A stretch of 64,000 nucleotides of DNA, taken from Arabidopsis thaliana (taxonomy: Eukaryota; Streptophyta; Magnoliopsida; Brassicales; Brassicaceae). This document shows positions 1-64,000 of this stretch, in pieces. The notes under the pieces are model-generated. The model had not been told where the DNA came from. It did no database searches and was given only the letters and a program-made list of their open reading frames with translations. The stretch covers positions 9,238,001 to 9,302,000 of the forward strand of contig NC_003070.9 of the NCBI RefSeq assembly GCF_000001735.4, written 5' to 3'. Within the stretch, counting starts at the first letter, position 1. The number at the start of each line of letters is the position of its first letter. The position numbers and the translations under genes are program-made.

Positions 1-858
1 AGGTTGCTATCAAATACAGTGGGAGCCGACATCTCAACTCCGTTTCAAGTGATGGATTAAAAATGTTTTAAGAAAAAGAAACATATAATTAAAATTAATT
101 AGTAAAATGGTACTATAACAATTATAAACAGGTAATGCTAAACTAAATTTGTATTGTATTTTAAAGTGAACTTATTTACTTGTTTGAATCCAATAAAAAC
201 TATAAACTAAATAGTGTTTTCTTCTCCAGCCAAATTATTATTATTGGTAGTAATTATTTTTTAGTTGGTCGTATACTCGTATGCTATGAAAAAGTTGTAG
301 CGAATCGACCAGACAAACATAATAAATGTTATTAGTACAAAGTAATAAGCGATGCATAACAAATTGAACAAAAATTGAATGGTGACTATAATAAGTATAT
401 GATGCAGATTTAATAAGCACATGCTGAATACATCAAATATTGTTGTGTATTTTGGTCCCGATGTCATTGCTCAATGCTCACGACACTAGCTACCAGAATT
501 TACTCGTTAACATGAAAATCTTTAGTTATTACATGTTTTTTCACTTTCGTCTAACTTTTTTTATTACGAAATTTCTCATAAAGCGTTTCAAAAGCTGAAC
601 TGATTGAAAATCTTCGGATACTAAGCCGACAATATCCCGAAAAAAGAGAAGCAAACAAAAATACAATTACAACTCAGTACTAAAACCCAAAACTGAGATA
701 GAAGAAAACATTAGCTTAAGTACGAATCTAACGAGCATATACTGCAACTACAAGAATTTCTTAGCTCATGAAGATCCTAAGACAATAACTTAATTACCAA
801 AGTGACCAAGTAAAGCCCATGGAAACCTCCTATAACGAATAAGAACTACCTTACATCA

Positions 859-1084
859 TACTCCATCCGTTTCAATTTAGTTGTCGTTCTAGGACTTAAA
901 TTCTGTTTTATATTAATAGTTTCTTTAAATTTTCAATGTAGATGTTAGGTAAAAGTTTCGGTTACTATTTACTGTTTTCGGCCAATGAACTTTTTATAAA
1001 ATATATTAATGAAAGATAAGACAAAGTTTTTAATAATTTTCTTAATTTGTGTGAGAAAACCAAAAACTATATGTAATTTGAAAT
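859..1084. mobile_element. decayed MITE-like element
   Basis: The left end reads TACTCCATCCGTTTCAA, the TIR style of plant mariner/Stowaway-like MITEs. The interior is AT-rich and includes TTGTCGTTCTAGG near the left end and TTAATTTGTGTGAGAAAACC near the right, a layout I recall from small Arabidopsis MITEs. The expected right TIR is reduced to AATTTGAAAT, so that end has decayed or been lost. It has no coding capacity. Confidence 0.55.
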
Positions 1085-2068
1085 ATTAAGAATTTGGCTA
1101 TAAGTTGCTATTTTAGTAAAGAAAACAAAAATTGAATTGAATTGAAAATCAAAATTTAAACCGGAAAAAAACATGGCTAGTGAAAAGTGTGAGTGAAAGC
1201 TATATAATTAGTTGCTTTTTTGACGAATTGTTTTCAGAATGAAAATTAGGAAACTGTGTGTCTAAAGTACATGTATGCTCTTAAAATTTTATCTGGTATG
1301 ATACATTGATACTCAAATAATATGCACTGTTGGTCAAAAAGAAAAAGGATAAAGTGGGTTAATGAAACGCGTCCTAATTTCACCCTTTATCACTTTCCAC
1401 GTTTTTTTTGTTAGAATTTAACTAATTCAATAATTAATAGAATATGATTATGATGACTTTAATCACTTATCTTTTTGAATAAATAAGAACATCTTTATAT
1501 GATGCATGCCTTTACCAAATATAAAATATCGAAATAAATAGAGTAGCTAGTTACCAAATTCATTTAAACTAAATGTTGATATTGACATATTGATTAATTT
1601 CTTCAGAGGATACACTTCTACATTGTATAACTTTTTACCTAAAGAATAAAATTAATCCATGCATATTAAGCTGATATAAACTTCGTTATGTGATACGATA
1701 AACATATGAACTGGACGGGAAGAAAAAATGAGAAAGAAAAAACATAAGAAGTTAAGAACTGTCGCTAGTCTTATTAAAACTTTATCAAAGAAAAAAGAAA
1801 ACTGTAGCTAGTCTTAAAGTTGTTAGATCCAAATATATATCAACACCGACACATCATGTACCTGGACTCTTTTTCTTTTCTAGCGTTTGGATTTCACATT
1901 GAGTCAAATAGAGTATGTTTGCTGATCTTAAGATCCTACAATTAAAGTTATTGTATAACAAATAATTAAAAAAGACTCTATATGAGTTTTTTCTTTTTTT
2001 TTTTTTATTTTAAAATAAAGAAGGCTATGAGTTAATCCACTTATAGTAATATCAATTTTGAGTTAAAA

Positions 2069-2122
2069 ATTGATAAATGTTTTTTTTTTTTTTTTTTTGT
2101 CACTCAAAGATTGATGAATGTT
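2069..2122 (-). mobile_element. tiny poly(A)-tail insertion with target duplication
   Basis: Repeats ATTGATAAATGTT (2069-2081) and ATTGATGAATGTT (2110-2122) flank a T run followed by GTCACTCAAAG. Read on the minus strand the insert is CTTTGAGTGAC followed by about 17 A. This is the form of a severely 5'-truncated retroposon with a 13-bp target-site duplication (one mismatch). Confidence 0.5.
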
Positions 2123-3141
2123 AACATAGGAAATTTCAAGAGTAATTTTTTATTTTGTAATTTGCAATTTGGGTAATTTTGGCGTATTTAGAAAGTTTTT
2201 TACTACATAATGTTCCATTGAGAACTATACTACATGGTTTACTGTTTATGACGACATAAGGTAAACGGTAAGCAATGTATAGACTAAAGAGGATTGCTAA
2301 TCATCTCCACTAAATATTATATTGACTACTGCGAATAATGGATACTGTGAACATGACGATGGACGGTAAAAATTGTATTTAAGTTAACCACCGTAATAAT
2401 GGATCATCCACTGCAAATAGTAAGTGTATCGTTCACCGTGTACATTGTTTAACAATGTAACTGATAAATTAGGAAACTCATATTACTCTCATCTTATTTT
2501 AGGAATATCACATATTATGTAATCATGTTAATTGATTCATTGTACTCTTTACTGTAGATAATTGAATACACGGAGAAGGGAACCAAATATTGTGCTTCTC
2601 AGTTCTCATCATTCAACAAGGTATCAGAAACTTTTCTCAAAACGTAATTTTCTCTAAGCCGCCATACTAAAACTTAATTGCTCTCCCTTTGTTTTTTAAT
2701 TCTACGTCTCTCACCCTCTGTTTTTTTCCTCTAAATTCTTTTCTTCTTCCATCAACAGTAACATCCACCGTAAAACAATGTATCGGTCACTGTGAACCGT
2801 GTGTTGCTCACTAGAACAGTGTGGAAGTGCATCATTCCACGCAAAAAGTGTATCGTCCACCTGTTTTCTTTCTGTTGTATTTGTTTATATTATTTTGATG
2901 TTTGTTTTTACCACAACCACTTTGACCCCTTTATGATTTTAATTTAGAGGAAAGACTTTTTGTACATGTGAATTGTTATGCAATTATTTTATTTTAGTCG
3001 TCAATCTGTCCACCCAAGAGCCCACCACAACAAACATCTTTTTCAATTGTATTTCAACTCTTTTGATTTTTCTCACGTGAAATTATATCCACTTGCAAAT
3101 CTTCATGTGACTCAATATCCCTCTCTCTATAGTCTATATAC

Positions 3142-3159
3142 ATATATATATATATATAT
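3142..3159. repeat. (TA)n microsatellite
   Basis: Short alternating TA run in the proximal upstream region of PHO1;H7. It may overlap the core promoter. Confidence 0.9.
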
Positions 3160-3434
3160 GAATATAAGGGACTTGTTGAATAAACTCCGAGTTTTTGCAT
3201 GGTTGGCAAATTCTTATAACCCCACCCTTTGTTCCTCTTACACGCTTTCTAGTTTATTTCTTCCTCTAATAGCTTTTCTTTTTGTCTTCTTCGTAATTTG
3301 CTCAAAATCTGTTCTTTACTCTGCAGCCAACTTTTCACTGAGGCTGGGAGAGACAGAGATTGATCTCAACTAAAAGAGGCTTTTCATTAGATCTGGATTC
3401 TTGAGTTTTACAAAGAAGTCCAGAGAAACCAAAT

Positions 3435-6400
3435 ATGAAGTTTGGGAAAGATTTTGTTAGGCAGATGATTCCAGAATGGCAACAAGCTTACATGGATTAT
3501 GCTGGTCTCAAATCTATTCTTCAAGAAATCCAAACTTCACGGAAAAGATCAGAGAGACCAGGTATCTTGAAACGCAAGCTATCTGGTAGCCGCAACTTCA
3601 GCGGCCTGACAAAGCGGTATAGCCGCACCGCCTCGACTCGGGAACCAGAAATTCAGGACATTCTGGTGCACGCAACTACTGGGGATGATGGGTTTGAGAG
3701 ATACGAGACAACCATCTTGGAAGTTGCAGAGGCGGGGAGAGAGTCAGAGCTTGCGTTCTTTAAAACCCTAGATCTTGAATTCGATAAAGTTAACCATTTT
3801 TACCGGTCTAAAGTGGAGGAAATGGTGAAGGAGGCAGTGGTTTTGAACAAACAAATGGATGCTCTCATTGCTTTCAGAATCAAAGTTGAGCGACCTTCTT
3901 CTTCGTGGAGCTGCTCTGAAACAGTTTCAGTGGATATGAATGCCTTAGATTCTAATGACCAGAGTAAGTTGTCAGATATTTTTTGTTACTAAGTTTAGCT
4001 GAAATGACACAAAGTTTAAAATCTTTTGTGTTTATTTTTGAAGGGAATACATTAGCTGAGGAGATGGGAATCAGAGTAGAGGGAAATGGATCCAACGGTG
4101 GAGATTCAACGAAAGAGAGTGTACCACAAGTGTTAAGTGTTCTTGAACGTATCAGATTAAACAAAACTCAGGAAACTCCTCTCTCCACAATTAAAAACGT
4201 CCTCAAGCTCTCTAACCAAGAAGAGCTCAAATTCACTAGAGAGAATCTCAAGAAAATAGAAGAACGGCTTAAGAATGTCTTCATCGAGTTTTATCGCAAG
4301 CTTCGACATCTCAAGAATTACAGGTAATGTTGCTTCTTAAGAATATATGAAAAAGTTAAAAAAAAAAAAGATTGTTTGATTAAATCCATGCTTTGTTCTT
4401 GATTTATTCAGCTTCTTGAACACTTTGGCTATTTCCAAGATCATGAAAAAGTATGATAAGGTAACTCTTGATTTAATCAGATATATACAATATTATTTTC
4501 TTTAGACTTAATAATATGTTTTTGCTGAATATTTTCTATGATCAGATTGCTTCAAGAAGTGCAGCAAAACCATACATGGAGATGGTTGATAAGTCCTACC
4601 TCACTAGCTCTGATGAGGTTACTACAATTATCTTTACACAAACCTTATTCTTTTCTTTCAATAAAACTAAAAAAAAAAACCTGAGCTCAGTTACATTTTA
4701 ATAGATCAACAAGCTTATGTTGAGAGTTGAGTCAACCTTCGTTGAACATTTCGCCGGTTTGAATCGAAGCAAAGGAATGAATCTCTTAAGACCAAAAGTA
4801 AAGAAAGAAAAACATCGAATAACGTTTTCCACTGGTAACTAAAAAAATTTCTCAAATCGAAACCGGTTTATTTACATTAGTTCATGACTAATTAAACAGA
4901 ATTCCTCAAATTAGTTCTTATCTTTGTCAGGCTTTTTCGTCGGTTGCACAGTCTCTCTAGTGGTAGCTCTAGTCATGTTTATCCATGCTCGTAATATAAT
5001 GGGCGCAGTTGGACATAAAGTCTACATGGAGACAATGTTCCCTCTTTACAGGTTCAAAACCAAAACATATATATATAGTTTAACTCTCTAATTGATAACA
5101 TTTTTTTCTTGCTGACAAGAAATGTTTTTTTGTACCATAATTTCAGTTTATTTGCATTTGTGGTTCTGCATATGATCATGTATGCTTCAAACATATACTT
5201 TTGGAAGCGATATCGAGTGAATTATCCGTTTATATTCGGTTTTAAAGAAGGAACAGAGCTTGGTTATAGACATGTTCTGCTTCTAAGCTTTGGTCTCGGC
5301 ACGCTTGCTCTCTGCGCTGTTCTAATAAACCTTGACATGGAGATGGATCCTAACACTAATGACTACAAAACCATGACTGAACTTCTTCCCATGTTTATTT
5401 TGGCTGTAAGTTGTTCATCATAATAACCACGAGAATCTTAAGTACATTTTGTTACTAATGTAGTAACACATTTCGTTTGTACTATGTTTTGCAGCTAGTG
5501 GTAGCTATTTTGTTCTGTCCTTTCAACATCTTTTATCGGTCAAGCCGCGTCTTCTTCCTCATGGTTGTCTTCCGCTGCATTGCTGCGCCACTCTACAAGG
5601 TAATATACTCATGCAAATCCTTTTTTTTACGCGGGGTAAAACATCGATAAAAAATCTTAATTTTTACTCTGAATTTGCAGGTTAATCTTCCAGATTTTTT
5701 CTTGGCAGACCAATTAACAAGTCAGGTTTGTGTGTTCTCATAACATTCTTCTAACTCCCATTTATATGTTTTCAAAATGTTTCAACTCATTAATCAACTT
5801 TCTTTTTTTTAGGTTCAAGCACTAAGGAGTTTGGAGTTTTACATATGTTACTATGGTTGGGGAGACTTCAAGCACAGGCAAAATACTTGCAGATCAAGCG
5901 ATGTATACAGTACATTCTACTTCATCGTTGCTGTGATACCTTACTGGTCACGTTTTCTTCAGTGTGTTCGAAGATTGATCGAAGAGAATGATTCAAGTCA
6001 AGGCTACAATGCTCTCAAGTATTTATTAACCGTTGTGGCTGTTTGCTTGAGAACAGCTTACAGCTTTAACAGAGGAAACATCTGGAAAATCTCTGCCTGG
6101 GTTTTCTCGGCATTGGCAACTTTTTACGGCACATATTGGGACATTGTTTTTGATTGGGGATTACTTCACAGACCATCTAAACATTTGTTGAGAGAGAAGC
6201 TTCTTGTTCCTCACAAAGCCGTCTACTACGTTGCAATCGTGAGAACTATGAAAATCAAAAGAACAGTACAATTCCTGATTGATGGTTTCCTTATAAGTTT
6301 TGTTTCTGCCTCTTCTTCTTTGTAGGTCTTAAACATTGTGTTGAGGATGGCGTGGTTGCAGACTGTGCTTGATTTCAATTTATCGTTCTTACATCGAGAA

Positions 6401-6650
6401 ACGATGATTGCTCTTCTTGCTGCTCTTGAGATCATACGTCGTGGTATCTGGAATTTCTTCAGGTAAATTTTTGACCACGACACGATCACTAAATTCTCTT
6501 TAAACCATTTTTTACTCAAGGGTTCTTCCTTTGACGACTTGCGAACACAGGTTGGAGAATGAACACTTGAACAATGTGGGAAAGTTCAGAGCATTCAAAT
6601 CAGTTCCGTTACCATTCAACTACAACGAGGAGGAAGATCGAGATAGTTAA
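3435..6650 (+). CDS. PHO1;H7: SPX-EXS phosphate exporter family protein PHO1;H7
   Basis: Twelve exons splice in frame: 3435-3963, 4044-4323, 4412-4460, 4546-4617, 4705-4834, 4931-5051, 5147-5405, 5495-5599, 5681-5725, 5813-6238, 6326-6462 and 6551-6650, giving 750 aa. The N-terminus starts [15 protein letters not shown] and continues as an SPX domain to about residue 330, ending in the basic stretch SKIMKKYDK typical of the inositol-pyrophosphate-binding surface. Several hydrophobic segments follow (from [16 protein letters not shown]). A C-terminal EXS domain from about residue 530 contains [10 protein letters not shown] and [15 protein letters not shown]1 relatives export phosphate across endomembranes or the plasma membrane; the specific role of this member is inferred from the family. 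No break was seen. Confidence 0.95.
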
Positions 6651-7279
6651 CTCTTAGATTAGATCTAATCAAGGTTTCTCCAAAGAGTGGGGTTTCAATT
6701 TTGTTTAGAACTTGCTTGTCTCTGTTTGTAATCATTAAAGAGAAGGAAATGAGCACAATGAGGCTTCGGATATAACTATCTTACCTAGGGTTATCATTGT
6801 GCTCGCTATCACAATGTGCCCAAATCAGATCTCAAACCAAAATTAGTCCATAAAACTACCAAACACGAGCTACTTTGACTATGATAAACCAAAAATTACC
6901 CTTGAAATGACACTCGAGTAAACTAAGAGGTTATTGAGACAGCGAGCGTACATGACGAGAGCTTCAAAAGCTTGTATAGATGGTTTCACGTGAATATATT
7001 TATCCATTTCGAATATATTTAGCTGTTGAATCCAAATCTAAGAGCACAAATAAAAGTGAATGAGATAATCCTACACTTTGCAACAAGCAATGACAATAAC
7101 ATAATTTGTCAAGAGAAGCATGAGAATATTGATCTTGCAGCATACAATAATTTGCCAAAACAGCATCAACTAAGTCTTTTATCATTCTAGTGTACTACTA
7201 AGAAAGCCAAGATTTTATCCTCTTGATATCCAACAAGGAGTAATCATATTGGAAACCATGACCAGTTGTTCGAATTGCC
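6651..7279. other. spacer between the converging 3' ends of PHO1;H7 and bL32m
   Basis: Holds the two 3' UTRs and no gene. An 11-bp perfect inverted repeat, GAGCACAATGA (6751-6761) and TCATTGTGCTC (6794-6804), lies about 100 bp after the PHO1;H7 stop. Confidence 0.6.
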
Positions 7280-8555
7280 TTACTCAGTAGGGTTTAGCCG
7301 CTCACCGCTGCAACAGAAGAAATGTGGCAGCTTGACTCGCCCGCAACTCCTGGAAACACAAAAGAGTGTGCACTTAAACTGGCGGCATATATAAAATTCT
7401 GATACAAGTGCCCTCACAATGAGATCATGAAAACAAAAGAAGTTTTAAATCAAACATATACCAAAACCGAACAACTAGACTCATATTTTGTACCATGTTG
7501 CACACAAGTAGGTCTTTCGTCAAACATGTTAACGATACACAGTTCTAGTTACTCAAGTGCAGTTTATACCAAGTGATAGTTAGGAGAGACAATGAATCAC
7601 AAAGCATATGCATTTATTCTTCAGCTGTTGCTGCAGCAACAACAACCTAGATAAACCTAACAGAATTTTTCTATCACAGCCTCAAAACTAAACACCCATA
7701 CCAAACTCAACCTAATGGATATATTAAGAAGCATCAAACAGATAAAACAAGAAGAGAAGCTAATCTGCGGACAAAAAAAAAAAGAAAAAGAAGAGAAGCT
7801 AATCTCTTACCTGCAACGGATGATCACAGGAACAGGCTTAAGAGCCTTTGGACCATTTCTTATCCCTCTCTTGTGTTTAGAAATCTGCATGTTTCATCAA
7901 GAACAGCTTCAATTAACACTATCATTCTCCAAGGAGCCATTAAAAATTACACATTTTCATTCACATGTGAACCTAAAGGAAGTAAGGAACCAAATCAACT
8001 TAAACCCAAAGATACACAAGCAAATGGAAAAACAATGGACACTCAAAAACACACAAAGAGACAACATTTCTTAGATAGATTCTATAGAAGAAGCAATCTA
8101 GCACTTAGTATCTCAATTGCATAATCAACTAATAAGTCCTATAGTGCACCTTCCTAAAACCCTAGATAAACCCTGACTCCGTCAAAAAAGCTAACCCTAG
8201 ATACCACAATAAATCAAAACCCTAAGAAATTTTATCATTTCAGAAGTGGAAAACGAAAGGAGAAAACTAATTAAGGGACTGAGAGTTCTTTGACCTTCTT
8301 CTTAGGCACAGCCATTAGCTCCATGGATCCATTAAAAGCAAAACTAGGAAGCCCGAACCCGAAGCTCTTTTCTTCGATCAAACCCGGTTGATTCTGATCG
8401 AACTCAGGTAAAACCAGCGGCGGCATAGAAATCGGGCGATCAAAAGCTCCGTTCAAGGGGGAAGGCATCGCAGCGACATGACTTAAGCTTCGGGTTTCCA
8501 AAATGCGACAGGACTCAACCGCGGCGCGTTTTAGCGATGTCAATCTCAACGCCAT
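7280..8555 (-). CDS. ribosomal protein L32 family, mitochondrial bL32m
   Basis: Three exons on the minus strand, 8555-8295, 7884-7811 and 7349-7280, give 134 aa. The N-terminal 80 residues form an arginine- and serine-containing presequence. The mature L32 core starts at MAVPKKK and runs through ISKHKRGIRNGPKALKPVPV. Two cysteine pairs (CRSC and CC, the latter in HFFCCSGE) form the zinc-ribbon-like end of bacterial-type L32. It should be a structural protein of the mitochondrial large ribosomal subunit; a mitochondrial rather than plastid location is inferred, since plastid L32 is plastid-encoded. Intron 2 contains a small poly(A) insertion close to its donor, and intron 1 contains four telo-box motifs. 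The locus is At1g26740 by recollection. Confidence 0.9.
7749..7805 (+). mobile_element. tiny poly(A) insertion with 18-bp target duplication in bL32m intron 2
   Basis: AAGAAGAGAAGCTAATCT occurs perfectly at 7749-7766 and 7788-7805. Between the copies lie GCGGAC, eleven A and GAAA. The right copy ends four bases from the GT donor of intron 2 of the minus-strand bL32m gene, so the duplication sits right beside a splice site. Confidence 0.6.
8157..8224 (-). promoter_or_regulatory. cluster of four telo-box motifs in bL32m intron 1
   Basis: AAACCCTA at 8157-8164 and 8217-8224, AAACCCT at 8168-8174 and AACCCTAG at 8193-8200. Telo-boxes are enriched near the transcription starts of plant ribosomal and translation genes. 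Their position in intron 1, about 330-400 bp from the bL32m start codon, fits such a role, but no binding can be seen from sequence. Confidence 0.5.
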
Positions 8556-8856
8556 TGATGCAGTTTCTCCAAAGCTATAGCTGACGGAAGTGAAGACTAG
8601 TAGAAGAAACCCAAAAGAGGTGAAAATTTATCAAGGCAAATGTATTTACGAAACGGCTGCGTTTTGACATACGAACCATACAATTGCTCTGTTAACCGAT
8701 TTTAGACCGTAATTTAGAGTGTGATGTACCCGGTTTAATTCATGAACCATGAGGTTTTATCAAATCGAGCCATTTCTGAAACCCTTGTGTCTTCGTCGTC
8801 TCTGGTAAAACAATAACAGATCAAGCGAAGAAGAAAAGTGAAGAAGCTCAGCAACA
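8556..8856. promoter_or_regulatory. shared divergent promoter of two mitoribosomal genes
   Basis: The start codons of bL32m (minus) and the mS23-like gene (plus) are only 301 bp apart, so both leaders and core promoters lie here. A telo-box-like AAACCCTT occurs at about 8779. I found no TGGGCC site II element in this segment. Confidence 0.65.
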
Positions 8857-10053
8857 ATGTCGTGGATGAAAGGTGATTTACTTTCCAAAACCAGGAGGCT
8901 TGTTGGTGGCTTAGCTACACGAGAGCCTGTTTGGCTTAAAGCCATGGAAGCGTAACCCTCTCTTCTCCCATTTCTATTTCTCCAAATGATTTGGCTCGAT
9001 TGATCAATTTGATACTTCCTTATTGAATCATCCGTTAATGGGTTTCTAATTCGGATGCAATTGAATTCTAATCGCACAAAAAGTTGAGATTTTGGCATCT
9101 GTGAATTAGGATTTTGAGGGTTTTGTTGAAATGAGTGTTCTGTGATTTGGTTTTAATGGCAGATCACCACCTCCTGTGTTTCCTCGCTCCAATGGAAAAA
9201 TCCAGAAGATTGTTCTCCCTGAGGATCCTTACGTTCGTAAATTCGCTAATAAGCATCCTGGAACCAAAATTGATGACCCTGCCAAGTAAAATTCTCAACT
9301 TTTTATATCTCTGCATTTGTATCAAAGATAGTTTGATGATTATGTTATGAGTTAGTTCTTCATAAAGCTTATTCTGATATGCATCACTATAGAAAGAAGT
9401 TTAATTTCAAACAATTTTGTCTTGAACCCATTACTATAAGCACGTGTCACTCTTAAATTCTGATTCAATGGGAGAGTTTCACCATTTTTCATTCTGTATC
9501 TATCTCCCTCTCATTGCATCATCTTCAATTACCTAGGATATCAGCATTTATTCCAGATCAAGCACGTGTGTATGGTTGCCGGGTACTTGAATTGAAGGAG
9601 CATGGCATCAGTGAGGGTGACGCCATGTCTGTAGCTAATGTACGTATTTTCTTTTCACAGTCTATGATTAGCTACGATACTTGAATAGATATGAATCGTA
9701 GTACCGCTGCTGTTGATGCCGTTTCTTTGAACATGGGAGATGTTATTCTTCGAACTTGCTGAGTTTGTGTTTTGATGATTTTTCAGATGGAATATCTTTC
9801 AGAGAGAAAGGAAATGAAGAAAGCATACAAACGCTTAAAGGAGCTTGCGGTAATGCAAGATAAGGATCCACCTCCTAAACCGTATCCTAGTGCCAAGAAA
9901 GGGTTAATAACTCAATCGAAGACATCCGCTAAGGATCGCTTCCAGACTCCTAGCGTCCGCAGGCTAGTTAACCAGTTGAAAAATGAGAAAGATGTGTTGC
10001 TGCAAGACAGAACCGGAGGAAGTGCTAATCAGGATAATTGGATCGACGAATAA
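8857..10053 (+). CDS. mS23-like small mitoribosomal subunit protein
   Basis: Four exons, 8857-8951, 9163-9285, 9537-9639 and 9787-10053, give 195 aa starting MSWMKGDLLSKTRRLVGG. The segment PVWLKAMEASPPPVFPR and the following LPEDPYVRKFANKHPG resemble the start of animal MRPS23 (a PLW-VYDAFPP segment followed by an ED-KF segment). The C-terminal part is lysine-rich and partly helical (ERKEMKKAYKRLKELAVMQ). No catalytic motif is present. The divergent promoter shared with bL32m supports a mitoribosomal role. I recall the locus as At1g26750. Exon structure is secure; the mS23 name rests on weak similarity plus context. Confidence 0.8.
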
Positions 10054-10303
10054 ATTACTCAAAATCATCGTTTTCTTTTTATGCACACTACTCATCCAAT
10101 TTCTTTGTAGAACTGGCTTTTTTCATATATGACATTCTTTGACTACAAATGTTTTGCAACAAAACAAGTGTTATTTCCATTTGAATGTCTTTGTAATAAT
10201 ATCATTGGATGTTTCCTTCCATGAGGCAAGGAATTACAGAAAACCAAAATGGTTACTCTCTCTATTGATCCTACAAGCAATTAGTTTCAACATTTGTAAC
10301 TTG

Positions 10304-11941
10304 TTACTCTATGCCAAGAAGAGTCTTCATTGCCTTCTTTTTCGATACCACTTTGCCATAAACCCCCTTCCCTAGCTTCATGATTTTCTCCATCTCCACA
10401 ATGTTACTGAAACCTCCATGCTTCTTCATCATCCCTTCCACAGCCATCTTCATCAATCTCTCATCACTTCCAACAACATCAGAGACACTATCCACCACAA
10501 CTTCCATTGTTGGTATCTTCCTTCCCCACCTTTTCATAAGTCTCTCTGAGTTATAAATCTCATCATAAACTCCCCAATAAGATGCTCTCAGCAACCCTTT
10601 ATCTTTCCCTTTTACCTTCCATCTCTTCATCCCTTCCTCCACCATATAAACCGCGTTCCCTGCATCTACGCCTCTCTCTAAACCCATTTCAAACTCTCTA
10701 ACCTCCTGGTTGGTAGCATACAAGACACTCTCAAACTTGCATCTACTGCATCCGCAACAAAACCCCCATGACTCAGCCATCTCTTTCCGTTTTTCCAATG
10801 GAGAAAGCACATCAAAGTAAGCAAAGCTAATCTCTTCCCCTGTTTTGATATCTCTCGAGGCATGAACAATCACGTAGTCTCCAACGTGAAGACGTCTTGC
10901 GTTAGGGATACACGAGTGGTTGATGAATGAAGCTAAAGTCCATAGCCCTACACCGTAATACTCTTTGTTCTTCCCCATAACTTTACCTGAAACCGCATCT
11001 TCCACCAGAGAATTCACATCCAAGATACTCAACAACTTCTCTGTATCCAAACTCTGTTTCCAGTCACCACAAGTTTCAAATGCTTCATCAGGTCTAAACA
11101 GAGCTATCTCAGGAATCTCCAGACTATCTTCACCTTGTCCAGTGGACAAAGCGGAGACAACTCGACGAGTCCTACCGCATTTTCTCACGGATTCAGTAAC
11201 CTCTTCAACGAAGTTCTTCCACATGATCAACTGCGCTTTTTCCCCACACTCTCCATTTCCTAAGATCCCTCTCTCAATCGCAACCGCCTTTGTAACTAAA
11301 ACCAAAGTACCAGCAACAATGTTCTTCGTAGCAAACAATCCACGCCCACTAAGCTCAGATTTCTTAATCTCAATCGACCCAATAAACTCAGCAAGCTCAG
11401 GACATTTCCCACGAAACTCACTTAAGATCCAATCAGACAAATCAAAAGCTCCAGTCTTTGCCTGAAACTCAAGCTTCTTACATTTCTCTATATACACAGT
11501 AACAGTCTCCAAGTTATCACTCGCTTGTGGATCGAGCAAAGCCGTTTTAAAACATTCCAAAGCCAAAGAGTATTTGCTCAATCCAAGCAAAACTTTACCT
11601 TTACAAAGAAGAGTCTTGAAATGAGTCTTCTCGATTTCAAGTGCTTGATCACAATCCCTCATTGCTTCCAAAAAATCTCGTAGCCTAGCTCTTGCCTCAG
11701 CTCGATTACATAGAGCCAAACAGAGAGATTTCCGGAGCTTAGCAATCGAATCCGGATCCGGGTCGGATCCACCAGTACTTGAGACTTGCCTCCGAGAGAG
11801 ATCGATGAACTCCGTGTAAACTTTTATAGATTCTTCCCATTCTTCTCGAAGAAGAAGCTCCGTTGCTTTAGATCTCAAGCTCTGCAACAGCTCCAGTGGC
11901 CCGTCTCTATCTTCCTCTAGCTCGAATTGCTCTCCTCTCAT
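10304..11941 (-). CDS. SDG35: TPR-SET domain protein ATXR1/SDG35
   Basis: A single uninterrupted frame of 545 aa, starting MRGEQFELEEDRDGPLELL. Helical TPR-like repeats occupy about residues 15-160 (LCNRAEARARLRDFLEAMRD is a clear TPR pair). A SET domain begins near ELSGRGLFATKNIVAG and holds the diagnostic cofactor and pseudoknot motifs NHSCIPNARR and GEEISFAYFD. A cysteine-rich post-SET segment, FCCGCSRCKFE, follows. The layout matches SMYD-like or ATXR-type lysine methyltransferases, but substrate and location are not readable from sequence. It converges on the mS23-like gene, with 250 bp between stop codons. Confidence 0.92.
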   Translation of the reverse strand: MRGEQFELEEDRDGPLELLQSLRSKATELLLREEWEESIKVYTEFIDLSRRQVSSTGGSDPDPDSIAKLRKSLCLALCNRAEARARLRDFLEAMRDCDQALEIEKTHFKTLLCKGKVLLGLSKYSLALECFKTALLDPQASDNLETVTVYIEKCKKLEFQAKTGAFDLSDWILSEFRGKCPELAEFIGSIEIKKSELSGRGLFATKNIVAGTLVLVTKAVAIERGILGNGECGEKAQLIMWKNFVEEVTESVRKCGRTRRVVSALSTGQGEDSLEIPEIALFRPDEAFETCGDWKQSLDTEKLLSILDVNSLVEDAVSGKVMGKNKEYYGVGLWTLASFINHSCIPNARRLHVGDYVIVHASRDIKTGEEISFAYFDVLSPLEKRKEMAESWGFCCGCSRCKFESVLYATNQEVREFEMGLERGVDAGNAVYMVEEGMKRWKVKGKDKGLLRASYWGVYDEIYNSERLMKRWGRKIPTMEVVVDSVSDVVGSDERLMKMAVEGMMKKHGGFSNIVEMEKIMKLGKGVYGKVVSKKKAMKTLLGIE

Positions 11942-12268
11942 TGCTATTTCTTTGAGATCAATTAGTAAAAAAAGTTTTGGATTTTGGCTTTGATTTACGA
12001 AATTTGTGAATTGTTACTTAAATGGTAGAGTTTTGTAACGGTCGGATTTGCCTTTTTTTTACACTATGGTTTTGTCCCCACATGATGTAACGGTCATGAA
12101 CTACATAAATAATCAGCAAAAATTCAGAATTTGACATTACTTTAGCTGATTAATTAGTCCATTCTATTAAACTTATAACAATTTACTAATTGTAATTTAG
12201 TTAGCCATATGAGCTGTTTTTTAACCGCTTAACATAAATGTGTATCATTAACCAAGCAAAAGTGTCTT
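11942..12268. other. promoter of SDG35 and 3' flank of the propeller gene
   Basis: AT-rich spacer between two minus-strand genes. I see no RNA gene, repeat or distinct motif in it. Confidence 0.5.
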
Positions 12269-13603
12269 TCACAAGTGAATCCCTGTTTGTTTTGTAAAAC
12301 TAGTGATCACATTGCCTTGAGAAACAGCCAAGCCTATACCTGTTCTTCCACCATTACCAACACCTCTATAATACAATCTCCATTGATGATCAGAATCTCC
12401 ATCCATCTCAATCAAATATGGACACCCAACTCCTTCGTTATCCCACGCACCGCCTTCACCAACCGCGATCACCGCTTCCTCGTCTTGCACTCGTTTCCAA
12501 TCTTTAATCCCGTCTTTCGAAACCGCGAAGCCTATGCTCGTCTTCCCGGTTCTATCTACACCTTCATAAGCCATCACATAACTCTCATCTCTCTTGTTCC
12601 TTGTCACACAAGGATATCTTCCTCCAAGCTCATCGAAGAAACCTAATCCATCCTTTTCGGATTTTCTTCCTCCTAAGATCTTTCCCAATTTTAACCACTT
12701 GATCCCATCTCTAGACCTCGCCATCCCAATGCAGAATTCACCGGTTTTCTCATCGAATGAATGGTAATACATCCGTAAATCGCCATCTCCATGGAAAACT
12801 ACATGTGGAGATGCAATATAGAGAAAGTCCCAATCTTTTTCAGACCCAACATCAAACAATGCCCCACTATGATGCTCACCTTCAATTCTAGCCCAATGCC
12901 TACCATCTTGACTAATAGCTAACCCTGGAAGTGACCTATAATAAACCCTAGATTTCTCCGCATTCTCATCACAAAGGTGAAACCTTTCCGGATTTCCCAA
13001 CACGGACGTAAAATCTTGGGATTGAAACTCAACAGTCTCCTTAGTGTAGCCAGTGTAATACATCCAGTAAACAGAGCTATTAGCTCTGACTTTAGAACTC
13101 GACATTATCACAACCTCACCGGGTCTAACACTTGCAGTATCAAATCCCCACCAGTCTTCACCACAGCTCATAACCAAACCCACATCTTCGCTTGACTCAA
13201 CTTTACCATTTCCTCTTTCCCAATGAATCCCATTGTTGGAAACCGCTAATCCGATAGAATCAGAAACAGGGTTCTGCTTTGAGCTTCCATGGTACCACAT
13301 GTACCATCTCTCTTCGTTATCGCTTAGAAATCTCTTCACAACCGGAGAGCCAATCTCCTCACTGTGCCACGAATCTTTAGAGACGCCAAGATCAAAAACT
13401 AGCCCTCTCTTCAAAGAGATCGATGAATCTTGACCTGCTTCTCTACTTTTTGTGGTGGAACATCTTGTGATTGTGAGCGTGAAAGGAGAAACACGTTTGT
13501 TCCGGTATGTAGGGAATCGAAGTGAGAGAGTTGATAATCGCCTGTAAGGTTGAACTGTTCTCGAGGCAGTGACAATGGAGGGATTTACAGCAGTAGCTTC
13601 CAT
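12269..13603 (-). CDS. plastid-targeted glycosidase-like five-bladed propeller protein
   Basis: Intronless, 444 aa from the ATG at 13603. An in-frame ATG lies at 13714, but the 37 extra residues look like leader, and a plausible plastid transit peptide starts at 13603 (MEATAVNPSIVTASRT, rich in S, T and R). Five copies of a G-x-A-x-S-x-[DN]-G type motif occur near residues 117, 227, 292, 357 and 422. Each is paired with an aromatic strand such as YMWYHGSS, YWMYYTGY, LRMYYHSF, YVMAYEGV or WRLYYRGV. This is the pattern of the GH32/43/130-like five-bladed beta-propeller fold. I did not identify a convincing catalytic triad, so the substrate is unknown. The locus is At1g26761 by recollection. Confidence 0.85.
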   Translation of the reverse strand: MEATAVNPSIVTASRTVQPYRRLSTLSLRFPTYRNKRVSPFTLTITRCSTTKSREAGQDSSISLKRGLVFDLGVSKDSWHSEEIGSPVVKRFLSDNEERWYMWYHGSSKQNPVSDSIGLAVSNNGIHWERGNGKVESSEDVGLVMSCGEDWWGFDTASVRPGEVVIMSSSKVRANSSVYWMYYTGYTKETVEFQSQDFTSVLGNPERFHLCDENAEKSRVYYRSLPGLAISQDGRHWARIEGEHHSGALFDVGSEKDWDFLYIASPHVVFHGDGDLRMYYHSFDEKTGEFCIGMARSRDGIKWLKLGKILGGRKSEKDGLGFFDELGGRYPCVTRNKRDESYVMAYEGVDRTGKTSIGFAVSKDGIKDWKRVQDEEAVIAVGEGGAWDNEGVGCPYLIEMDGDSDHQWRLYYRGVGNGGRTGIGLAVSQGNVITSFTKQTGIHL

Positions 13604-13855
13604 GGCTCGAAAAAAATCTGAAAGCAAGTTGCTCTGCTCTGATTGAAGTGAAATGCAACGGGCCACAGATTTTGTTTGGATGACTTTGCCAATAGTGAAG
13701 TTCAAATATAACACGTGTCTGTTTCTTAGTGGTGAACTAAATGAGAAAATCTTTGTCCGGAAAAGATTGGGTAATCAAGATATCTTATTAAGCCCACTTA
13801 ATTATAACTTATAATTTATAAGTAACTACTGAATTATTAATCCACTTAATTATAA

Positions 13856-13911
13856 AATTGGTAAATTAGCAGAAATTCAATTTTTATTGAATTTCTGCTA
13901 ATTTACCAATT
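13856..13911. repeat. perfect 26-bp inverted repeat with 4-nt loop
   Basis: Arms 13856-13881 and 13886-13911 are exact reverse complements (core GGTAAATTAGCAGAAATTC) around a TTTT loop. A second small palindrome, ACTTATAA-T-TTATAAGT, lies about 50 bp upstream. It could be a foldback element, a hairpin RNA source or a recent templated inversion. Confidence 0.9.
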
Positions 13912-15615
13912 CTGTAAAACTACTAGTTAAGGAGAAAAAACACAATGTCGGAATAAAAACTTACCTTCGCCGCACATCATGTTTTACGGAGATAGCAGAA
14001 AAAGATAAAATCTAGGTTTGTTAAGACTATGAAACACCAATTTCAAGACTCAAAAGTAAATTGTAATTGTTTTGGCAATCCAATTGTGGCTAAGTAGTTA
14101 AATGAATAATTATCTACTCGGTACAAATTGATTTGATTGTAGACTTGAGACGGCACGACCGTACTAATGTGGTTTAACTTAGGTAATTCATAAGATTGAC
14201 CAAAACCAAAAGCGCATATAACACTAAGTTATGATTGATTTATTGAAAACCTCAAGTTTAATTTCTTTCAAAATCCAAATTAAAGTCAGAATTTAAAATC
14301 TAAAAAAGGCTCACTTTTTCTTTACAATAAGTTTTTTCAACCTCCAAACTTATGAGATTTCAATGTCTTTCTTTAAAAAAAAACTTTGTATTAAAGCTTT
14401 GTTAGTTGAGAATTGGTTTAGCTACCCAAAACTGTCAATGCTATACTGTTATTCATATGTTTCTTACAAAACTGGTCCCGAATCAAAGATAGCCATAATT
14501 CTTAATTAAATCTGTGTTTATAGCTACGTCTAATGAATGATAGTGCCAACTAGCTATTAGCTATGACTCTTTGAATATGTTAGAAAAGAGACCGAAACAT
14601 GTCTTTTTATTCAACCAAATCATCAGTGACAACAGGCAACTATGTTATGATGTAATTTTGGATGTAAACAATTAAATAATATTCCCACCATTTGTAACTT
14701 AGATATTTATAAATAAAACTGAATTACAAAATATAGATGTTTCTTTTCTATACAAGAAATAAATCTAGATAAGAAATGAATAATATTATAACATCATATT
14801 CATCCCAATGAATTTTCATTTCACTAGAAAATTATAGGAAAAGATAAGGAAACAACAACTATCAATTTACAATAAATGGCACGACGATGAAGGTTGTTTT
14901 CCAAAAGGAGAGATGAGGACTGATATGTTAATCTTGTCTGGCTATTAAGGAATTTTAGATGATAAGCTATTTTCATTGTCGATATACATTTAAGTTTTCG
15001 AGAAAAATAATTCTTTAAAAGATGATATACAAACCATGTATATTTTTGATCGCTATCTAATTTGTTTAGCGACAAACATATTTGGTATTTGTAGCCCATA
15101 CCAAAAAAAAAATTGGTATTAACTACATATATGTATAAACTTATTGATTAAAAACATCTTTCAGGGCTACAATTTCAACTAAAAGTAGTAAGGTAATGTG
15201 GCTAATTGGTCATGGGGACGATCCAAATTTCCTATTTTAAAGAAAAAAGGTAATCGGGTGATGTTGGTTTAATAGAATGTTAGTTTGTCAAAGAGAACAT
15301 GTGAAAGCTGGTCTAATTTTTTTTTCTTATATATGTGGAGAAGACATGAGAACATGTCACTCTATCTTTGGAAGAGACAAATTAGTAATTCAATTAGAGA
15401 AATTGGTTTAACTAACTCAATTTAGCAATAAAGAGCCATGACAAAAATAAGAGCCGTAACCAAATTATGTGAATATGATTTCAGCACGTGATGTGGACTT
15501 TTGAGTTTGACACTTATTGGGAATCCTTTCATATCTAGTGATTTATTATCACTACGTCACCCACGTTATGAAAATAAATAATCTTATACTGTTATACATT
15601 AATACATACGTCAAT

Positions 15616-16196
15616 AAGAACCAAAATTTTATTCTCCTGCTTGACGGTTATATCTTTAGCCAAAAGGATCGGTGCTTCCAAGATCTACAAAGACACCTCG
15701 TGACAAAGATGCCATCGCTTCGACGAAGATGCTCCGTTTATGCCTTTGTAGCATACGGTTTGGCCCTCAAGAAAACATTCTTAAATGCTTGTTTTGCTTC
15801 TTTGAACAGTTTATTTTCCCAAAATTCCTTCTAGTGAGTGGTATGGATGATCAAGACTTGTCGGTATTGCAAGGTTTTACTTCCCGGCTTATAGTCCCCT
15901 TTGCCTTTGTGGTAGAGTTTGTAACCTTTGGGGTTACTATGAATGCGATCAAGCAAGAAGTAGTGAAGCTTGTACTTGTATGTCGATCTCTTATGTGCTC
16001 TTTCTTTGATTTGTATCTTATCTATCATTCGTTTAACCATTTTTTGGTAACCTTTTTGGCAATTGTTGCCTTTTTTCTTTGCATTTCCTTTGTTATGGAT
16101 GTATTTTCTTCTCTTGTATTAGAGGTTGCTGTGACTCTTTAATCTAATGAAAGTCATATGTTTGCCCAAAAAAAAAAAAAAGAACCAAAATTTTAT
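15616..16196 (+). mobile_element. 5'-truncated retroposon (LINE-type insertion) with TSD
   Basis: The 17-bp direct repeats AAGAACCAAAATTTTAT at 15616-15632 and 16180-16196 are identical and flank a 547-bp insert ending in about 14 A. The last bases before the tail (TCATATGTTTGCCC) follow a TTAATCTAATGAAAG segment, like the 3' ends of Arabidopsis LINEs. The insert is largely open in one frame (15672-16142) but has no RT or RNase H motif that I recognise. It may be a LINE 3' end or a LINE-mobilised transcript. The perfect TSD suggests a fairly young insertion. Confidence 0.8.
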
Positions 16197-17024
16197 AGAA
16201 GTGCCGTTACATGATGAGTTAGAATTTCTATTGCATGAAATTAATCCTAAATCTGAGCCCACATAATTTAGCACTCAATACCCCCTTTATTACTTTTAAT
16301 TTGGGTTGGTTATCCCATCCCATCAATTAAGAGTATTGGTTATCTCGATTTTGATCGCTTAATCGATAGTTATATACTTATATGTTAAGAAATTAAGAAT
16401 CTCATTATATGTCCTTTGTCATAAGATCGAACATATGAAGAAAATAGAAGGACGAGATAATTTGTTTGATTTTGAAAAGTTGAAAAGTTTCAGAAAGTGT
16501 ATATTTTTGGTCCTTGCAAAATACTTATTTGTTGTTCATATGGACTTTATGGTTTATAACTCTCTCTTTGGTGTTTTTTAAAGGAGTATTCCGGCCGAAA
16601 CTCGACTAACCTCCTGAACGAATGTAGATTGTGGAGTAGCTATTTCATTAACAAATTCTAATACCTAATTTGAGTGGCAAACAAAAGTAAAGAGTTCGAA
16701 TTGACGTTATGCCGCCTCCACGTCTTTTACCATTAGGACACTTCCATTTGGTTTACTCCGTTTGGTAGTCTATCAACCTCTGAAGTGATTCTGACTTCTG
16801 AGGTGATTAGTAACATTAGTTTAGGCCTATTAGTGATCTTTAGTTAAGCTTTTAGTAGAGTCTAGTAATTCTCTTCATACTTGAATTAGCATCATCAGCT
16901 GATGTGGGTTTAGCGTTCTAGACTTCTAGTTGGCTTTTTACAACATTAGGGTTAGCCACTGCATAGACTTACTTGCATTTTGTGTCTCAGTTATGAACAC
17001 CCATAGAGGCATTAGTTTATGCAA

Positions 17025-17070
17025 CCGTTATATTAAGTTTTTTTTTTTTTTAAATCCGTCATATTAAGTT
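17025..17070 (-). mobile_element. tiny poly(A) insertion with target duplication
   Basis: CCGTTATATTAAGTT (17025-17039) and CCGTCATATTAAGTT (17056-17070) differ at one base and flank a T run plus AAAT. On the minus strand the insert is ATTT followed by about 12 A. Confidence 0.5.
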
Positions 17071-20000
17071 AACAATATATAGATATACTATTCCCTTGAG
17101 TTCATACGTTTATAACCGTTTCATATCATAACAAATTTAACGGGCACATGATAATGATTGGAATAAAATTGTCAACAAAGTAAAACCTATAATATCTTTT
17201 TCTTAAAAAATTCAGATGAATATGCCAGAAGAGATAGTAATGCATGGAGATTGGAGGATTACTAATGCATGTTAAGTAACGAAAACACGAAAAAAAAATT
17301 ATAGTCATAGTATATGACAGTAGAAACTTTTTAAAGTGCCGACAAAAAGCAATGGAGGCGTCGTTGGAATGTCTCGAATCCATTTAACCACGTAACTAAT
17401 TAAGACACAGTAGACACTTAATGCGTTTTGCCTTATTTATAAATTTATTGTTTTAAAAACTATTTTTTTTGTCAGAAATAAAAGTATAATTATTAAAAAA
17501 AATCGCCACACAATTGGATTACACAACTTCTTTAACATTTTACAGAAAAAAAAACACATGTTGGCTTCTAAAATCCATAAATACTCTTAAACATTTTTTT
17601 AATAAAGAGTTTTGAAAAATTTAGGAAGTCTTCATGCGATTTTACAAAACTTTTCAAATCAGAATTTGGTGTTTTGGAATAATTTTTAAAGTTATGCTAT
17701 TTTCTTTTAAAAGAAAAACAAAAGTAGTTTTCATAATTTATTCGATTTATTTATAGTATTTTTATTTATTACATGTTTAATTTAAATTTAAATATTATAT
17801 ATATATATAATATTAAAAGTATTAGTTTTCGTACGACCTTATGGATCTCTTATTATTGTTGTATTTTATTATTTTGATTGTACCATTTTTTTAGTGCTAA
17901 AACAGTTTGATCTCACAAAAGTTTGATTTAAAATATAACTATTGAAATGATATTTGATGATAATTATTCTCCTAAGTAACAGAACTAAAATATTGTCTAT
18001 ACAAGTTTCTTATATCCACCAGTTAAAAGGAGGGGGAAAAGATAGAAAAAAGGAGAAAATGTTCTCAACGTCCACCATAGATAAACCTTAGTATATATGT
18101 GCTAGTCCACTTGACGCTATCTCTGTAGCTAAGTCGAACATAATCCATCTCGAACATACGATTCGTTCAGCAAATATCCATTATTGACCTGACCTATATT
18201 TTAATTTAAATATATGGAAAAGATCTCGTTGTTTAAGTATCTCAACTTAGATGAGGGATAGTTTAATTGAACAATTGTATAATGCATTGTCAAAATTCGG
18301 ATTATGTGAATACACAATATAATTAAAATATTAAAATAATGAGTTTCTTATATATTCTGTACAAGTCAATTCAATTTGTAAATTACTATAATGTTTTATA
18401 CTGAAGATCGTATTAATGGAAAACATATGGACAATAACCTTTTAACAAAAAACAACAACCATATAGACCAAATCAAAAGGGTCATATATTATTATATAAT
18501 TATTAGGAATGGTAGGTTTAAGACACTCAAAATTAATCGACAGTGTCTTTCATAACAATACTCTAAGGTTCTAGCATATACTTATCGGATTTTGATCGAA
18601 CTTCGATCTCATTAGCTCTAACAATGGAATTTAAATTATAAATGTTTTTCTTTGTGTGTGAAGAAATTAAAAATGTTTATCTCGAATCTTTAAATAAGAA
18701 TAAAAAGTAATACTAAAGTCTAAAGGACAAGAAAAAAGAAAACACAAGTTGTTCATCAGAGAATCGTCAGCAACAGAAAGTGAGCATAGGAAGCCGAGGA
18801 TAATAAAGCGATTCCAAGCCACACGAATCTTTGTTTCTTAAAATGACAAATTAAGTAAGTTTCAAACAAACAAACAAAAAACAAAAAATGTACCTTTAAC
18901 AAAACAAAAAATGTAAGTTGACGCTAATTTATTTGTTTGATCCACAGAAAATGGTCCAGGAATCTAATCGGACGGTAGATATATCACACTAGAGAACTTC
19001 CTCGAGATTAACAGCTTTACGATAAAAAGTTGAGCTTCAGAATCAGAGTGGCAGATTTAGTTAACGGTCGTTAAATACGGCTACGGGCATATGCTTCGGC
19101 TGTCAGTTACTTTTCATTTTTCACCAATTTTGCCCCTTCCGCATACTCCATGCATGCATGAGGATTGGGAAAGTGGTTGTCTGATTTGCACATTCCGATG
19201 ATGGATTCACATGATATAGGCTAGTTTTTGGCCTCCAAAGTTTTTGCTGTTGTCCTTCAACAAAAAGAAAAAAAAAATGTTTTATTGTCGCAGATATTTA
19301 ATTACAAGATTTACCTAATTACGCATTTGTTATTTATACATGCGAACAAACTCATTCTTACGCGCGTGTCGATACTAACTATGTGCCATGCCTACTCGAC
19401 TCCATTATATATATGGGCATATCCTGATCTACGTATAGATAATAATTAAATGAATCCTGTGGAGGTGAACATAACACACAATGTTGATAGAATTTGTCAT
19501 CAACAGGTGGATAGTCGCATGGACAAACATAGAGAGGTTTTGGAAGGGGCACTTTGCTCCCCATGGTTTTCTCGAACTTACCAAGAAAAATAAAAGACTT
19601 TTAAGGTTCACCTGTTTTCTTTAGAAGGATCTTTAATAAGTATTTGAAAATGTTACTAATCTAAATTAATGTGCAATTACAGACAAACAAACAAAAAACG
19701 AAGAGAAGCGAAATTAAAATAGGAGACCAGTACGAGCGGAAACGATGAAAAAGACAAAACAGCAGGCATGTGCATGCATTGGCTTTGGCTATTGATCTCA
19801 AGCTTAATAAAAAATGTTAGAAACTATCCCTTTCAATTTTCAATACTCCTTCACTATATACCAAATAACCAATTTGATGACTAGCAGAAAAATATTATAT
19901 TTGTTTGGCTTCTTTCAAACCCCCGATTAATTTATTTTGGCGTTTGTAAACTCAAGGAATCCTATGATATTATTTTTTACGTTGCGATTTCGAGTTTCTC

Positions 20001-21079
20001 CTATGATTGTTAAATTTTAATTTCTTTTGTGGTTACACGCATGCTGGATATTATGCTTTAGTAATGTGTAGTCAATTTTTATTACTTATCATTTAATCCC
20101 CATGACACTAGCTTGATAAATCGACAGATATATATTATATATGTAATGAATGTAAGAGGATAATCAATAATTTTTTGGCGTTAATCTAATCATTTCTAGA
20201 TACAAGCGTTACGAACAATTCAAATGATCAAACTTTCCTTCTTTTGCTATTTTATCATAAATAAAACGTTAGCCTAAACGGTGTTTGTCGACTACTTGTG
20301 GTCCTCTGGCAAATCTATGTACTCATCGTCTCATTCTCTTTATTTTCTATCATTTTTGTTGAGTTCTTATTTTTTTGTTTGACACTCGAAAAAATGTTGA
20401 GAAGTAACGTAACCGACTTTGCATTGCTTTTGTTAAACCATCAAAATGAATTGAAGGTTATGTAAACAAAAGTAGTAGCAAGGGCCCATGTTTTTGAGCT
20501 CTGATTACGGGAGGTTGGCCGTAGATTTCTGCGGCTGCAAGTTCTTGACCTTATTAAATTCAATAGTTACAATTATCTTCTCGTCGAAAATTTCTGATAT
20601 ATTTATTTTTTTTGAATTAAATAGGAACTGGTTACATAACACGCACGATATAGGTAGGAAAACACAGGTAAGGAACAGAGTTATAGGTTTCCTGATACGT
20701 CTATCTCAAAACAGACCACTGTGACCCACTTAGATTTCAGCTTGATTTTTCTATCACTGTTTTTGCTTCTTTTTTACTTTTTTCCCCTAGTTCAGAGTTC
20801 TAAAATTGTAAATTAGTTTTATCGTAGAAGTACCAAATCAAGTGATTCAATGGTTAAATTAAGGTATTAAGTTACATTTGATATTTAAAAGTATCCAGAC
20901 CTTCATTATAGCTCATAAGGGTTAACATTTTGTCGTTCTTTTGTATATTCATGGCAAGCTCTAATTCATGACTAAGTCACATTTTTCAAATATGTTTTTA
21001 GTTTTTACTTATGTTGGTAATTAGTGGATTTATAGTTAAGTTAAAAAGTTGGCGAGTTCTAGCTTTGAAACTCATTTAG

Positions 21080-21108
<29 letters not shown>
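21080..21108. repeat. (AT)n microsatellite
   Basis: A continuous alternating AT run of about 29 bp upstream of EXPA10. Confidence 0.95.
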
Positions 21109-21114
<6 letters not shown>

Positions 21115-21574
21115 TAGTAAATTGTTAATCTATTCTAATGGTGTAACTGTAACAAATGAGAATGAAAAAAATATACTATTGTGAATAAAACCCCACACAA
21201 CACATTACTATAATAAGTTAAACTTCTTTTTTTGTAGGCGCCTGGAAAAAAAAGAAAAGCAACAAGAGGGCTGTGAGGACGCATCACCGGTTTCGTAGCA
21301 CACATGTGCATTTGTCTCTTTGCTTTTTCGGTTTTTTTCTTGCCAATCAATTTATTTTGTTCCTCAGAAAAAAGAAAATCTAAAACCAAAATATATATTA
21401 TAACCTCATTTAATAAACAACAAAAATGTTTGTTGAAAAAAAAAAAGTTTTTATTTATCTTGACCTTATTTCTTTGAAGAAAATAAAGCTTGGTTATTAA
21501 AGAAGTCCAAGTTAGTTGCCACCATCAGTGGCATAACGGTAAATTAAAGCCAACTTCCTCTAACTAAAGTTTTC

Positions 21575-21580
21575 TATAAA
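21575..21580 (+). promoter_or_regulatory. TATA box of EXPA10
   Basis: TATAAA in the context TTCTATAAATTC, 230 bp before the start codon. A pyrimidine-rich leader follows. A likely 5' UTR intron ends in GTGCAG just before 21783, which accounts for the distance. Confidence 0.6.
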
Positions 21581-21804
21581 TTCAACCACTCACCTCCCAC
21601 TCTAAAACCCAACAACATAATTTCACATATCTCTCTTTCTTTCTCTTGAAGGAAAGACGAAGATCTCCAAGTCCCAAGTACGTAACTACTTTCTCCATCT
21701 ACATTCAATTGTTTCTCCTTAATTTCTCTAGTACATATTTACTTGTGCTATAAGTAATTGATTTTATATCACCCATGTGCAGGTTGTTAACACAAGACGT
21801 AAAC

Positions 21805-22792
21805 ATGGGTCATCTTGGGTTCTTAGTTATGATTATGGTAGGAGTCATGGCTTCTTCTGTGAGCGGCTACGGTGGCGGTTGGATCAACGCTCACGCCACT
21901 TTTTACGGTGGTGGTGATGCTTCCGGCACAATGGGTAAAAACCGTTATTTACATAACTCATTCCTTACAAATTATCATATTTACTAATCTTCAATGTTAC
22001 TTCTTTGTAGGTGGTGCTTGTGGATATGGTAATCTATATAGCCAAGGCTACGGGACGAGCACGGCGGCTCTAAGCACAGCTCTCTTCAACAATGGACTTA
22101 GCTGTGGTTCTTGCTTTGAGATAAGATGTGAAAACGATGGTAAATGGTGTTTACCTGGCTCAATCGTTGTAACCGCTACAAACTTCTGCCCGCCAAATAA
22201 CGCGTTAGCGAACAATAATGGCGGTTGGTGTAATCCTCCTCTTGAACACTTTGACCTTGCTCAGCCTGTTTTTCAACGCATTGCTCAGTACAGAGCTGGA
22301 ATCGTCCCTGTTTCCTACAGAAGGTAACATTTTATTCAGCTTCTCTGTTTCAAAACAGAGGATATCAAATTTCTCTAGATGCTCTGTTTTTTTCTTAAAA
22401 CAGAGTATATGCTAAGTTTAATAACAGAGTTCTTGAAGAAAAAAGATCCAAAATATAAACTTTTCGATACTTTGGTGTTTTGTAGGGTTCCTTGCAGGAG
22501 AAGAGGAGGAATAAGATTCACGATAAACGGCCACTCATACTTCAACCTTGTGCTGATCACAAACGTCGGTGGTGCCGGAGACGTTCACTCGGCGGCGATC
22601 AAGGGTTCAAGAACAGTGTGGCAAGCTATGTCAAGGAACTGGGGGCAAAATTGGCAAAGCAACTCTTACCTCAACGGTCAAGCACTTTCCTTTAAGGTCA
22701 CCACCAGCGACGGCCGCACAGTTGTCTCCTTCAACGCCGCTCCTGCCGGCTGGTCTTATGGCCAGACTTTTGCCGGTGGACAGTTCCGTTAA
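21805..22792 (+). CDS. EXPA10: alpha-expansin EXPA10
   Basis: Exons 21805-21934, 22011-22323 and 22486-22792 give 249 aa. A signal peptide ([21 protein letters not shown]) is followed by the expansin double-psi barrel with [22 protein letters not shown], conserved cysteines and HFDLAQPVF (the HFD motif). The C-terminal cellulose-binding-like domain holds [11 protein letters not shown], tryptophans such as MSRNWGQNW, and the end [10 protein letters not shown]. Expansins are secreted and loosen wall polymers at acid pH without hydrolysis. An intron in the 5' leader is likely (acceptor at about 21781-21782). The structure is complete. Confidence 0.96.
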
Positions 22793-25700
22793 AAAGGGCA
22801 AGTTGGTTAATCTCTCTTCCATTTATCTAAAGTAAACTCATTTGTGTGGTTATATTGGTCTCTTGAAAAAACTCGGTTATTGAGAGAGTGATGCGTCGAG
22901 GGCTCGGTTTTGCAGAAGGCCTTGATGACGTCTAATCTTTTTTTGGACCTCTTTATTTTTCTTTCTTGAAACTAGTTTTTGTTAAGAAAGAAAAAACAAG
23001 TTATAGTAGTTAATGTATTACTGATGCAGAGGTGGAGTTTTAACTACCACCCGCTAGTAGTAGTTATGAGTTTTTTATTTTAAGGTGTGAGAGAGAGATG
23101 GATTATCAAGATTTGTCAATTTTATTATGTTTGTTTGTAATAATACAATTCTTTACTCCAGTTAATGAAAATTGGGGGATTGATCACTTTTTTTTGCATT
23201 TTTTTTCACTTTTCATATCAACATACCAAATTTTACAACCATTATAGACTATTTTGGGAACTTTATCTTTCGTTTCAAATTTTTACAAACATTATTGAAT
23301 GCTCATTTAGCTTTAGCTGTTGATTAATTAAATAGTCTACAACCGACTTTCACAATCTTATCCTTCATTCAATGTTTTCCCCCTTTATATTCAGTTGAAG
23401 CAAAACTCCACAACTTAAATGAAAAATCTTCTATAGACGGTCCTTGTGGTCCAAAAAGAGCAAAACCTCATGACTCTATCCAACAAGGCAACAACCAACC
23501 TAATTTAAGGTTAGGTGCTTGCTATCTTTGAGAACTAGACACCATAACGACATAAATTAATTAATGTCTCTTTGGTTCGGCTATCATCGTTATATACTAA
23601 TTTAGATTTGACGATGGATGTATGTGCGAGTGAGATATAATATTATTATGCTGTGGATTTAGTTTCTAAGTTTTTCTCCAAGTAATCACTTATCAGAATT
23701 TGAGAAAAGGTCCCCTTTTAGGAGTTACGACGGATACTGAAACAAAATTACATGTGTTTTTGTTTCACGACATTATCAAAGTGGAGGTCGATAAGTATAA
23801 ATTGATGAAATACAAAAAGTGATCCACAAGAAGTAACGTCCATGTTGTGGCTATCGTCGACTAAAGTAAAAAATGGGTCCTACTCTGATGGAATTTGCTT
23901 CAACGTGACTCATATGAACCGACACATGCAAACACCGGCGGTTCTGTATGTGCTATAAGAGAAATATATTGGAAGATTTGGGCCATTTTGAAGCCATTAT
24001 ACACAAGCCTAATGGCATTAATGTGACTTGACATTATCTCAATGGTTATTCACTAATGGCACTAATGGTTTTAGTTCAAGTTGTTCCAGTTCAGTTCTTT
24101 TAGTTCTTCTCTAACCATTGTCTAAATTGATCTTCATCATATATCTTTTAATAAAATCAACGTGGTAAATCGACCAACGAAATAATTGATTAGGAGAAAA
24201 GCAGGGCCAACAAATCTAAGAATTAAGAACTGAAGGATATATCTTATGACGGATCATGGATCAAGTTAATAAAATTATTGAATTAGTTCATACTTAAATG
24301 AGCATACATAAACAAACCATTTGGGTTGAAGAAAAGCATAACCAAACGAATAATGCATAGAGTCAAGATTAAGGTTTGGTTAAAATGCCTAATCCTATGA
24401 TAGGGCAACAACGGGAACTATACCTGGAAAATATACGACCTCTAGGTTTGAAAAATGTCCAAAGCGAATGTACAGACACAACATTAACCTTCGAGTGAAG
24501 ATGCATTCAATTAACATCAAGTACACTTTGACACGTTGACGATTTGGTAGGCAACCGAATCAGAAGTTTCACATAAATACGACTATACGAGTAAAATGCC
24601 CACCCCTAATTTATACGACTTCTAGATGAAAACTTGAATTGCATTCACTATTCTCTCTTTCTTCTATGAACACGCTTTAAAGATATAAAAAACTTCAAGT
24701 TTTGCTCTAACGGAATCATTGAACGGTACTCGGCATTGCTTTTAAATTTTGTGGCTCGCAATAGTATAAAGTACATAAACACATATTAATTGTCATACCA
24801 AGTGAAAAGTAATTACTAGATTAATTGAAAACATGGTTGACAAAGAATTCTCCATAAACCAAATTCTAAAAATTACACTAGATAATCCTATGAACGCATA
24901 TTATTTAGTTAACGTGAATACACTTGGTGAAAATATGTATCTTCTTTTTAACAATTTTCAAAAGTTGTAGTTGCAAATGTTTGGGTTTGCTTATAGACAT
25001 CGATATATTGGGACAAAATATTTTTTTTTTTAATTGGAAACCCATTCCAATACATAACAATGACCCAAGATTTAGTTGGGCCAAAGCCCATGTATAAAAA
25101 TACAACACGACAATCATAAACCGTGGACCTTCTTTCTTCCTTCTCTTACATTTGTCATCCTTAATAATTTAGTCAATAGACTCAATACTGTTGCCTCGAT
25201 GCCTCTTGATGATGGTCACTCTCGCACGTGTAAACCACACCTTATCATAATCTGCTGTTCTTTCTATTTCCATACTTATTTTCCTTTTTCTTTTGTTAGT
25301 CTCTTCCAAATATTAAGGTCGTGTGTTTAGAACGACGTATAACTCCTTTATTTACAGAAAGATTCTGGCTTTTGATTCACAATTTCACTCAAGTTTTAAT
25401 GGTATATGTACCAATTTCTAAATATGTGTAAATCTTTAACTCATATAGAAAAGTTGTATTAGAAGTCAAATTCCAATTAATTTGAATAACTCCTCATAAT
25501 TAATTGGTTGATCTAAAGAGATTAGGAGAAGGTATAATTTATAAAGAAATATTTTAATCACAAAGAATAATAACACAAAAATGGATATGATGAATCAATA
25601 TTGATAACGAGATCAAGATGGGTTAAATGCTTGGCGTAGGATATCTAGATTTTCTAAAGAGAGGAGTTATGAAGTGCTGAGTGTATGCCATGAACAGTTG

Positions 25701-26621
25701 TAAATAGTTCTTTTGAATGTGCAGCTTCCCAATACAACGAAACAATATGTATATTTTTAATAATATAATTGAGTTAATTCATTTTGTTGGTCACGAATAG
25801 TGTAGTACAGTGTGCACCATAAGGTAATAGTTTTTGTGATTGAGCTAACAGTTTTATGAAAACAATGAAAATTTCCTGAAGGGATGAATGTCTCAGAGAG
25901 GTACGTCAAAATCATTGTTGTTACATTTTTGTGTATAATACAAAAAAAGGTGAGAGTTTGTTTTCAAATTTTTGTGAATCGAATATTCATACTGTTAAGT
26001 CCACGTCTAGATTATGAAATATTCAAGATTCGCATTATTGTTCTTTATTTTTTAGAATAATTTTTTTCATGGATATTGCCATTTGGTGAAGATGATCAAT
26101 ATAAACCCTATCAATAATAACAGTTTACCAAACCGGTCACATCCAGTCGCTTTTACCACTTGGACAAATCTGAGTCTGACTTTGACTTTTAAGTTTGAAC
26201 ATTACTTCTGTCTTGTTTATTTTATACATCTAGGTCCTTTTTTAATTATATTAAATAGGTCATTTAGGTCCATCATGAGCATTGGTGCATTAATTATTGG
26301 ATTTTGCGAAAAAGGACATTGAATTAGTCTTGATACCATGACTAAGATCTGATGGGATTTACTGTTCGAAACTCTTTGGGCACATATAGCTCTAATGTCA
26401 TAGATGGCTGTAGCATCACCTGTCCTTCAAATACTGAATCATCCATACCCTCTGGATCCATCAGAGGGTCAGGTTAGCTATAAACTAGACCTCTCCTTGC
26501 CTATTATTGCCTCTCGATTTGGATCTGCAAATTTTGCTGATAAGGTTCAGCTTGCTTATTGCGAGCGTTATACTTGCTGAGCTGTGACACACATCACCAA
26601 TTTCACCACTACACTCTCTCT

Positions 26622-26661
26622 ATACAACTATTGATTTTTTTTTCCTCAAATACAACTATTG
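26622..26661 (-). mobile_element. tiny poly(A) insertion with 12-bp target duplication
   Basis: ATACAACTATTG is repeated exactly at 26622-26633 and 26650-26661. The 16-nt insert is, on the minus strand, TTGAGG followed by nine A and T. Confidence 0.5.
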
Positions 26662-29600
26662 TTTTGTCTCAATTTCTTTCACTTTTTAAGATTCTTACTT
26701 AAAGTGACCTTTTCCATTTGCTTGGTTTCTTATTTTGGTTTTAGAGTTAATATTCTACACGTATAGTACCTACTCAACTAGTTTGTTATGGACTTTTAAG
26801 TCATGGTGGTGCTCAACAATGCACAAAACGACTTTCGTACATAAATGTGAAATGTGCAAACGATGTTGTTGCCGGAAGACTAATATTTCGGAGTGAAATT
26901 TTACATATAGAGAAATCTTTGGTAAAAGAATATTAAAGAATGTATATACGTTTGCAAAACCAGTCACAACTTATATGTGGCTCTATTAATCAAGATTTGA
27001 TATATACAAAACAAAGTGACTAATTAACAATGACTCAAACGAACCACTTGTGAACAAATTCACAAAATCTTTCGAAGTTTATTGTGACGTCCCTAAACTA
27101 TTATATATCGTCTCGTGACTCCAAATTTAAATTTTCTTTGCTTGGCAAAATCGACCATGCGTATTTTATACATTTAGAGGATGATGTATGGAAGTAGATA
27201 ATGGAGAGGTACTTTAAATTGTTCGTTAGATTAGGTTGTTATGGACGTTGAGTTATTTATTATAGACATATGATAATGTGAACGTTAGCCAATTCGTGTT
27301 AGATTATGTTTCCTTGCGTTGAACAGATCGAAGAAGAAGGGATCGGAGCATTAAAGCATGTGAGGGTGGGGCAGGTAAGTGTCCTTTAAACAATAAGAAG
27401 TGGGTCTTAGCATTAGCTTTCTGACATCTTATTCTTACCCATACTTACACCCATTACTTTTCAAAGATTTAACAAATATTATCATGCAAAGAGTACTTTT
27501 TTGTCCTTTCTTTAATTCCTTTAATTGCGACACTCTTAACGGACTTCGGTTAAGACAGCCTCCATACCCATATGACATGCATCACAAATCTAACGACTAA
27601 CATTACTATTATATGTTATACATCAAACAAGAGAACTAATGTGTACGTATAATTGTACGCCATTACATCTCTAATTAAAGCAACAAGACCGTTTGACACA
27701 ATACTAGAAATCTTGATCGTTAGAAGACTCTCCATCGTTAAAACATCTTCATGTATAGCCTATATATTATGTATAATACTTTCCATTGTTCAGCCTTCTC
27801 CGCTCCAATATATACCTTCTTTTAATTTCTATGCAAACTTTCCCTGCTTTTCTTATGTACTATATTATTTCACTCTGAACAATTAGTCTCCTATATAGCA
27901 GTTTGAAACTCCAAACGCTTCATATTGTGCTATCAATTAAATTTGATACTAAAAAAATTACACGTTTAAGGGAAACAAAAAATAAGTGATAAAAAATTAT
28001 AATTTTGTACAATAAAGTTTAATTATATATATTGCATATCAACAATATTGGATTTCTGGCATTACCTCTTAAGATCCACATTGAGGATTGACCTGTTATT
28101 CAGAAGAAATCAATATTGACACTTGAAAAGATACCTTGACGAAGAAGACCAATTTGAATTGAGGTTTTAATTTCTTTCCGTGGTGACACAATAATAAATA
28201 TTCGATCTCTAGAATATAACCTTTGATTACGTAAGTCATTTTTCTTTTCCAACTGATTACGTAAGTCTTGTTGCGCCGTAGCAGAATATTTTCTACTACT
28301 CAAATAGCTAAAATAAAATTATTCAAAAATATAATAAAATCAGATCACTATTGTTTCAAATACCGCCATGACTATTCGTAACAACTAAATTTTCTCATCT
28401 TCATAATTAAACCGCTCAGACAAAAACATTTCATGCAATAGAAAATGAAGACAAATTTAGACGAACCCATGAGTTGGATGTCGAAATTAATTGGTAGGGT
28501 TATGAATTTTAATTAGAGCAAAGAAAGGATTCAAAACATGGCTCTGTCAAGGGAACACACCTAACAGAATCTCATGGATTAGCCTTTGTCTTCTGCTGCT
28601 CCCTTACGCCCCACTACTTGTCACATTCCTTCGTTTTTATTCTTCAATAAATAATTTAACTTTTCAAATTTTATTTTTACCCTCAATGTTTTCTTCATTA
28701 TTGTCCTTCCATATAATTTTATAATATATACACACAGAAAATTTCGTACCAAGTTCAACAGAGCCTTAATTTATAGGCATGATCTCAGGTCGGGTCATAT
28801 TCCCCACCTTCATATAAAATTGGTTAGAACCGACTGTTGACCAAAATATTAAATCTTATTCACTGTTAATTTTCTTTGTAAACTTAGAAAAAAATTTCCG
28901 TTAAAAACATGTAAGTTTTAAAATATATACATGAAAACACTAAAACATGCCCCAAGAATTGAAACCCCTAATTAGTTGAAGGGACCGGTTAAGTTAAGAA
29001 TTTTGTTGAACTAACTCCGGTTATAGAAACAAAGAAGTAGTGTGATTGTAACCAAAAATACGAATGAGGTTAAGAAAAGAGGGTAGAATTTAAGACAAAC
29101 TTTATTGGTGGATGTGAAAATAGATATAGGGGCAAAGGAGGCTATGAGATTAGATGGGTCATTGATTCATTCATCTTTGAAAATTGAGAGAGATAGACTT
29201 TACTGTTTGGTTACCTTTCACGTCATCTCTTTTTGGAAACTCCAAAAACAGTATGAGTTTGTGTGTGTCTTCGTGATCTGTTCCCACCATTTATCCTCTC
29301 TGTCTCTCCACTTCCTTTCATTACTCTCACTTTCTTTCACTTTCTTGTTCACTTCTGTTTCCTCACTAGTTTCTCCTCTTTTTAATCACCAAATCGGCAC
29401 CTTGTTGCATTAATTACTACAAAAATATATTTACACTCAAACCAAATCAGACCTAATTGAATCTGAACTGATTATTGGTTAAACACTTTGAATTTTCGCA
29501 AAAGCATGTGTAGAACAAAATTAATACTTCTTATTTTCAGTTATTTTATAAAAACATTAGTTATCTTAATAGTTGAAAAATCTCGTTGATAGGACGATTA

Positions 29601-30869
29601 ATTTTTTATTTGATTTGCATAAAGTAATTGATCTTTGTTGTTCACAAAATAACGTGATTGATTAGCATTTGAAATTATTTGATTAATTGACAAGTTAATA
29701 TTTATAATTAAACTCATGGGTGAAACGAAATGCATATCTATAGCTAATTTATTTATAGCTAGCGTCTTAAAAATCCATTGAATGACATATATATTTTGGT
29801 GATGTAATCCTAATATTTATAACATTGTACACGTAACCTTCTAGTTTTATATTAGTCTAAATACTTTACGAACTCAACATAGGCAAAATCCAAACTAGTT
29901 CGATTTTGTTTTGTTCTATAGTTTTCTCTTTTCTAAGCAAGTATATTCCCTAAGTGTTCGTGATTGTTCGATAGATTTATTGTGATCGTGCGTGGGTGTA
30001 GTACGATAAGGAGAATACACGTGATGGTTGTGCGACATCACACGCCAAAATCGGACCATGGGGACGCATCACAGTTGAAGAGAAAAGACTTCTCCTTTGA
30101 ATTGAATTGGATCCTATGTTACTCTAAATGTGCACGTGTTCATCATCTCCACCTCTCATTATCATTACCAATCCTTATTCTTGATTTAAAACGGATTTTA
30201 ATTTTCAAAGAACTCAATGTTTACTTGCATTGACTACTAATTATTGAGGACATCTAAAATATCTAAGAAAAAAAACTCTTGTTAATCAATAAAAAAAGAT
30301 CCCATATGTAAGTAATTTTATTTCTTTGCTTTTTTATTCTTAGTCTAAGATCACTAATCACATAACATATTACATATAGATGGATGCCACGTCAGAAAAG
30401 AGTCTATTTGAAAGCGAACTTTTCTTTCGAGTAAAACACAAACCTGACCAAACGTGTAACAAAATTAAACATTATCGTACAAGGGGACATTGTAACACAT
30501 GAATAACTAAGGTTGATAAAATTTGTAGACGGACATAAAGAATTCCAAGAAAAGTGAATTAGGTGAAATTTAAATGGGCTATGGGGTCAAAGAATGGTCG
30601 AGAAAATAAAAATTAGATTATGTCAGACGAGTAAAATTGAGCTTTGGATTAATTCCAACGTTTTAGTGATTCCTTATTACACATTTGATGTATTTTTGTG
30701 ACAAACTGACAAAAGTATATATTAATGCTATGTTGAAAAAGGTATGTTCAAGCTTGTAATCAATTTTGGACTGAGTCACGCATGGACCGTAGCTAATATA
30801 TCCACCGAAACGGATTGACCATGAGATCGCAATCTATTTTATACCTCAGATAATTTTTGTCCCCTCACT

Positions 30870-31618
30870 ATATGAGCTTTACATACATCTGTTTCCAGAG
30901 TAATTTAGTTGCTTATTCTGTTAGTCACTCCCTAAAACAAGCTACTACACTCGATCAAGCAGTAACATCAAACTCCTTTAATCTTCCAAGTTAGACTCTC
31001 TTCTTACTTTTCAAGGTATGTTTAAATATTTAACATGTTTATAAATAATTCCATGTGTAAATAGAACATATGTTTTTAATAACTTAGTATTTTAGACGAA
31101 AGAATCGAAAATCTAGTACTAGTCTACTGGATATAAACAAAGTAACAAGATAGATTCATAGCCCAAAACAAAAGAACAACCAAATCGAAGTCCCACTTTA
31201 GCTAGTGGCTCTACTTACAAACAAACATAATTAATAGTGTGTTTCACCATATTTTATTTCATCATTTCATTTTAAACGGTAAAAAAAAACTGATTACAAT
31301 TTTTATAAATGTTTGTTCTGCAAAATATAAAATTAAATAAAGCTGCATAACTTTCTGTTTCATAAAATTATATAGTTCATATATACTTCTTCACCCAACC
31401 TTTTATTTCATATTTCATATATAATATTAATGTGTATTTCAAAGTGATTGACCAATTAAAAAGAAAATATGACGAAGAGAAAGAGAGTTTGTAGTGCGTT
31501 CGGTTAAATCTCTGTGCAGAGGATCGTACAGTTCTGAGACCCCTTTTGTATCTGTATTTATCCCATATTTAATGGTTACGTCTGCCAATTGGGATTTCTG
31601 GTCAAATACGAAAAGGTC
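30870..31618 (+). ncRNA. possible spliced non-coding transcript with hairpin
   Basis: A TATA-like CACTATATGAG near 30868 precedes a pyrimidine-rich leader-like stretch ending CTTTTCAAG before GTATGT (about 31016). A good acceptor, CTCTGTGCAG, ends at 31519. Just downstream, 31538-31618 can fold into an imperfect hairpin: GACC/GGTC outer stem, TTTT-GTAT/ATAC-AAAA middle, ATCCCA/TGGGAT inner. There is no long ORF. Promoter, splice sites and hairpin are each weak alone. Confidence 0.2.
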
Positions 31619-33032
31619 TTAAAAGTTATTTCTTTACATTTTTACTGTTCATTCTCATTACTTATACACACTTCCACACGGCCACATTCCTCATGTATGT
31701 GGGATATTTAGGGTTGAGAGTTTTTTTGAATTGGCATTGTAATATCTCGTTATTAAAAACCATGAGACTGCTACAAAGAATAAAACAGTCAAAATTTCAA
31801 GATTATTTGATACAACATGACAAGGAGAAAATGAGTATATTGAAGCGATGTTTAATTAAGAAAAAAATTGAATGAAGAAAAAAGATTGTGGTTAATTTTT
31901 TAAGATAAGAGAGGGTTTCACAGAAACAAAAATGGTAGTAAAAAGTAAAGGAATGAAAGACAAGTGGAGATTAAGAGAGAAAGAGGTAAATTTTAAGGAA
32001 CCCAAAATGAAATGAAAGAAAAAGCTGTCTGAGAATTGGTTGTGCTAAGAAGAGACCCGACTCATTCCCCAATGGTAAACTCTCTTTTTGCCTTCATCCT
32101 TTTTTGGTAGTTAGTTCTGCTTCAGCTTTTTTTCTTTCATCTCATTAGCTTTTATTATTTTCACCTTGCACCTATAAAACATGCATTGATTAATAGAGGA
32201 TAAATTTCACCTAATAACGGTAAGATTCATTTCGGACTCGTCCAAGATATTCTCTACATTCATTGTTTTTTAGGTCGACACTCCCAACATTAATTTATTT
32301 TGTCATAATCCATTGGTTTTCATTAAATAAAAGAGGAAATACTATCTTATACATCAAACTAAGATAAACATTAATTATTCATAAAAGTAGGAAATTTGTA
32401 TAAGGAACCATAGAGAAGCAGCGTAATTAATGTTATCGTTTGATTATGAACCCTAATACGACTATAAAACTATTGCATACTTTTCAATTACTATCAATCT
32501 ATGGACATGGAAAAAAACTTGGTCTTCAAATCTTAGTTACTTTTAAATTTAATAAATGATTTATCAGAAAAACTCTTTAACTTCTATGAAACTAGGTACA
32601 CCTGAACAAATGTATAACAGTCCACAGCAAAATCGAATATCGATAATACACATTTGTACTTACTTATTACAGTAGTGTATATGTAATATATATAATAATG
32701 TATAAATGCAAAGAACTCTGTCGTTTGAATTAGTCCGTGACGACGGTCCATAACCCTTTTTAACAGTCGTCAGAAAACACGGTCGCGACATGTACATACA
32801 CGCACATACCTAAAGCCATACGTAACAAACACACCATTATATACAAAAGATATTCTATTATTTTTAAAAAATAATATTTATGACACACATTTACGTACGT
32901 GTATATATAATATGCAAATGCACTCACATAAGTCTTTCTCCTCCGATGGTATATGTCTATAAGCTGACGTGACATCTCTCTTAATTCTCAATAACACTTC
33001 TCTTCTTCTTCCTTTCTCCCAACACTAACTCC

Positions 33033-34463
33033 ATGTTTATAACGGAAAAACAAGTGTGGATGGATGAGATCGTCGCAAGAAGAGCTTCTTCTTCTTGGGA
33101 CTTCCCTTTCAACGACATTAATATTCATCAGCATCATCATCGTCACTGCAACACAAGTCATGAGTTTGAAATCTTGAAGAGTCCTCTTGGAGATGTAGCG
33201 GTTCACGAAGAAGAGAGTAATAATAATAACCCTAATTTCAGTAACAGCGAGAGTGGTAAGAAGGAGACAACAGATAGTGGTCAGTCTTGGTCCTCGTCGT
33301 CTTCAAAACCATCGGTCTTGGGGAGAGGACATTGGAGACCAGCTGAAGATGTTAAACTCAAAGAGCTTGTCTCCATTTACGGCCCACAAAACTGGAACCT
33401 CATAGCTGAAAAGCTTCAAGGAAGATCTGGTAAGTTAAATCAAAACCTTATTTATTTTCTATTTCTTTTGACAGCAAGTTAAATCAAAACCTTATAGATC
33501 TTCAAAATTTCATCAAAACCAGTTTGTTTGATTCATCTGGATCTGTCAAGTTCTTAAGATCCGGTGATAAAATCAATTTTTGTTTTTATTAGTTTTCTTG
33601 GTCTTTAGCCTTCTATGTCCAATCTAAGTCCTAACGTAATTTTTTTTGAGTTTTATTAACTTAATCTTGATTGTTTTTAAAGGGAAGAGCTGTAGACTAC
33701 GATGGTTTAACCAATTGGACCCGAGGATAAACCGAAGAGCTTTCACAGAAGAAGAAGAGGAGAGGCTGATGCAAGCACATAGGCTTTATGGTAACAAATG
33801 GGCAATGATTGCGAGGCTTTTCCCTGGTAGAACTGATAATTCAGTGAAGAACCATTGGCATGTTGTCATGGCTCGTAAGTATAGAGAACACTCTTCTGCT
33901 TACCGTAGGAGAAAGCTTATGAGTAATAATCCACTTAAACCTCACCTCACCAATAATCATCATCCTAACCCTAACCCTAATTACCACTCTTTTATCTCCA
34001 CTAATCATTACTTCGCTCAGCCTTTCCCCGAGTTTAATTTGACTCATCACCTGGTTAATAATGCCCCTATCACGAGTGACCATAACCAGCTTGTGTTGCC
34101 TTTCCATTGCTTTCAAGGTAGCCTATAGCTCTTCCTCCTCTTTCAATAGTTTTTTCAATTGTCTTTTGCATATTTTGAACTCTTTTTTGGTTTTTGTTAT
34201 ATCTACAACGTTCAGGTTATGAGAACAATGAACCTCCGATGGTTGTGAGTATGTTTGGCAACCAAATGATGGTCGGCGATAACGTTGGTGCCACGTCAGA
34301 CGCGTTATGCAATATTCCGCACATTGACCCTAGTAACCAAGAGAAACCGGAGCCAAATGATGCAATGCATTGGATCGGAATGGACGCGGTAGATGAGGAG
34401 GTGTTCGAAAAGGCTAAGCAGCAACCACATTTTTTCGATTTTCTTGGCTTGGGGACGGCGTGA
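33033..34463 (+). CDS. MYB117: R2R3-MYB transcription factor MYB117/LOF1
   Basis: Exons 33033-33429, 33683-34117 and 34216-34463 give 359 aa. The N-terminal ~95 residues are low in complexity, with histidine, asparagine and serine runs. R2 begins near [19 protein letters not shown] and R3 near [20 protein letters not shown]; the usual tryptophans are present, with the common replacement of the first R3 tryptophan. The [14 protein letters not shown] end of R3 is typical of the LOF1/MYB105 group, which controls lateral organ separation and axillary meristem formation. It acts in the nucleus as a DNA-binding regulator. The large upstream spacer may carry its regulatory sites (inference). Intron positions interrupt R2 and the C-terminal region. 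Confidence 0.95.
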
Positions 34464-34774
34464 ATGTTGAACAAATTGGTGTTAATCAGATAACGACAGT
34501 GGTTAAATTTGGTTACAAAAAAAATAGCATTTAGCTTTAGTAGCTAGAAAACAAACAAACCAGATCCTAGCCTTTGTCCTTGCGTTTACGTTAATTACTA
34601 AACTGTAGATTGTTGTTGTTGGCACTTGGTTGTCTAGTGTAACATTTGATAAGTCATTGTTTTTAGTAGTACTCGTTCAGAAATATTTAACAAAGAGAGA
34701 TTGGTTTTAAAAAGTTGATTCTTTTATGATGAAGTGACGTGAAATATTGCTAAAGACGTGTTGAGAATAACAAC

Positions 34775-34792
34775 GAGAGAGAGAGAGAGAGA
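34775..34792. repeat. (GA)n microsatellite
   Basis: Nine GA units downstream of MYB117. Confidence 0.95.
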
Positions 34793-35101
34793 AGGGAAAT
34801 TAAAAAGAGTGGAGTTTCTAGGAGTTGGAGAAAGAGACGAAGATGCGTAATTAAGAGAAGAGGAACTGCCAAAATTGAGGCAGAGATTGTGCAACAGAAA
34901 GGCCAAACATGAAACATGCTCACCAAATCTCACACACACATTGCATTTGTTTCTTCTCTTCAAACCGTTTTTCCAACTCTTCAAGCTTCTTACCTATGTA
35001 TCTCTCTCATGTCACGCGGACCCACACATGCCCTTCTTTCTTGTAATTCTTTCCATGTTGTAGATATAAAAGAAAAATTTAAATTGAATTGTTCTTTTGT
35101 A

Positions 35102-35147
35102 TAGTTTTGGTTGGGTTAAAAAAAAAGGAAAAAAATTAGTTTTGGTT
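35102..35147 (+). mobile_element. tiny poly(A) insertion with 11-bp target duplication
   Basis: TAGTTTTGGTT is repeated exactly at 35102-35112 and 35137-35147. The insert is GGGTT, nine A, GG, seven A and T. The local TTGG-rich context makes chance duplication possible. Confidence 0.4.
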
Positions 35148-35856
35148 TTGAATATGAGTTTTTAAAATAATATATAACGTGGATAAATGTATGGGTTTTT
35201 CGGATTTTGAAAGGTTGTTGTAGAGAAGATTTTTAATTTACCCATTGGGTCTGAAATTGCTTCAATAGGCCCAATCTATTTCGGAGATGTTCTCGAGTCT
35301 CTCTTTTTGGGAACAAACATCCGAGTGAAGTCAATATTAAGTGATTTTCGAAAAGATAAAAACTATTCTAAAACTAATTAACATTTTTCCACTCATTTTA
35401 GTAATTCTCCCAAAGTAAAGTGCTTAAAGAGAGGGGGAAAAAAGTGCTTAAAGTGTTTTCTTCTTATTGTTTCCCTTTATACGCAAATGAAGAGACTTAT
35501 TTTATTTTCAAAGAAAGAGACTTTTATGTTTCTCCTTTAGCTTTTAGTTTGTACCAATCAGATGGATTCTGTACCAAGGACTCCAAGTTAAGATTCTCTA
35601 CTTTTTCTCCTTTACATGAAAATTCACACATATGTTTTTTTTCCAATTAATTTATACACTAGTACTACAAAATACAAATAATGGAGTAAACAATATTTTC
35701 GAACCACATTTACCAAAAAAGACATTACACTTCAGCATTTCCATCTGTTTGGATAATCTACAAAATGGGGATTGTGGTATATAAATAAGATAGATATTAA
35801 AAGTTAATTCATCACACAAAAAAAGGTATCTACAAAGTTTCTTTTCTCCTTTAACG

Positions 35857-37086
35857 TTATATGCTCTCTCTGAAGTTCATAGATCTTGCCATGGCTGCAG
35901 GGTTTGCTTGCAGGTTAAGATACGTTTCAGGGACGAATCTGTTGTTGCTGCTCTTTGTTTCAGCTCCATTACTGAAAAAGCTGAATTCTTGTGTCTTCTC
36001 GCGGGTCATCGGTACTGGATACCACACATGGTTATTTGTAGCCATACTTGTTTCATTTTTGATGCTCTGAGATTCCAAAAGCAAGCTTGTTCTCTCAAAA
36101 GCATTTTTACTCTCTTTAACAGTTTCATGAGAAGTTTCGTCTCTTGTCCTTTTCCCAAGACATGTAGAAGTGTCGAGGGTAGACCAAACCGGTATCGCGC
36201 AGCCCCAGTAGACGGGCATGTGGTAGAAACTAGGGTTTGGAGGGTATTGGTAAGGCCAAGGAGGCGAAACAGGGGATGCTTGGGGAGGAAGTAACCCTTG
36301 GAAGTTGTTGGGTTCTTGTGAAACAGGTTCAGCGTTTATCTTCACTTCGTTTGATTGATGCTTAGGCCTCTCAGTTACCAAAGAGTCCGAAGACTCGAAG
36401 CTTAGAATCTTTGTTGAGGAGCTATTGTAATTGTCAGTATCCTCGGAAGTGATGTGCAGGTACTGGTCTGAAGAAACCCATCCCTTGTTCTTGCGACGGC
36501 CTGAGCCAACCGGGACGATCCTCATGGATCCACCAGCGGTCCAATACCTCTGGCATTTTCTACAGAAGTGACGTGGCTGGTTAACGTTGTAGTTGTTGTA
36601 GTAACAGAATTTGGTGTCTGCGCTGTTGCATCTCGGACATGGAAGAATCTTGTCTGGTTTCTTCAGTTCAGTTGTTTTCTCTTCTTCCGATGTAATTGTT
36701 GTGATCTCGCTGTGTTGGTCATCACTGTTCTCAGATGTTTCTTTTGACTCGTTGTTAAGATTAGATGACAGCTTAAGACTTGTATTGTCAGTAACAGATT
36801 GGTTATTCATCTGAAAAAAATTGAAGGAACTTGGATTAGGATTAACATCATGAACTAGTTTCAAACTGATACAAGGACTAGAGAAAATATTAAATCTTTA
36901 GCATTTCTTAACAAATAAAGGTAAGACCATGAAACATACCATGTGTGGTCGAAGTGATAGAGAAGAAGACGAGGAAGACGAGGAAGAATCAGGAAGAACA
37001 TGGGACGAAGAAGAGTATGGATCATGAGAAACCGGTGTAATTGTCCAGCCAAACAATTTAACCGGAGTATCTCTAACTTGAGACAT
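35857..37086 (-). CDS. DOF1.3: cycling Dof factor DOF1.3/CDF6
   Basis: Two minus-strand exons, 37086-36940 and 36810-35857, give 366 aa from the ATG at 37086. An in-frame ATG six codons upstream (37104) would give 372 aa. The chosen start produces [16 protein letters not shown], the N-terminal motif of CDF-type Dof proteins. The Dof zinc finger follows a long acidic and serine-rich linker and reads [20 protein letters not shown], with the second cysteine pair in [12 protein letters not shown], giving CX2CX21CX2C. Downstream are the CDF motif [20 protein letters not shown] and the C-terminal [22 protein letters not shown] proteins are nuclear, bind AAAG sites and repress CONSTANS-type targets; FKF1-GI turnover is known for the family. 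Confidence 0.93.
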
Positions 37087-38418
37087 ACCAATCTTTGAAG
37101 ACATAAGACAGAAAAGAAGATGGAGTATGAGATTAGATTTGTGTTATGTGTTTATTCTTTATTTGAGGTCTGAGACAAGAGTATGTATAAGAGGCTGAGG
37201 TTGGTATTAAATTAATAACGGATCACACAGAGCCACAAGCCATAAAGACAGAGAAAATGGAGAAATTACACGTCAGCTTAGAGAGGGACATGAAGAGATG
37301 AGAGAGCCACATGTTGCAAAAAAGTGGGCTTTTTGCTATCTCTTTTCATGCTCTTTTTGATCTCTCTTTCAGTGCCACTAAAAAGATTTGCCTCCTTTAT
37401 TGTCAGCCACGTCTCATTAAAATGTACAACTTCTTTTGGAATATTCATACAGAAAATTAGAAATACAATAATGCGAAAACATTTACAAAAATGCCAGCTG
37501 CCATACATCAGTTCAAAATGCTATATTACAGATGTTCCAATGTGGTTTTGTGAATGAGTACAAAATATTTTGGTTTCTATACGAATAACCAAAATATTGA
37601 CTACTAAAAAAATTGTTGCTAGGGTAAGCAAAATCAGATATTACAATATGAATAACCAAAACATCGATTATAAAAACTAATTTCTATACAAATAACTAAA
37701 ATATCGATAACTATTTTCTCCTTGTCATCCCTAGCGACGAGACAACAATCATCATTCTCCTCGAGATGATATCAAGATTGCGGTGGTTAAAATCTTGGTA
37801 AAGTGCTATGTTTACCATGTTGGACCATTTATTTTTACTCTTACTCTATATTATTTATCTAATAGGAGAAAAATTTACAACGTTGGTAATTTAGCTTCTC
37901 ACATGCGTGATCGTGAGATACAAACACATTGTTGTGCACGATGTGTTTGAAGCTGGTTTAGAGTGATAAAAGACGTTTTGTTGCTAGAAAAGAAATCAAT
38001 AAATTGTGGTTTAAGGTAGATCTTGCTCTAACAGTTTTTCAAAATAATTTGATTTATTCGCGTGATTCATGCACTTATTTAGTATCACATACGTTACAAT
38101 TTCAAACTAATATTGCATAGTTGTTAATAATTAAATATAATGATATAGAAACCATTTCATACTAACATTGCATTATTCCATAAATTTGACCATTTTTGTT
38201 GCCAAAGAATAATGATATAGAAACCATTAAATATATATTTTATTTAGTATGCTTGTAATTGTATTTTACGTTACAAACTAAAGATTTATACGTATATCCC
38301 AGAAGATAATTTGCATTAAAAATAATAACACATTTAATGTATTTTCATCTATAAATTCTTGCTTCTGAAACAGAACAAATATTATTATCTCACAAATTCT
38401 TAAAAGTAAAACACACTC
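37087..38418. other. divergent spacer between DOF1.3 and the first S1 gene
   Basis: Holds the DOF1.3 promoter and leader and the upstream part of S1 copy 1, which from about 38170 is shared with copy 2. A short direct duplication, AATGATATAGAAACCATT, occurs near 38138 and 38210. A TATA-like CTATAAATTC lies at about 38350. Confidence 0.55.
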
Positions 38419-38874
38419 ATGGCTTTCTCAACCAATCAAAATTTTATTTTTGTATTATTCTTATTTTTCTTTATCCTCAAAACGTCAGCATCATTAACAA
38501 ATCACTCGTCCCCCGATGGGCTTTTACCATTCGCACGTAAACATGTTATCATCATCAACAAATTGGTCACACGTGCAACGTTGATTGTACATTGTACTAA
38601 CAAAGGGGAAGATTTAGGGGTAATAAGACTCAACCCTCTAGATCGTTTTGATTTCAGGTTTCGTGTCAATCTCCGTAAAACAACAACATACACTTGCAGT
38701 TTCGAGTGGCCCGGCAATACAGCTACGTTTGATATTTTTAGAGCTGATAGAGACGATAATCCAAGCGGTAAATATGGAGTTTGCAGCGAATGTATATGGA
38801 GTATTTATGAGCCAGCTCCTTGTCGTGATAGACGTGATGGAGGCCAACCTCAGTGTTTTCCTTGGGCTTCTTAG
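38419..38874 (+). CDS. S1-type self-incompatibility protein homologue (SPH), copy 1
   Basis: Intronless, 151 aa. A hydrophobic signal peptide (residues 1-25) is followed by the sequon NHSS at N28 and the S1 domain: KHVIIINKL, LIVHCTNKGEDLGV, FDFRFRVNLRKTTTYTC, FEWPGNTATFDIFRADRDD, then CSECIW and the RRDGG end. Six cysteines follow the signal peptide. The poppy relative PrsS is a secreted recognition ligand; the roles of Arabidopsis copies are unknown, so only secretion and the beta-sandwich S1 fold are inferred. Its 3' half is nearly identical to copy 2 (40958-41413) while the 5' half is much more diverged. The locus is At1g26795 by recollection. Confidence 0.93.
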   Translation: MAFSTNQNFIFVLFLFFFILKTSASLTNHSSPDGLLPFARKHVIIINKLVTRATLIVHCTNKGEDLGVIRLNPLDRFDFRFRVNLRKTTTYTCSFEWPGNTATFDIFRADRDDNPSGKYGVCSECIWSIYEPAPCRDRRDGGQPQCFPWAS

Positions 38875-40957
38875 TCATCTAAAAATATTTAAGATATTTG
38901 TATTTTCCCTTTCATTTACTTTAGTAATAATAAAATAAAATAATTTTGTGTTTGAATTTGTGGTTACCTATTTTTAGTTTCTCATGTGTGATAATAGATT
39001 AGGTTATTCTTATAACCATGAAAATCTGAATTCACGTCAAAGACACATTCATCACGACCTTAATGGCAAGGCGATCTTGTGATAATGATTCACAGTTTTG
39101 TTTATTTGGGTATATCGCCTTCCCCAATCATATGAATATGGTATGGTTCACCGCTTTATTCATGTAAATCCGGAAGAAGTAAAAAAACCTTATCATCGAC
39201 ACCTAACATGATTTCTTGCTTCAAGCGGCGAATGTTCTTGTGCACATACATTTTGACCACAAGGAAGCAATTCTTCACCAATTCATGGAAAGCATAAAGA
39301 TCGCGGTCAATACTACAGCTAATGTGTTCGTAAGAATATTTCTCATTGTCTTCGAGAGTTCAAAGTAATTAGGTGTTTGTATATAAGATAGACCTCGAGA
39401 TAAATATAGCAGTCTCCCATTTCTGTTCTGATTGATAACTCTTTATTGTTGCGATAAATGGTGTACCACCAAGTATCTTACTAATCAACACTACCAAAAA
39501 TATAAATTGCAATGTGATTAGTAGTTTTTGGTATGCACATGAGTTGATTGATACAAGGCATATATATATATATATATGACATACTACGGCTAATGACCAA
39601 GAACATGCAAAAGAAATGTCTGAGATATCTAATAACAATTAAGTCACATAAGAGTAAATAAACATATACCCGATAATATTAATGTCCTAGAGAGATCTAT
39701 AATCAAATTGGAGTAGCACAGGAAAGATGTATAGTCATCAAAGCATACATGTCAAGAAATACGAGGTAAACAAAAAGAAAAGCAACGTCATATCTGTTAA
39801 GAATAATTTTGAGAAAATCAATTACCATGTCAAGAAATTTGATAAAACTAACATTTCTATTTTCCTCATTTGCAAACAAATATTTGTTGCAGTTTATAGA
39901 GCAAATTATGCAGTGTCCTAAGATTATTCAGCCAATACATAGGCACAACTTACAATGTATTTTTTAATTAATATTTTAAATCATTTAGTATTTAAGAAAC
40001 TCGAAAATAGAAAAACAACTAACGTTTGGTAAACCCGGTAAAACCATATAATGGTGGATGAATCATAAGGGACCAGAGCTGAACATCAATCTAACCGGTT
40101 GGTCTGCGTTTGGAAACACAACAATTGCAACAATAATATTATATATAATAGGAATATGACCTCTTCAGAAATCGACAATTCATCATTTAAAAATAAACAT
40201 ATATAAGCACCAAAAAACGGAAAACGGTAAACTAATCAAGTTAAAATTATTTTAACATCATGATTTGTATGAACCAAATTTAGAAAAACAAATAAATATT
40301 CCAAAAAGCAATACTAGATGGAAGAGATTATTAGGATCATAAAAAAAAAAGTACGAGAAGATGTTAAAACATGCTTATTTACAACACAAAATAAAAGAAC
40401 ATCCGCAAGTATGAGTATAGCATGTTGAAAATTTTGATAATATTTATGGATAAGAATAAATGTGTTTTTTATAATTAGAAGATATATAAATAACAATGAT
40501 ATTAATAAAAAATATAAATAAAAGATTTAAGTTAATCAGAAGATTGTAAAAATAATTTGTTTGATATAAATTGAATTTTTTACTAAATTTAGTTATGAAT
40601 AATTGAAAGACAAATAGCTTTATAGGTCTTTTTTTTTGGAACAAAAAATAGCTTTATAAGTCAAAAATAGAAAATGCCATAAATATAACCATTTGTTGCC
40701 AAAACACATTAATAATTAACAAAGCAAAAATATAGATTTTAATTAGTATGGTTATAATTAACTAATTATTGGTGAACATGATTAGACTCCATATATTTAT
40801 CGCCAAGACATTGTTATTAGTTATAAGCTAAAGATTTTCACATCCTTTATCCCAAAAAATAATTTTTCTTTTTAGTTTAGAAAAGACATTATTTGTTGTT
40901 TCATCTATAAATTTTGCTTCCGAATGAACAAAGGCTTAAACTAAAGCCACCACACAC
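38875..40957. other. spacer between S1 copies 1 and 2
   Basis: The first ~330 bp (3' flank, to about 39200) and the last ~290 bp (5' flank, from about 40670) belong to duplicated flanks shared by copies 1 and 2. A tiny poly(A) insertion lies at 40612-40662. A TA run is present at about 39560-39578. No gene is supported. Confidence 0.6.
40612..40662 (-). mobile_element. tiny LINE-like tail insertion with target duplication
   Basis: AAATAGCTTTATAGGTC (40612-40628) and AAATAGCTTTATAAGTC (40646-40662) match except at one base. The 17-nt insert read on the minus strand is TTTTGTTCC plus poly(A), which resembles the 3' ends of Arabidopsis LINEs. Confidence 0.55.
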
Positions 40958-41413
40958 ATGGCTTCTTCAAGCAATCAAAATTTCATTTTCTTGTTAATTT
41001 TCTTTCTCGCTGTCCACAAAACATCGTCATCATTTGGAAATTATTCGTCCACCGAAGGAGTCTTACTATTCTCACCTAAACATGTTATCATCATCAACAA
41101 ATTGGTCACACTTGCAACGTTGATTGTGCATTGTAGGAACAAAGGGGACGATTTAGGGGTAATAAGCCTCCAACATTTAGCTCGTTTTCATTTCAGGTTT
41201 CGCGTCAATCTTCGTAAAACAACAAAGTACACTTGCAGTTTCGAGTGGCCCGGCAATACAGCTACGTTTGATATTTTTAGAGCTGATAGAGACGATAATC
41301 CAAGAAGTAAATATGGAGTTTGCAGCGAATGTATTTGGAGTATTTATGAGCCAGCTCCTTGTCGTGATAGACGTGATGGAGGCCAGCCTCAGTGTTTTCC
41401 TTGGGCTTCTTAG
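40958..41413 (+). CDS. S1-type self-incompatibility protein homologue (SPH), copy 2
   Basis: Intronless, 151 aa, with signal peptide, sequon NYSS at N28 and the six-cysteine S1 domain (LIVHCRNKGDDLGV, FHFRFRVNLRKTTKYTC, IFRADRDDNPRSKYGVCSEC). It differs from copy 1 in the RSK insertion site and by FHFRF for FDFRF. From about codon 80 to the stop the two copies differ at only about eight nucleotides, and the similarity continues about 300 bp past the stop. This points to a duplication of roughly 1 kb with later sequence exchange or faster change of the first half. The locus is At1g26796 by recollection. Confidence 0.93.
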   Translation: MASSSNQNFIFLLIFFLAVHKTSSSFGNYSSTEGVLLFSPKHVIIINKLVTLATLIVHCRNKGDDLGVISLQHLARFHFRFRVNLRKTTKYTCSFEWPGNTATFDIFRADRDDNPRSKYGVCSECIWSIYEPAPCRDRRDGGQPQCFPWAS

Positions 41414-42952
41414 TCATTTAAAATATTTTTCCCTTCATTTACTTTAGTAATAATATAAATAAAATAATTTGGTGTTTGAATTTGTGGTTACCTATTTTTT
41501 AGTTTCTCATGTGTTAATAGATTAGGTTGTTCTTATAACCATGAAAATCTGAATTCACGACTAATCAAGACATTGATGACGAGGCAACGTTTTCATAACG
41601 ATTAAAGTGAATATATGGTATATATAATATTGGTTCACCGCTTATTCTCGTAGATCCGGAAGAAGCAGAACAACCTTAATATACTCGCACGAAATCTAGT
41701 CAAAGAATGTTAATAATTGGAGTTCAAACTTTCCGGAGTTCGTGTTAAGAATGAATAGCGCACATAAATTTAAACCGCAAGAGAAGCAATTATTTCGTGT
41801 AATTAAAGCACAAAAACGCCGTCAATTTGGACTTAGAAGTTCTTAAGGAAACAACTAAACTTTGGTAAAGAAAACCTCTCAAGAGATAGAGAAAAATTGT
41901 TACGAAAATTCGACATTTTTTTCACTTCCAACAAAACTACGAGACAGAGATTAGTAAGTTATTAAAATGTAGTTTTTTTTTTTGAATGGTCCTGTAAAAG
42001 TGGCTTAGCAGTCTCCTCAAATGGGTTGGGGACTCTCTCTTGTATGAAAGATCATGGATCTAATTTTTTTTTTTTGGTAACCGTAGACACCTTAAATGGC
42101 AAGGATACCCAATTTCTATAGATCTCGAGGATTAATTTAGGTTCAGCCCATGATTTACCCTGTTTATAAAAAAAAAACAGAACATGAGAAATCTATTTTA
42201 CAAAAATGAACATGGCAATATGCAACATTGTTTGGTCTACGTCGGTTGTACACCGTGTGAAACACGTCTAAATGGAAAATACTACTAGAGTTAAAGTAGT
42301 CATCATTCCATGGGACCAATGAACATCTACCACATGTGTGATAGAATTCAGTGTCATTATTGTATAAGGTAAGTAGTAGCATATACAAGCATAAAAATAA
42401 TAATATCTCCCCTTTTTAACCATTATTTTGCTCGTTTTTTAACATCCCATCATCATTCATAGTTTCTCTCTTTATATGTAAATTCACAATAACATTTTAG
42501 AAGACGTCCATTAGTTTTCTTACAAAAATATATATAAAAAAGTTGTGAATAATTGGACTAGCTAAATATGACTAAAAAGAAAAACCTACTAAAGAAGTAA
42601 AGATGACAAATAGAATCCTATTAGACAAAAATATCTTATTTTGAGATATTTAACCTTCTACTTCCCAAAAGTAAATTAGATGAGATATTTTATTTTGTAT
42701 GCTAGCAACTACCAATAGACATGTTTACTTGAAAATACATAATTAATTATAAGCTATATAATCTACAGATTTTCACTTCTTTTTGTTTAATTGACAAATT
42801 TACATCCTTTTAAATATGACTGGATATGGTATATTAAATGTTTTTGTCAAGGAAATAACAAAGAAGGTAATAGTTGACAAAAAAAATTAATTCATAAATA
42901 CCACTTCACAGAAAATCAAAGTATATATATTACAAACGAGCAAAATACATCC
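41414..42952. other. spacer between S1 copies 2 and 3
   Basis: Contains the duplicated 3' flank of copy 2 (to about 41690), a tRNA-like relic (42001-42076) and the upstream flank of copy 3, from about 42720 shared with copy 4. No protein gene is supported. Confidence 0.55.
42001..42076 (+). repeat. tRNA-like (SINE or tRNA-pseudogene) relic
   Basis: TGGCTTAGCAG fits an A-box (TGGCNNAGTGG) and is followed about 45 bp later by a weak B-box-like GATCATGGATCT and then AATTTTTTTTTTTTT, like a Pol III terminator. The middle GTCTCCTCAAATGGGTTGG could be an anticodon-arm remnant. It is not a functional tRNA. Confidence 0.35.
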
Positions 42953-43408
42953 ATGGCTTCCTCAACAAATCACCAATTCATTTCCATGCTAATCACAGTT
43001 CTAGTTATCTTCAAAACATCGTTAGCGTTTGAAAACTTTTCATCTGTCGATGGTAATTTCCCGTTCTCACCTAAACATGTTATAATCATCAACACTTTGC
43101 ACCCACATGGAAAATTATACGTGCACTGTAGGAATAAAGGGGAAGATTTAGGGCTTCATAAGATAGAATATCGAGAACAAATAGATTTCAGGTTTCGTGT
43201 CAATCTACGCAGAACAACAACATACACTTGTAAATTCTCGTGGCCAGGAAATGAAAAGACGTTCGATATTTTTAGAGCGGATAGAGACGATAGTTCAAAA
43301 AGTACAAGTGGAATATGTAGAGAATGTATTTGGTATATTTGTGAGACAGGTCCATGTCGTGCTAGACGCGATGGAGGGGATCCATTCTGTTTTTCATGGA
43401 CATCTTAG
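42953..43408 (+). CDS. S1-type self-incompatibility protein homologue (SPH), copy 3
   Basis: Intronless, 151 aa: signal peptide, sequon NFSS at N28, S1 core with LYVHCRNKGEDLGLHK, FRFRVNLRRTTTYTC, FSWPGNEKTFDIFRADRDD and CRECIWYICETGPCRARRDGG. It has seven cysteines after the signal, because of the extra one in WYIC that only copies 3 and 4 share. Its upstream region (from about 42720) and 3' flank match those of copy 4, so the two form a second, more recent duplicate pair. The locus is At1g26797 by recollection. Confidence 0.93.
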   Translation: MASSTNHQFISMLITVLVIFKTSLAFENFSSVDGNFPFSPKHVIIINTLHPHGKLYVHCRNKGEDLGLHKIEYREQIDFRFRVNLRRTTTYTCKFSWPGNEKTFDIFRADRDDSSKSTSGICRECIWYICETGPCRARRDGGDPFCFSWTS

Positions 43409-43799
43409 AGATTGACTGGTATATCAGATTAACAGATGAAAAGACAAATTATGAAATATCGGAATCAATAAAAAGATGGCACTTTTAAATTGAATATATA
43501 TGTTTTTTTTTCAAATGCCAAAAATTAATATTTAGTAGATGAATAAAGTGTCTTTAGTTTAGTTATAATTTCAAAACCTTTACTTGAAAATACATCATTA
43601 TAAGCTTTATTATCTACAGATTTTCACATCTTTTTGTTTAATTGACAAATTTCACATCATTTTAAATATGACTAATTATATGGTATATTAAATGTTTTGT
43701 CAAGGAAATAACAAGAAGATAATAGTTCACAATTTTTTTAATTCATAAATACTACTTCACAGAAAATCCAAGTATATTAAAAACCAGCAAAATACATCC
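43409..43799. other. spacer between S1 copies 3 and 4
   Basis: This 391-bp segment is the duplicated intergenic unit. It includes the 3' flank with a T run and, from about 43570, a close copy of the segment before copy 3, with TTCATAAATACTAC as the likely TATA region near 43741. Confidence 0.7.
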
Positions 43800-44255
43800 A
43801 TGGCTTCCTTAACAAATCACCAATTCATTTCCGTGCTAATCACAACTCTAGTTATCTTCAAAACGTCATTAGCGTTTGAAAACTATACATCTGTCGATGT
43901 TGATCTTCCGTTTGCACCTAAACATGTTATAATCATCAACACATTGAACCCACATGAAAGATTGGTCGTGCACTGTAGGAATAAAGGGAAAGATCTAGGG
44001 GTTCATGCGTTAGAACCTCAAGAACAAATAGATTTCAGGTTTCGGGTCAATCTACGCAGAACAACAACATACACTTGTACATTCTCGTGGCCAGGAAATG
44101 CAAAGACATTTGATATTTTTAGAGTAGATAGAGACGATAATTCAAAAAGTACATGTGGAATATGTAGAGAATGTATTTGGTATATTTGTGAGACAGGTCC
44201 ATGTCGTGCTAGACGCGATGGAGGGGCTCCTTTCTGTTTTTCATGGACATCTTAG
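43800..44255 (+). CDS. S1-type self-incompatibility protein homologue (SPH), copy 4
   Basis: Intronless, 151 aa: signal peptide, sequon NYTS at N28, S1 motifs LVVHCRNKGKDLGVHA, FRFRVNLRRTTTYTC, FSWPGNAKTFDIFRVDRDD and CRECIWYICETGPCRARRDGG. Eight cysteines follow the signal. The additional one in KSTCGICREC is unique to this copy, next to the pair-specific cysteine in WYIC, so an extra disulfide is possible. It is otherwise very close to copy 3. The locus is At1g26798 by recollection. Confidence 0.93.
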   Translation: MASLTNHQFISVLITTLVIFKTSLAFENYTSVDVDLPFAPKHVIIINTLNPHERLVVHCRNKGKDLGVHALEPQEQIDFRFRVNLRRTTTYTCTFSWPGNAKTFDIFRVDRDDNSKSTCGICRECIWYICETGPCRARRDGGAPFCFSWTS

Positions 44256-44838
44256 AGATTGAATGGTATATCATATTAACAGATGAATAGACCAATTGTG
44301 AAATATCGGAATCAATAGAATAACGACACTTTTAAATTGAAGAGAAATGTTTTTTTTTTCCAAATGCCAAAAAACTAGTATTAGATAGATGAATAAAGCT
44401 AAGTTTGTTTAGTTTGGTTATAATTTCAAAACATGCAAGAAAAATTAAATAACCACGTGTTATTTTTATGTTTTATCATTGATCACAGTTTTATGAATAA
44501 TAACTAAGTACTCATCAGAATTGTTGAAAACGTGAAAAAACTGCATACCAATCAAGCTCTTAATCATCGTAGAATATTTCTGGTATTTTTCTTTCATTTC
44601 GTTGTATCCGAATAGTATTAAATAGACAAATAAGCTGTTTGAAATTGTTGTTACATATTTTTCACTATTTGTCACTAAAACCTATATAAGCCTATTTACA
44701 TCCCCATGCAATTTCATATACGTATGTTTTATATTCTCTCTAAATCCAAGACGGGCTTTGATTATTCTACAGCAAAGTATTTGAGTGTCTCTTTCCATTT
44801 CTCTTACTTTATCAGTTGTATACTTGTATAGTATAAAG

Positions 44839-44877
44839 GACTCTAACCCGAGGTTGAGATGGAACTGTGAGCTTCAT
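44839..44877 (+). pseudogene. relic of a GARP (MYB-CC) DNA-binding domain
   Basis: Translates to DSNPRLRWNCELH, the start of a GARP/G2-like domain (compare the PRLRWTPELH of PHR1/APL relatives), then loses similarity. The DNA TTGAGATGGAACTGTGAGCT closely matches TTGAAATGGAGTTGTGAGCT at about 47232, so it is probably a partial copy of, or from the same source as, the spliced GARP-like frame at 47187-47579. Confidence 0.55.
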
Positions 44878-45752
44878 CCATCTACTTTGTCCTTTGCAAA
44901 CCAAATAGTCACCAAATCATGTGTGTTTGTGTGTAATTTTGTTTTGCTTTGTGTGCTTGTATATTATGAAACATATCATATAGCGTTTTATTTTATTTAA
45001 ACCAATAATTTTTTGAAGTAAAATTATTATTACATATACATTAATTGATATGAAACATACATAAGTTGTATAAATATATTAGATATTATTTTATAATTTT
45101 AACAGAAAACAAAATTGGAATTTTCTGATTAAATTTAATTCTTATTATATTTTTAGAATTTTCTGAATATTTAAAATTTAACTAAGTTTAATTGATATTA
45201 TATTTTTGGGAATAATTTAAATTATAAATGTATTGGTAAAATCTGATTAGAAATATGATGAAAATAGATAATCCTATTTATTGTGAATATTTATTTTTAG
45301 ATTTAAATATATAAAAGTAATAGAGGAAAGATGTCAAGATTATGAAGCTCCCAAATCTTAATTTTTTGTATATATTCAATTTTCCATATTAAATCTCTTT
45401 AGTTAGGTTGTTTTAATTGAAATTTTGTTTTTAATTATTTACTATATTTTTAATTGGAAATTGCTTTTTTTTTTTATGTTGTTGGAATATTTATATATAA
45501 TATTAATGACAATTTTTGTAAATAATCTAGTAAATGATGAACAACGAATTAAGTTGGTTGAGAATTGCTCTGCTTGCGTCACGTCAGCATGATATCTCTG
45601 TAAATACTACAGTAGCTAAAGGTTATTTTCTTAAGTATGTTTCTTAATTAATATATAGGGGATAGAGAGATCTTATCATTTTTTCACACTTTAAAAAATA
45701 TTAATTAATTAAAGAACAATAAAGATAACTAATTATTAGTTAGATTATTTTT

Positions 45753-45798
45753 AAAGAACAATAGACCTTTTTTTTTTTGGTAGGGAAAGAACAATAGA
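45753..45798 (-). mobile_element. tiny poly(A) insertion with 13-bp target duplication
   Basis: AAAGAACAATAGA is repeated exactly at 45753-45765 and 45786-45798 around a 20-nt insert. On the minus strand the insert is CCCTACC, eleven A and GG. Confidence 0.5.
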
Positions 45799-45924
45799 TT
45801 TTAACTTCCTTTCTCCCCTCCTAATGAGTAATTAAATGATATATAATCAATTTTTCCCATCTACATATAAATACTACTTTCGAAACAAGGAAAAATATTG
45901 TGTCACAAACCAGTAAACCCTTCC

Positions 45925-46380
45925 ATGGCTTCCTCAACAAATAACCACTTCACTTCCGTGCTTCTCTCATTTTTATTTATCCTAAAAAAGTTGTCATCTT
46001 TGGGAAATCATTCGTCCAACGATGGAATTTTGCTATTTTCACCTAAACATGTCGTGATCTACAACACATTGACCTCACGTGCAACATTGGTCGTACATTG
46101 TGTGAATAAAGAGAAAGATTTGGGGATACAAAAGCTCCCAATCGGAGCTAGTTTCGATTTCAGGTTTCGTGTCAATCTTCGTAAAACAACAACGTATAAT
46201 TGCACTTTCGAGTGGCCCGGAAGTATAGAGAAATTTGATATTTTTAGGGCAGACAGAGACGACAATGAAACAAGTCCTATTGGGATATGTAGAGAATGTA
46301 TATGGTACATTTATGAACCAGCCCCTTGTCGTGAAAAACGTGACGGAGGCCATTCTATATGCTTTACATGGGATCGATAG
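45925..46380 (+). CDS. S1-type self-incompatibility protein homologue (SPH), copy 5
   Basis: Intronless, 151 aa from the ATG at 45925, chosen because it aligns exactly with the starts of the other four copies; the frame is also open upstream. Signal peptide, sequon NHSS at N28, S1 motifs KHVVIYNTLTSRATLVVHC, FRFRVNLRKTTTYNC, FEWPGSIEKFDIFRADRDD and CRECIWYIYEPAPCREKRDGG. Six cysteines. It is the most diverged member and combines features of both pairs (EPAPC like copies 1-2, CRECIWYI like 3-4), so it may be close to the ancestral form. The locus is At1g26799 by recollection. Confidence 0.92.
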   Translation: MASSTNNHFTSVLLSFLFILKKLSSLGNHSSNDGILLFSPKHVVIYNTLTSRATLVVHCVNKEKDLGIQKLPIGASFDFRFRVNLRKTTTYNCTFEWPGSIEKFDIFRADRDDNETSPIGICRECIWYIYEPAPCREKRDGGHSICFTWDR

Positions 46381-47186
46381 AGGCTCTTTTATATATATTT
46401 TATGGGATTTTAATTGCTTTACAGTGTGACAAAAAAAAAAAAAAAAAATTGCTTTACAGTATTTGTTGCATCTTATTTTCCTTCTCGTGGTTTATAATGG
46501 TAATAAAATAAGCATATTTAAGGGTTACTATATCTTGTGAATTGTGATCATAGACTAAATTTCTTATACACCTACAACATTTTTAATCTCTTGGTTACAA
46601 ATGTTTGTTGGCGTTTTATTACATGCTATGATATAGTGTAGGGAAATTCAAAGAAATGCAGAGAAGTATGGAAATGGAGTTGTCGAGATAATTAAGGAGA
46701 AGTAATGAGCTTGATAAACTTCAGTCTATTATAATTTTCATGGAAACTTTTTGTTTTGACATTATTGGATCATATTCTGTCTAACCCCACTTCAGGTCAA
46801 AGAAGAAAGCGTTTACACAAAACTTCCAAAAATATAGAAAAAATATGTATTCAAAAAGTTGTGTGAAATCCGGAAGTACTCGAGGAAAGGGAAACAAATA
46901 TTGTATGTAGTCAAATACTAAAACGTAAAATGAGAAAAAGGTAAATAAATAAAAGAAAAAGAAAGAGGAAAGAGTCAAGAGAGCATATATTCCCAACTAA
47001 TGTTTCCAGTTATGTTGTGAGAATAAGATTTGAAGAACAAGCGTAAAAGCAAACTCCAACAACTACATGTTTTTAATCTCCATATCTGTGCAACAATCGT
47101 GAAAATAAAATCCTTCTTTTTAATCTTTATTGTGGCCAGAGTAATGTTTTTGCGTTTGGGATCATTCTTGATTGTTACTACAGAAC
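46381..47186. other. spacer between S1 copy 5 and the GARP-like frame
   Basis: Contains a tiny poly(A) insertion (46412-46460) right after copy 5. No other element or gene is supported. Confidence 0.55.
46412..46460 (+). mobile_element. tiny GTGAC-poly(A) insertion with target duplication
   Basis: AATTGCTTTACAGT at 46412-46425 is repeated at 46447-46460. Between them are GTGAC and an A run; counting the tail into the second repeat, the run is 18 A. The tail junction GTGAC-A(n) is the same as in the insertion at 2082-2109. Confidence 0.6.
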
Positions 47187-47579
47187 ATGGTAAATGATAA
47201 GAACCATAAGTCAAAGGAATCTAAGGAGAGATTGAAATGGAGTTGTGAGCTTCAAAACAGATTCATCGATGCTGTTAATCAACTTGGTGGGCCAGAAAGT
47301 TCGTCTCTATCTTCTTTGTCCTTCTGAAAACTCTTAATCAAGGAATCAAGAAGTGTTTGTGGTTTGGTCTTATGCACATTTCTTGATTGTTTTTTCATTT
47401 TTTTCTCTTTGTTATGTGTGATATCAGAAGTGATGCCTCAGGGTTTGATGAGGATTATGGAGATTCCTGAGCTTACTTTGTACCATCTTAAGACAAAAAA
47501 AGTTCATCAACCTTTTCCCAGAACAAGAACAAAAAAAGGCACAAGTTTTTTTTACAAAAGCTTCTTATGTAAATCCTAA
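47187..47579 (+). CDS. compact GARP/MYB-CC-like protein, possibly unannotated or decaying
   Basis: Two exons, 47187-47298 and 47428-47579, join in frame. They give an 87-aa protein starting MVNDKNHKSKESKERLKWS. It covers almost the whole GARP DNA-binding domain: RLKWSCELQNRFIDAVNQLG, GGPEKVMPQGLMRIME and PELTLYHLKTKK. The intron falls at the LGGP-[ED]-K position used by APL/MYR-type MYB-CC genes. The usual HLQKYR end is replaced by KKVHQPFPRTRTKKG and no coiled coil follows. Its stop (47577-47579) overlaps the stop of MPSR1 on the other strand. It could be a small DNA-binding or interfering protein, or a truncated pseudogene that still happens to be open. Expression is unknown. Confidence 0.5.
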
Positions 47580-48190
47580 TTCTCGGACTCAACACCATCA
47601 CTGTTTCCACCGTCCTGCGCAGAAAAATCTCTAATTCTCCGACCATCGTTGAAACTGAACCTAACCCAAATCTCATTCCCATCGTTTCTTTTCTTCCCAA
47701 TCTCATCTCCATCAACAGGCATCTCGTACCTACAAACAGGACACGACCCATGAAACCCTAACCATTTCTCTATACATCCACCGTGAAACCTATGCTTACA
47801 CGGCATCTCCTTCACCGTCTCCTCGGACTTCCACTCCTCCAAACAGATCACACACTCTCCTTCACAGCCATCAATCTCAACGATCGGCATCGCATCGATG
47901 GAAGCCTTGGACGCAGGAGGACGACCTTCCTCACGTGACTCCAGTAAGCTACGAAGCAGAGGATTCATTCCTGATGAGCCTTCGAGCACAATCATTCCTT
48001 GTGTAAAAGGGTTGACTAAAATGATTCTCTCACGCGATGAAGCAACATCATCATCATCTCCGTTTGATGATTCTTGATCAGAGAAGCCTAAGAGAAAAGG
48101 CAAGAAGAGATATAAATCTCTGTTCCTCAAAAACCTTCCGGAAACAGAGGATGTCTCTGTTCCAACTTCAGCTTCTTGTTCTGTCGCCAT
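47576..48190 (-). CDS. MPSR1: RING-H2 E3 ubiquitin ligase MPSR1
   Basis: Intronless, 204 aa from the ATG at 48190 (MATEQEAEVGTETSSVSG). The open frame extends three codons further to a TTG, which is not used as a start. A C-terminal RING-H2 finger contains ECVICLEEW, MPCKHRFHGGCIEKWLG and SCPVCRYEMP, with the expected C3H2C3 ligands. A segment MIVLEGSSGMNPLLRSLLES lies before the RING. From memory At1g26800 encodes MPSR1, a cytosolic ligase that recognises misfolded proteins; the sequence itself shows the RING E3 function only. It converges on the GARP-like frame with overlapping stop codons. Confidence 0.93.
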   Translation of the reverse strand: MATEQEAEVGTETSSVSGRFLRNRDLYLFLPFLLGFSDQESSNGDDDDVASSRERIILVNPFTQGMIVLEGSSGMNPLLRSLLESREEGRPPASKASIDAMPIVEIDGCEGECVICLEEWKSEETVKEMPCKHRFHGGCIEKWLGFHGSCPVCRYEMPVDGDEIGKKRNDGNEIWVRFSFNDGRRIRDFSAQDGGNSDGVESEN

Positions 48191-48861
48191 CGCAAACAAA
48201 CTATTGTTTTGAAGAAATTGGTCGTTTCAAGATTTAAGGGAGTTGCGTATGAATGTTGTGGAAAGATCTAGAAATTATTAACGCAGAAGACTTTTCTTCC
48301 CATGGGCCTAAAATAAATTAAGTTGAAGACAATGATTGATGTTATCGATATGCTTATCCATTAGCAAATATCTATGTTATATTTTTCTCTGACTCAACGT
48401 TATGATTTGTCTAAACTCTCCTCATTCCAGAGAGTTATACTTCAAGACGACGAAGGGTGTTTTTGGGAATTTTGAAGGCTGTTGCACATATTTATATGCA
48501 TGATGGTGGATAAGAAGAAAAGAAAAAGTTCCACTGGTTTCGGATCTTTACTTGAAGTGACACGATTCACTCCCTAGTGGATTACACGTAAACATTTGTG
48601 AAGAGTAAGCAATGACAATTGATTCATATCAAATTCTCAAAAGATAAAATATGCTCCTATTGTTATTTATCAGTTGAAAGTTTTAGTACATCTTTGTAAT
48701 ATACACACGTAAAAGTAAAACTAAACTGCAAATCTAGTCTACTTGTACAACAAACAAACAAAATCAAATATTTTGTGACCAAAGAATGAACTCTTTTCTT
48801 ATGTACCTGTGGAAGGACACGTGAACCAAAACGCAATGGTTGAAATATGTGCGTTCACGTT
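48191..48861. other. MPSR1 promoter and GALT1 3' flank
   Basis: A 671-bp spacer between two minus-strand genes. I see no RNA gene or repeat; it should include the MPSR1 leader and promoter and the GALT1 3' UTR. Confidence 0.5.
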
Positions 48862-51327
48862 TTACCATTCGCGGCAGCAAAGAGAGCGTTTGGTTTCTTG
48901 GTATTTACGCCAAAGGCAAGTCATTTCGGCAGGGCTTTGGTAATGAGCAACCACATAACCATCCTTGCATCCATCACTAATGATCCTTCCATCGTTTTCG
49001 TAATGAGGCTCGAGTCCATGTTTTGTCAGCTCAGCTATCCATATCCCCATTGCCACATCTTCTAGCTTAAACATCTATTCACAAATTTCAAAAATTTTCA
49101 CAATCCATTTCTATGTGAATCCGGAAATGTGATTGAATGGAGTTAGCATAGAGTAGTACAATACCTTTAGGTTTCCTTCTTTGAAAAGCTTACCAACCGA
49201 TTCTGCTATGTCACGAGATACAATGTAGCCTGGACCATGCGCCCATGGTGGATATTTCTCTTCAGGCCATTCCTGTTTTTTGAGTAGAAACTTCGTTAAA
49301 TGAATCAGAAATCAGTCTATTTGCAAACATAGCTATGTCAGATTGTGTTGTACCTCATAACTGATGTACCATTTGCTATCAGGGTTTCGAATAGGTTGAG
49401 AGTCGGAATTGATCAGTCCGTATATTAACCCGCGAGTGTTGTTGGTCATTGATAAAGAAAGTAACACTTCATCTACACGAACAAAGGCGTCATCATCCGT
49501 TTTCATGATGAACTTGGCTGAGTCAACCTCTGTCTGTTTAAAATATGACGTTAGTGAGGCAAAACAGTAAAGACTACTCAACTGTGGCTAGGAAGAAACA
49601 TGACAAAGACAACTATATTATTACCCCGAAGATGCAGATGGCTAGTGTTTTCCAACTGATGAGACTGTAATAATCAACAAAGGGCATTAGCTGAACATCA
49701 CCGTAAGTCCGAGCCTCGTTCCAGAGTTCCAAGTTAACAAGAGGACTTTTGTGCTGCATTACCAACCACAAAGAAAATCATCATTTAGAATTATGCAATT
49801 CCAACATACTCCTGATATTTTCAGAGAGGGAGAAAGCTTACAAGGCCAACAAAAAAGCGTACTGCAACTCTTCCAGATCTTACATCATCATACTGCATCC
49901 ATGTTCTCCTCACAGCCATCCGTCTTTTAAAATTGTTTGCAGTGGAGAAAACACCAATAACGAGATCCAGTGGCCTTAATGGTGAAAGGGTAGGTGATTT
50001 TAGTGCCTCTAGATCAACAACGTGCTCTGATTCTTCTGATGTGGGCAAACCGCTGGCAAGAATGGATATTAACCTAAAGTCACCTGTAATCCGTATTTCA
50101 CTAACAAGCCACGGTTCCAGTGTCTGAAAGACGAAGAACCCATATGAGACACTAAACATTTGATGGAAAATTGCTAAGAGCAGTAGAAAAATATATAAGA
50201 AGAGTGATGATATTACATCGCGGAAAGCAAATGAAGTTATATGTTTCCCATCAACTGTCATCTGCATTCCCTCTGTTCCCACCCTAAGTGTAGCAACCGA
50301 TAAGAAACCCTGCTTGAAAGGAAAGTATTTTTCATGTTTAGATGCTTCCCTGGCTACTGGAACTCCCCTTGAAGTGTTGGACTGCAAGCTAGTTGAAGAA
50401 GTTCGGTTAATTTCTCCACCAACCATCTTGTTGCATTCATCCAAGTCATCCACTGTGTATTATAATCATGTCAACACAGACTTATTCATGGAGGATCAAG
50501 TGACTACATTTATGTAAGCGGGTGAAACTATACTTGCATTCACCTTTCTTATTCATATCAGGATCAAATTTTGGACAGCGTTCCTCAGCTCCCCAGTCCT
50601 GAGATGCCGTCCAGCTGTTTTGAACAATCACAGGGTCTTCCGTCGATTTGTCACCAAGAAGCCTAACATTATAATGCACAATGATGGGTGGATCAGGCTC
50701 CCCTGGAAGCGGTTGTCCCGTTAGATCAATCCGAAAACTACCAACAAGACCATCTGGGATGCCAATAACTGTGATGGAGGAACCCTGAGTCAAACCACAA
50801 GGAATTTGCAACTTCAGACTACTCCCATCAGCTTCAGTAGCATTCATTTTGCTTAGAAACTGAGGACAAAGCTCCTCTTTTCCTTTCCTCGTCTGATTTT
50901 CATTAACATCAACTAGTTTCTTAGCTTCAACAGCAGACACAAGACTCTCCCAAACAATGCCAGCTTCCTTAATAGCATCAACTCCATTAACTAAACTCTG
51001 TGCATTATCAACAAGACTTTCCAAACGGTTCCAAGTAAGCAAAGGCTCTCTCTCTTCTTTAGACACATTCTGCTCAACAAACAAACCCGAGACAACAGCG
51101 ATATCATCACCAGATATCGCTTCTTGAGTATTCCTCGCTTCTTTCATAAAGTCAGGGAGAGTAATCCGCAGCCATTCCATAGGAAGAGTGGTGTTAGGAG
51201 TAACAACAACAGAAGCAGCAGCAGTAATATAAGGCTTTTCAACAGGAGTGTTCAAGTCTACATATCTATACACCGTCAAGAACATACACATTGATACAAC
51301 AAGAAGCCCTCCATAAAATCTCTTCAT
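48862..51327 (-). CDS. GALT1: beta-1,3-galactosyltransferase GALT1 (Lewis a synthesis)
   Basis: Seven minus-strand exons, 51327-50544, 50452-50217, 50123-49842, 49753-49625, 49533-49354, 49272-49165 and 49074-48862, give 643 aa. An N-terminal signal anchor (GGLLVVSMCMFLTVY) makes it a type II Golgi protein with a long stem. A galectin-like domain occupies about residues 175-375 (LQIPCGLTQGSSITVIGIP, HYNVRLLGD, TVDGKHITSFAFRD). A GT31 catalytic domain follows, with RRMAVRRTWM, the metal-binding DDD at 490-492 in MKTDDDAFVRVD, and YPPWAHGPGYIVSRDIA. GALT1 adds beta-1,3-galactose to N-glycan GlcNAc to build Lewis a epitopes. A 5' UTR intron is likely at about 51432-51778. Confidence 0.95.
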
Positions 51328-52160
51328 TTTTCACAGCCGAAAATCACTCAAACGAGAAATCGCGCGGCGAGATCATCAATATTCAATCTTACAGTACAAT
51401 GTAGCTATTTTTTAACTTCAATCAATCCCTGAAACACAAAAAAAAAAGTTATGGTTTTTAATCAACATAAGTCATTTTCAAATTTAAGTATAGATTCAGC
51501 AGAACCATGATAATGTTAGATTCACGAACTTTATACTAAATATTAACAAGATCCAAAAATATCATCAAAGCTTAACAATAAGAAGAAGAAAAAAAATCAG
51601 ATTTTTATCAGTTAAGTCTGAGAAAATTGAAATTCAACAAAATCACAATAGACTAGTTAAAATCACTAGAGACTAAAAAATCAGAAGTGCCCAGAATTGT
51701 TCTCACTTCATAGAAGAACTTACTAAACCAACTATATAAGAAAATCAAACACAGAGCAAAAATTGAAAATCTGCTTACAGGCCAAAGGGAAGCAAAATTA
51801 AGCAATGTCTGTTCCGGAATCAGAATCCGGTACACCGGCAAACAGAGAAGTAGAGACGGAAAGATTTGCTGATTGAAATGGGATTCAGATCTCCGAGGCT
51901 TTACTAGTTCGCTGCTCTTTGTCGTAGTATCGAAGCACCTTCCACCAGCAGAGAAAGCGAAGGTGGTTTCATGTTTCTTTCTATTTTTTTTTAACTGTAA
52001 AACAAGAACGAAAATTGTAAAAACTGTAGAGGTAAAAAACAAAACTGTAAAGTGAAGAAAAGTTACCGATAGTTCTTTAGCTATTTTCATACAAAATTAT
52101 ACACAAGGTACTCTAAGAAAATACACAGAAATAGTTTCTAACTTAATTCAATACTAATTT

Positions 52161-52196
52161 AGTAATTTACGACAAAAAAAAAAAAAAAAGTAATTT
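52161..52196 (+). mobile_element. possible tiny ACGAC-poly(A) insertion
   Basis: AGTAATTT at 52161-52168 and 52189-52196 flanks ACGAC plus an A run of 15-16. The repeat is only 8 bp in AT-rich DNA, so this is a weak case, but the -GAC-A(n) junction matches the better ones. Confidence 0.3.
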
Positions 52197-52989
52197 TAAT
52201 TACAACCGTAGTTTTAAAAGATTACATTTATATTTTGATTTCCTCTGTTTGCATGCTTTGGAAGAAGATAAAAAAAAAAAAAAAGTATCACTTGATCACT
52301 AAAGTTTTTTGGTTGAGTCTATGACTAAATTACTAAACACATATAAACGAGATCTTTGAATTATCAAGATTTGACAATTATGCCTAATCACTGATATTTT
52401 TGATGACCCTCTAGAAACATCATTTTTAAATAAACAAAGTTACATTTGATTGCAAAAAGTAAAATAAAGTAACTGGTAAAAAAAAAACAGTAAGTAAAAG
52501 TTGGCAAACGAAACTTGAAGGGGTAAAAACAAGTTCCCAAGTCGTGATAGCGAGAGATATGAGGGTGCTTTCATTTGTAACGCACCACCATACAATATAC
52601 ATACACATGCCAGTCATAATTAACGTCTCAATATATTGATTCCCATTTTTTGCTTTTATGTGCTTTTTTCTTTTGCTGGTTGAATCGTAGGGAGACAAAC
52701 AAAATTGGACTGAAATGTTCACGTTGTTTTTTTTGTTTTGTTTAATTCACATAAGAGACTCAAAACAACCTACTCATGATGACTTTGCAAGCACACAGTC
52801 TTTGTTAAACTTACTCATGATGAAAAAATCTAGCCTTGTTGTACGTATATGCTTAAAAAAAAATTCATCTCGACTAGTAAAAAGTTGGCTGAATTAGAGT
52901 TTTCGAGTTAATAAGGCAAAAAAATTGCAATCTGTAAACGACAGCTTGAGTAGTTATAGCATATACTGTATATGACAATATATATAATG

Positions 52990-53779
52990 AAAAAGTTGTT
53001 TCATTGAACTCCCATTCCATTTGGATGGGGAATAGAAGCCTAGATAATGTTGAAATCCTAGGCATGGTAACTAACTCCTTTTGCCTCTCCTTAAGATTGA
53101 AGGCTGCTATGAGGGAGATTTCCACTGTCTTTAAACACTTTGAGTTTGCGAGAATGTATGTCACTAAATTGTTTCTCATCTTCTCTTCTTCCATTGTCTT
53201 TCCAACCAAAGATCTCTAGATGAGTTGACAGGCATGTGGGAATAGAACTCGACTGGTTCCAGGAAGGTTGGAGACCCTCGAAGTCCTGGTATCAGTACAG
53301 TTTATTATAATGTTGAGTTCATCAAAATTAGATGGATGCGCTTGTTACCGTGTTTTCGTTGATCATAAGAGTTTTCAGTTTTAGAGAATTTTGAAGCAAA
53401 AACATAAGTGGTTCTAACCAGTCTACGGAATTTTGTGTTTGAAAATAAAACGTTATGAGCAGAGAGAAGTTAATGGCGCTACAACACGCGACTTATGATA
53501 GAGGAAAACGAAGATTAGTTGAAGAAACAACAAGGAATACGAGAGAGAGAGAGATATATAAAATGGCTACCATTGATTTGGTCAAGCGCAAATCCATACA
53601 TCAGAAGAAAGAGATCTAAGAAACTTGGTATCGGGATTAGGAACAAAGCCAGTGTCTGCCACATCAAGGCAAGACATATTCTCTATCAAGCAATAGTCTT
53701 CCCAAACGTCAACTAAGTCCACATCTGTTAATGAAGGGCAATCTATTACCAACGATCCATTGTGATCAATGATCATCAT
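52990..53779 (-). pseudogene. broken F-box/LRR gene, FBD-domain part
   Basis: On the minus strand three blocks follow the order of F-box/FBD/LRR proteins. The first, from 53779 to 53590, has NGSLVIDCPSLTDVDLVDVW, CLIENMSCLDVAD and TKFLRSLSS. The second, about 53270-53170, has WNQSSSIPTCLSTHLEIFGW. The third, about 53160-52990, has VTYILANSKCLKTVEIS and KELVTMPRISTLSRLLF. Blocks two and three are in different frames and part of the LRR region between blocks one and two is missing. No F-box start is present. FBD genes are a large, fast-dying family in Arabidopsis, so this is a normal relic. Confidence 0.8.
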
Positions 53780-54759
53780 CCTCTACCTGATCAACCTAAT
53801 TATCCTCTTCCTCACCAACCGATCATTATCCTCTTCTTCATCAACCTTTACCTCATCTTTATCCTATATATCGTTGAGTCTATATTTTACTGATTTTTGA
53901 TAGCTCAACATCATTCTCTTATGTACATGTTATAACAAAAACAAATGGCTCACGATATTGCTAAAGAGTAAAAAAAAAATGTTCAACCGCTTATGCATGA
54001 AATGCATTGTGCTTAATCAAAACATGGCTTTTAACAGTAATCAAAACATGGTTTTAATGACCCGTCTCCATGGAGCGGTGGTTACCGAAGCTTCCTCAGC
54101 CTTCTATCTACAAACCCACCCAACTTTAGACCCGTCGTCACCCATCTCCTTGCAGATAAACACCTCAAGCTCGCCCTTCTCGTGCGGGCGAGAACCTCAG
54201 TCTTGGAATCTTCATACTATAGAAAATGATAAAGATTTGGCCCTACAATATTTTTTTTCTTCACGCAAAATTCATGGTGTTTGCTAATGTCAGTTACTTT
54301 AGAAAAATGATGCTATCTTTAACCTAAGATGTCCGGGGAAAAAAAATGAATAGTACAATATGTAATGGATCTAATAAGCTAGGCCAATGATGCATGTTGT
54401 GCCCGCAGTATTTCGATGCAAGGAAATTGGATCCTTCAATAGATATCATGCATGAACAGGCTAGGTACACATGAATGTATTCTATGTTCACAAAACATTA
54501 ATTTAACTGGTATAAATTATACATGCCTTGAATTTCAGCAAGGAACTACCAGAACAATTTTCTCACCATAACATTGTAAGAGAACTGTAAATTAGTATTT
54601 TAACTAGAAACAAATTAGTAACCTTTATCATCTTTTTACCATGCAAATCACGGGTATCGTCCAATTATACACTGTTTATTACAACTAAATTTTGCAAGAA
54701 ACACAAATAAAAATTAATAGGTAGAATGTAAATACATAGAAAAAATGTAGCCATAAAAT

Positions 54760-55722
54760 TTAGAACTTGGGAAATTGAACTCGAGAGTCGCATCGACCAT
54801 GCGGCATAACAGGACAGTTGATGAATTTGGAGGCCGAAGTGTCAACACATAAATAAATCTGATAGAGTTGGCTATTATGTGACGAATCTTTGTTACATTC
54901 AATGCCCGGAGCAAACCCAACTACTTGTTTGATCGTATTCTCAATATCTTTCATTTCATAAAATTTATCATCCGGTTTGATCCCTACATCATGCAACACA
55001 AAATATAATAAGAAAAGAACATCCACTTATACATAACTAACAATGGAGATCAAAATGAAGGGCAAAACAAGTGAATATTGTACCAGCATTGGTAAGGGCA
55101 TGAAGGAGATTAGCTTTCTGTTTGAGCTTGAGACCAGCTTCGAAGTAATCGTGTTGGTCAAGCTCGGACTCAGCGCACGTACCGTGTTTCTCCCACTCAT
55201 GTGTCCAAAACTTCATACCATCATTGCTCGGACACGACAACGTTGGCCATTCTCTTTGTAAATCGCTCATCAGATCAGAAACCTTTATAAAAGTTTTCGA
55301 TTCTCATTAGTTATTTACGATTCTTTTCTTGTGGTTAATAATTTCCGAAGTCCCAAAATACAAAAACTATTGTGTTATAAGTTAAAAACAAACCCGTAAA
55401 TCATCAAATCGACTGTCAGGATTACAATTTTGCGGCCATCCACCGGTTTTGTAGTTAGGCCAAAGACCGTGAATTCCAAAATCTGCAGCTGGTTTACCGG
55501 TTTGTGGATAGCAACAACTATGTCTTGAATCACAATACGCTCCAGGCCACTGCATTGCAACGCACATACACAAACATAAAATTTCAAAGTACAATGATAA
55601 TTCTTGTAGAGACATTTATCGACTTTAATTACCTGTAAAACGAAGTAGAAGAAATCGAAATCTTGGGCGAAACTTTGTACGTAGAGTTGTTGTAACGCTA
55701 GAATAAAAATGAAGAATTTCAT
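54760..55722 (-). CDS. RNS3: RNase T2 family ribonuclease RNS3
   Basis: Four minus-strand exons, 55722-55633, 55549-55394, 55282-55084 and 54983-54760, give 222 aa. A signal peptide (MKFFIFILALQQLYVQSFA) precedes QDFDFFYFVLQWPGAYCD. The two catalytic sites are intact: CAS I FGIHGLWPNY with His57, and CAS II FWTHEWEKHGTC with His110, Glu111 and His115. Cysteines match the S-like RNase pattern. It is secreted and cleaves single-stranded RNA through 2',3'-cyclic intermediates; S-like RNases are linked to phosphate recycling and stress. The N-terminal exon encodes exactly the leader plus the first strand. Confidence 0.96.
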
Positions 55723-55929
55723 TTCCTCAAGATATCAAATAATTTGTGGGAATCAAATTTGTCGAAAACCAATGAAGGATGGATGATAGATAAATAGTTT
55801 AGAATATGTTTATATAAGTCATATAACGTGAAGTGTGATATTTTGTTTTGGGTAGAGAGACGTGACGTGTGATTGGTATATGTTTGCTTAATTGTGTTAG
55901 GTTAGTATTTCGTGCAAGCATTTTATTTT

Positions 55930-56215
55930 CAGCTCCAATGCTTTAAAAAGTAATAACGTAAGGCAAACTTTTCATCATGCTTCAACTACAAAATTATGAG
56001 TATTTTGTAGCTCCAATTAACGTAACGTAAGGCAAACTTTCCAGCTCCAATGTTTTAGAGCTAGCCGAATATTATGTGTCTCAGTATTTATAAAATTATG
56101 AGTATTCGATTGGAAAAATAAATAAAGAAACTCTTATAGTATTCACTTAAAGACCTTTGTTTCTTAAATTTTAAATATTTAAATCCACTTAAAGATCCTT
56201 GTTTCTCATAAAGTG
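55930..56215. repeat. interleaved short direct duplications
   Basis: AGCTCCAAT occurs at 55931, 56009 and 56043. ACGTAAGGCAAACTTT occurs near 55957 and 56025. AAAATTATGAGTATT occurs near 55990 and 56091. A segment like CACTTAAAGACCTTTGTTTC occurs near 56145 and again with one or two changes near 56178. The copies are out of register, as after several small templated repair events. Confidence 0.7.
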
Positions 56216-56419
56216 TTAAAGACCCATAAAGGCATAAATCAAACCATTGTCCCGTCTCGGAAACGTACGTCAAGTTTCTTGATGAGGCGCATGTTGGCTA
56301 CTTGGTTCTACTTCTACAGTTACAGACTCCAGTGTGTACCGTATTCTATCAAGTTCTGCATTTATGCAAGAACCTTAGGTATCACAAATATTTGGGGGCA
56401 ATAAAATTATAAAAATTCC

Positions 56420-56501
56420 TTACAGTGCAGCGATTTATGTCACATTTTCAGCCAAGAGGTTGTGTGTTCGAGTTCCCTCAACTACTTCTGCTAATTTTTT
56501 T
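56420..56501 (+). repeat. tRNA-like relic with B-box
   Basis: GTGTTCGAGTTCCC at about 56463-56476 is a near-perfect B-box/T-loop, followed within 20 bp by a TTTTTTT terminator-like run. The A-box is weak (TACAGTGCAGCG). It is probably a decayed tRNA or tRNA-derived SINE head. Confidence 0.35.
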
Positions 56502-57046
56502 ATTAAAAAAAAAAAACTTTAGACCGCCCATAACTTTGAGCCGGCAATGATCCTACCTCACAATCATACTAAAATCTACCAATGATCCTTACCATGTTTT
56601 GGCGCTTGAGGTGGATACGAATAATCCACTAGTTGGGTTAACCTTATAGGGAAGGTGAAGATTGTTATAAAGTTTGTAGATTATACAATGAAAAGTAAGA
56701 AGATAGGTCCAAGTCAAAGTTTGTATGATTAAAACAAGAAAGATGGTATATACCATGCGTTGCTTTCCAGAAAATGGCTTCAAGAAAGCAAAGACAAAGA
56801 ATATCATCATGAGCTTGACCAGGGATAAGGAAGAAGATCCATTGACGTGTTTACAACGACAAAAACTAGTTAGAAGTTAGAACATAGTGTCGCTGAAGTT
56901 GTGGAGGAAATGCATTTTTTAAACAGATGCATAGAGACGATTGAATATGGCATCGAAACAGTGAATGCAAGCAACAAAGGTTGGTAAACTGGTGAAGAGA
57001 AAGGTAACAGACGATATAACTTTTTTTGTGAATGAATTAAAAGGGA

Positions 57047-57425
57047 TTTTTTTTTTTCGTCAAGAAGCTGAAATTTCATTAAACCGAAACTTAAACCGAT
57101 ACATAAGTTGGTACAATAAGTGCATAATTTAATGCAGATTTTGCATATGCATATGCACAACCGTTTTTTTCTCTAAAAATGAAGTGAAAAGAAATTTGAT
57201 CGAAATTAAACGAAAGAGCAAGAACATCTTGGAAAATCACGTAGAGATTCTTTGGGAAGGATTCTGAGTTGATAGCTTTGATCAGCGTTTGCAAATCTGA
57301 AGCGAAGGTGACTTCCTAAAACCGAGTTCTAAGGCATTTTGTTGGGCTAGATGAAGCGCCATGGCTTCTGCCAAAAGAGGAGAAGCAACATTCGCCACTC
57401 TAAGGGATTCAAAGCCTCTTTATGA
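57047..57425 (-). mobile_element. 5'-truncated LINE, RNase H end and poly(A) tail
   Basis: Read on the minus strand, 57425 to 57091 encodes pieces of an RVT_3-type RNase H: ANVASPLLAEAMALHLAQQN, then after a frame change ASDLQTLIKAINSESFPKNL, ISFHFIFREKNGCAYAYAKS. It continues into a 3' UTR ending GGTTTAATGAAATTTCAGC-TTCTTGACG and an 11-nt A tail (T run at 57047-57057). The usual GCADALAKSAL reads GCAYAYAKSAL here. No clear target duplication was found, so the copy is old. Confidence 0.75.
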
Positions 57426-57524
57426 AATAGAAGTTGACATATTTTTAGTTCAATTAAATGAAATGACCGACGTGCCAATTTGTCATATCCACATAAGTAT
57501 AAAAGCTAACTAAACCTCCAATGT

Positions 57525-57625
57525 CAAAAAAAAAAAAATAACTGGCTTCGACTAGGGATCGATCCTTGGACTTCGATATTTCACAATTCTTTGTAACCAA
57601 TATACCAAAGGACGAGAATGTGACA
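57525..57625 (-). repeat. tRNA-like relic on the minus strand
   Basis: Minus strand: A-box-like TGGTATATTGG (57607-57597), then a B-box-like GGATCGATCCC (57564-57554), then a run of 13 T (57538-57526). Spacing is similar to a tRNA gene but arms do not pair well; a decayed tRNA or SINE head is likely. Confidence 0.35.
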
Positions 57626-58062
57626 ACCGCGACTTTAATTTAATAAATACGTTATAGTTTGGAAACCACCAGCAGAGACGGAGAGTCCACTTTTATTTCT
57701 TCCGCTCCGTTTGGTCTGTCCTCTTCTTCTTCTCCACCTTCGAAATCTATCTTCTCCGATACCTCTCTATCTATATCTCTTCGACGCTGCAAATTAGCCT
57801 TAAGCTTCTTTCTCCTTTAAACTTTTCGATTATTATTCCATTTCCTATCTTTTTGTTTCCCCCAAATCTTTTCACGGAAGCAAAGAATACAATTCCAAAC
57901 CCTAATCCCGATCATCCGTCTTTCCTCTCCGGTCAGTCTTCCGATTTCCTCGATCCACCTGATTTTCATTATGATTATACATATATACTTTCTTCTCGCT
58001 CGTCAATTTTTTCGTTGCTGTGTGAATTTAGATTGATTTGTTTTGGATTCAGGTTTCAAAAT

Positions 58063-60374
58063 ATGAGTAATCAGAAGAAGAGGAATTTTCAGATAGAGGC
58101 GTTTAAGCATCGAGTCGTTGTGGATCCCAAATACGCTGATAAAACTTGGCAGATTCTTGAGCGTGCGATCCATCAGATTTACAATCAAGATGCTAGCGGT
58201 CTCAGTTTCGAAGAACTTTACAGGTCAATTTCTTTCATTCTCTTGCCTTTCTTTGAATCCTGTAGAAACTGGTAATGTTTCTGGAACTTAGCTAGGTTTC
58301 GTGTTAATGGAATTATTTGTGTATATTGTGGCTCAGAAATGCGTACAACATGGTCCTGCACAAGTTTGGTGAGAAGCTATATACTGGGTTTATTGCTACT
58401 ATGACTTCTCATCTCAAAGAAAAATCCAAGCTTATCGAGGCAGCTCAGGGAGGGTCGTTTCTAGAAGAGCTTAATAAGAAATGGAATGAGCACAACAAAG
58501 CGTTAGAGATGATTCGAGACATTCTCATGTATATGGATAGGACTTATATTGAGAGCACCAAAAAGACTCATGTTCATCCGATGGGGCTTAACTTGTGGAG
58601 GGATAATGTTGTGCATTTCACTAAGATACATACAAGGCTTCTAAACACTCTTCTTGATCTAGTGCAGAAGGAACGGATAGGTGAAGTTATTGATAGGGGG
58701 TTGATGAGGAATGTCATTAAGATGTTTATGGATTTGGGTGAATCTGTGTATCAGGAGGATTTTGAGAAGCCGTTTTTGGATGCGTCTTCTGAGTTTTATA
58801 AGGTTGAGTCTCAGGAGTTTATTGAATCTTGTGATTGTGGGGACTATCTGAAGAAATCAGAGAAACGCCTTACTGAAGAGATAGAGAGGGTAGCGCACTA
58901 CTTAGATGCCAAGAGCGAAGAGAAGATTACTAGTGTGGTTGAGAAAGAGATGATTGCCAACCACATGCAGAGACTGGTTCACATGGAGAACTCAGGTCTG
59001 GTTAATATGCTTCTGAATGACAAGTATGAGGATTTGGGTAGAATGTACAACTTGTTTCGCAGGGTTACTAATGGTCTTGTTACTGTCAGAGACGTTATGA
59101 CTTCGCATCTTAGGGAGATGGGAAAACAACTGGTTACTGATCCGGAAAAGTCAAAGGATCCGGTGGAATTTGTACAACGTCTATTGGATGAGCGGGATAA
59201 ATATGACAAAATCATCAACACCGCATTTGGCAATGATAAAACCTTTCAGAATGCCCTGAATTCTTCATTCGAGTATTTCATCAACTTGAATGCTCGTTCT
59301 CCTGAGTTTATCTCCCTGTTTGTTGATGACAAGCTACGGAAAGGACTTAAGGGTATCACCGATGTGGATGTTGAGGTTATCCTTGATAAAGTGATGATGC
59401 TGTTCCGTTATTTACAAGAGAAAGATGTCTTTGAGAAGTACTACAAGCAGCATTTGGCTAAAAGGCTTCTCTCAGGCAAAACTGTGTCAGATGACGCAGA
59501 AAGGAGTTTAATAGTGAAACTAAAGACAGAATGTGGCTATCAGTTCACTTCAAAATTGGAAGGCATGTTCACTGACATGAAGACTTCAGAGGACACAATG
59601 CGTGGGTTTTATGGCAGTCACCCCGAGCTTTCAGAAGGACCTACACTTATTGTTCAGGTACTTACAACTGGTTCTTGGCCAACACAGCCTGCAGTACCTT
59701 GTAATCTCCCAGCTGAAGTTTCAGTTCTCTGTGAGAAGTTCCGTTCTTACTACCTTGGGACACATACCGGTAGAAGATTGTCCTGGCAAACAAACATGGG
59801 CACAGCAGATATCAAAGCCATCTTTGGAAAGGGTCAGAAACATGAACTGAACGTGTCGACTTTCCAGATGTGTGTTCTCATGTTGTTCAACAATTCTGAT
59901 CGACTCAGCTACAAAGAGATCGAACAGGCTACAGAAATCCCGGCAGCAGATCTTAAACGCTGTTTGCAGTCGCTAGCTTGTGTAAAGGGCAAAAACGTGA
60001 TAAAGAAAGAACCCATGAGCAAAGACATAGGAGAGGAGGATTTGTTCGTTGTGAACGACAAGTTCACTAGCAAGTTTTACAAAGTGAAGATCGGAACTGT
60101 GGTTGCCCAAAAGGAAACAGAACCGGAGAAGCAAGAGACGAGACAGAGAGTGGAGGAAGACAGAAAACCTCAGATTGAAGCAGCCATCGTAAGGATCATG
60201 AAGTCCAGGAAAATACTAGACCACAACAACATAATCGCCGAGGTGACGAAACAGTTGCAGCCACGGTTCCTAGCTAATCCCACGGAGATAAAGAAGAGAA
60301 TCGAGTCGCTCATTGAACGAGATTTCTTGGAAAGGGATAGTACAGACCGGAAACTTTACCGCTATCTAGCCTAA
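58063..60374 (+). CDS. CUL3A: cullin CUL3A
   Basis: Two exons, 58063-58223 and 58337-60374, give 732 aa starting MSNQKKRNFQIEAFKHRV. The N-terminal part has cullin repeats (NAYNMVLHKFGEKLYTG, YIESTKKTHVHPMGLNLWRD). A cullin homology domain holds EKYYKQHLAKRLLSGKTVSD and GYQFTSKLEGMFTDM. The C-terminal winged helix has the neddylation site region VRIMKSRKILDHN and ends RKLYRYLA. CUL3 scaffolds BTB-protein E3 ligases with RBX1. An intron in the 5' leader is probable. The long second exon and the length fit plant CUL3. Confidence 0.97.
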
Positions 60375-60821
60375 ATAAGTTGAATACCACAACCCAAAAA
60401 AAAAAGGCTTTACTCTGTTTCTTTCTTTGCTTTATTTCCTTATGTTTGATGTAAAATCTTTTGAACTGTACGGTAGTCGGTAAGAACGAACCAACACAGC
60501 GTCACTACCGGTTTAATCGAATATACATTTGTTTCCTTTTCTTTTGTCTTTCATCAGATACCGTATGTGATTTCAGCTTCTGGACACGTTGGGCCGGCTC
60601 GAGGCCTTTTAAGGCCCATTTTAAACGGTTAAGAGCCAAAAAAAACATTCGCGGCTAAAATTTCAACCAGGCGTAAAAAAATCCCGCCAAACGTTGGCAA
60701 CGCTTTGTTTATAGCGTTTTCATAGCCTAATCGGTTCCATTGACATTTCTAGGGGAAAAAATCTCTCACAGTGTCTGACTTTGGTTCTTTGTCTTGTAAC
60801 AATCGCCGGAAAATTAAGGAT
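60375..60821. promoter_or_regulatory. CUL3A 3' flank and ORC6 promoter with E2F and site II motifs
   Basis: After the CUL3A 3' UTR come two site II/GGCCCA elements, TGGGCC at 60590-60595 and GGCCCA at 60613-60618. A consensus E2F site, TTTGGCGGGAT, lies on the minus strand at 60681-60691, 131 bp before the ORC6 start codon. This combination is typical of S-phase and growth genes. Confidence 0.75.
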
Positions 60822-62603
60822 ATGGATATCTCCGACATAGGTAGGAAACTTAGTCTCGATAACAACAAGCTTTTAATCAGAAAAGCTGCAGAGATCCGCC
60901 GTCTTTGCGATGCTCAGTTCGATTCATCCATCATCGGCGTTGTAAGATAAATCCGATTCTGAATCCCAAAGTTTCACATCGAGTACTTTGATTATAATTT
61001 TTCCTTATGTGTTGAGAATTTGATTTTTCTATCAGGGTGAGATCTGTAAAGCTGTGATTTGTCTAGAAATCGCCGCCACTAGGTAAATAATTATCGTAAT
61101 TGATTTATAACGATTTCAATATCCATAGTGGGTTACTTATTGCAGTATCTTACTTAACTTGATTCGAAATCTATTGGTTAGGTTGCAGATTATATTCGAT
61201 AGGCAAGCAGCGGTTAAATTGAGTGGTATGTCGGAAAAGGCTTATTCTAGATCATTCAATAGTCTCCAAAACGTTATTGGGATCAAGTGAGTTTCCTTTT
61301 CAAGTCCTTCTTCTTTACTTGTTTAATGAATCTGTTGGTTGTTGGAGTTAATCATGATTGATGTGTGATTAATTGTGCATTTTCAGGATTAAGCTTAATG
61401 TAAGAGAATTGGCGGTTCAATTTGGCTGTGTTAGGGTAATCAAATCCGTGCAAAATGTGTTATCCTCGTAAGCCCTCTTCTATTGTGTACTTTGAAGATT
61501 TGCATACCATATGTTTGTTAAAATGCCTTAAAGTCTTGTTTGTTTCGGTGTTTGTTGCTCTTTAGGTATAAGGAGAGGTTTCTTGCGTCACTACCAGCGT
61601 CGAGACGGGCTAATGCTGATTTTACTAGACCTGTATTTACAGCTGCTGCTTTCTATTTGTGTGCTAAGAAGCAGAAGGTAATACTTTAACTCTCTTTCCT
61701 TTTTCAGGGATGTATGCTTGACGTTTCTGAGTTTTTGGATTTGTTATTATTTTGCAGCTTAAGGTAGATAAGCTTAGGTTGATTGAGGTTTGTGGTACAT
61801 CAGAGTCTGAATTCTCTTGTGTAAGTGACTTTGTTGTTTCATTCAGAGAATGATTTATATAATATGTGACTAGATATCCAAAGTACTGACTAGGAACTAC
61901 AAACAGGTCTCGACCTCCATGACAGATCTTTGTTTTGACTGTGTTGGGATCTCTAAGGAAAAGAAAGATGCAAAAGACGTTAAAGGAAACAGAGGTATGG
62001 TTATTCAGTTCTCTCTCGACAAAGTCATTCTTCTTGTCTTATATTAACTACTAGTCTATACATATGTCCTGCTTTAGTTCAATTCAATGAAGGCTTATCT
62101 TCAATTCAATAAGTGATTATGGGCAAAAATTTCCTCAGACTTGCTTGATGTGTTACCTGGAAAGAGGAGACTAGAGGATGGTGGATATTCATCTGGTGAT
62201 GAGGTACTTTCATGGCAACCGACCTCTTCCCATCTGTTTAGAATCATTCTTTGTGATTTATCAAATGTACATACGTCTCAAACTTGTGACTATTTCTGAT
62301 TCACACTACATGTGATTTGCTTCTTCAGTCTTCATGTTACAAAAGACACAAGAAGATGGAGGAGGCTAAGTATGAGGACTGGAAATCTACAGTCGTTAAT
62401 TCGATTAAGAAGAATCCAGAGAAAGGTACTCAAACTTTTGTAAATTGATTTGATCACCAAAAGAAATGATTCATTTGTATGTTTTCTCTGTTGCTGATGT
62501 TTCTGGATCTTGTGTTTTCTTTTCAGGAACTAAGAGAGTTATACAGGCCAGTCTCAATTTCCCAAAGAAATCTGAGACCAAAGAGTTGCAAGTTGATTCA
62601 TAA
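60822..62603 (+). CDS. ORC6: origin recognition complex subunit 6
   Basis: Ten small exons, 60822-60941, 61036-61082, 61182-61286, 61387-61467, 61566-61677, 61758-61820, 61907-61994, 62139-62203, 62329-62425 and 62527-62603, splice in frame to 284 aa. The protein begins MDISDIGRKLSLDNNKLLIR and has two TFIIB-like helical cyclin folds (GEICKAVICLEIAATRLQI; PASRRANADFTRPVFTAAAF) followed by a lysine-rich tail. The ORC6 family is recognised from this two-fold pattern and length. It acts in the nucleus in origin licensing. None of the exons is over 120 bp, which explains why no long frame is visible. The upstream E2F site fits S-phase control. Confidence 0.95.
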
Positions 62604-63145
62604 CATTACACACATTCAGAGACTCAGATCCTGTTATTGTTGTTTTCATCACATTTAATGTGTAAATGACAATTCTTGATAAGAATTTTTTTTTTCCCCA
62701 AACCATTTTCTATAGATTTTTATGCAAATAATGGACACATAAATGTCTACTAGATAAACTATGATCAATTGAATAAACTACATGGTATTTCGTATACCTA
62801 GTGGTAAGCAATTAAGCATCGGTTACGTTCGGTTTATTGGTCTTCGACACATCTCTTCTCCACACTAGTGGTAAGCATAAACATACTCGTCGATTTAAAC
62901 AATCTGAGTTTGTAAGAGAAGAAGAAACAGAGTTGGCTAGTGCAAAAACTATTAAGTTGAGAATTCAATGGTACACCACAAAGTTCCAAGCTTTTGGATT
63001 GGGAAACAAAAATAAACTATAACATCAATAAATAGATACTTCAAAAAGTGTTTAAAGACAAGATTTGCAGCTCTCTCACATTCCCTAAGGACGAAAGCTC
63101 TATCATTTGATCAAAATGTCAGGTCACACCGGAAATAAAGTAACT
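62604..63145. other. spacer between the converging 3' ends of ORC6 and PMT2
   Basis: Both 3' UTRs and an open but motif-free stretch (62837-63022). No gene is supported. Confidence 0.55.
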
Positions 63146-64000
63146 TCAGTGAGTCGAGGTGGAGTTGGTGACCCAATACTGCTTCACGGCAATCAAAACC
63201 TTCTCAGGAACTAAAGGACCATCCTCATGATCGACAAGCTTCGCATCCCATCTCATTCCAGCGATGATTCTCTTCACCTTGATCAATGTATCCACATCAT
63301 CCCGGATTATAACCGCTCCTTCTGGTCGGAGAATTCTATCCATCTCTAGAAGAATATCATCCGCATTGCACCTAAAGAGTTTCGGATTCATACATTAGCA
63401 ATCTCAAAATACCTCTAAAAAACTGTTGTTATGAATCATTACACAAAACAGTTATACATACTTGTTCTTGTATAGACTGAAGAGGTGGTTCGCGTGGATC
63501 AGGTCATATGTTCTTGGATATGTAGAGAAAGCCTCACACCTGAAACCATTTCAGTAGACAGAGAGTCTCTCAAACCAGAGACAATGAGTTATTGAGAAGT
63601 TGTGAGAAGAGGGAATAATCTTTTACTTACCAGTCATGGTAGATACCGATGAGTCCTCGTTCATATACAACTCCGAGTCTGTTCTTTTCGGCAATTGTGG
63701 GAACAACATTCATAACCCAAAGCTTTTGGGATTCAAGAGCAGCAGCAAATCCACCAAACCCTGCGTTCATGTCCATGATGTTACGGTACCTTCCAGTGTC
63801 AAGTAGACTGTTGATTCTCTTGTAGGCTTTCACATGTTTTTTCCACTGTCTGTTATCGTCTTCATAGGCATCAACAGTAACACCAGAGATCGAACCGCTA
63901 GAGATCCTGGGCGGCACTGCATTGAGCCTATCTGGGAAAGCCTGAAGCTCACCACCAGCTACTTCATCTGAGCTACTTGTCTCCGGATACGGTGTAATAC
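63146..64000 (-). CDS. PMT2: putative SAM-dependent methyltransferase PMT2 (C-terminal part)
   Basis: Partial: minus-strand exons 63371-63146, 63539-63462 and from 63631 to beyond the window edge. They encode the last ~225 residues; the N-terminus lies past 64000. Motifs of the plant DUF248/QUA2-like methyltransferases are present: [30 protein letters not shown] (SAM-binding), [34 protein letters not shown] and [16 protein letters not shown]. Members are Golgi type II proteins thought to methylate pectin, which is inferred from relatives. The name is At1g26850/PMT2 by recollection. Confidence 0.92.

Follow-up and report, generated by a model that had tools for sequence, protein, structure and literature searches.

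The Arabidopsis thaliana window analysed here, a stretch of 64,000 nucleotides, carries nine short A-tailed inserts between direct repeats, and these very probably arose when insertion by LINE (L1-type) machinery of the plant was halted almost immediately. Oriented to the A run, each site reads as a first target-site duplication (TSD1), X, A(n) and a second duplication (TSD2), where X denotes the non-tail bases between the first repeat copy and the A run and measures 4-11 nt in these nine sites. When repeat and insert boundaries were rechecked, all nine layouts of the original prediction were found in place, as were the two orientations it described (A on the forward strand at sites 2, 5, 8 and 9, on the reverse strand at sites 1, 3, 4, 6 and 7), the five perfect repeats of at least 11 bp (sites 2, 4, 5, 7 and 8) and the GAC-A(n) junction, in which four X end. 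The last site had been flagged as weaker, and with its 8-bp repeat it does fall below the threshold of the scored search described below. The sites are:

Site 1: 2069..2122, reverse strand; repeats 2069-2081 and 2110-2122, 12/13 identical; insert 2082-2109; X on the reverse strand CTTTGAGTGAC, then A17.
Site 2: 7749..7805, forward strand; TSD1 7749-7766 and TSD2 7788-7805, 18 bp, perfect; X GCGGAC at 7767-7772, tail A11GAAA at 7773-7787.
Site 3: 17025..17070, reverse strand; TSDs 17025-17039 and 17056-17070, 14/15 identical; insert 17040-17055; X ATTT, then A12.
Site 4: 26622..26661, reverse strand; TSDs 26622-26633 and 26650-26661, 12 bp, perfect; insert 26634-26649; X TTGAGG, then A9T.
Site 5: 35102..35147, forward strand; TSDs 35102-35112 and 35137-35147, 11 bp, perfect; insert 35113-35136; X GGGTT, then an A tail with interruptions.
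Site 6: 40612..40662, reverse strand; TSDs 40612-40628 and 40646-40662, 16/17 identical; insert 40629-40645; X TTTGTTCC, then A9.
Site 7: 45753..45798, reverse strand; TSDs 45753-45765 and 45786-45798, 13 bp, perfect; insert 45766-45785; X CCCTACC, then A11GG.
Site 8: 46412..46460, forward strand; TSDs 46412-46425 and 46447-46460, 14 bp, perfect; insert 46426-46446; X GTGAC, then A16.
Site 9 (weak): 52161..52196, forward strand; 8-bp repeats 52161-52168 and 52189-52196; insert 52169-52188; X ACGAC, then A15.

The repeats lie within the 7-20 bp of L1-type TSDs, sites 1 and 9 not being significant singly, and the poly(A) stands at the 3' end adjoining the 3' TSD, as in L1-type target-primed insertion; at sites 2, 4, 5 and 7 extra bases, partly non-A, separate the first A run from the second repeat.

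The layout is in excess over chance. The window holds 17 perfect direct repeats of at least 11 bp with a spacer of 5-40 nt, six of them with an A8/T8 run, which 2.4% of 30-mers drawn at random from the window contain; once a 200-kb sample is included, 11 of the 51 repeats of this kind have the run, where about 2% would be expected. A scored search around 232 A8 runs (window plus 200 kb; the simple-repeat row L012 4979 dropped) gave 13 TSD matches with a score of at least 18, six of them in the window (sites 2, 3, 4, 6, 7 and 8), while swapping right flanks between runs gave a mean of 0.4. Site 5 (35102) was missed by this search because its tail is interrupted and counts in the perfect-repeat list only, and the repeats of sites 1 (2069; 12/13 bp) and 9 (52161; 8 bp), taken alone, fail it. 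In a mirror-geometry control, where the other side could hold as many as 30 nt, 12 rows scored at least 18: 11 were known sites, site 5 included, re-found via the loose gap rule, and one was a new row of opposite polarity (L016 2823, score 18.7). A count no higher than in shuffled sequence had been named as evidence against the original prediction; window and sample exceed the swapped-flank controls (264-348 kb counted).

An empty target exists at site 2 only, where a paralogue on another chromosome (L052, contig C3) carries one repeat copy and no insert. Readable empty paralogues amounted to this one among 22 complete joined-flank queries, and a paralogue search over sites 5-8 returned none spanning the sites. 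The flank-swap nulls (0.4 per 232 runs, and 0.035 per 20 in the CTACC sample below) refute, for the site class, an origin in chance repeats of AT-rich DNA plus A-run slippage, and the empty paralogue also speaks against it; the failure of sites 1 and 9 in the scored search would suit such an origin, which may hold for single weak sites but is extremely improbable as the explanation of the class. As for the TT/AAAA endonuclease site of L1-type insertion, T makes up 14 of 21 non-A bases directly upstream of the first repeat, only a marginal preference (P 0.06), and the opening bases of the TSD cannot be told apart from the tail.

The inserts also have a fixed polarity. In a set not selected for GTGAC, X is longer than the trailing non-A bases at 16/16 sites, 11 of which have no trailing non-A base before the second repeat (lengths entered by hand from the site listing). 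Double-strand-break repair with patch synthesis, in which spaced direct repeats and filler would arise and A-richness would be incidental, could account for the many perfect spaced repeats that lack an A8 run (11/17 in the window and 29/34 in the 200-kb sample, with coding and tandem repeats among them). Patch-mediated spaced tandem duplications have polarity-free filler, and poly(A), a LINE 3' end and fixed polarity are not expected of them. This origin was rejected and is very improbable, given the A8/T8 runs in 11/51 spaced repeats, the uniform polarity and the X that repeat LINE and retroposon 3' ends.

Two of the X ends recur at the 3' ends of LINEs. CTACC-A(n) and TTTGAC-A(n) also end elements behind LINE reverse-transcriptase (RT) domains in three places: two CTACC-A ends follow same-strand RT domains of non-LTR type at 1,560 and 1,924 bp, and one TTTGAC-A end does so at 1,871 bp, against chance expectations of 0.09 and 0.08 and upstream controls of 0 and 0 (100 of 137 CTACC-A places, 100 of 281 TTTGAC-A places and 68 RT matches compared). 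For these ends the tail adjoins the 3' end of a LINE RNA, as in L1-type insertion. CTACC-A9 occurs 137 times genome-wide against 23 for the reversed pattern, and nine of 20 sampled loci are ultra-short insertions with X of 6-11 nt, where the null is 0.035 per 20 (L062, with an X of 0, and the low-complexity L072 excluded from the tally). Three of eleven CTACC stubs, site 7 and L057 included, have X (GCCTACC, CCTACC, CCTACC) that fit a hairpin-bearing LINE end over their full length; in the remaining stubs 5-7 of the 7-12 nt of X agree with such an end, five of these nt being fixed by the search pattern. L057 itself, a candidate LINE end 3.97 kb from an RT domain, looks like an ultra-short insertion instead (X CCACCCCCTACC; repeat read by eye, with three extra bases before the second copy). 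A longer CTACC copy, L008, is a 480-bp insert ending in CTTCTACC-A11 within a 19-bp TSD with one mismatch, and its zf-RVT match (E 7.9e-5) is below Pfam's cut-off.

GAC ends occur in 6/15 TSD hits against 8/217 other A runs, four of the six being sites picked in the original prediction. GTGAC-A11 occurs 33 times genome-wide against 12 for the reversed pattern, and GAGTGAC-A7 is not enriched (14 against 11). The 30 GTGAC-A11 loci fetched of the 33 matches include nine ultra-short insertions flanked by a TSD; counting site 1, which is below threshold, there are ten, and two of these ten stubs are window sites. Site 1, whose repeat taken alone stays below threshold, is strengthened because its X has TTTGAGTGAC in common with the 3' end of the 1.1-kb retroposon L038. 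TGTGAC as an end of RT-bearing LINEs found no support, none of 100 of the 105 TGTGAC-A7 places lying behind an RT match; the only elements to which this end has been linked to date are long retroposons with no demonstrated RT. One such element, L034, has five other copies; among the TGTGAC-A7 places listed, the motif stands at or shortly past the match in three and is absent from two. The X of sites 2-6 and 9 have no source match. L043 was scored ultra-short, with three unit copies present, although the script's best repeat gives a 47-nt insert.

Insert sizes do not form a smooth 5'-truncation tail. Across 317 A runs in 348 kb, at a score of at least 24 and a null of at most 0.3 per bin, inserts of 0-15, 15-30, 30-60, 60-150, 150-400 and 400-1400 nt numbered 7, 2, 0, 2, 1 and 4, those beyond 1,400 nt being out of reach; the window duplicates L027 and L028 and the 28 GTGAC runs used for ascertainment were excluded. 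A long window row (43503) whose repeat lies within a larger duplicated unit including the A run was dropped. The 15 poly(A)-plus-TSD inserts kept comprise nine of at most 20 nt, none of 21-78 nt and six of 79-974 nt; without the window, 7/12 are at most 20 nt. The scars might instead be LINEs with ordinary 5' truncation, lying at the short end of a single smooth length curve with no special early stop, and longer copies do exist (the 480-bp truncated L008 and inserts of 79, 123 and 341 nt). Against this, nine inserts measure at most 20 nt, none 30-60 nt and three 60-400 nt, and if lengths followed an exponential whose mean is that of the six longer inserts, P for at least nine of 15 at 20 nt or less would be 6e-9. 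In the roughly 60 nt upstream, the 20 CTACC loci show no clean TSD with X above 11 nt; a single weak, low-complexity row reaches 23 nt. Ordinary truncation is very improbable, if slightly less so than patch repair.

A hairpin at the 3' terminus of the RNA might block or anchor the reverse transcriptase and so determine the halt of the LINE machinery close to the tail, a cause we regard as possible, on balance doubtful. A GGGAG...CTCCC hairpin ahead of TACC-A6 occurs at 17 genomic places against 0 for the reversed pattern, its spacer to the tail being 10-11 nt in 11/11 distinct strings (7-13 allowed). That is about where synthesis stops in CTACC stubs, whose X measure 6-12 nt, and the folds of L054 and L055 reach z -3.2 and -3.9. 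Against it, the fold is weak in L061 (z -0.9) and not significant in the CTACC LINE L008 or seven GAC-ending ends (z 0.0 to 1.1), GAC stubs are just as short as CTACC stubs, inner-pair covariation is weak (attained by shuffles in 11% and 4%), and the majority of CTACC stub X are not full-length matches to the hairpin LINE end. The hairpin cannot be the sole cause, because GAC ends and one CTACC LINE go without it, and the lack of a significant hairpin in L008 and of full matches in most X lowers its weight; perhaps it aids the early stop in the TACC family.

Abortive target-primed reverse transcription leaving only the tail, as first proposed, is supported by the flank-swap nulls, the empty paralogue of site 2, the 3' ends of LINEs and longer retroposons that recur in the X of part of the sites, and the polarity. 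We infer that an endonuclease would nick the target, and that the 3' OH would act as primer on the poly(A) tail of an RNA, either from a LINE itself or mobilised by one. Reverse transcriptase would copy part of the tail, usually with 3-15 nt of the RNA 3' end, and then let go, presumably an early elongation failure, and a staggered second cut and host repair would close the stub between TSDs, mostly of 10-19 bp. Tentatively, and with somewhat less than even confidence, it may be proposed that most completed A. thaliana LINE nicks abort because the enzyme fails a checkpoint no more than about 12 nt from the tail (in one lineage set by the 3' hairpin). The failures, sealed as TSD-flanked stubs, would form a large unannotated endonuclease record exceeding the annotated LINEs and a notable source of A-run microsatellites.

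Catalogues of non-LTR insertions depend on a recognisable element body. Stubs hold 2-20 nt besides the tail and would escape them, since the whole insert is mostly 14-35 nt; a human/chimpanzee study retained only insertions of at least 50 bp (PMC2912911). Roughly extrapolated, the scars number about 3,600 (1,300-7,800), and hidden scars may outnumber mapped LINE-type elements in A. thaliana. If they do run to thousands, they alter how active LINEs are estimated to be in a small plant genome, account for part of the A-run microsatellites and supply dated insertion markers; they also reveal where reverse transcription fails in vivo, so that the cause of 5' truncation can be put to the test. The titles and abstract openings of the literature surveyed, mostly outside subscription papers, held no report of ultra-short scars in plants.

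Several known systems share parts of this anatomy. Sadhu retroposons of Arabidopsis have a poly(A) tract, 7-16 bp TSDs and a mobilisation by LINEs inferred by the authors; stubs resemble them in tail and TSDs, full Sadhu elements being about 0.9 kb (PMC2848041). Stubs were rejected as Arabidopsis SINEs or Sadhu, the element body being absent. Sadhu was likewise rejected, for the loci compared, as a source of the TGTGAC end: the long TGTGAC/GAGTGAC elements L034, L038, L048 and L050, compared by eye, are at no position of Table 1 (PMC2848041). A LINE 3' hairpin near the end is common to the monocot L1/SINE pairs of maize and sorghum and to the TACC-A(n) ends of A. thaliana, which differ in their 10-11 nt spacer (PMC3747384). 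L1-like mRNA retrocopies in Arabidopsis have a poly(A) tail, a TSD and a TTAAAA-like target; stubs share the first two, whereas retrocopies duplicate whole mRNAs (PMC4838847). 5'-truncated L1 and plant LINE insertions share with stubs the 3' poly(A), TSDs of 8-19 bp and 3' ends partly common with RT-bearing LINEs, and stubs differ from them in having nearly no body, an X of 2-20 nt and, in the sample, a size gap to the longer inserts.

All nine layouts that the original prediction had described as ultra-short poly(A) insertions in the window (G000:C1:9238001-9302000; assembly of 119.66 Mb, 7 contigs) can be read in the sequence as claimed: a target-site duplication (TSD), a few nucleotides (X), an A run and the second TSD copy. 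An A8 or T8 run lies inside 6 of the 17 perfect spaced repeats of the window (at least 11 bp, spacer 5-40) and inside 5 of 34 such repeats in a 200-kb sample, composed of twenty 10-kb stretches at fixed round coordinates on contigs C1-C3, mostly in the arms; the corresponding backgrounds in random 30-mers are 2.4% and 2.1%. In a scored search of both regions, 13 TSD matches at a score of at least 18 were found among 232 A8 runs, against 0.4 when the right flanks were exchanged among the runs. The same scoring detects 6 ultra-short sites in the 64 kb of the window, a density that is ascertained because the window was picked for such sites, and 6 in the 200 kb outside it, one simple-repeat row being excluded. 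Scaled to the genome, the latter density of about 30 per Mb amounts to about 3,600 stubs (Poisson range about 1,300-7,800), to be compared with fewer than 1,500 LINE-related elements according to PMC2848041.

When each site is oriented to its A run, X adjoins the first repeat copy and the run adjoins the second, the polarity that target-primed reverse transcription produces. In 16/16 sites not selected for GTGAC, part of which stem from a search that favours this polarity (30 nt permitted on one side, 8 on the other), X exceeds in length the non-A bases across the run. In an orientation-blind repeat list read by eye, 11/11 repeats with an A8 run show X-then-A polarity, and a mirror-geometry search found just one new site, the lone opposite-polarity row (L016 2823; A11 run with X on its other side, one mismatch in a 14-bp repeat, score 18.7). 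GAC directly precedes the tail in 6/15 TSD matches versus 8/217 other A runs, and C does so in 11/15. The base before the first repeat is T in 14 of the 21 cases in which it is not A (P 0.06, not significant), an excess in the direction that PMC2848041 reports for Sadhu and for Arabidopsis SINEs. A 14-bp and a 20-bp spaced repeat (window 28224-28267 and 33432-33495) have spacers with broken A-rich tails on the minus strand and are possibly older stubs under the A8 cut-off.

With an identical TSD score threshold (at least 24) at every insert length up to 1,400 nt, the 317 A8 runs in 348 kb yield short inserts of 2, 5, 6, 7, 8, 8, 8, 15 and 20 nt and longer ones of 79, 123, 341, 480, 535 and 974 nt, with none of 21-78 nt. 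If lengths followed an exponential whose mean is that of the six longer inserts, the excess of short ones would have a P of 6e-9, and inserts of up to 20 nt still make up 7/12 once the window is excluded. The empty class is hard to account for by selection against long inserts. An 815-nt row was left out of the size list as a larger duplication: at window 43450-44400 an A-run-bearing unit flanks an 815-bp stretch on both sides, which, read by eye, resembles either terminal repeats or duplication of a local kind. The window also contains a poly(A) retroposon of 535 bp (15616-16196); it has an A14 run, ends GTTTGCCC and is flanked by perfect 17-bp repeats AAGAACCAAAATTTTAT.

Empty sites were sought by comparing joined flanks with the genome (22 complete queries and one partial). 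A paralogue of site 2 (window 7749-7805, plus strand) on contig C3 aligns straight through the junction with one repeat copy (17/18 identical) and no insert, 143/184 positions of the joined flanks being identical. A second site-2 paralogue, L053, also lacks the insert and contributes little, its target having diverged; in a third row, next to L020, the alignment spans just one of the flanks. Because the CTTACCTGCAAC that the site-2 insertion (window 7749-7815) abuts resembles a minus-strand splice donor (GCAG/GTAAG), this stub may lie a few bases inside an intron.

Several tail junctions are enriched genome-wide over their reversed patterns: GTGAC-A11 (33 vs 12), TGTGAC-A7 (105 vs 24), TTTGAC-A9 (281 vs 63) and CTACC-A9 (137 vs 23); GAGTGAC-A7 shows no such enrichment (14 vs 11). 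Among 30 GTGAC-A11 loci read, 10 are ultra-short, including window sites 1 and 8, and the long retroposons with this end include L034 and L048, which resemble each other at 87% over 768 bp, together with two others.

Two long retroposons ending in GTGAC
L038: 1,103 bp, 16-bp TSD
L050: 678 bp, 14-bp TSD

The retroposons L034, L048 and L050, each about 0.7 kb long, carry a CTCTCTTCTCTCTC tract close to the 5' end and finish in TTGTGAC-A(n); compared by eye, their positions are absent from the Sadhu list of PMC2848041. At least two CTACC ends and at least one TTTGAC end sit 1.5-1.9 kb behind non-LTR-type reverse transcriptase domains, in a set of 68 long matches among 150 scored of 757 candidates. 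In a systematic CTACC-A9 sample (every fifth of 100 listed, n = 20, site 7 swapped for its neighbour), 9/20 loci are ultra-short with an X of 6-11 nt, against a flank-swap null of 0.035. X matches a listed LINE end over its full length in 3/11 CTACC stubs, and therefore further subfamilies or junction bases must explain the others.

A hairpin, GGGAG...CTCCC, precedes TACC-A6 in 17 places (0 for the reversed control), its base 10-11 nt from the tail in 11/11 distinct strings; CTACC stubs end at 6-12 nt, that is, at or shortly before this base. The fold is significant at loci L054 and L055 and not at L061, covariation at two inner pairs is weak, and folding of the CTACC LINE L008 and seven GAC-ending ends predicted no significant hairpin. 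That a hairpin block causes the early stop in one lineage is possible but unproven. GAC stubs match CTACC stubs in size, and since they are equally short though no significant hairpin is predicted for the seven GAC-ending ends, early elongation failure is the likely general cause of short stubs.

As far as literature searches show, three things seem to be new: the ultra-short stubs as a class apart, their likely abundance, and the spacing of the hairpin in Arabidopsis LINEs. By the features tested, the stubs behave like, and belong to, L1-type target-primed insertions, whereas they differ from both SINEs and Sadhu in being devoid of the body that defines each of these.
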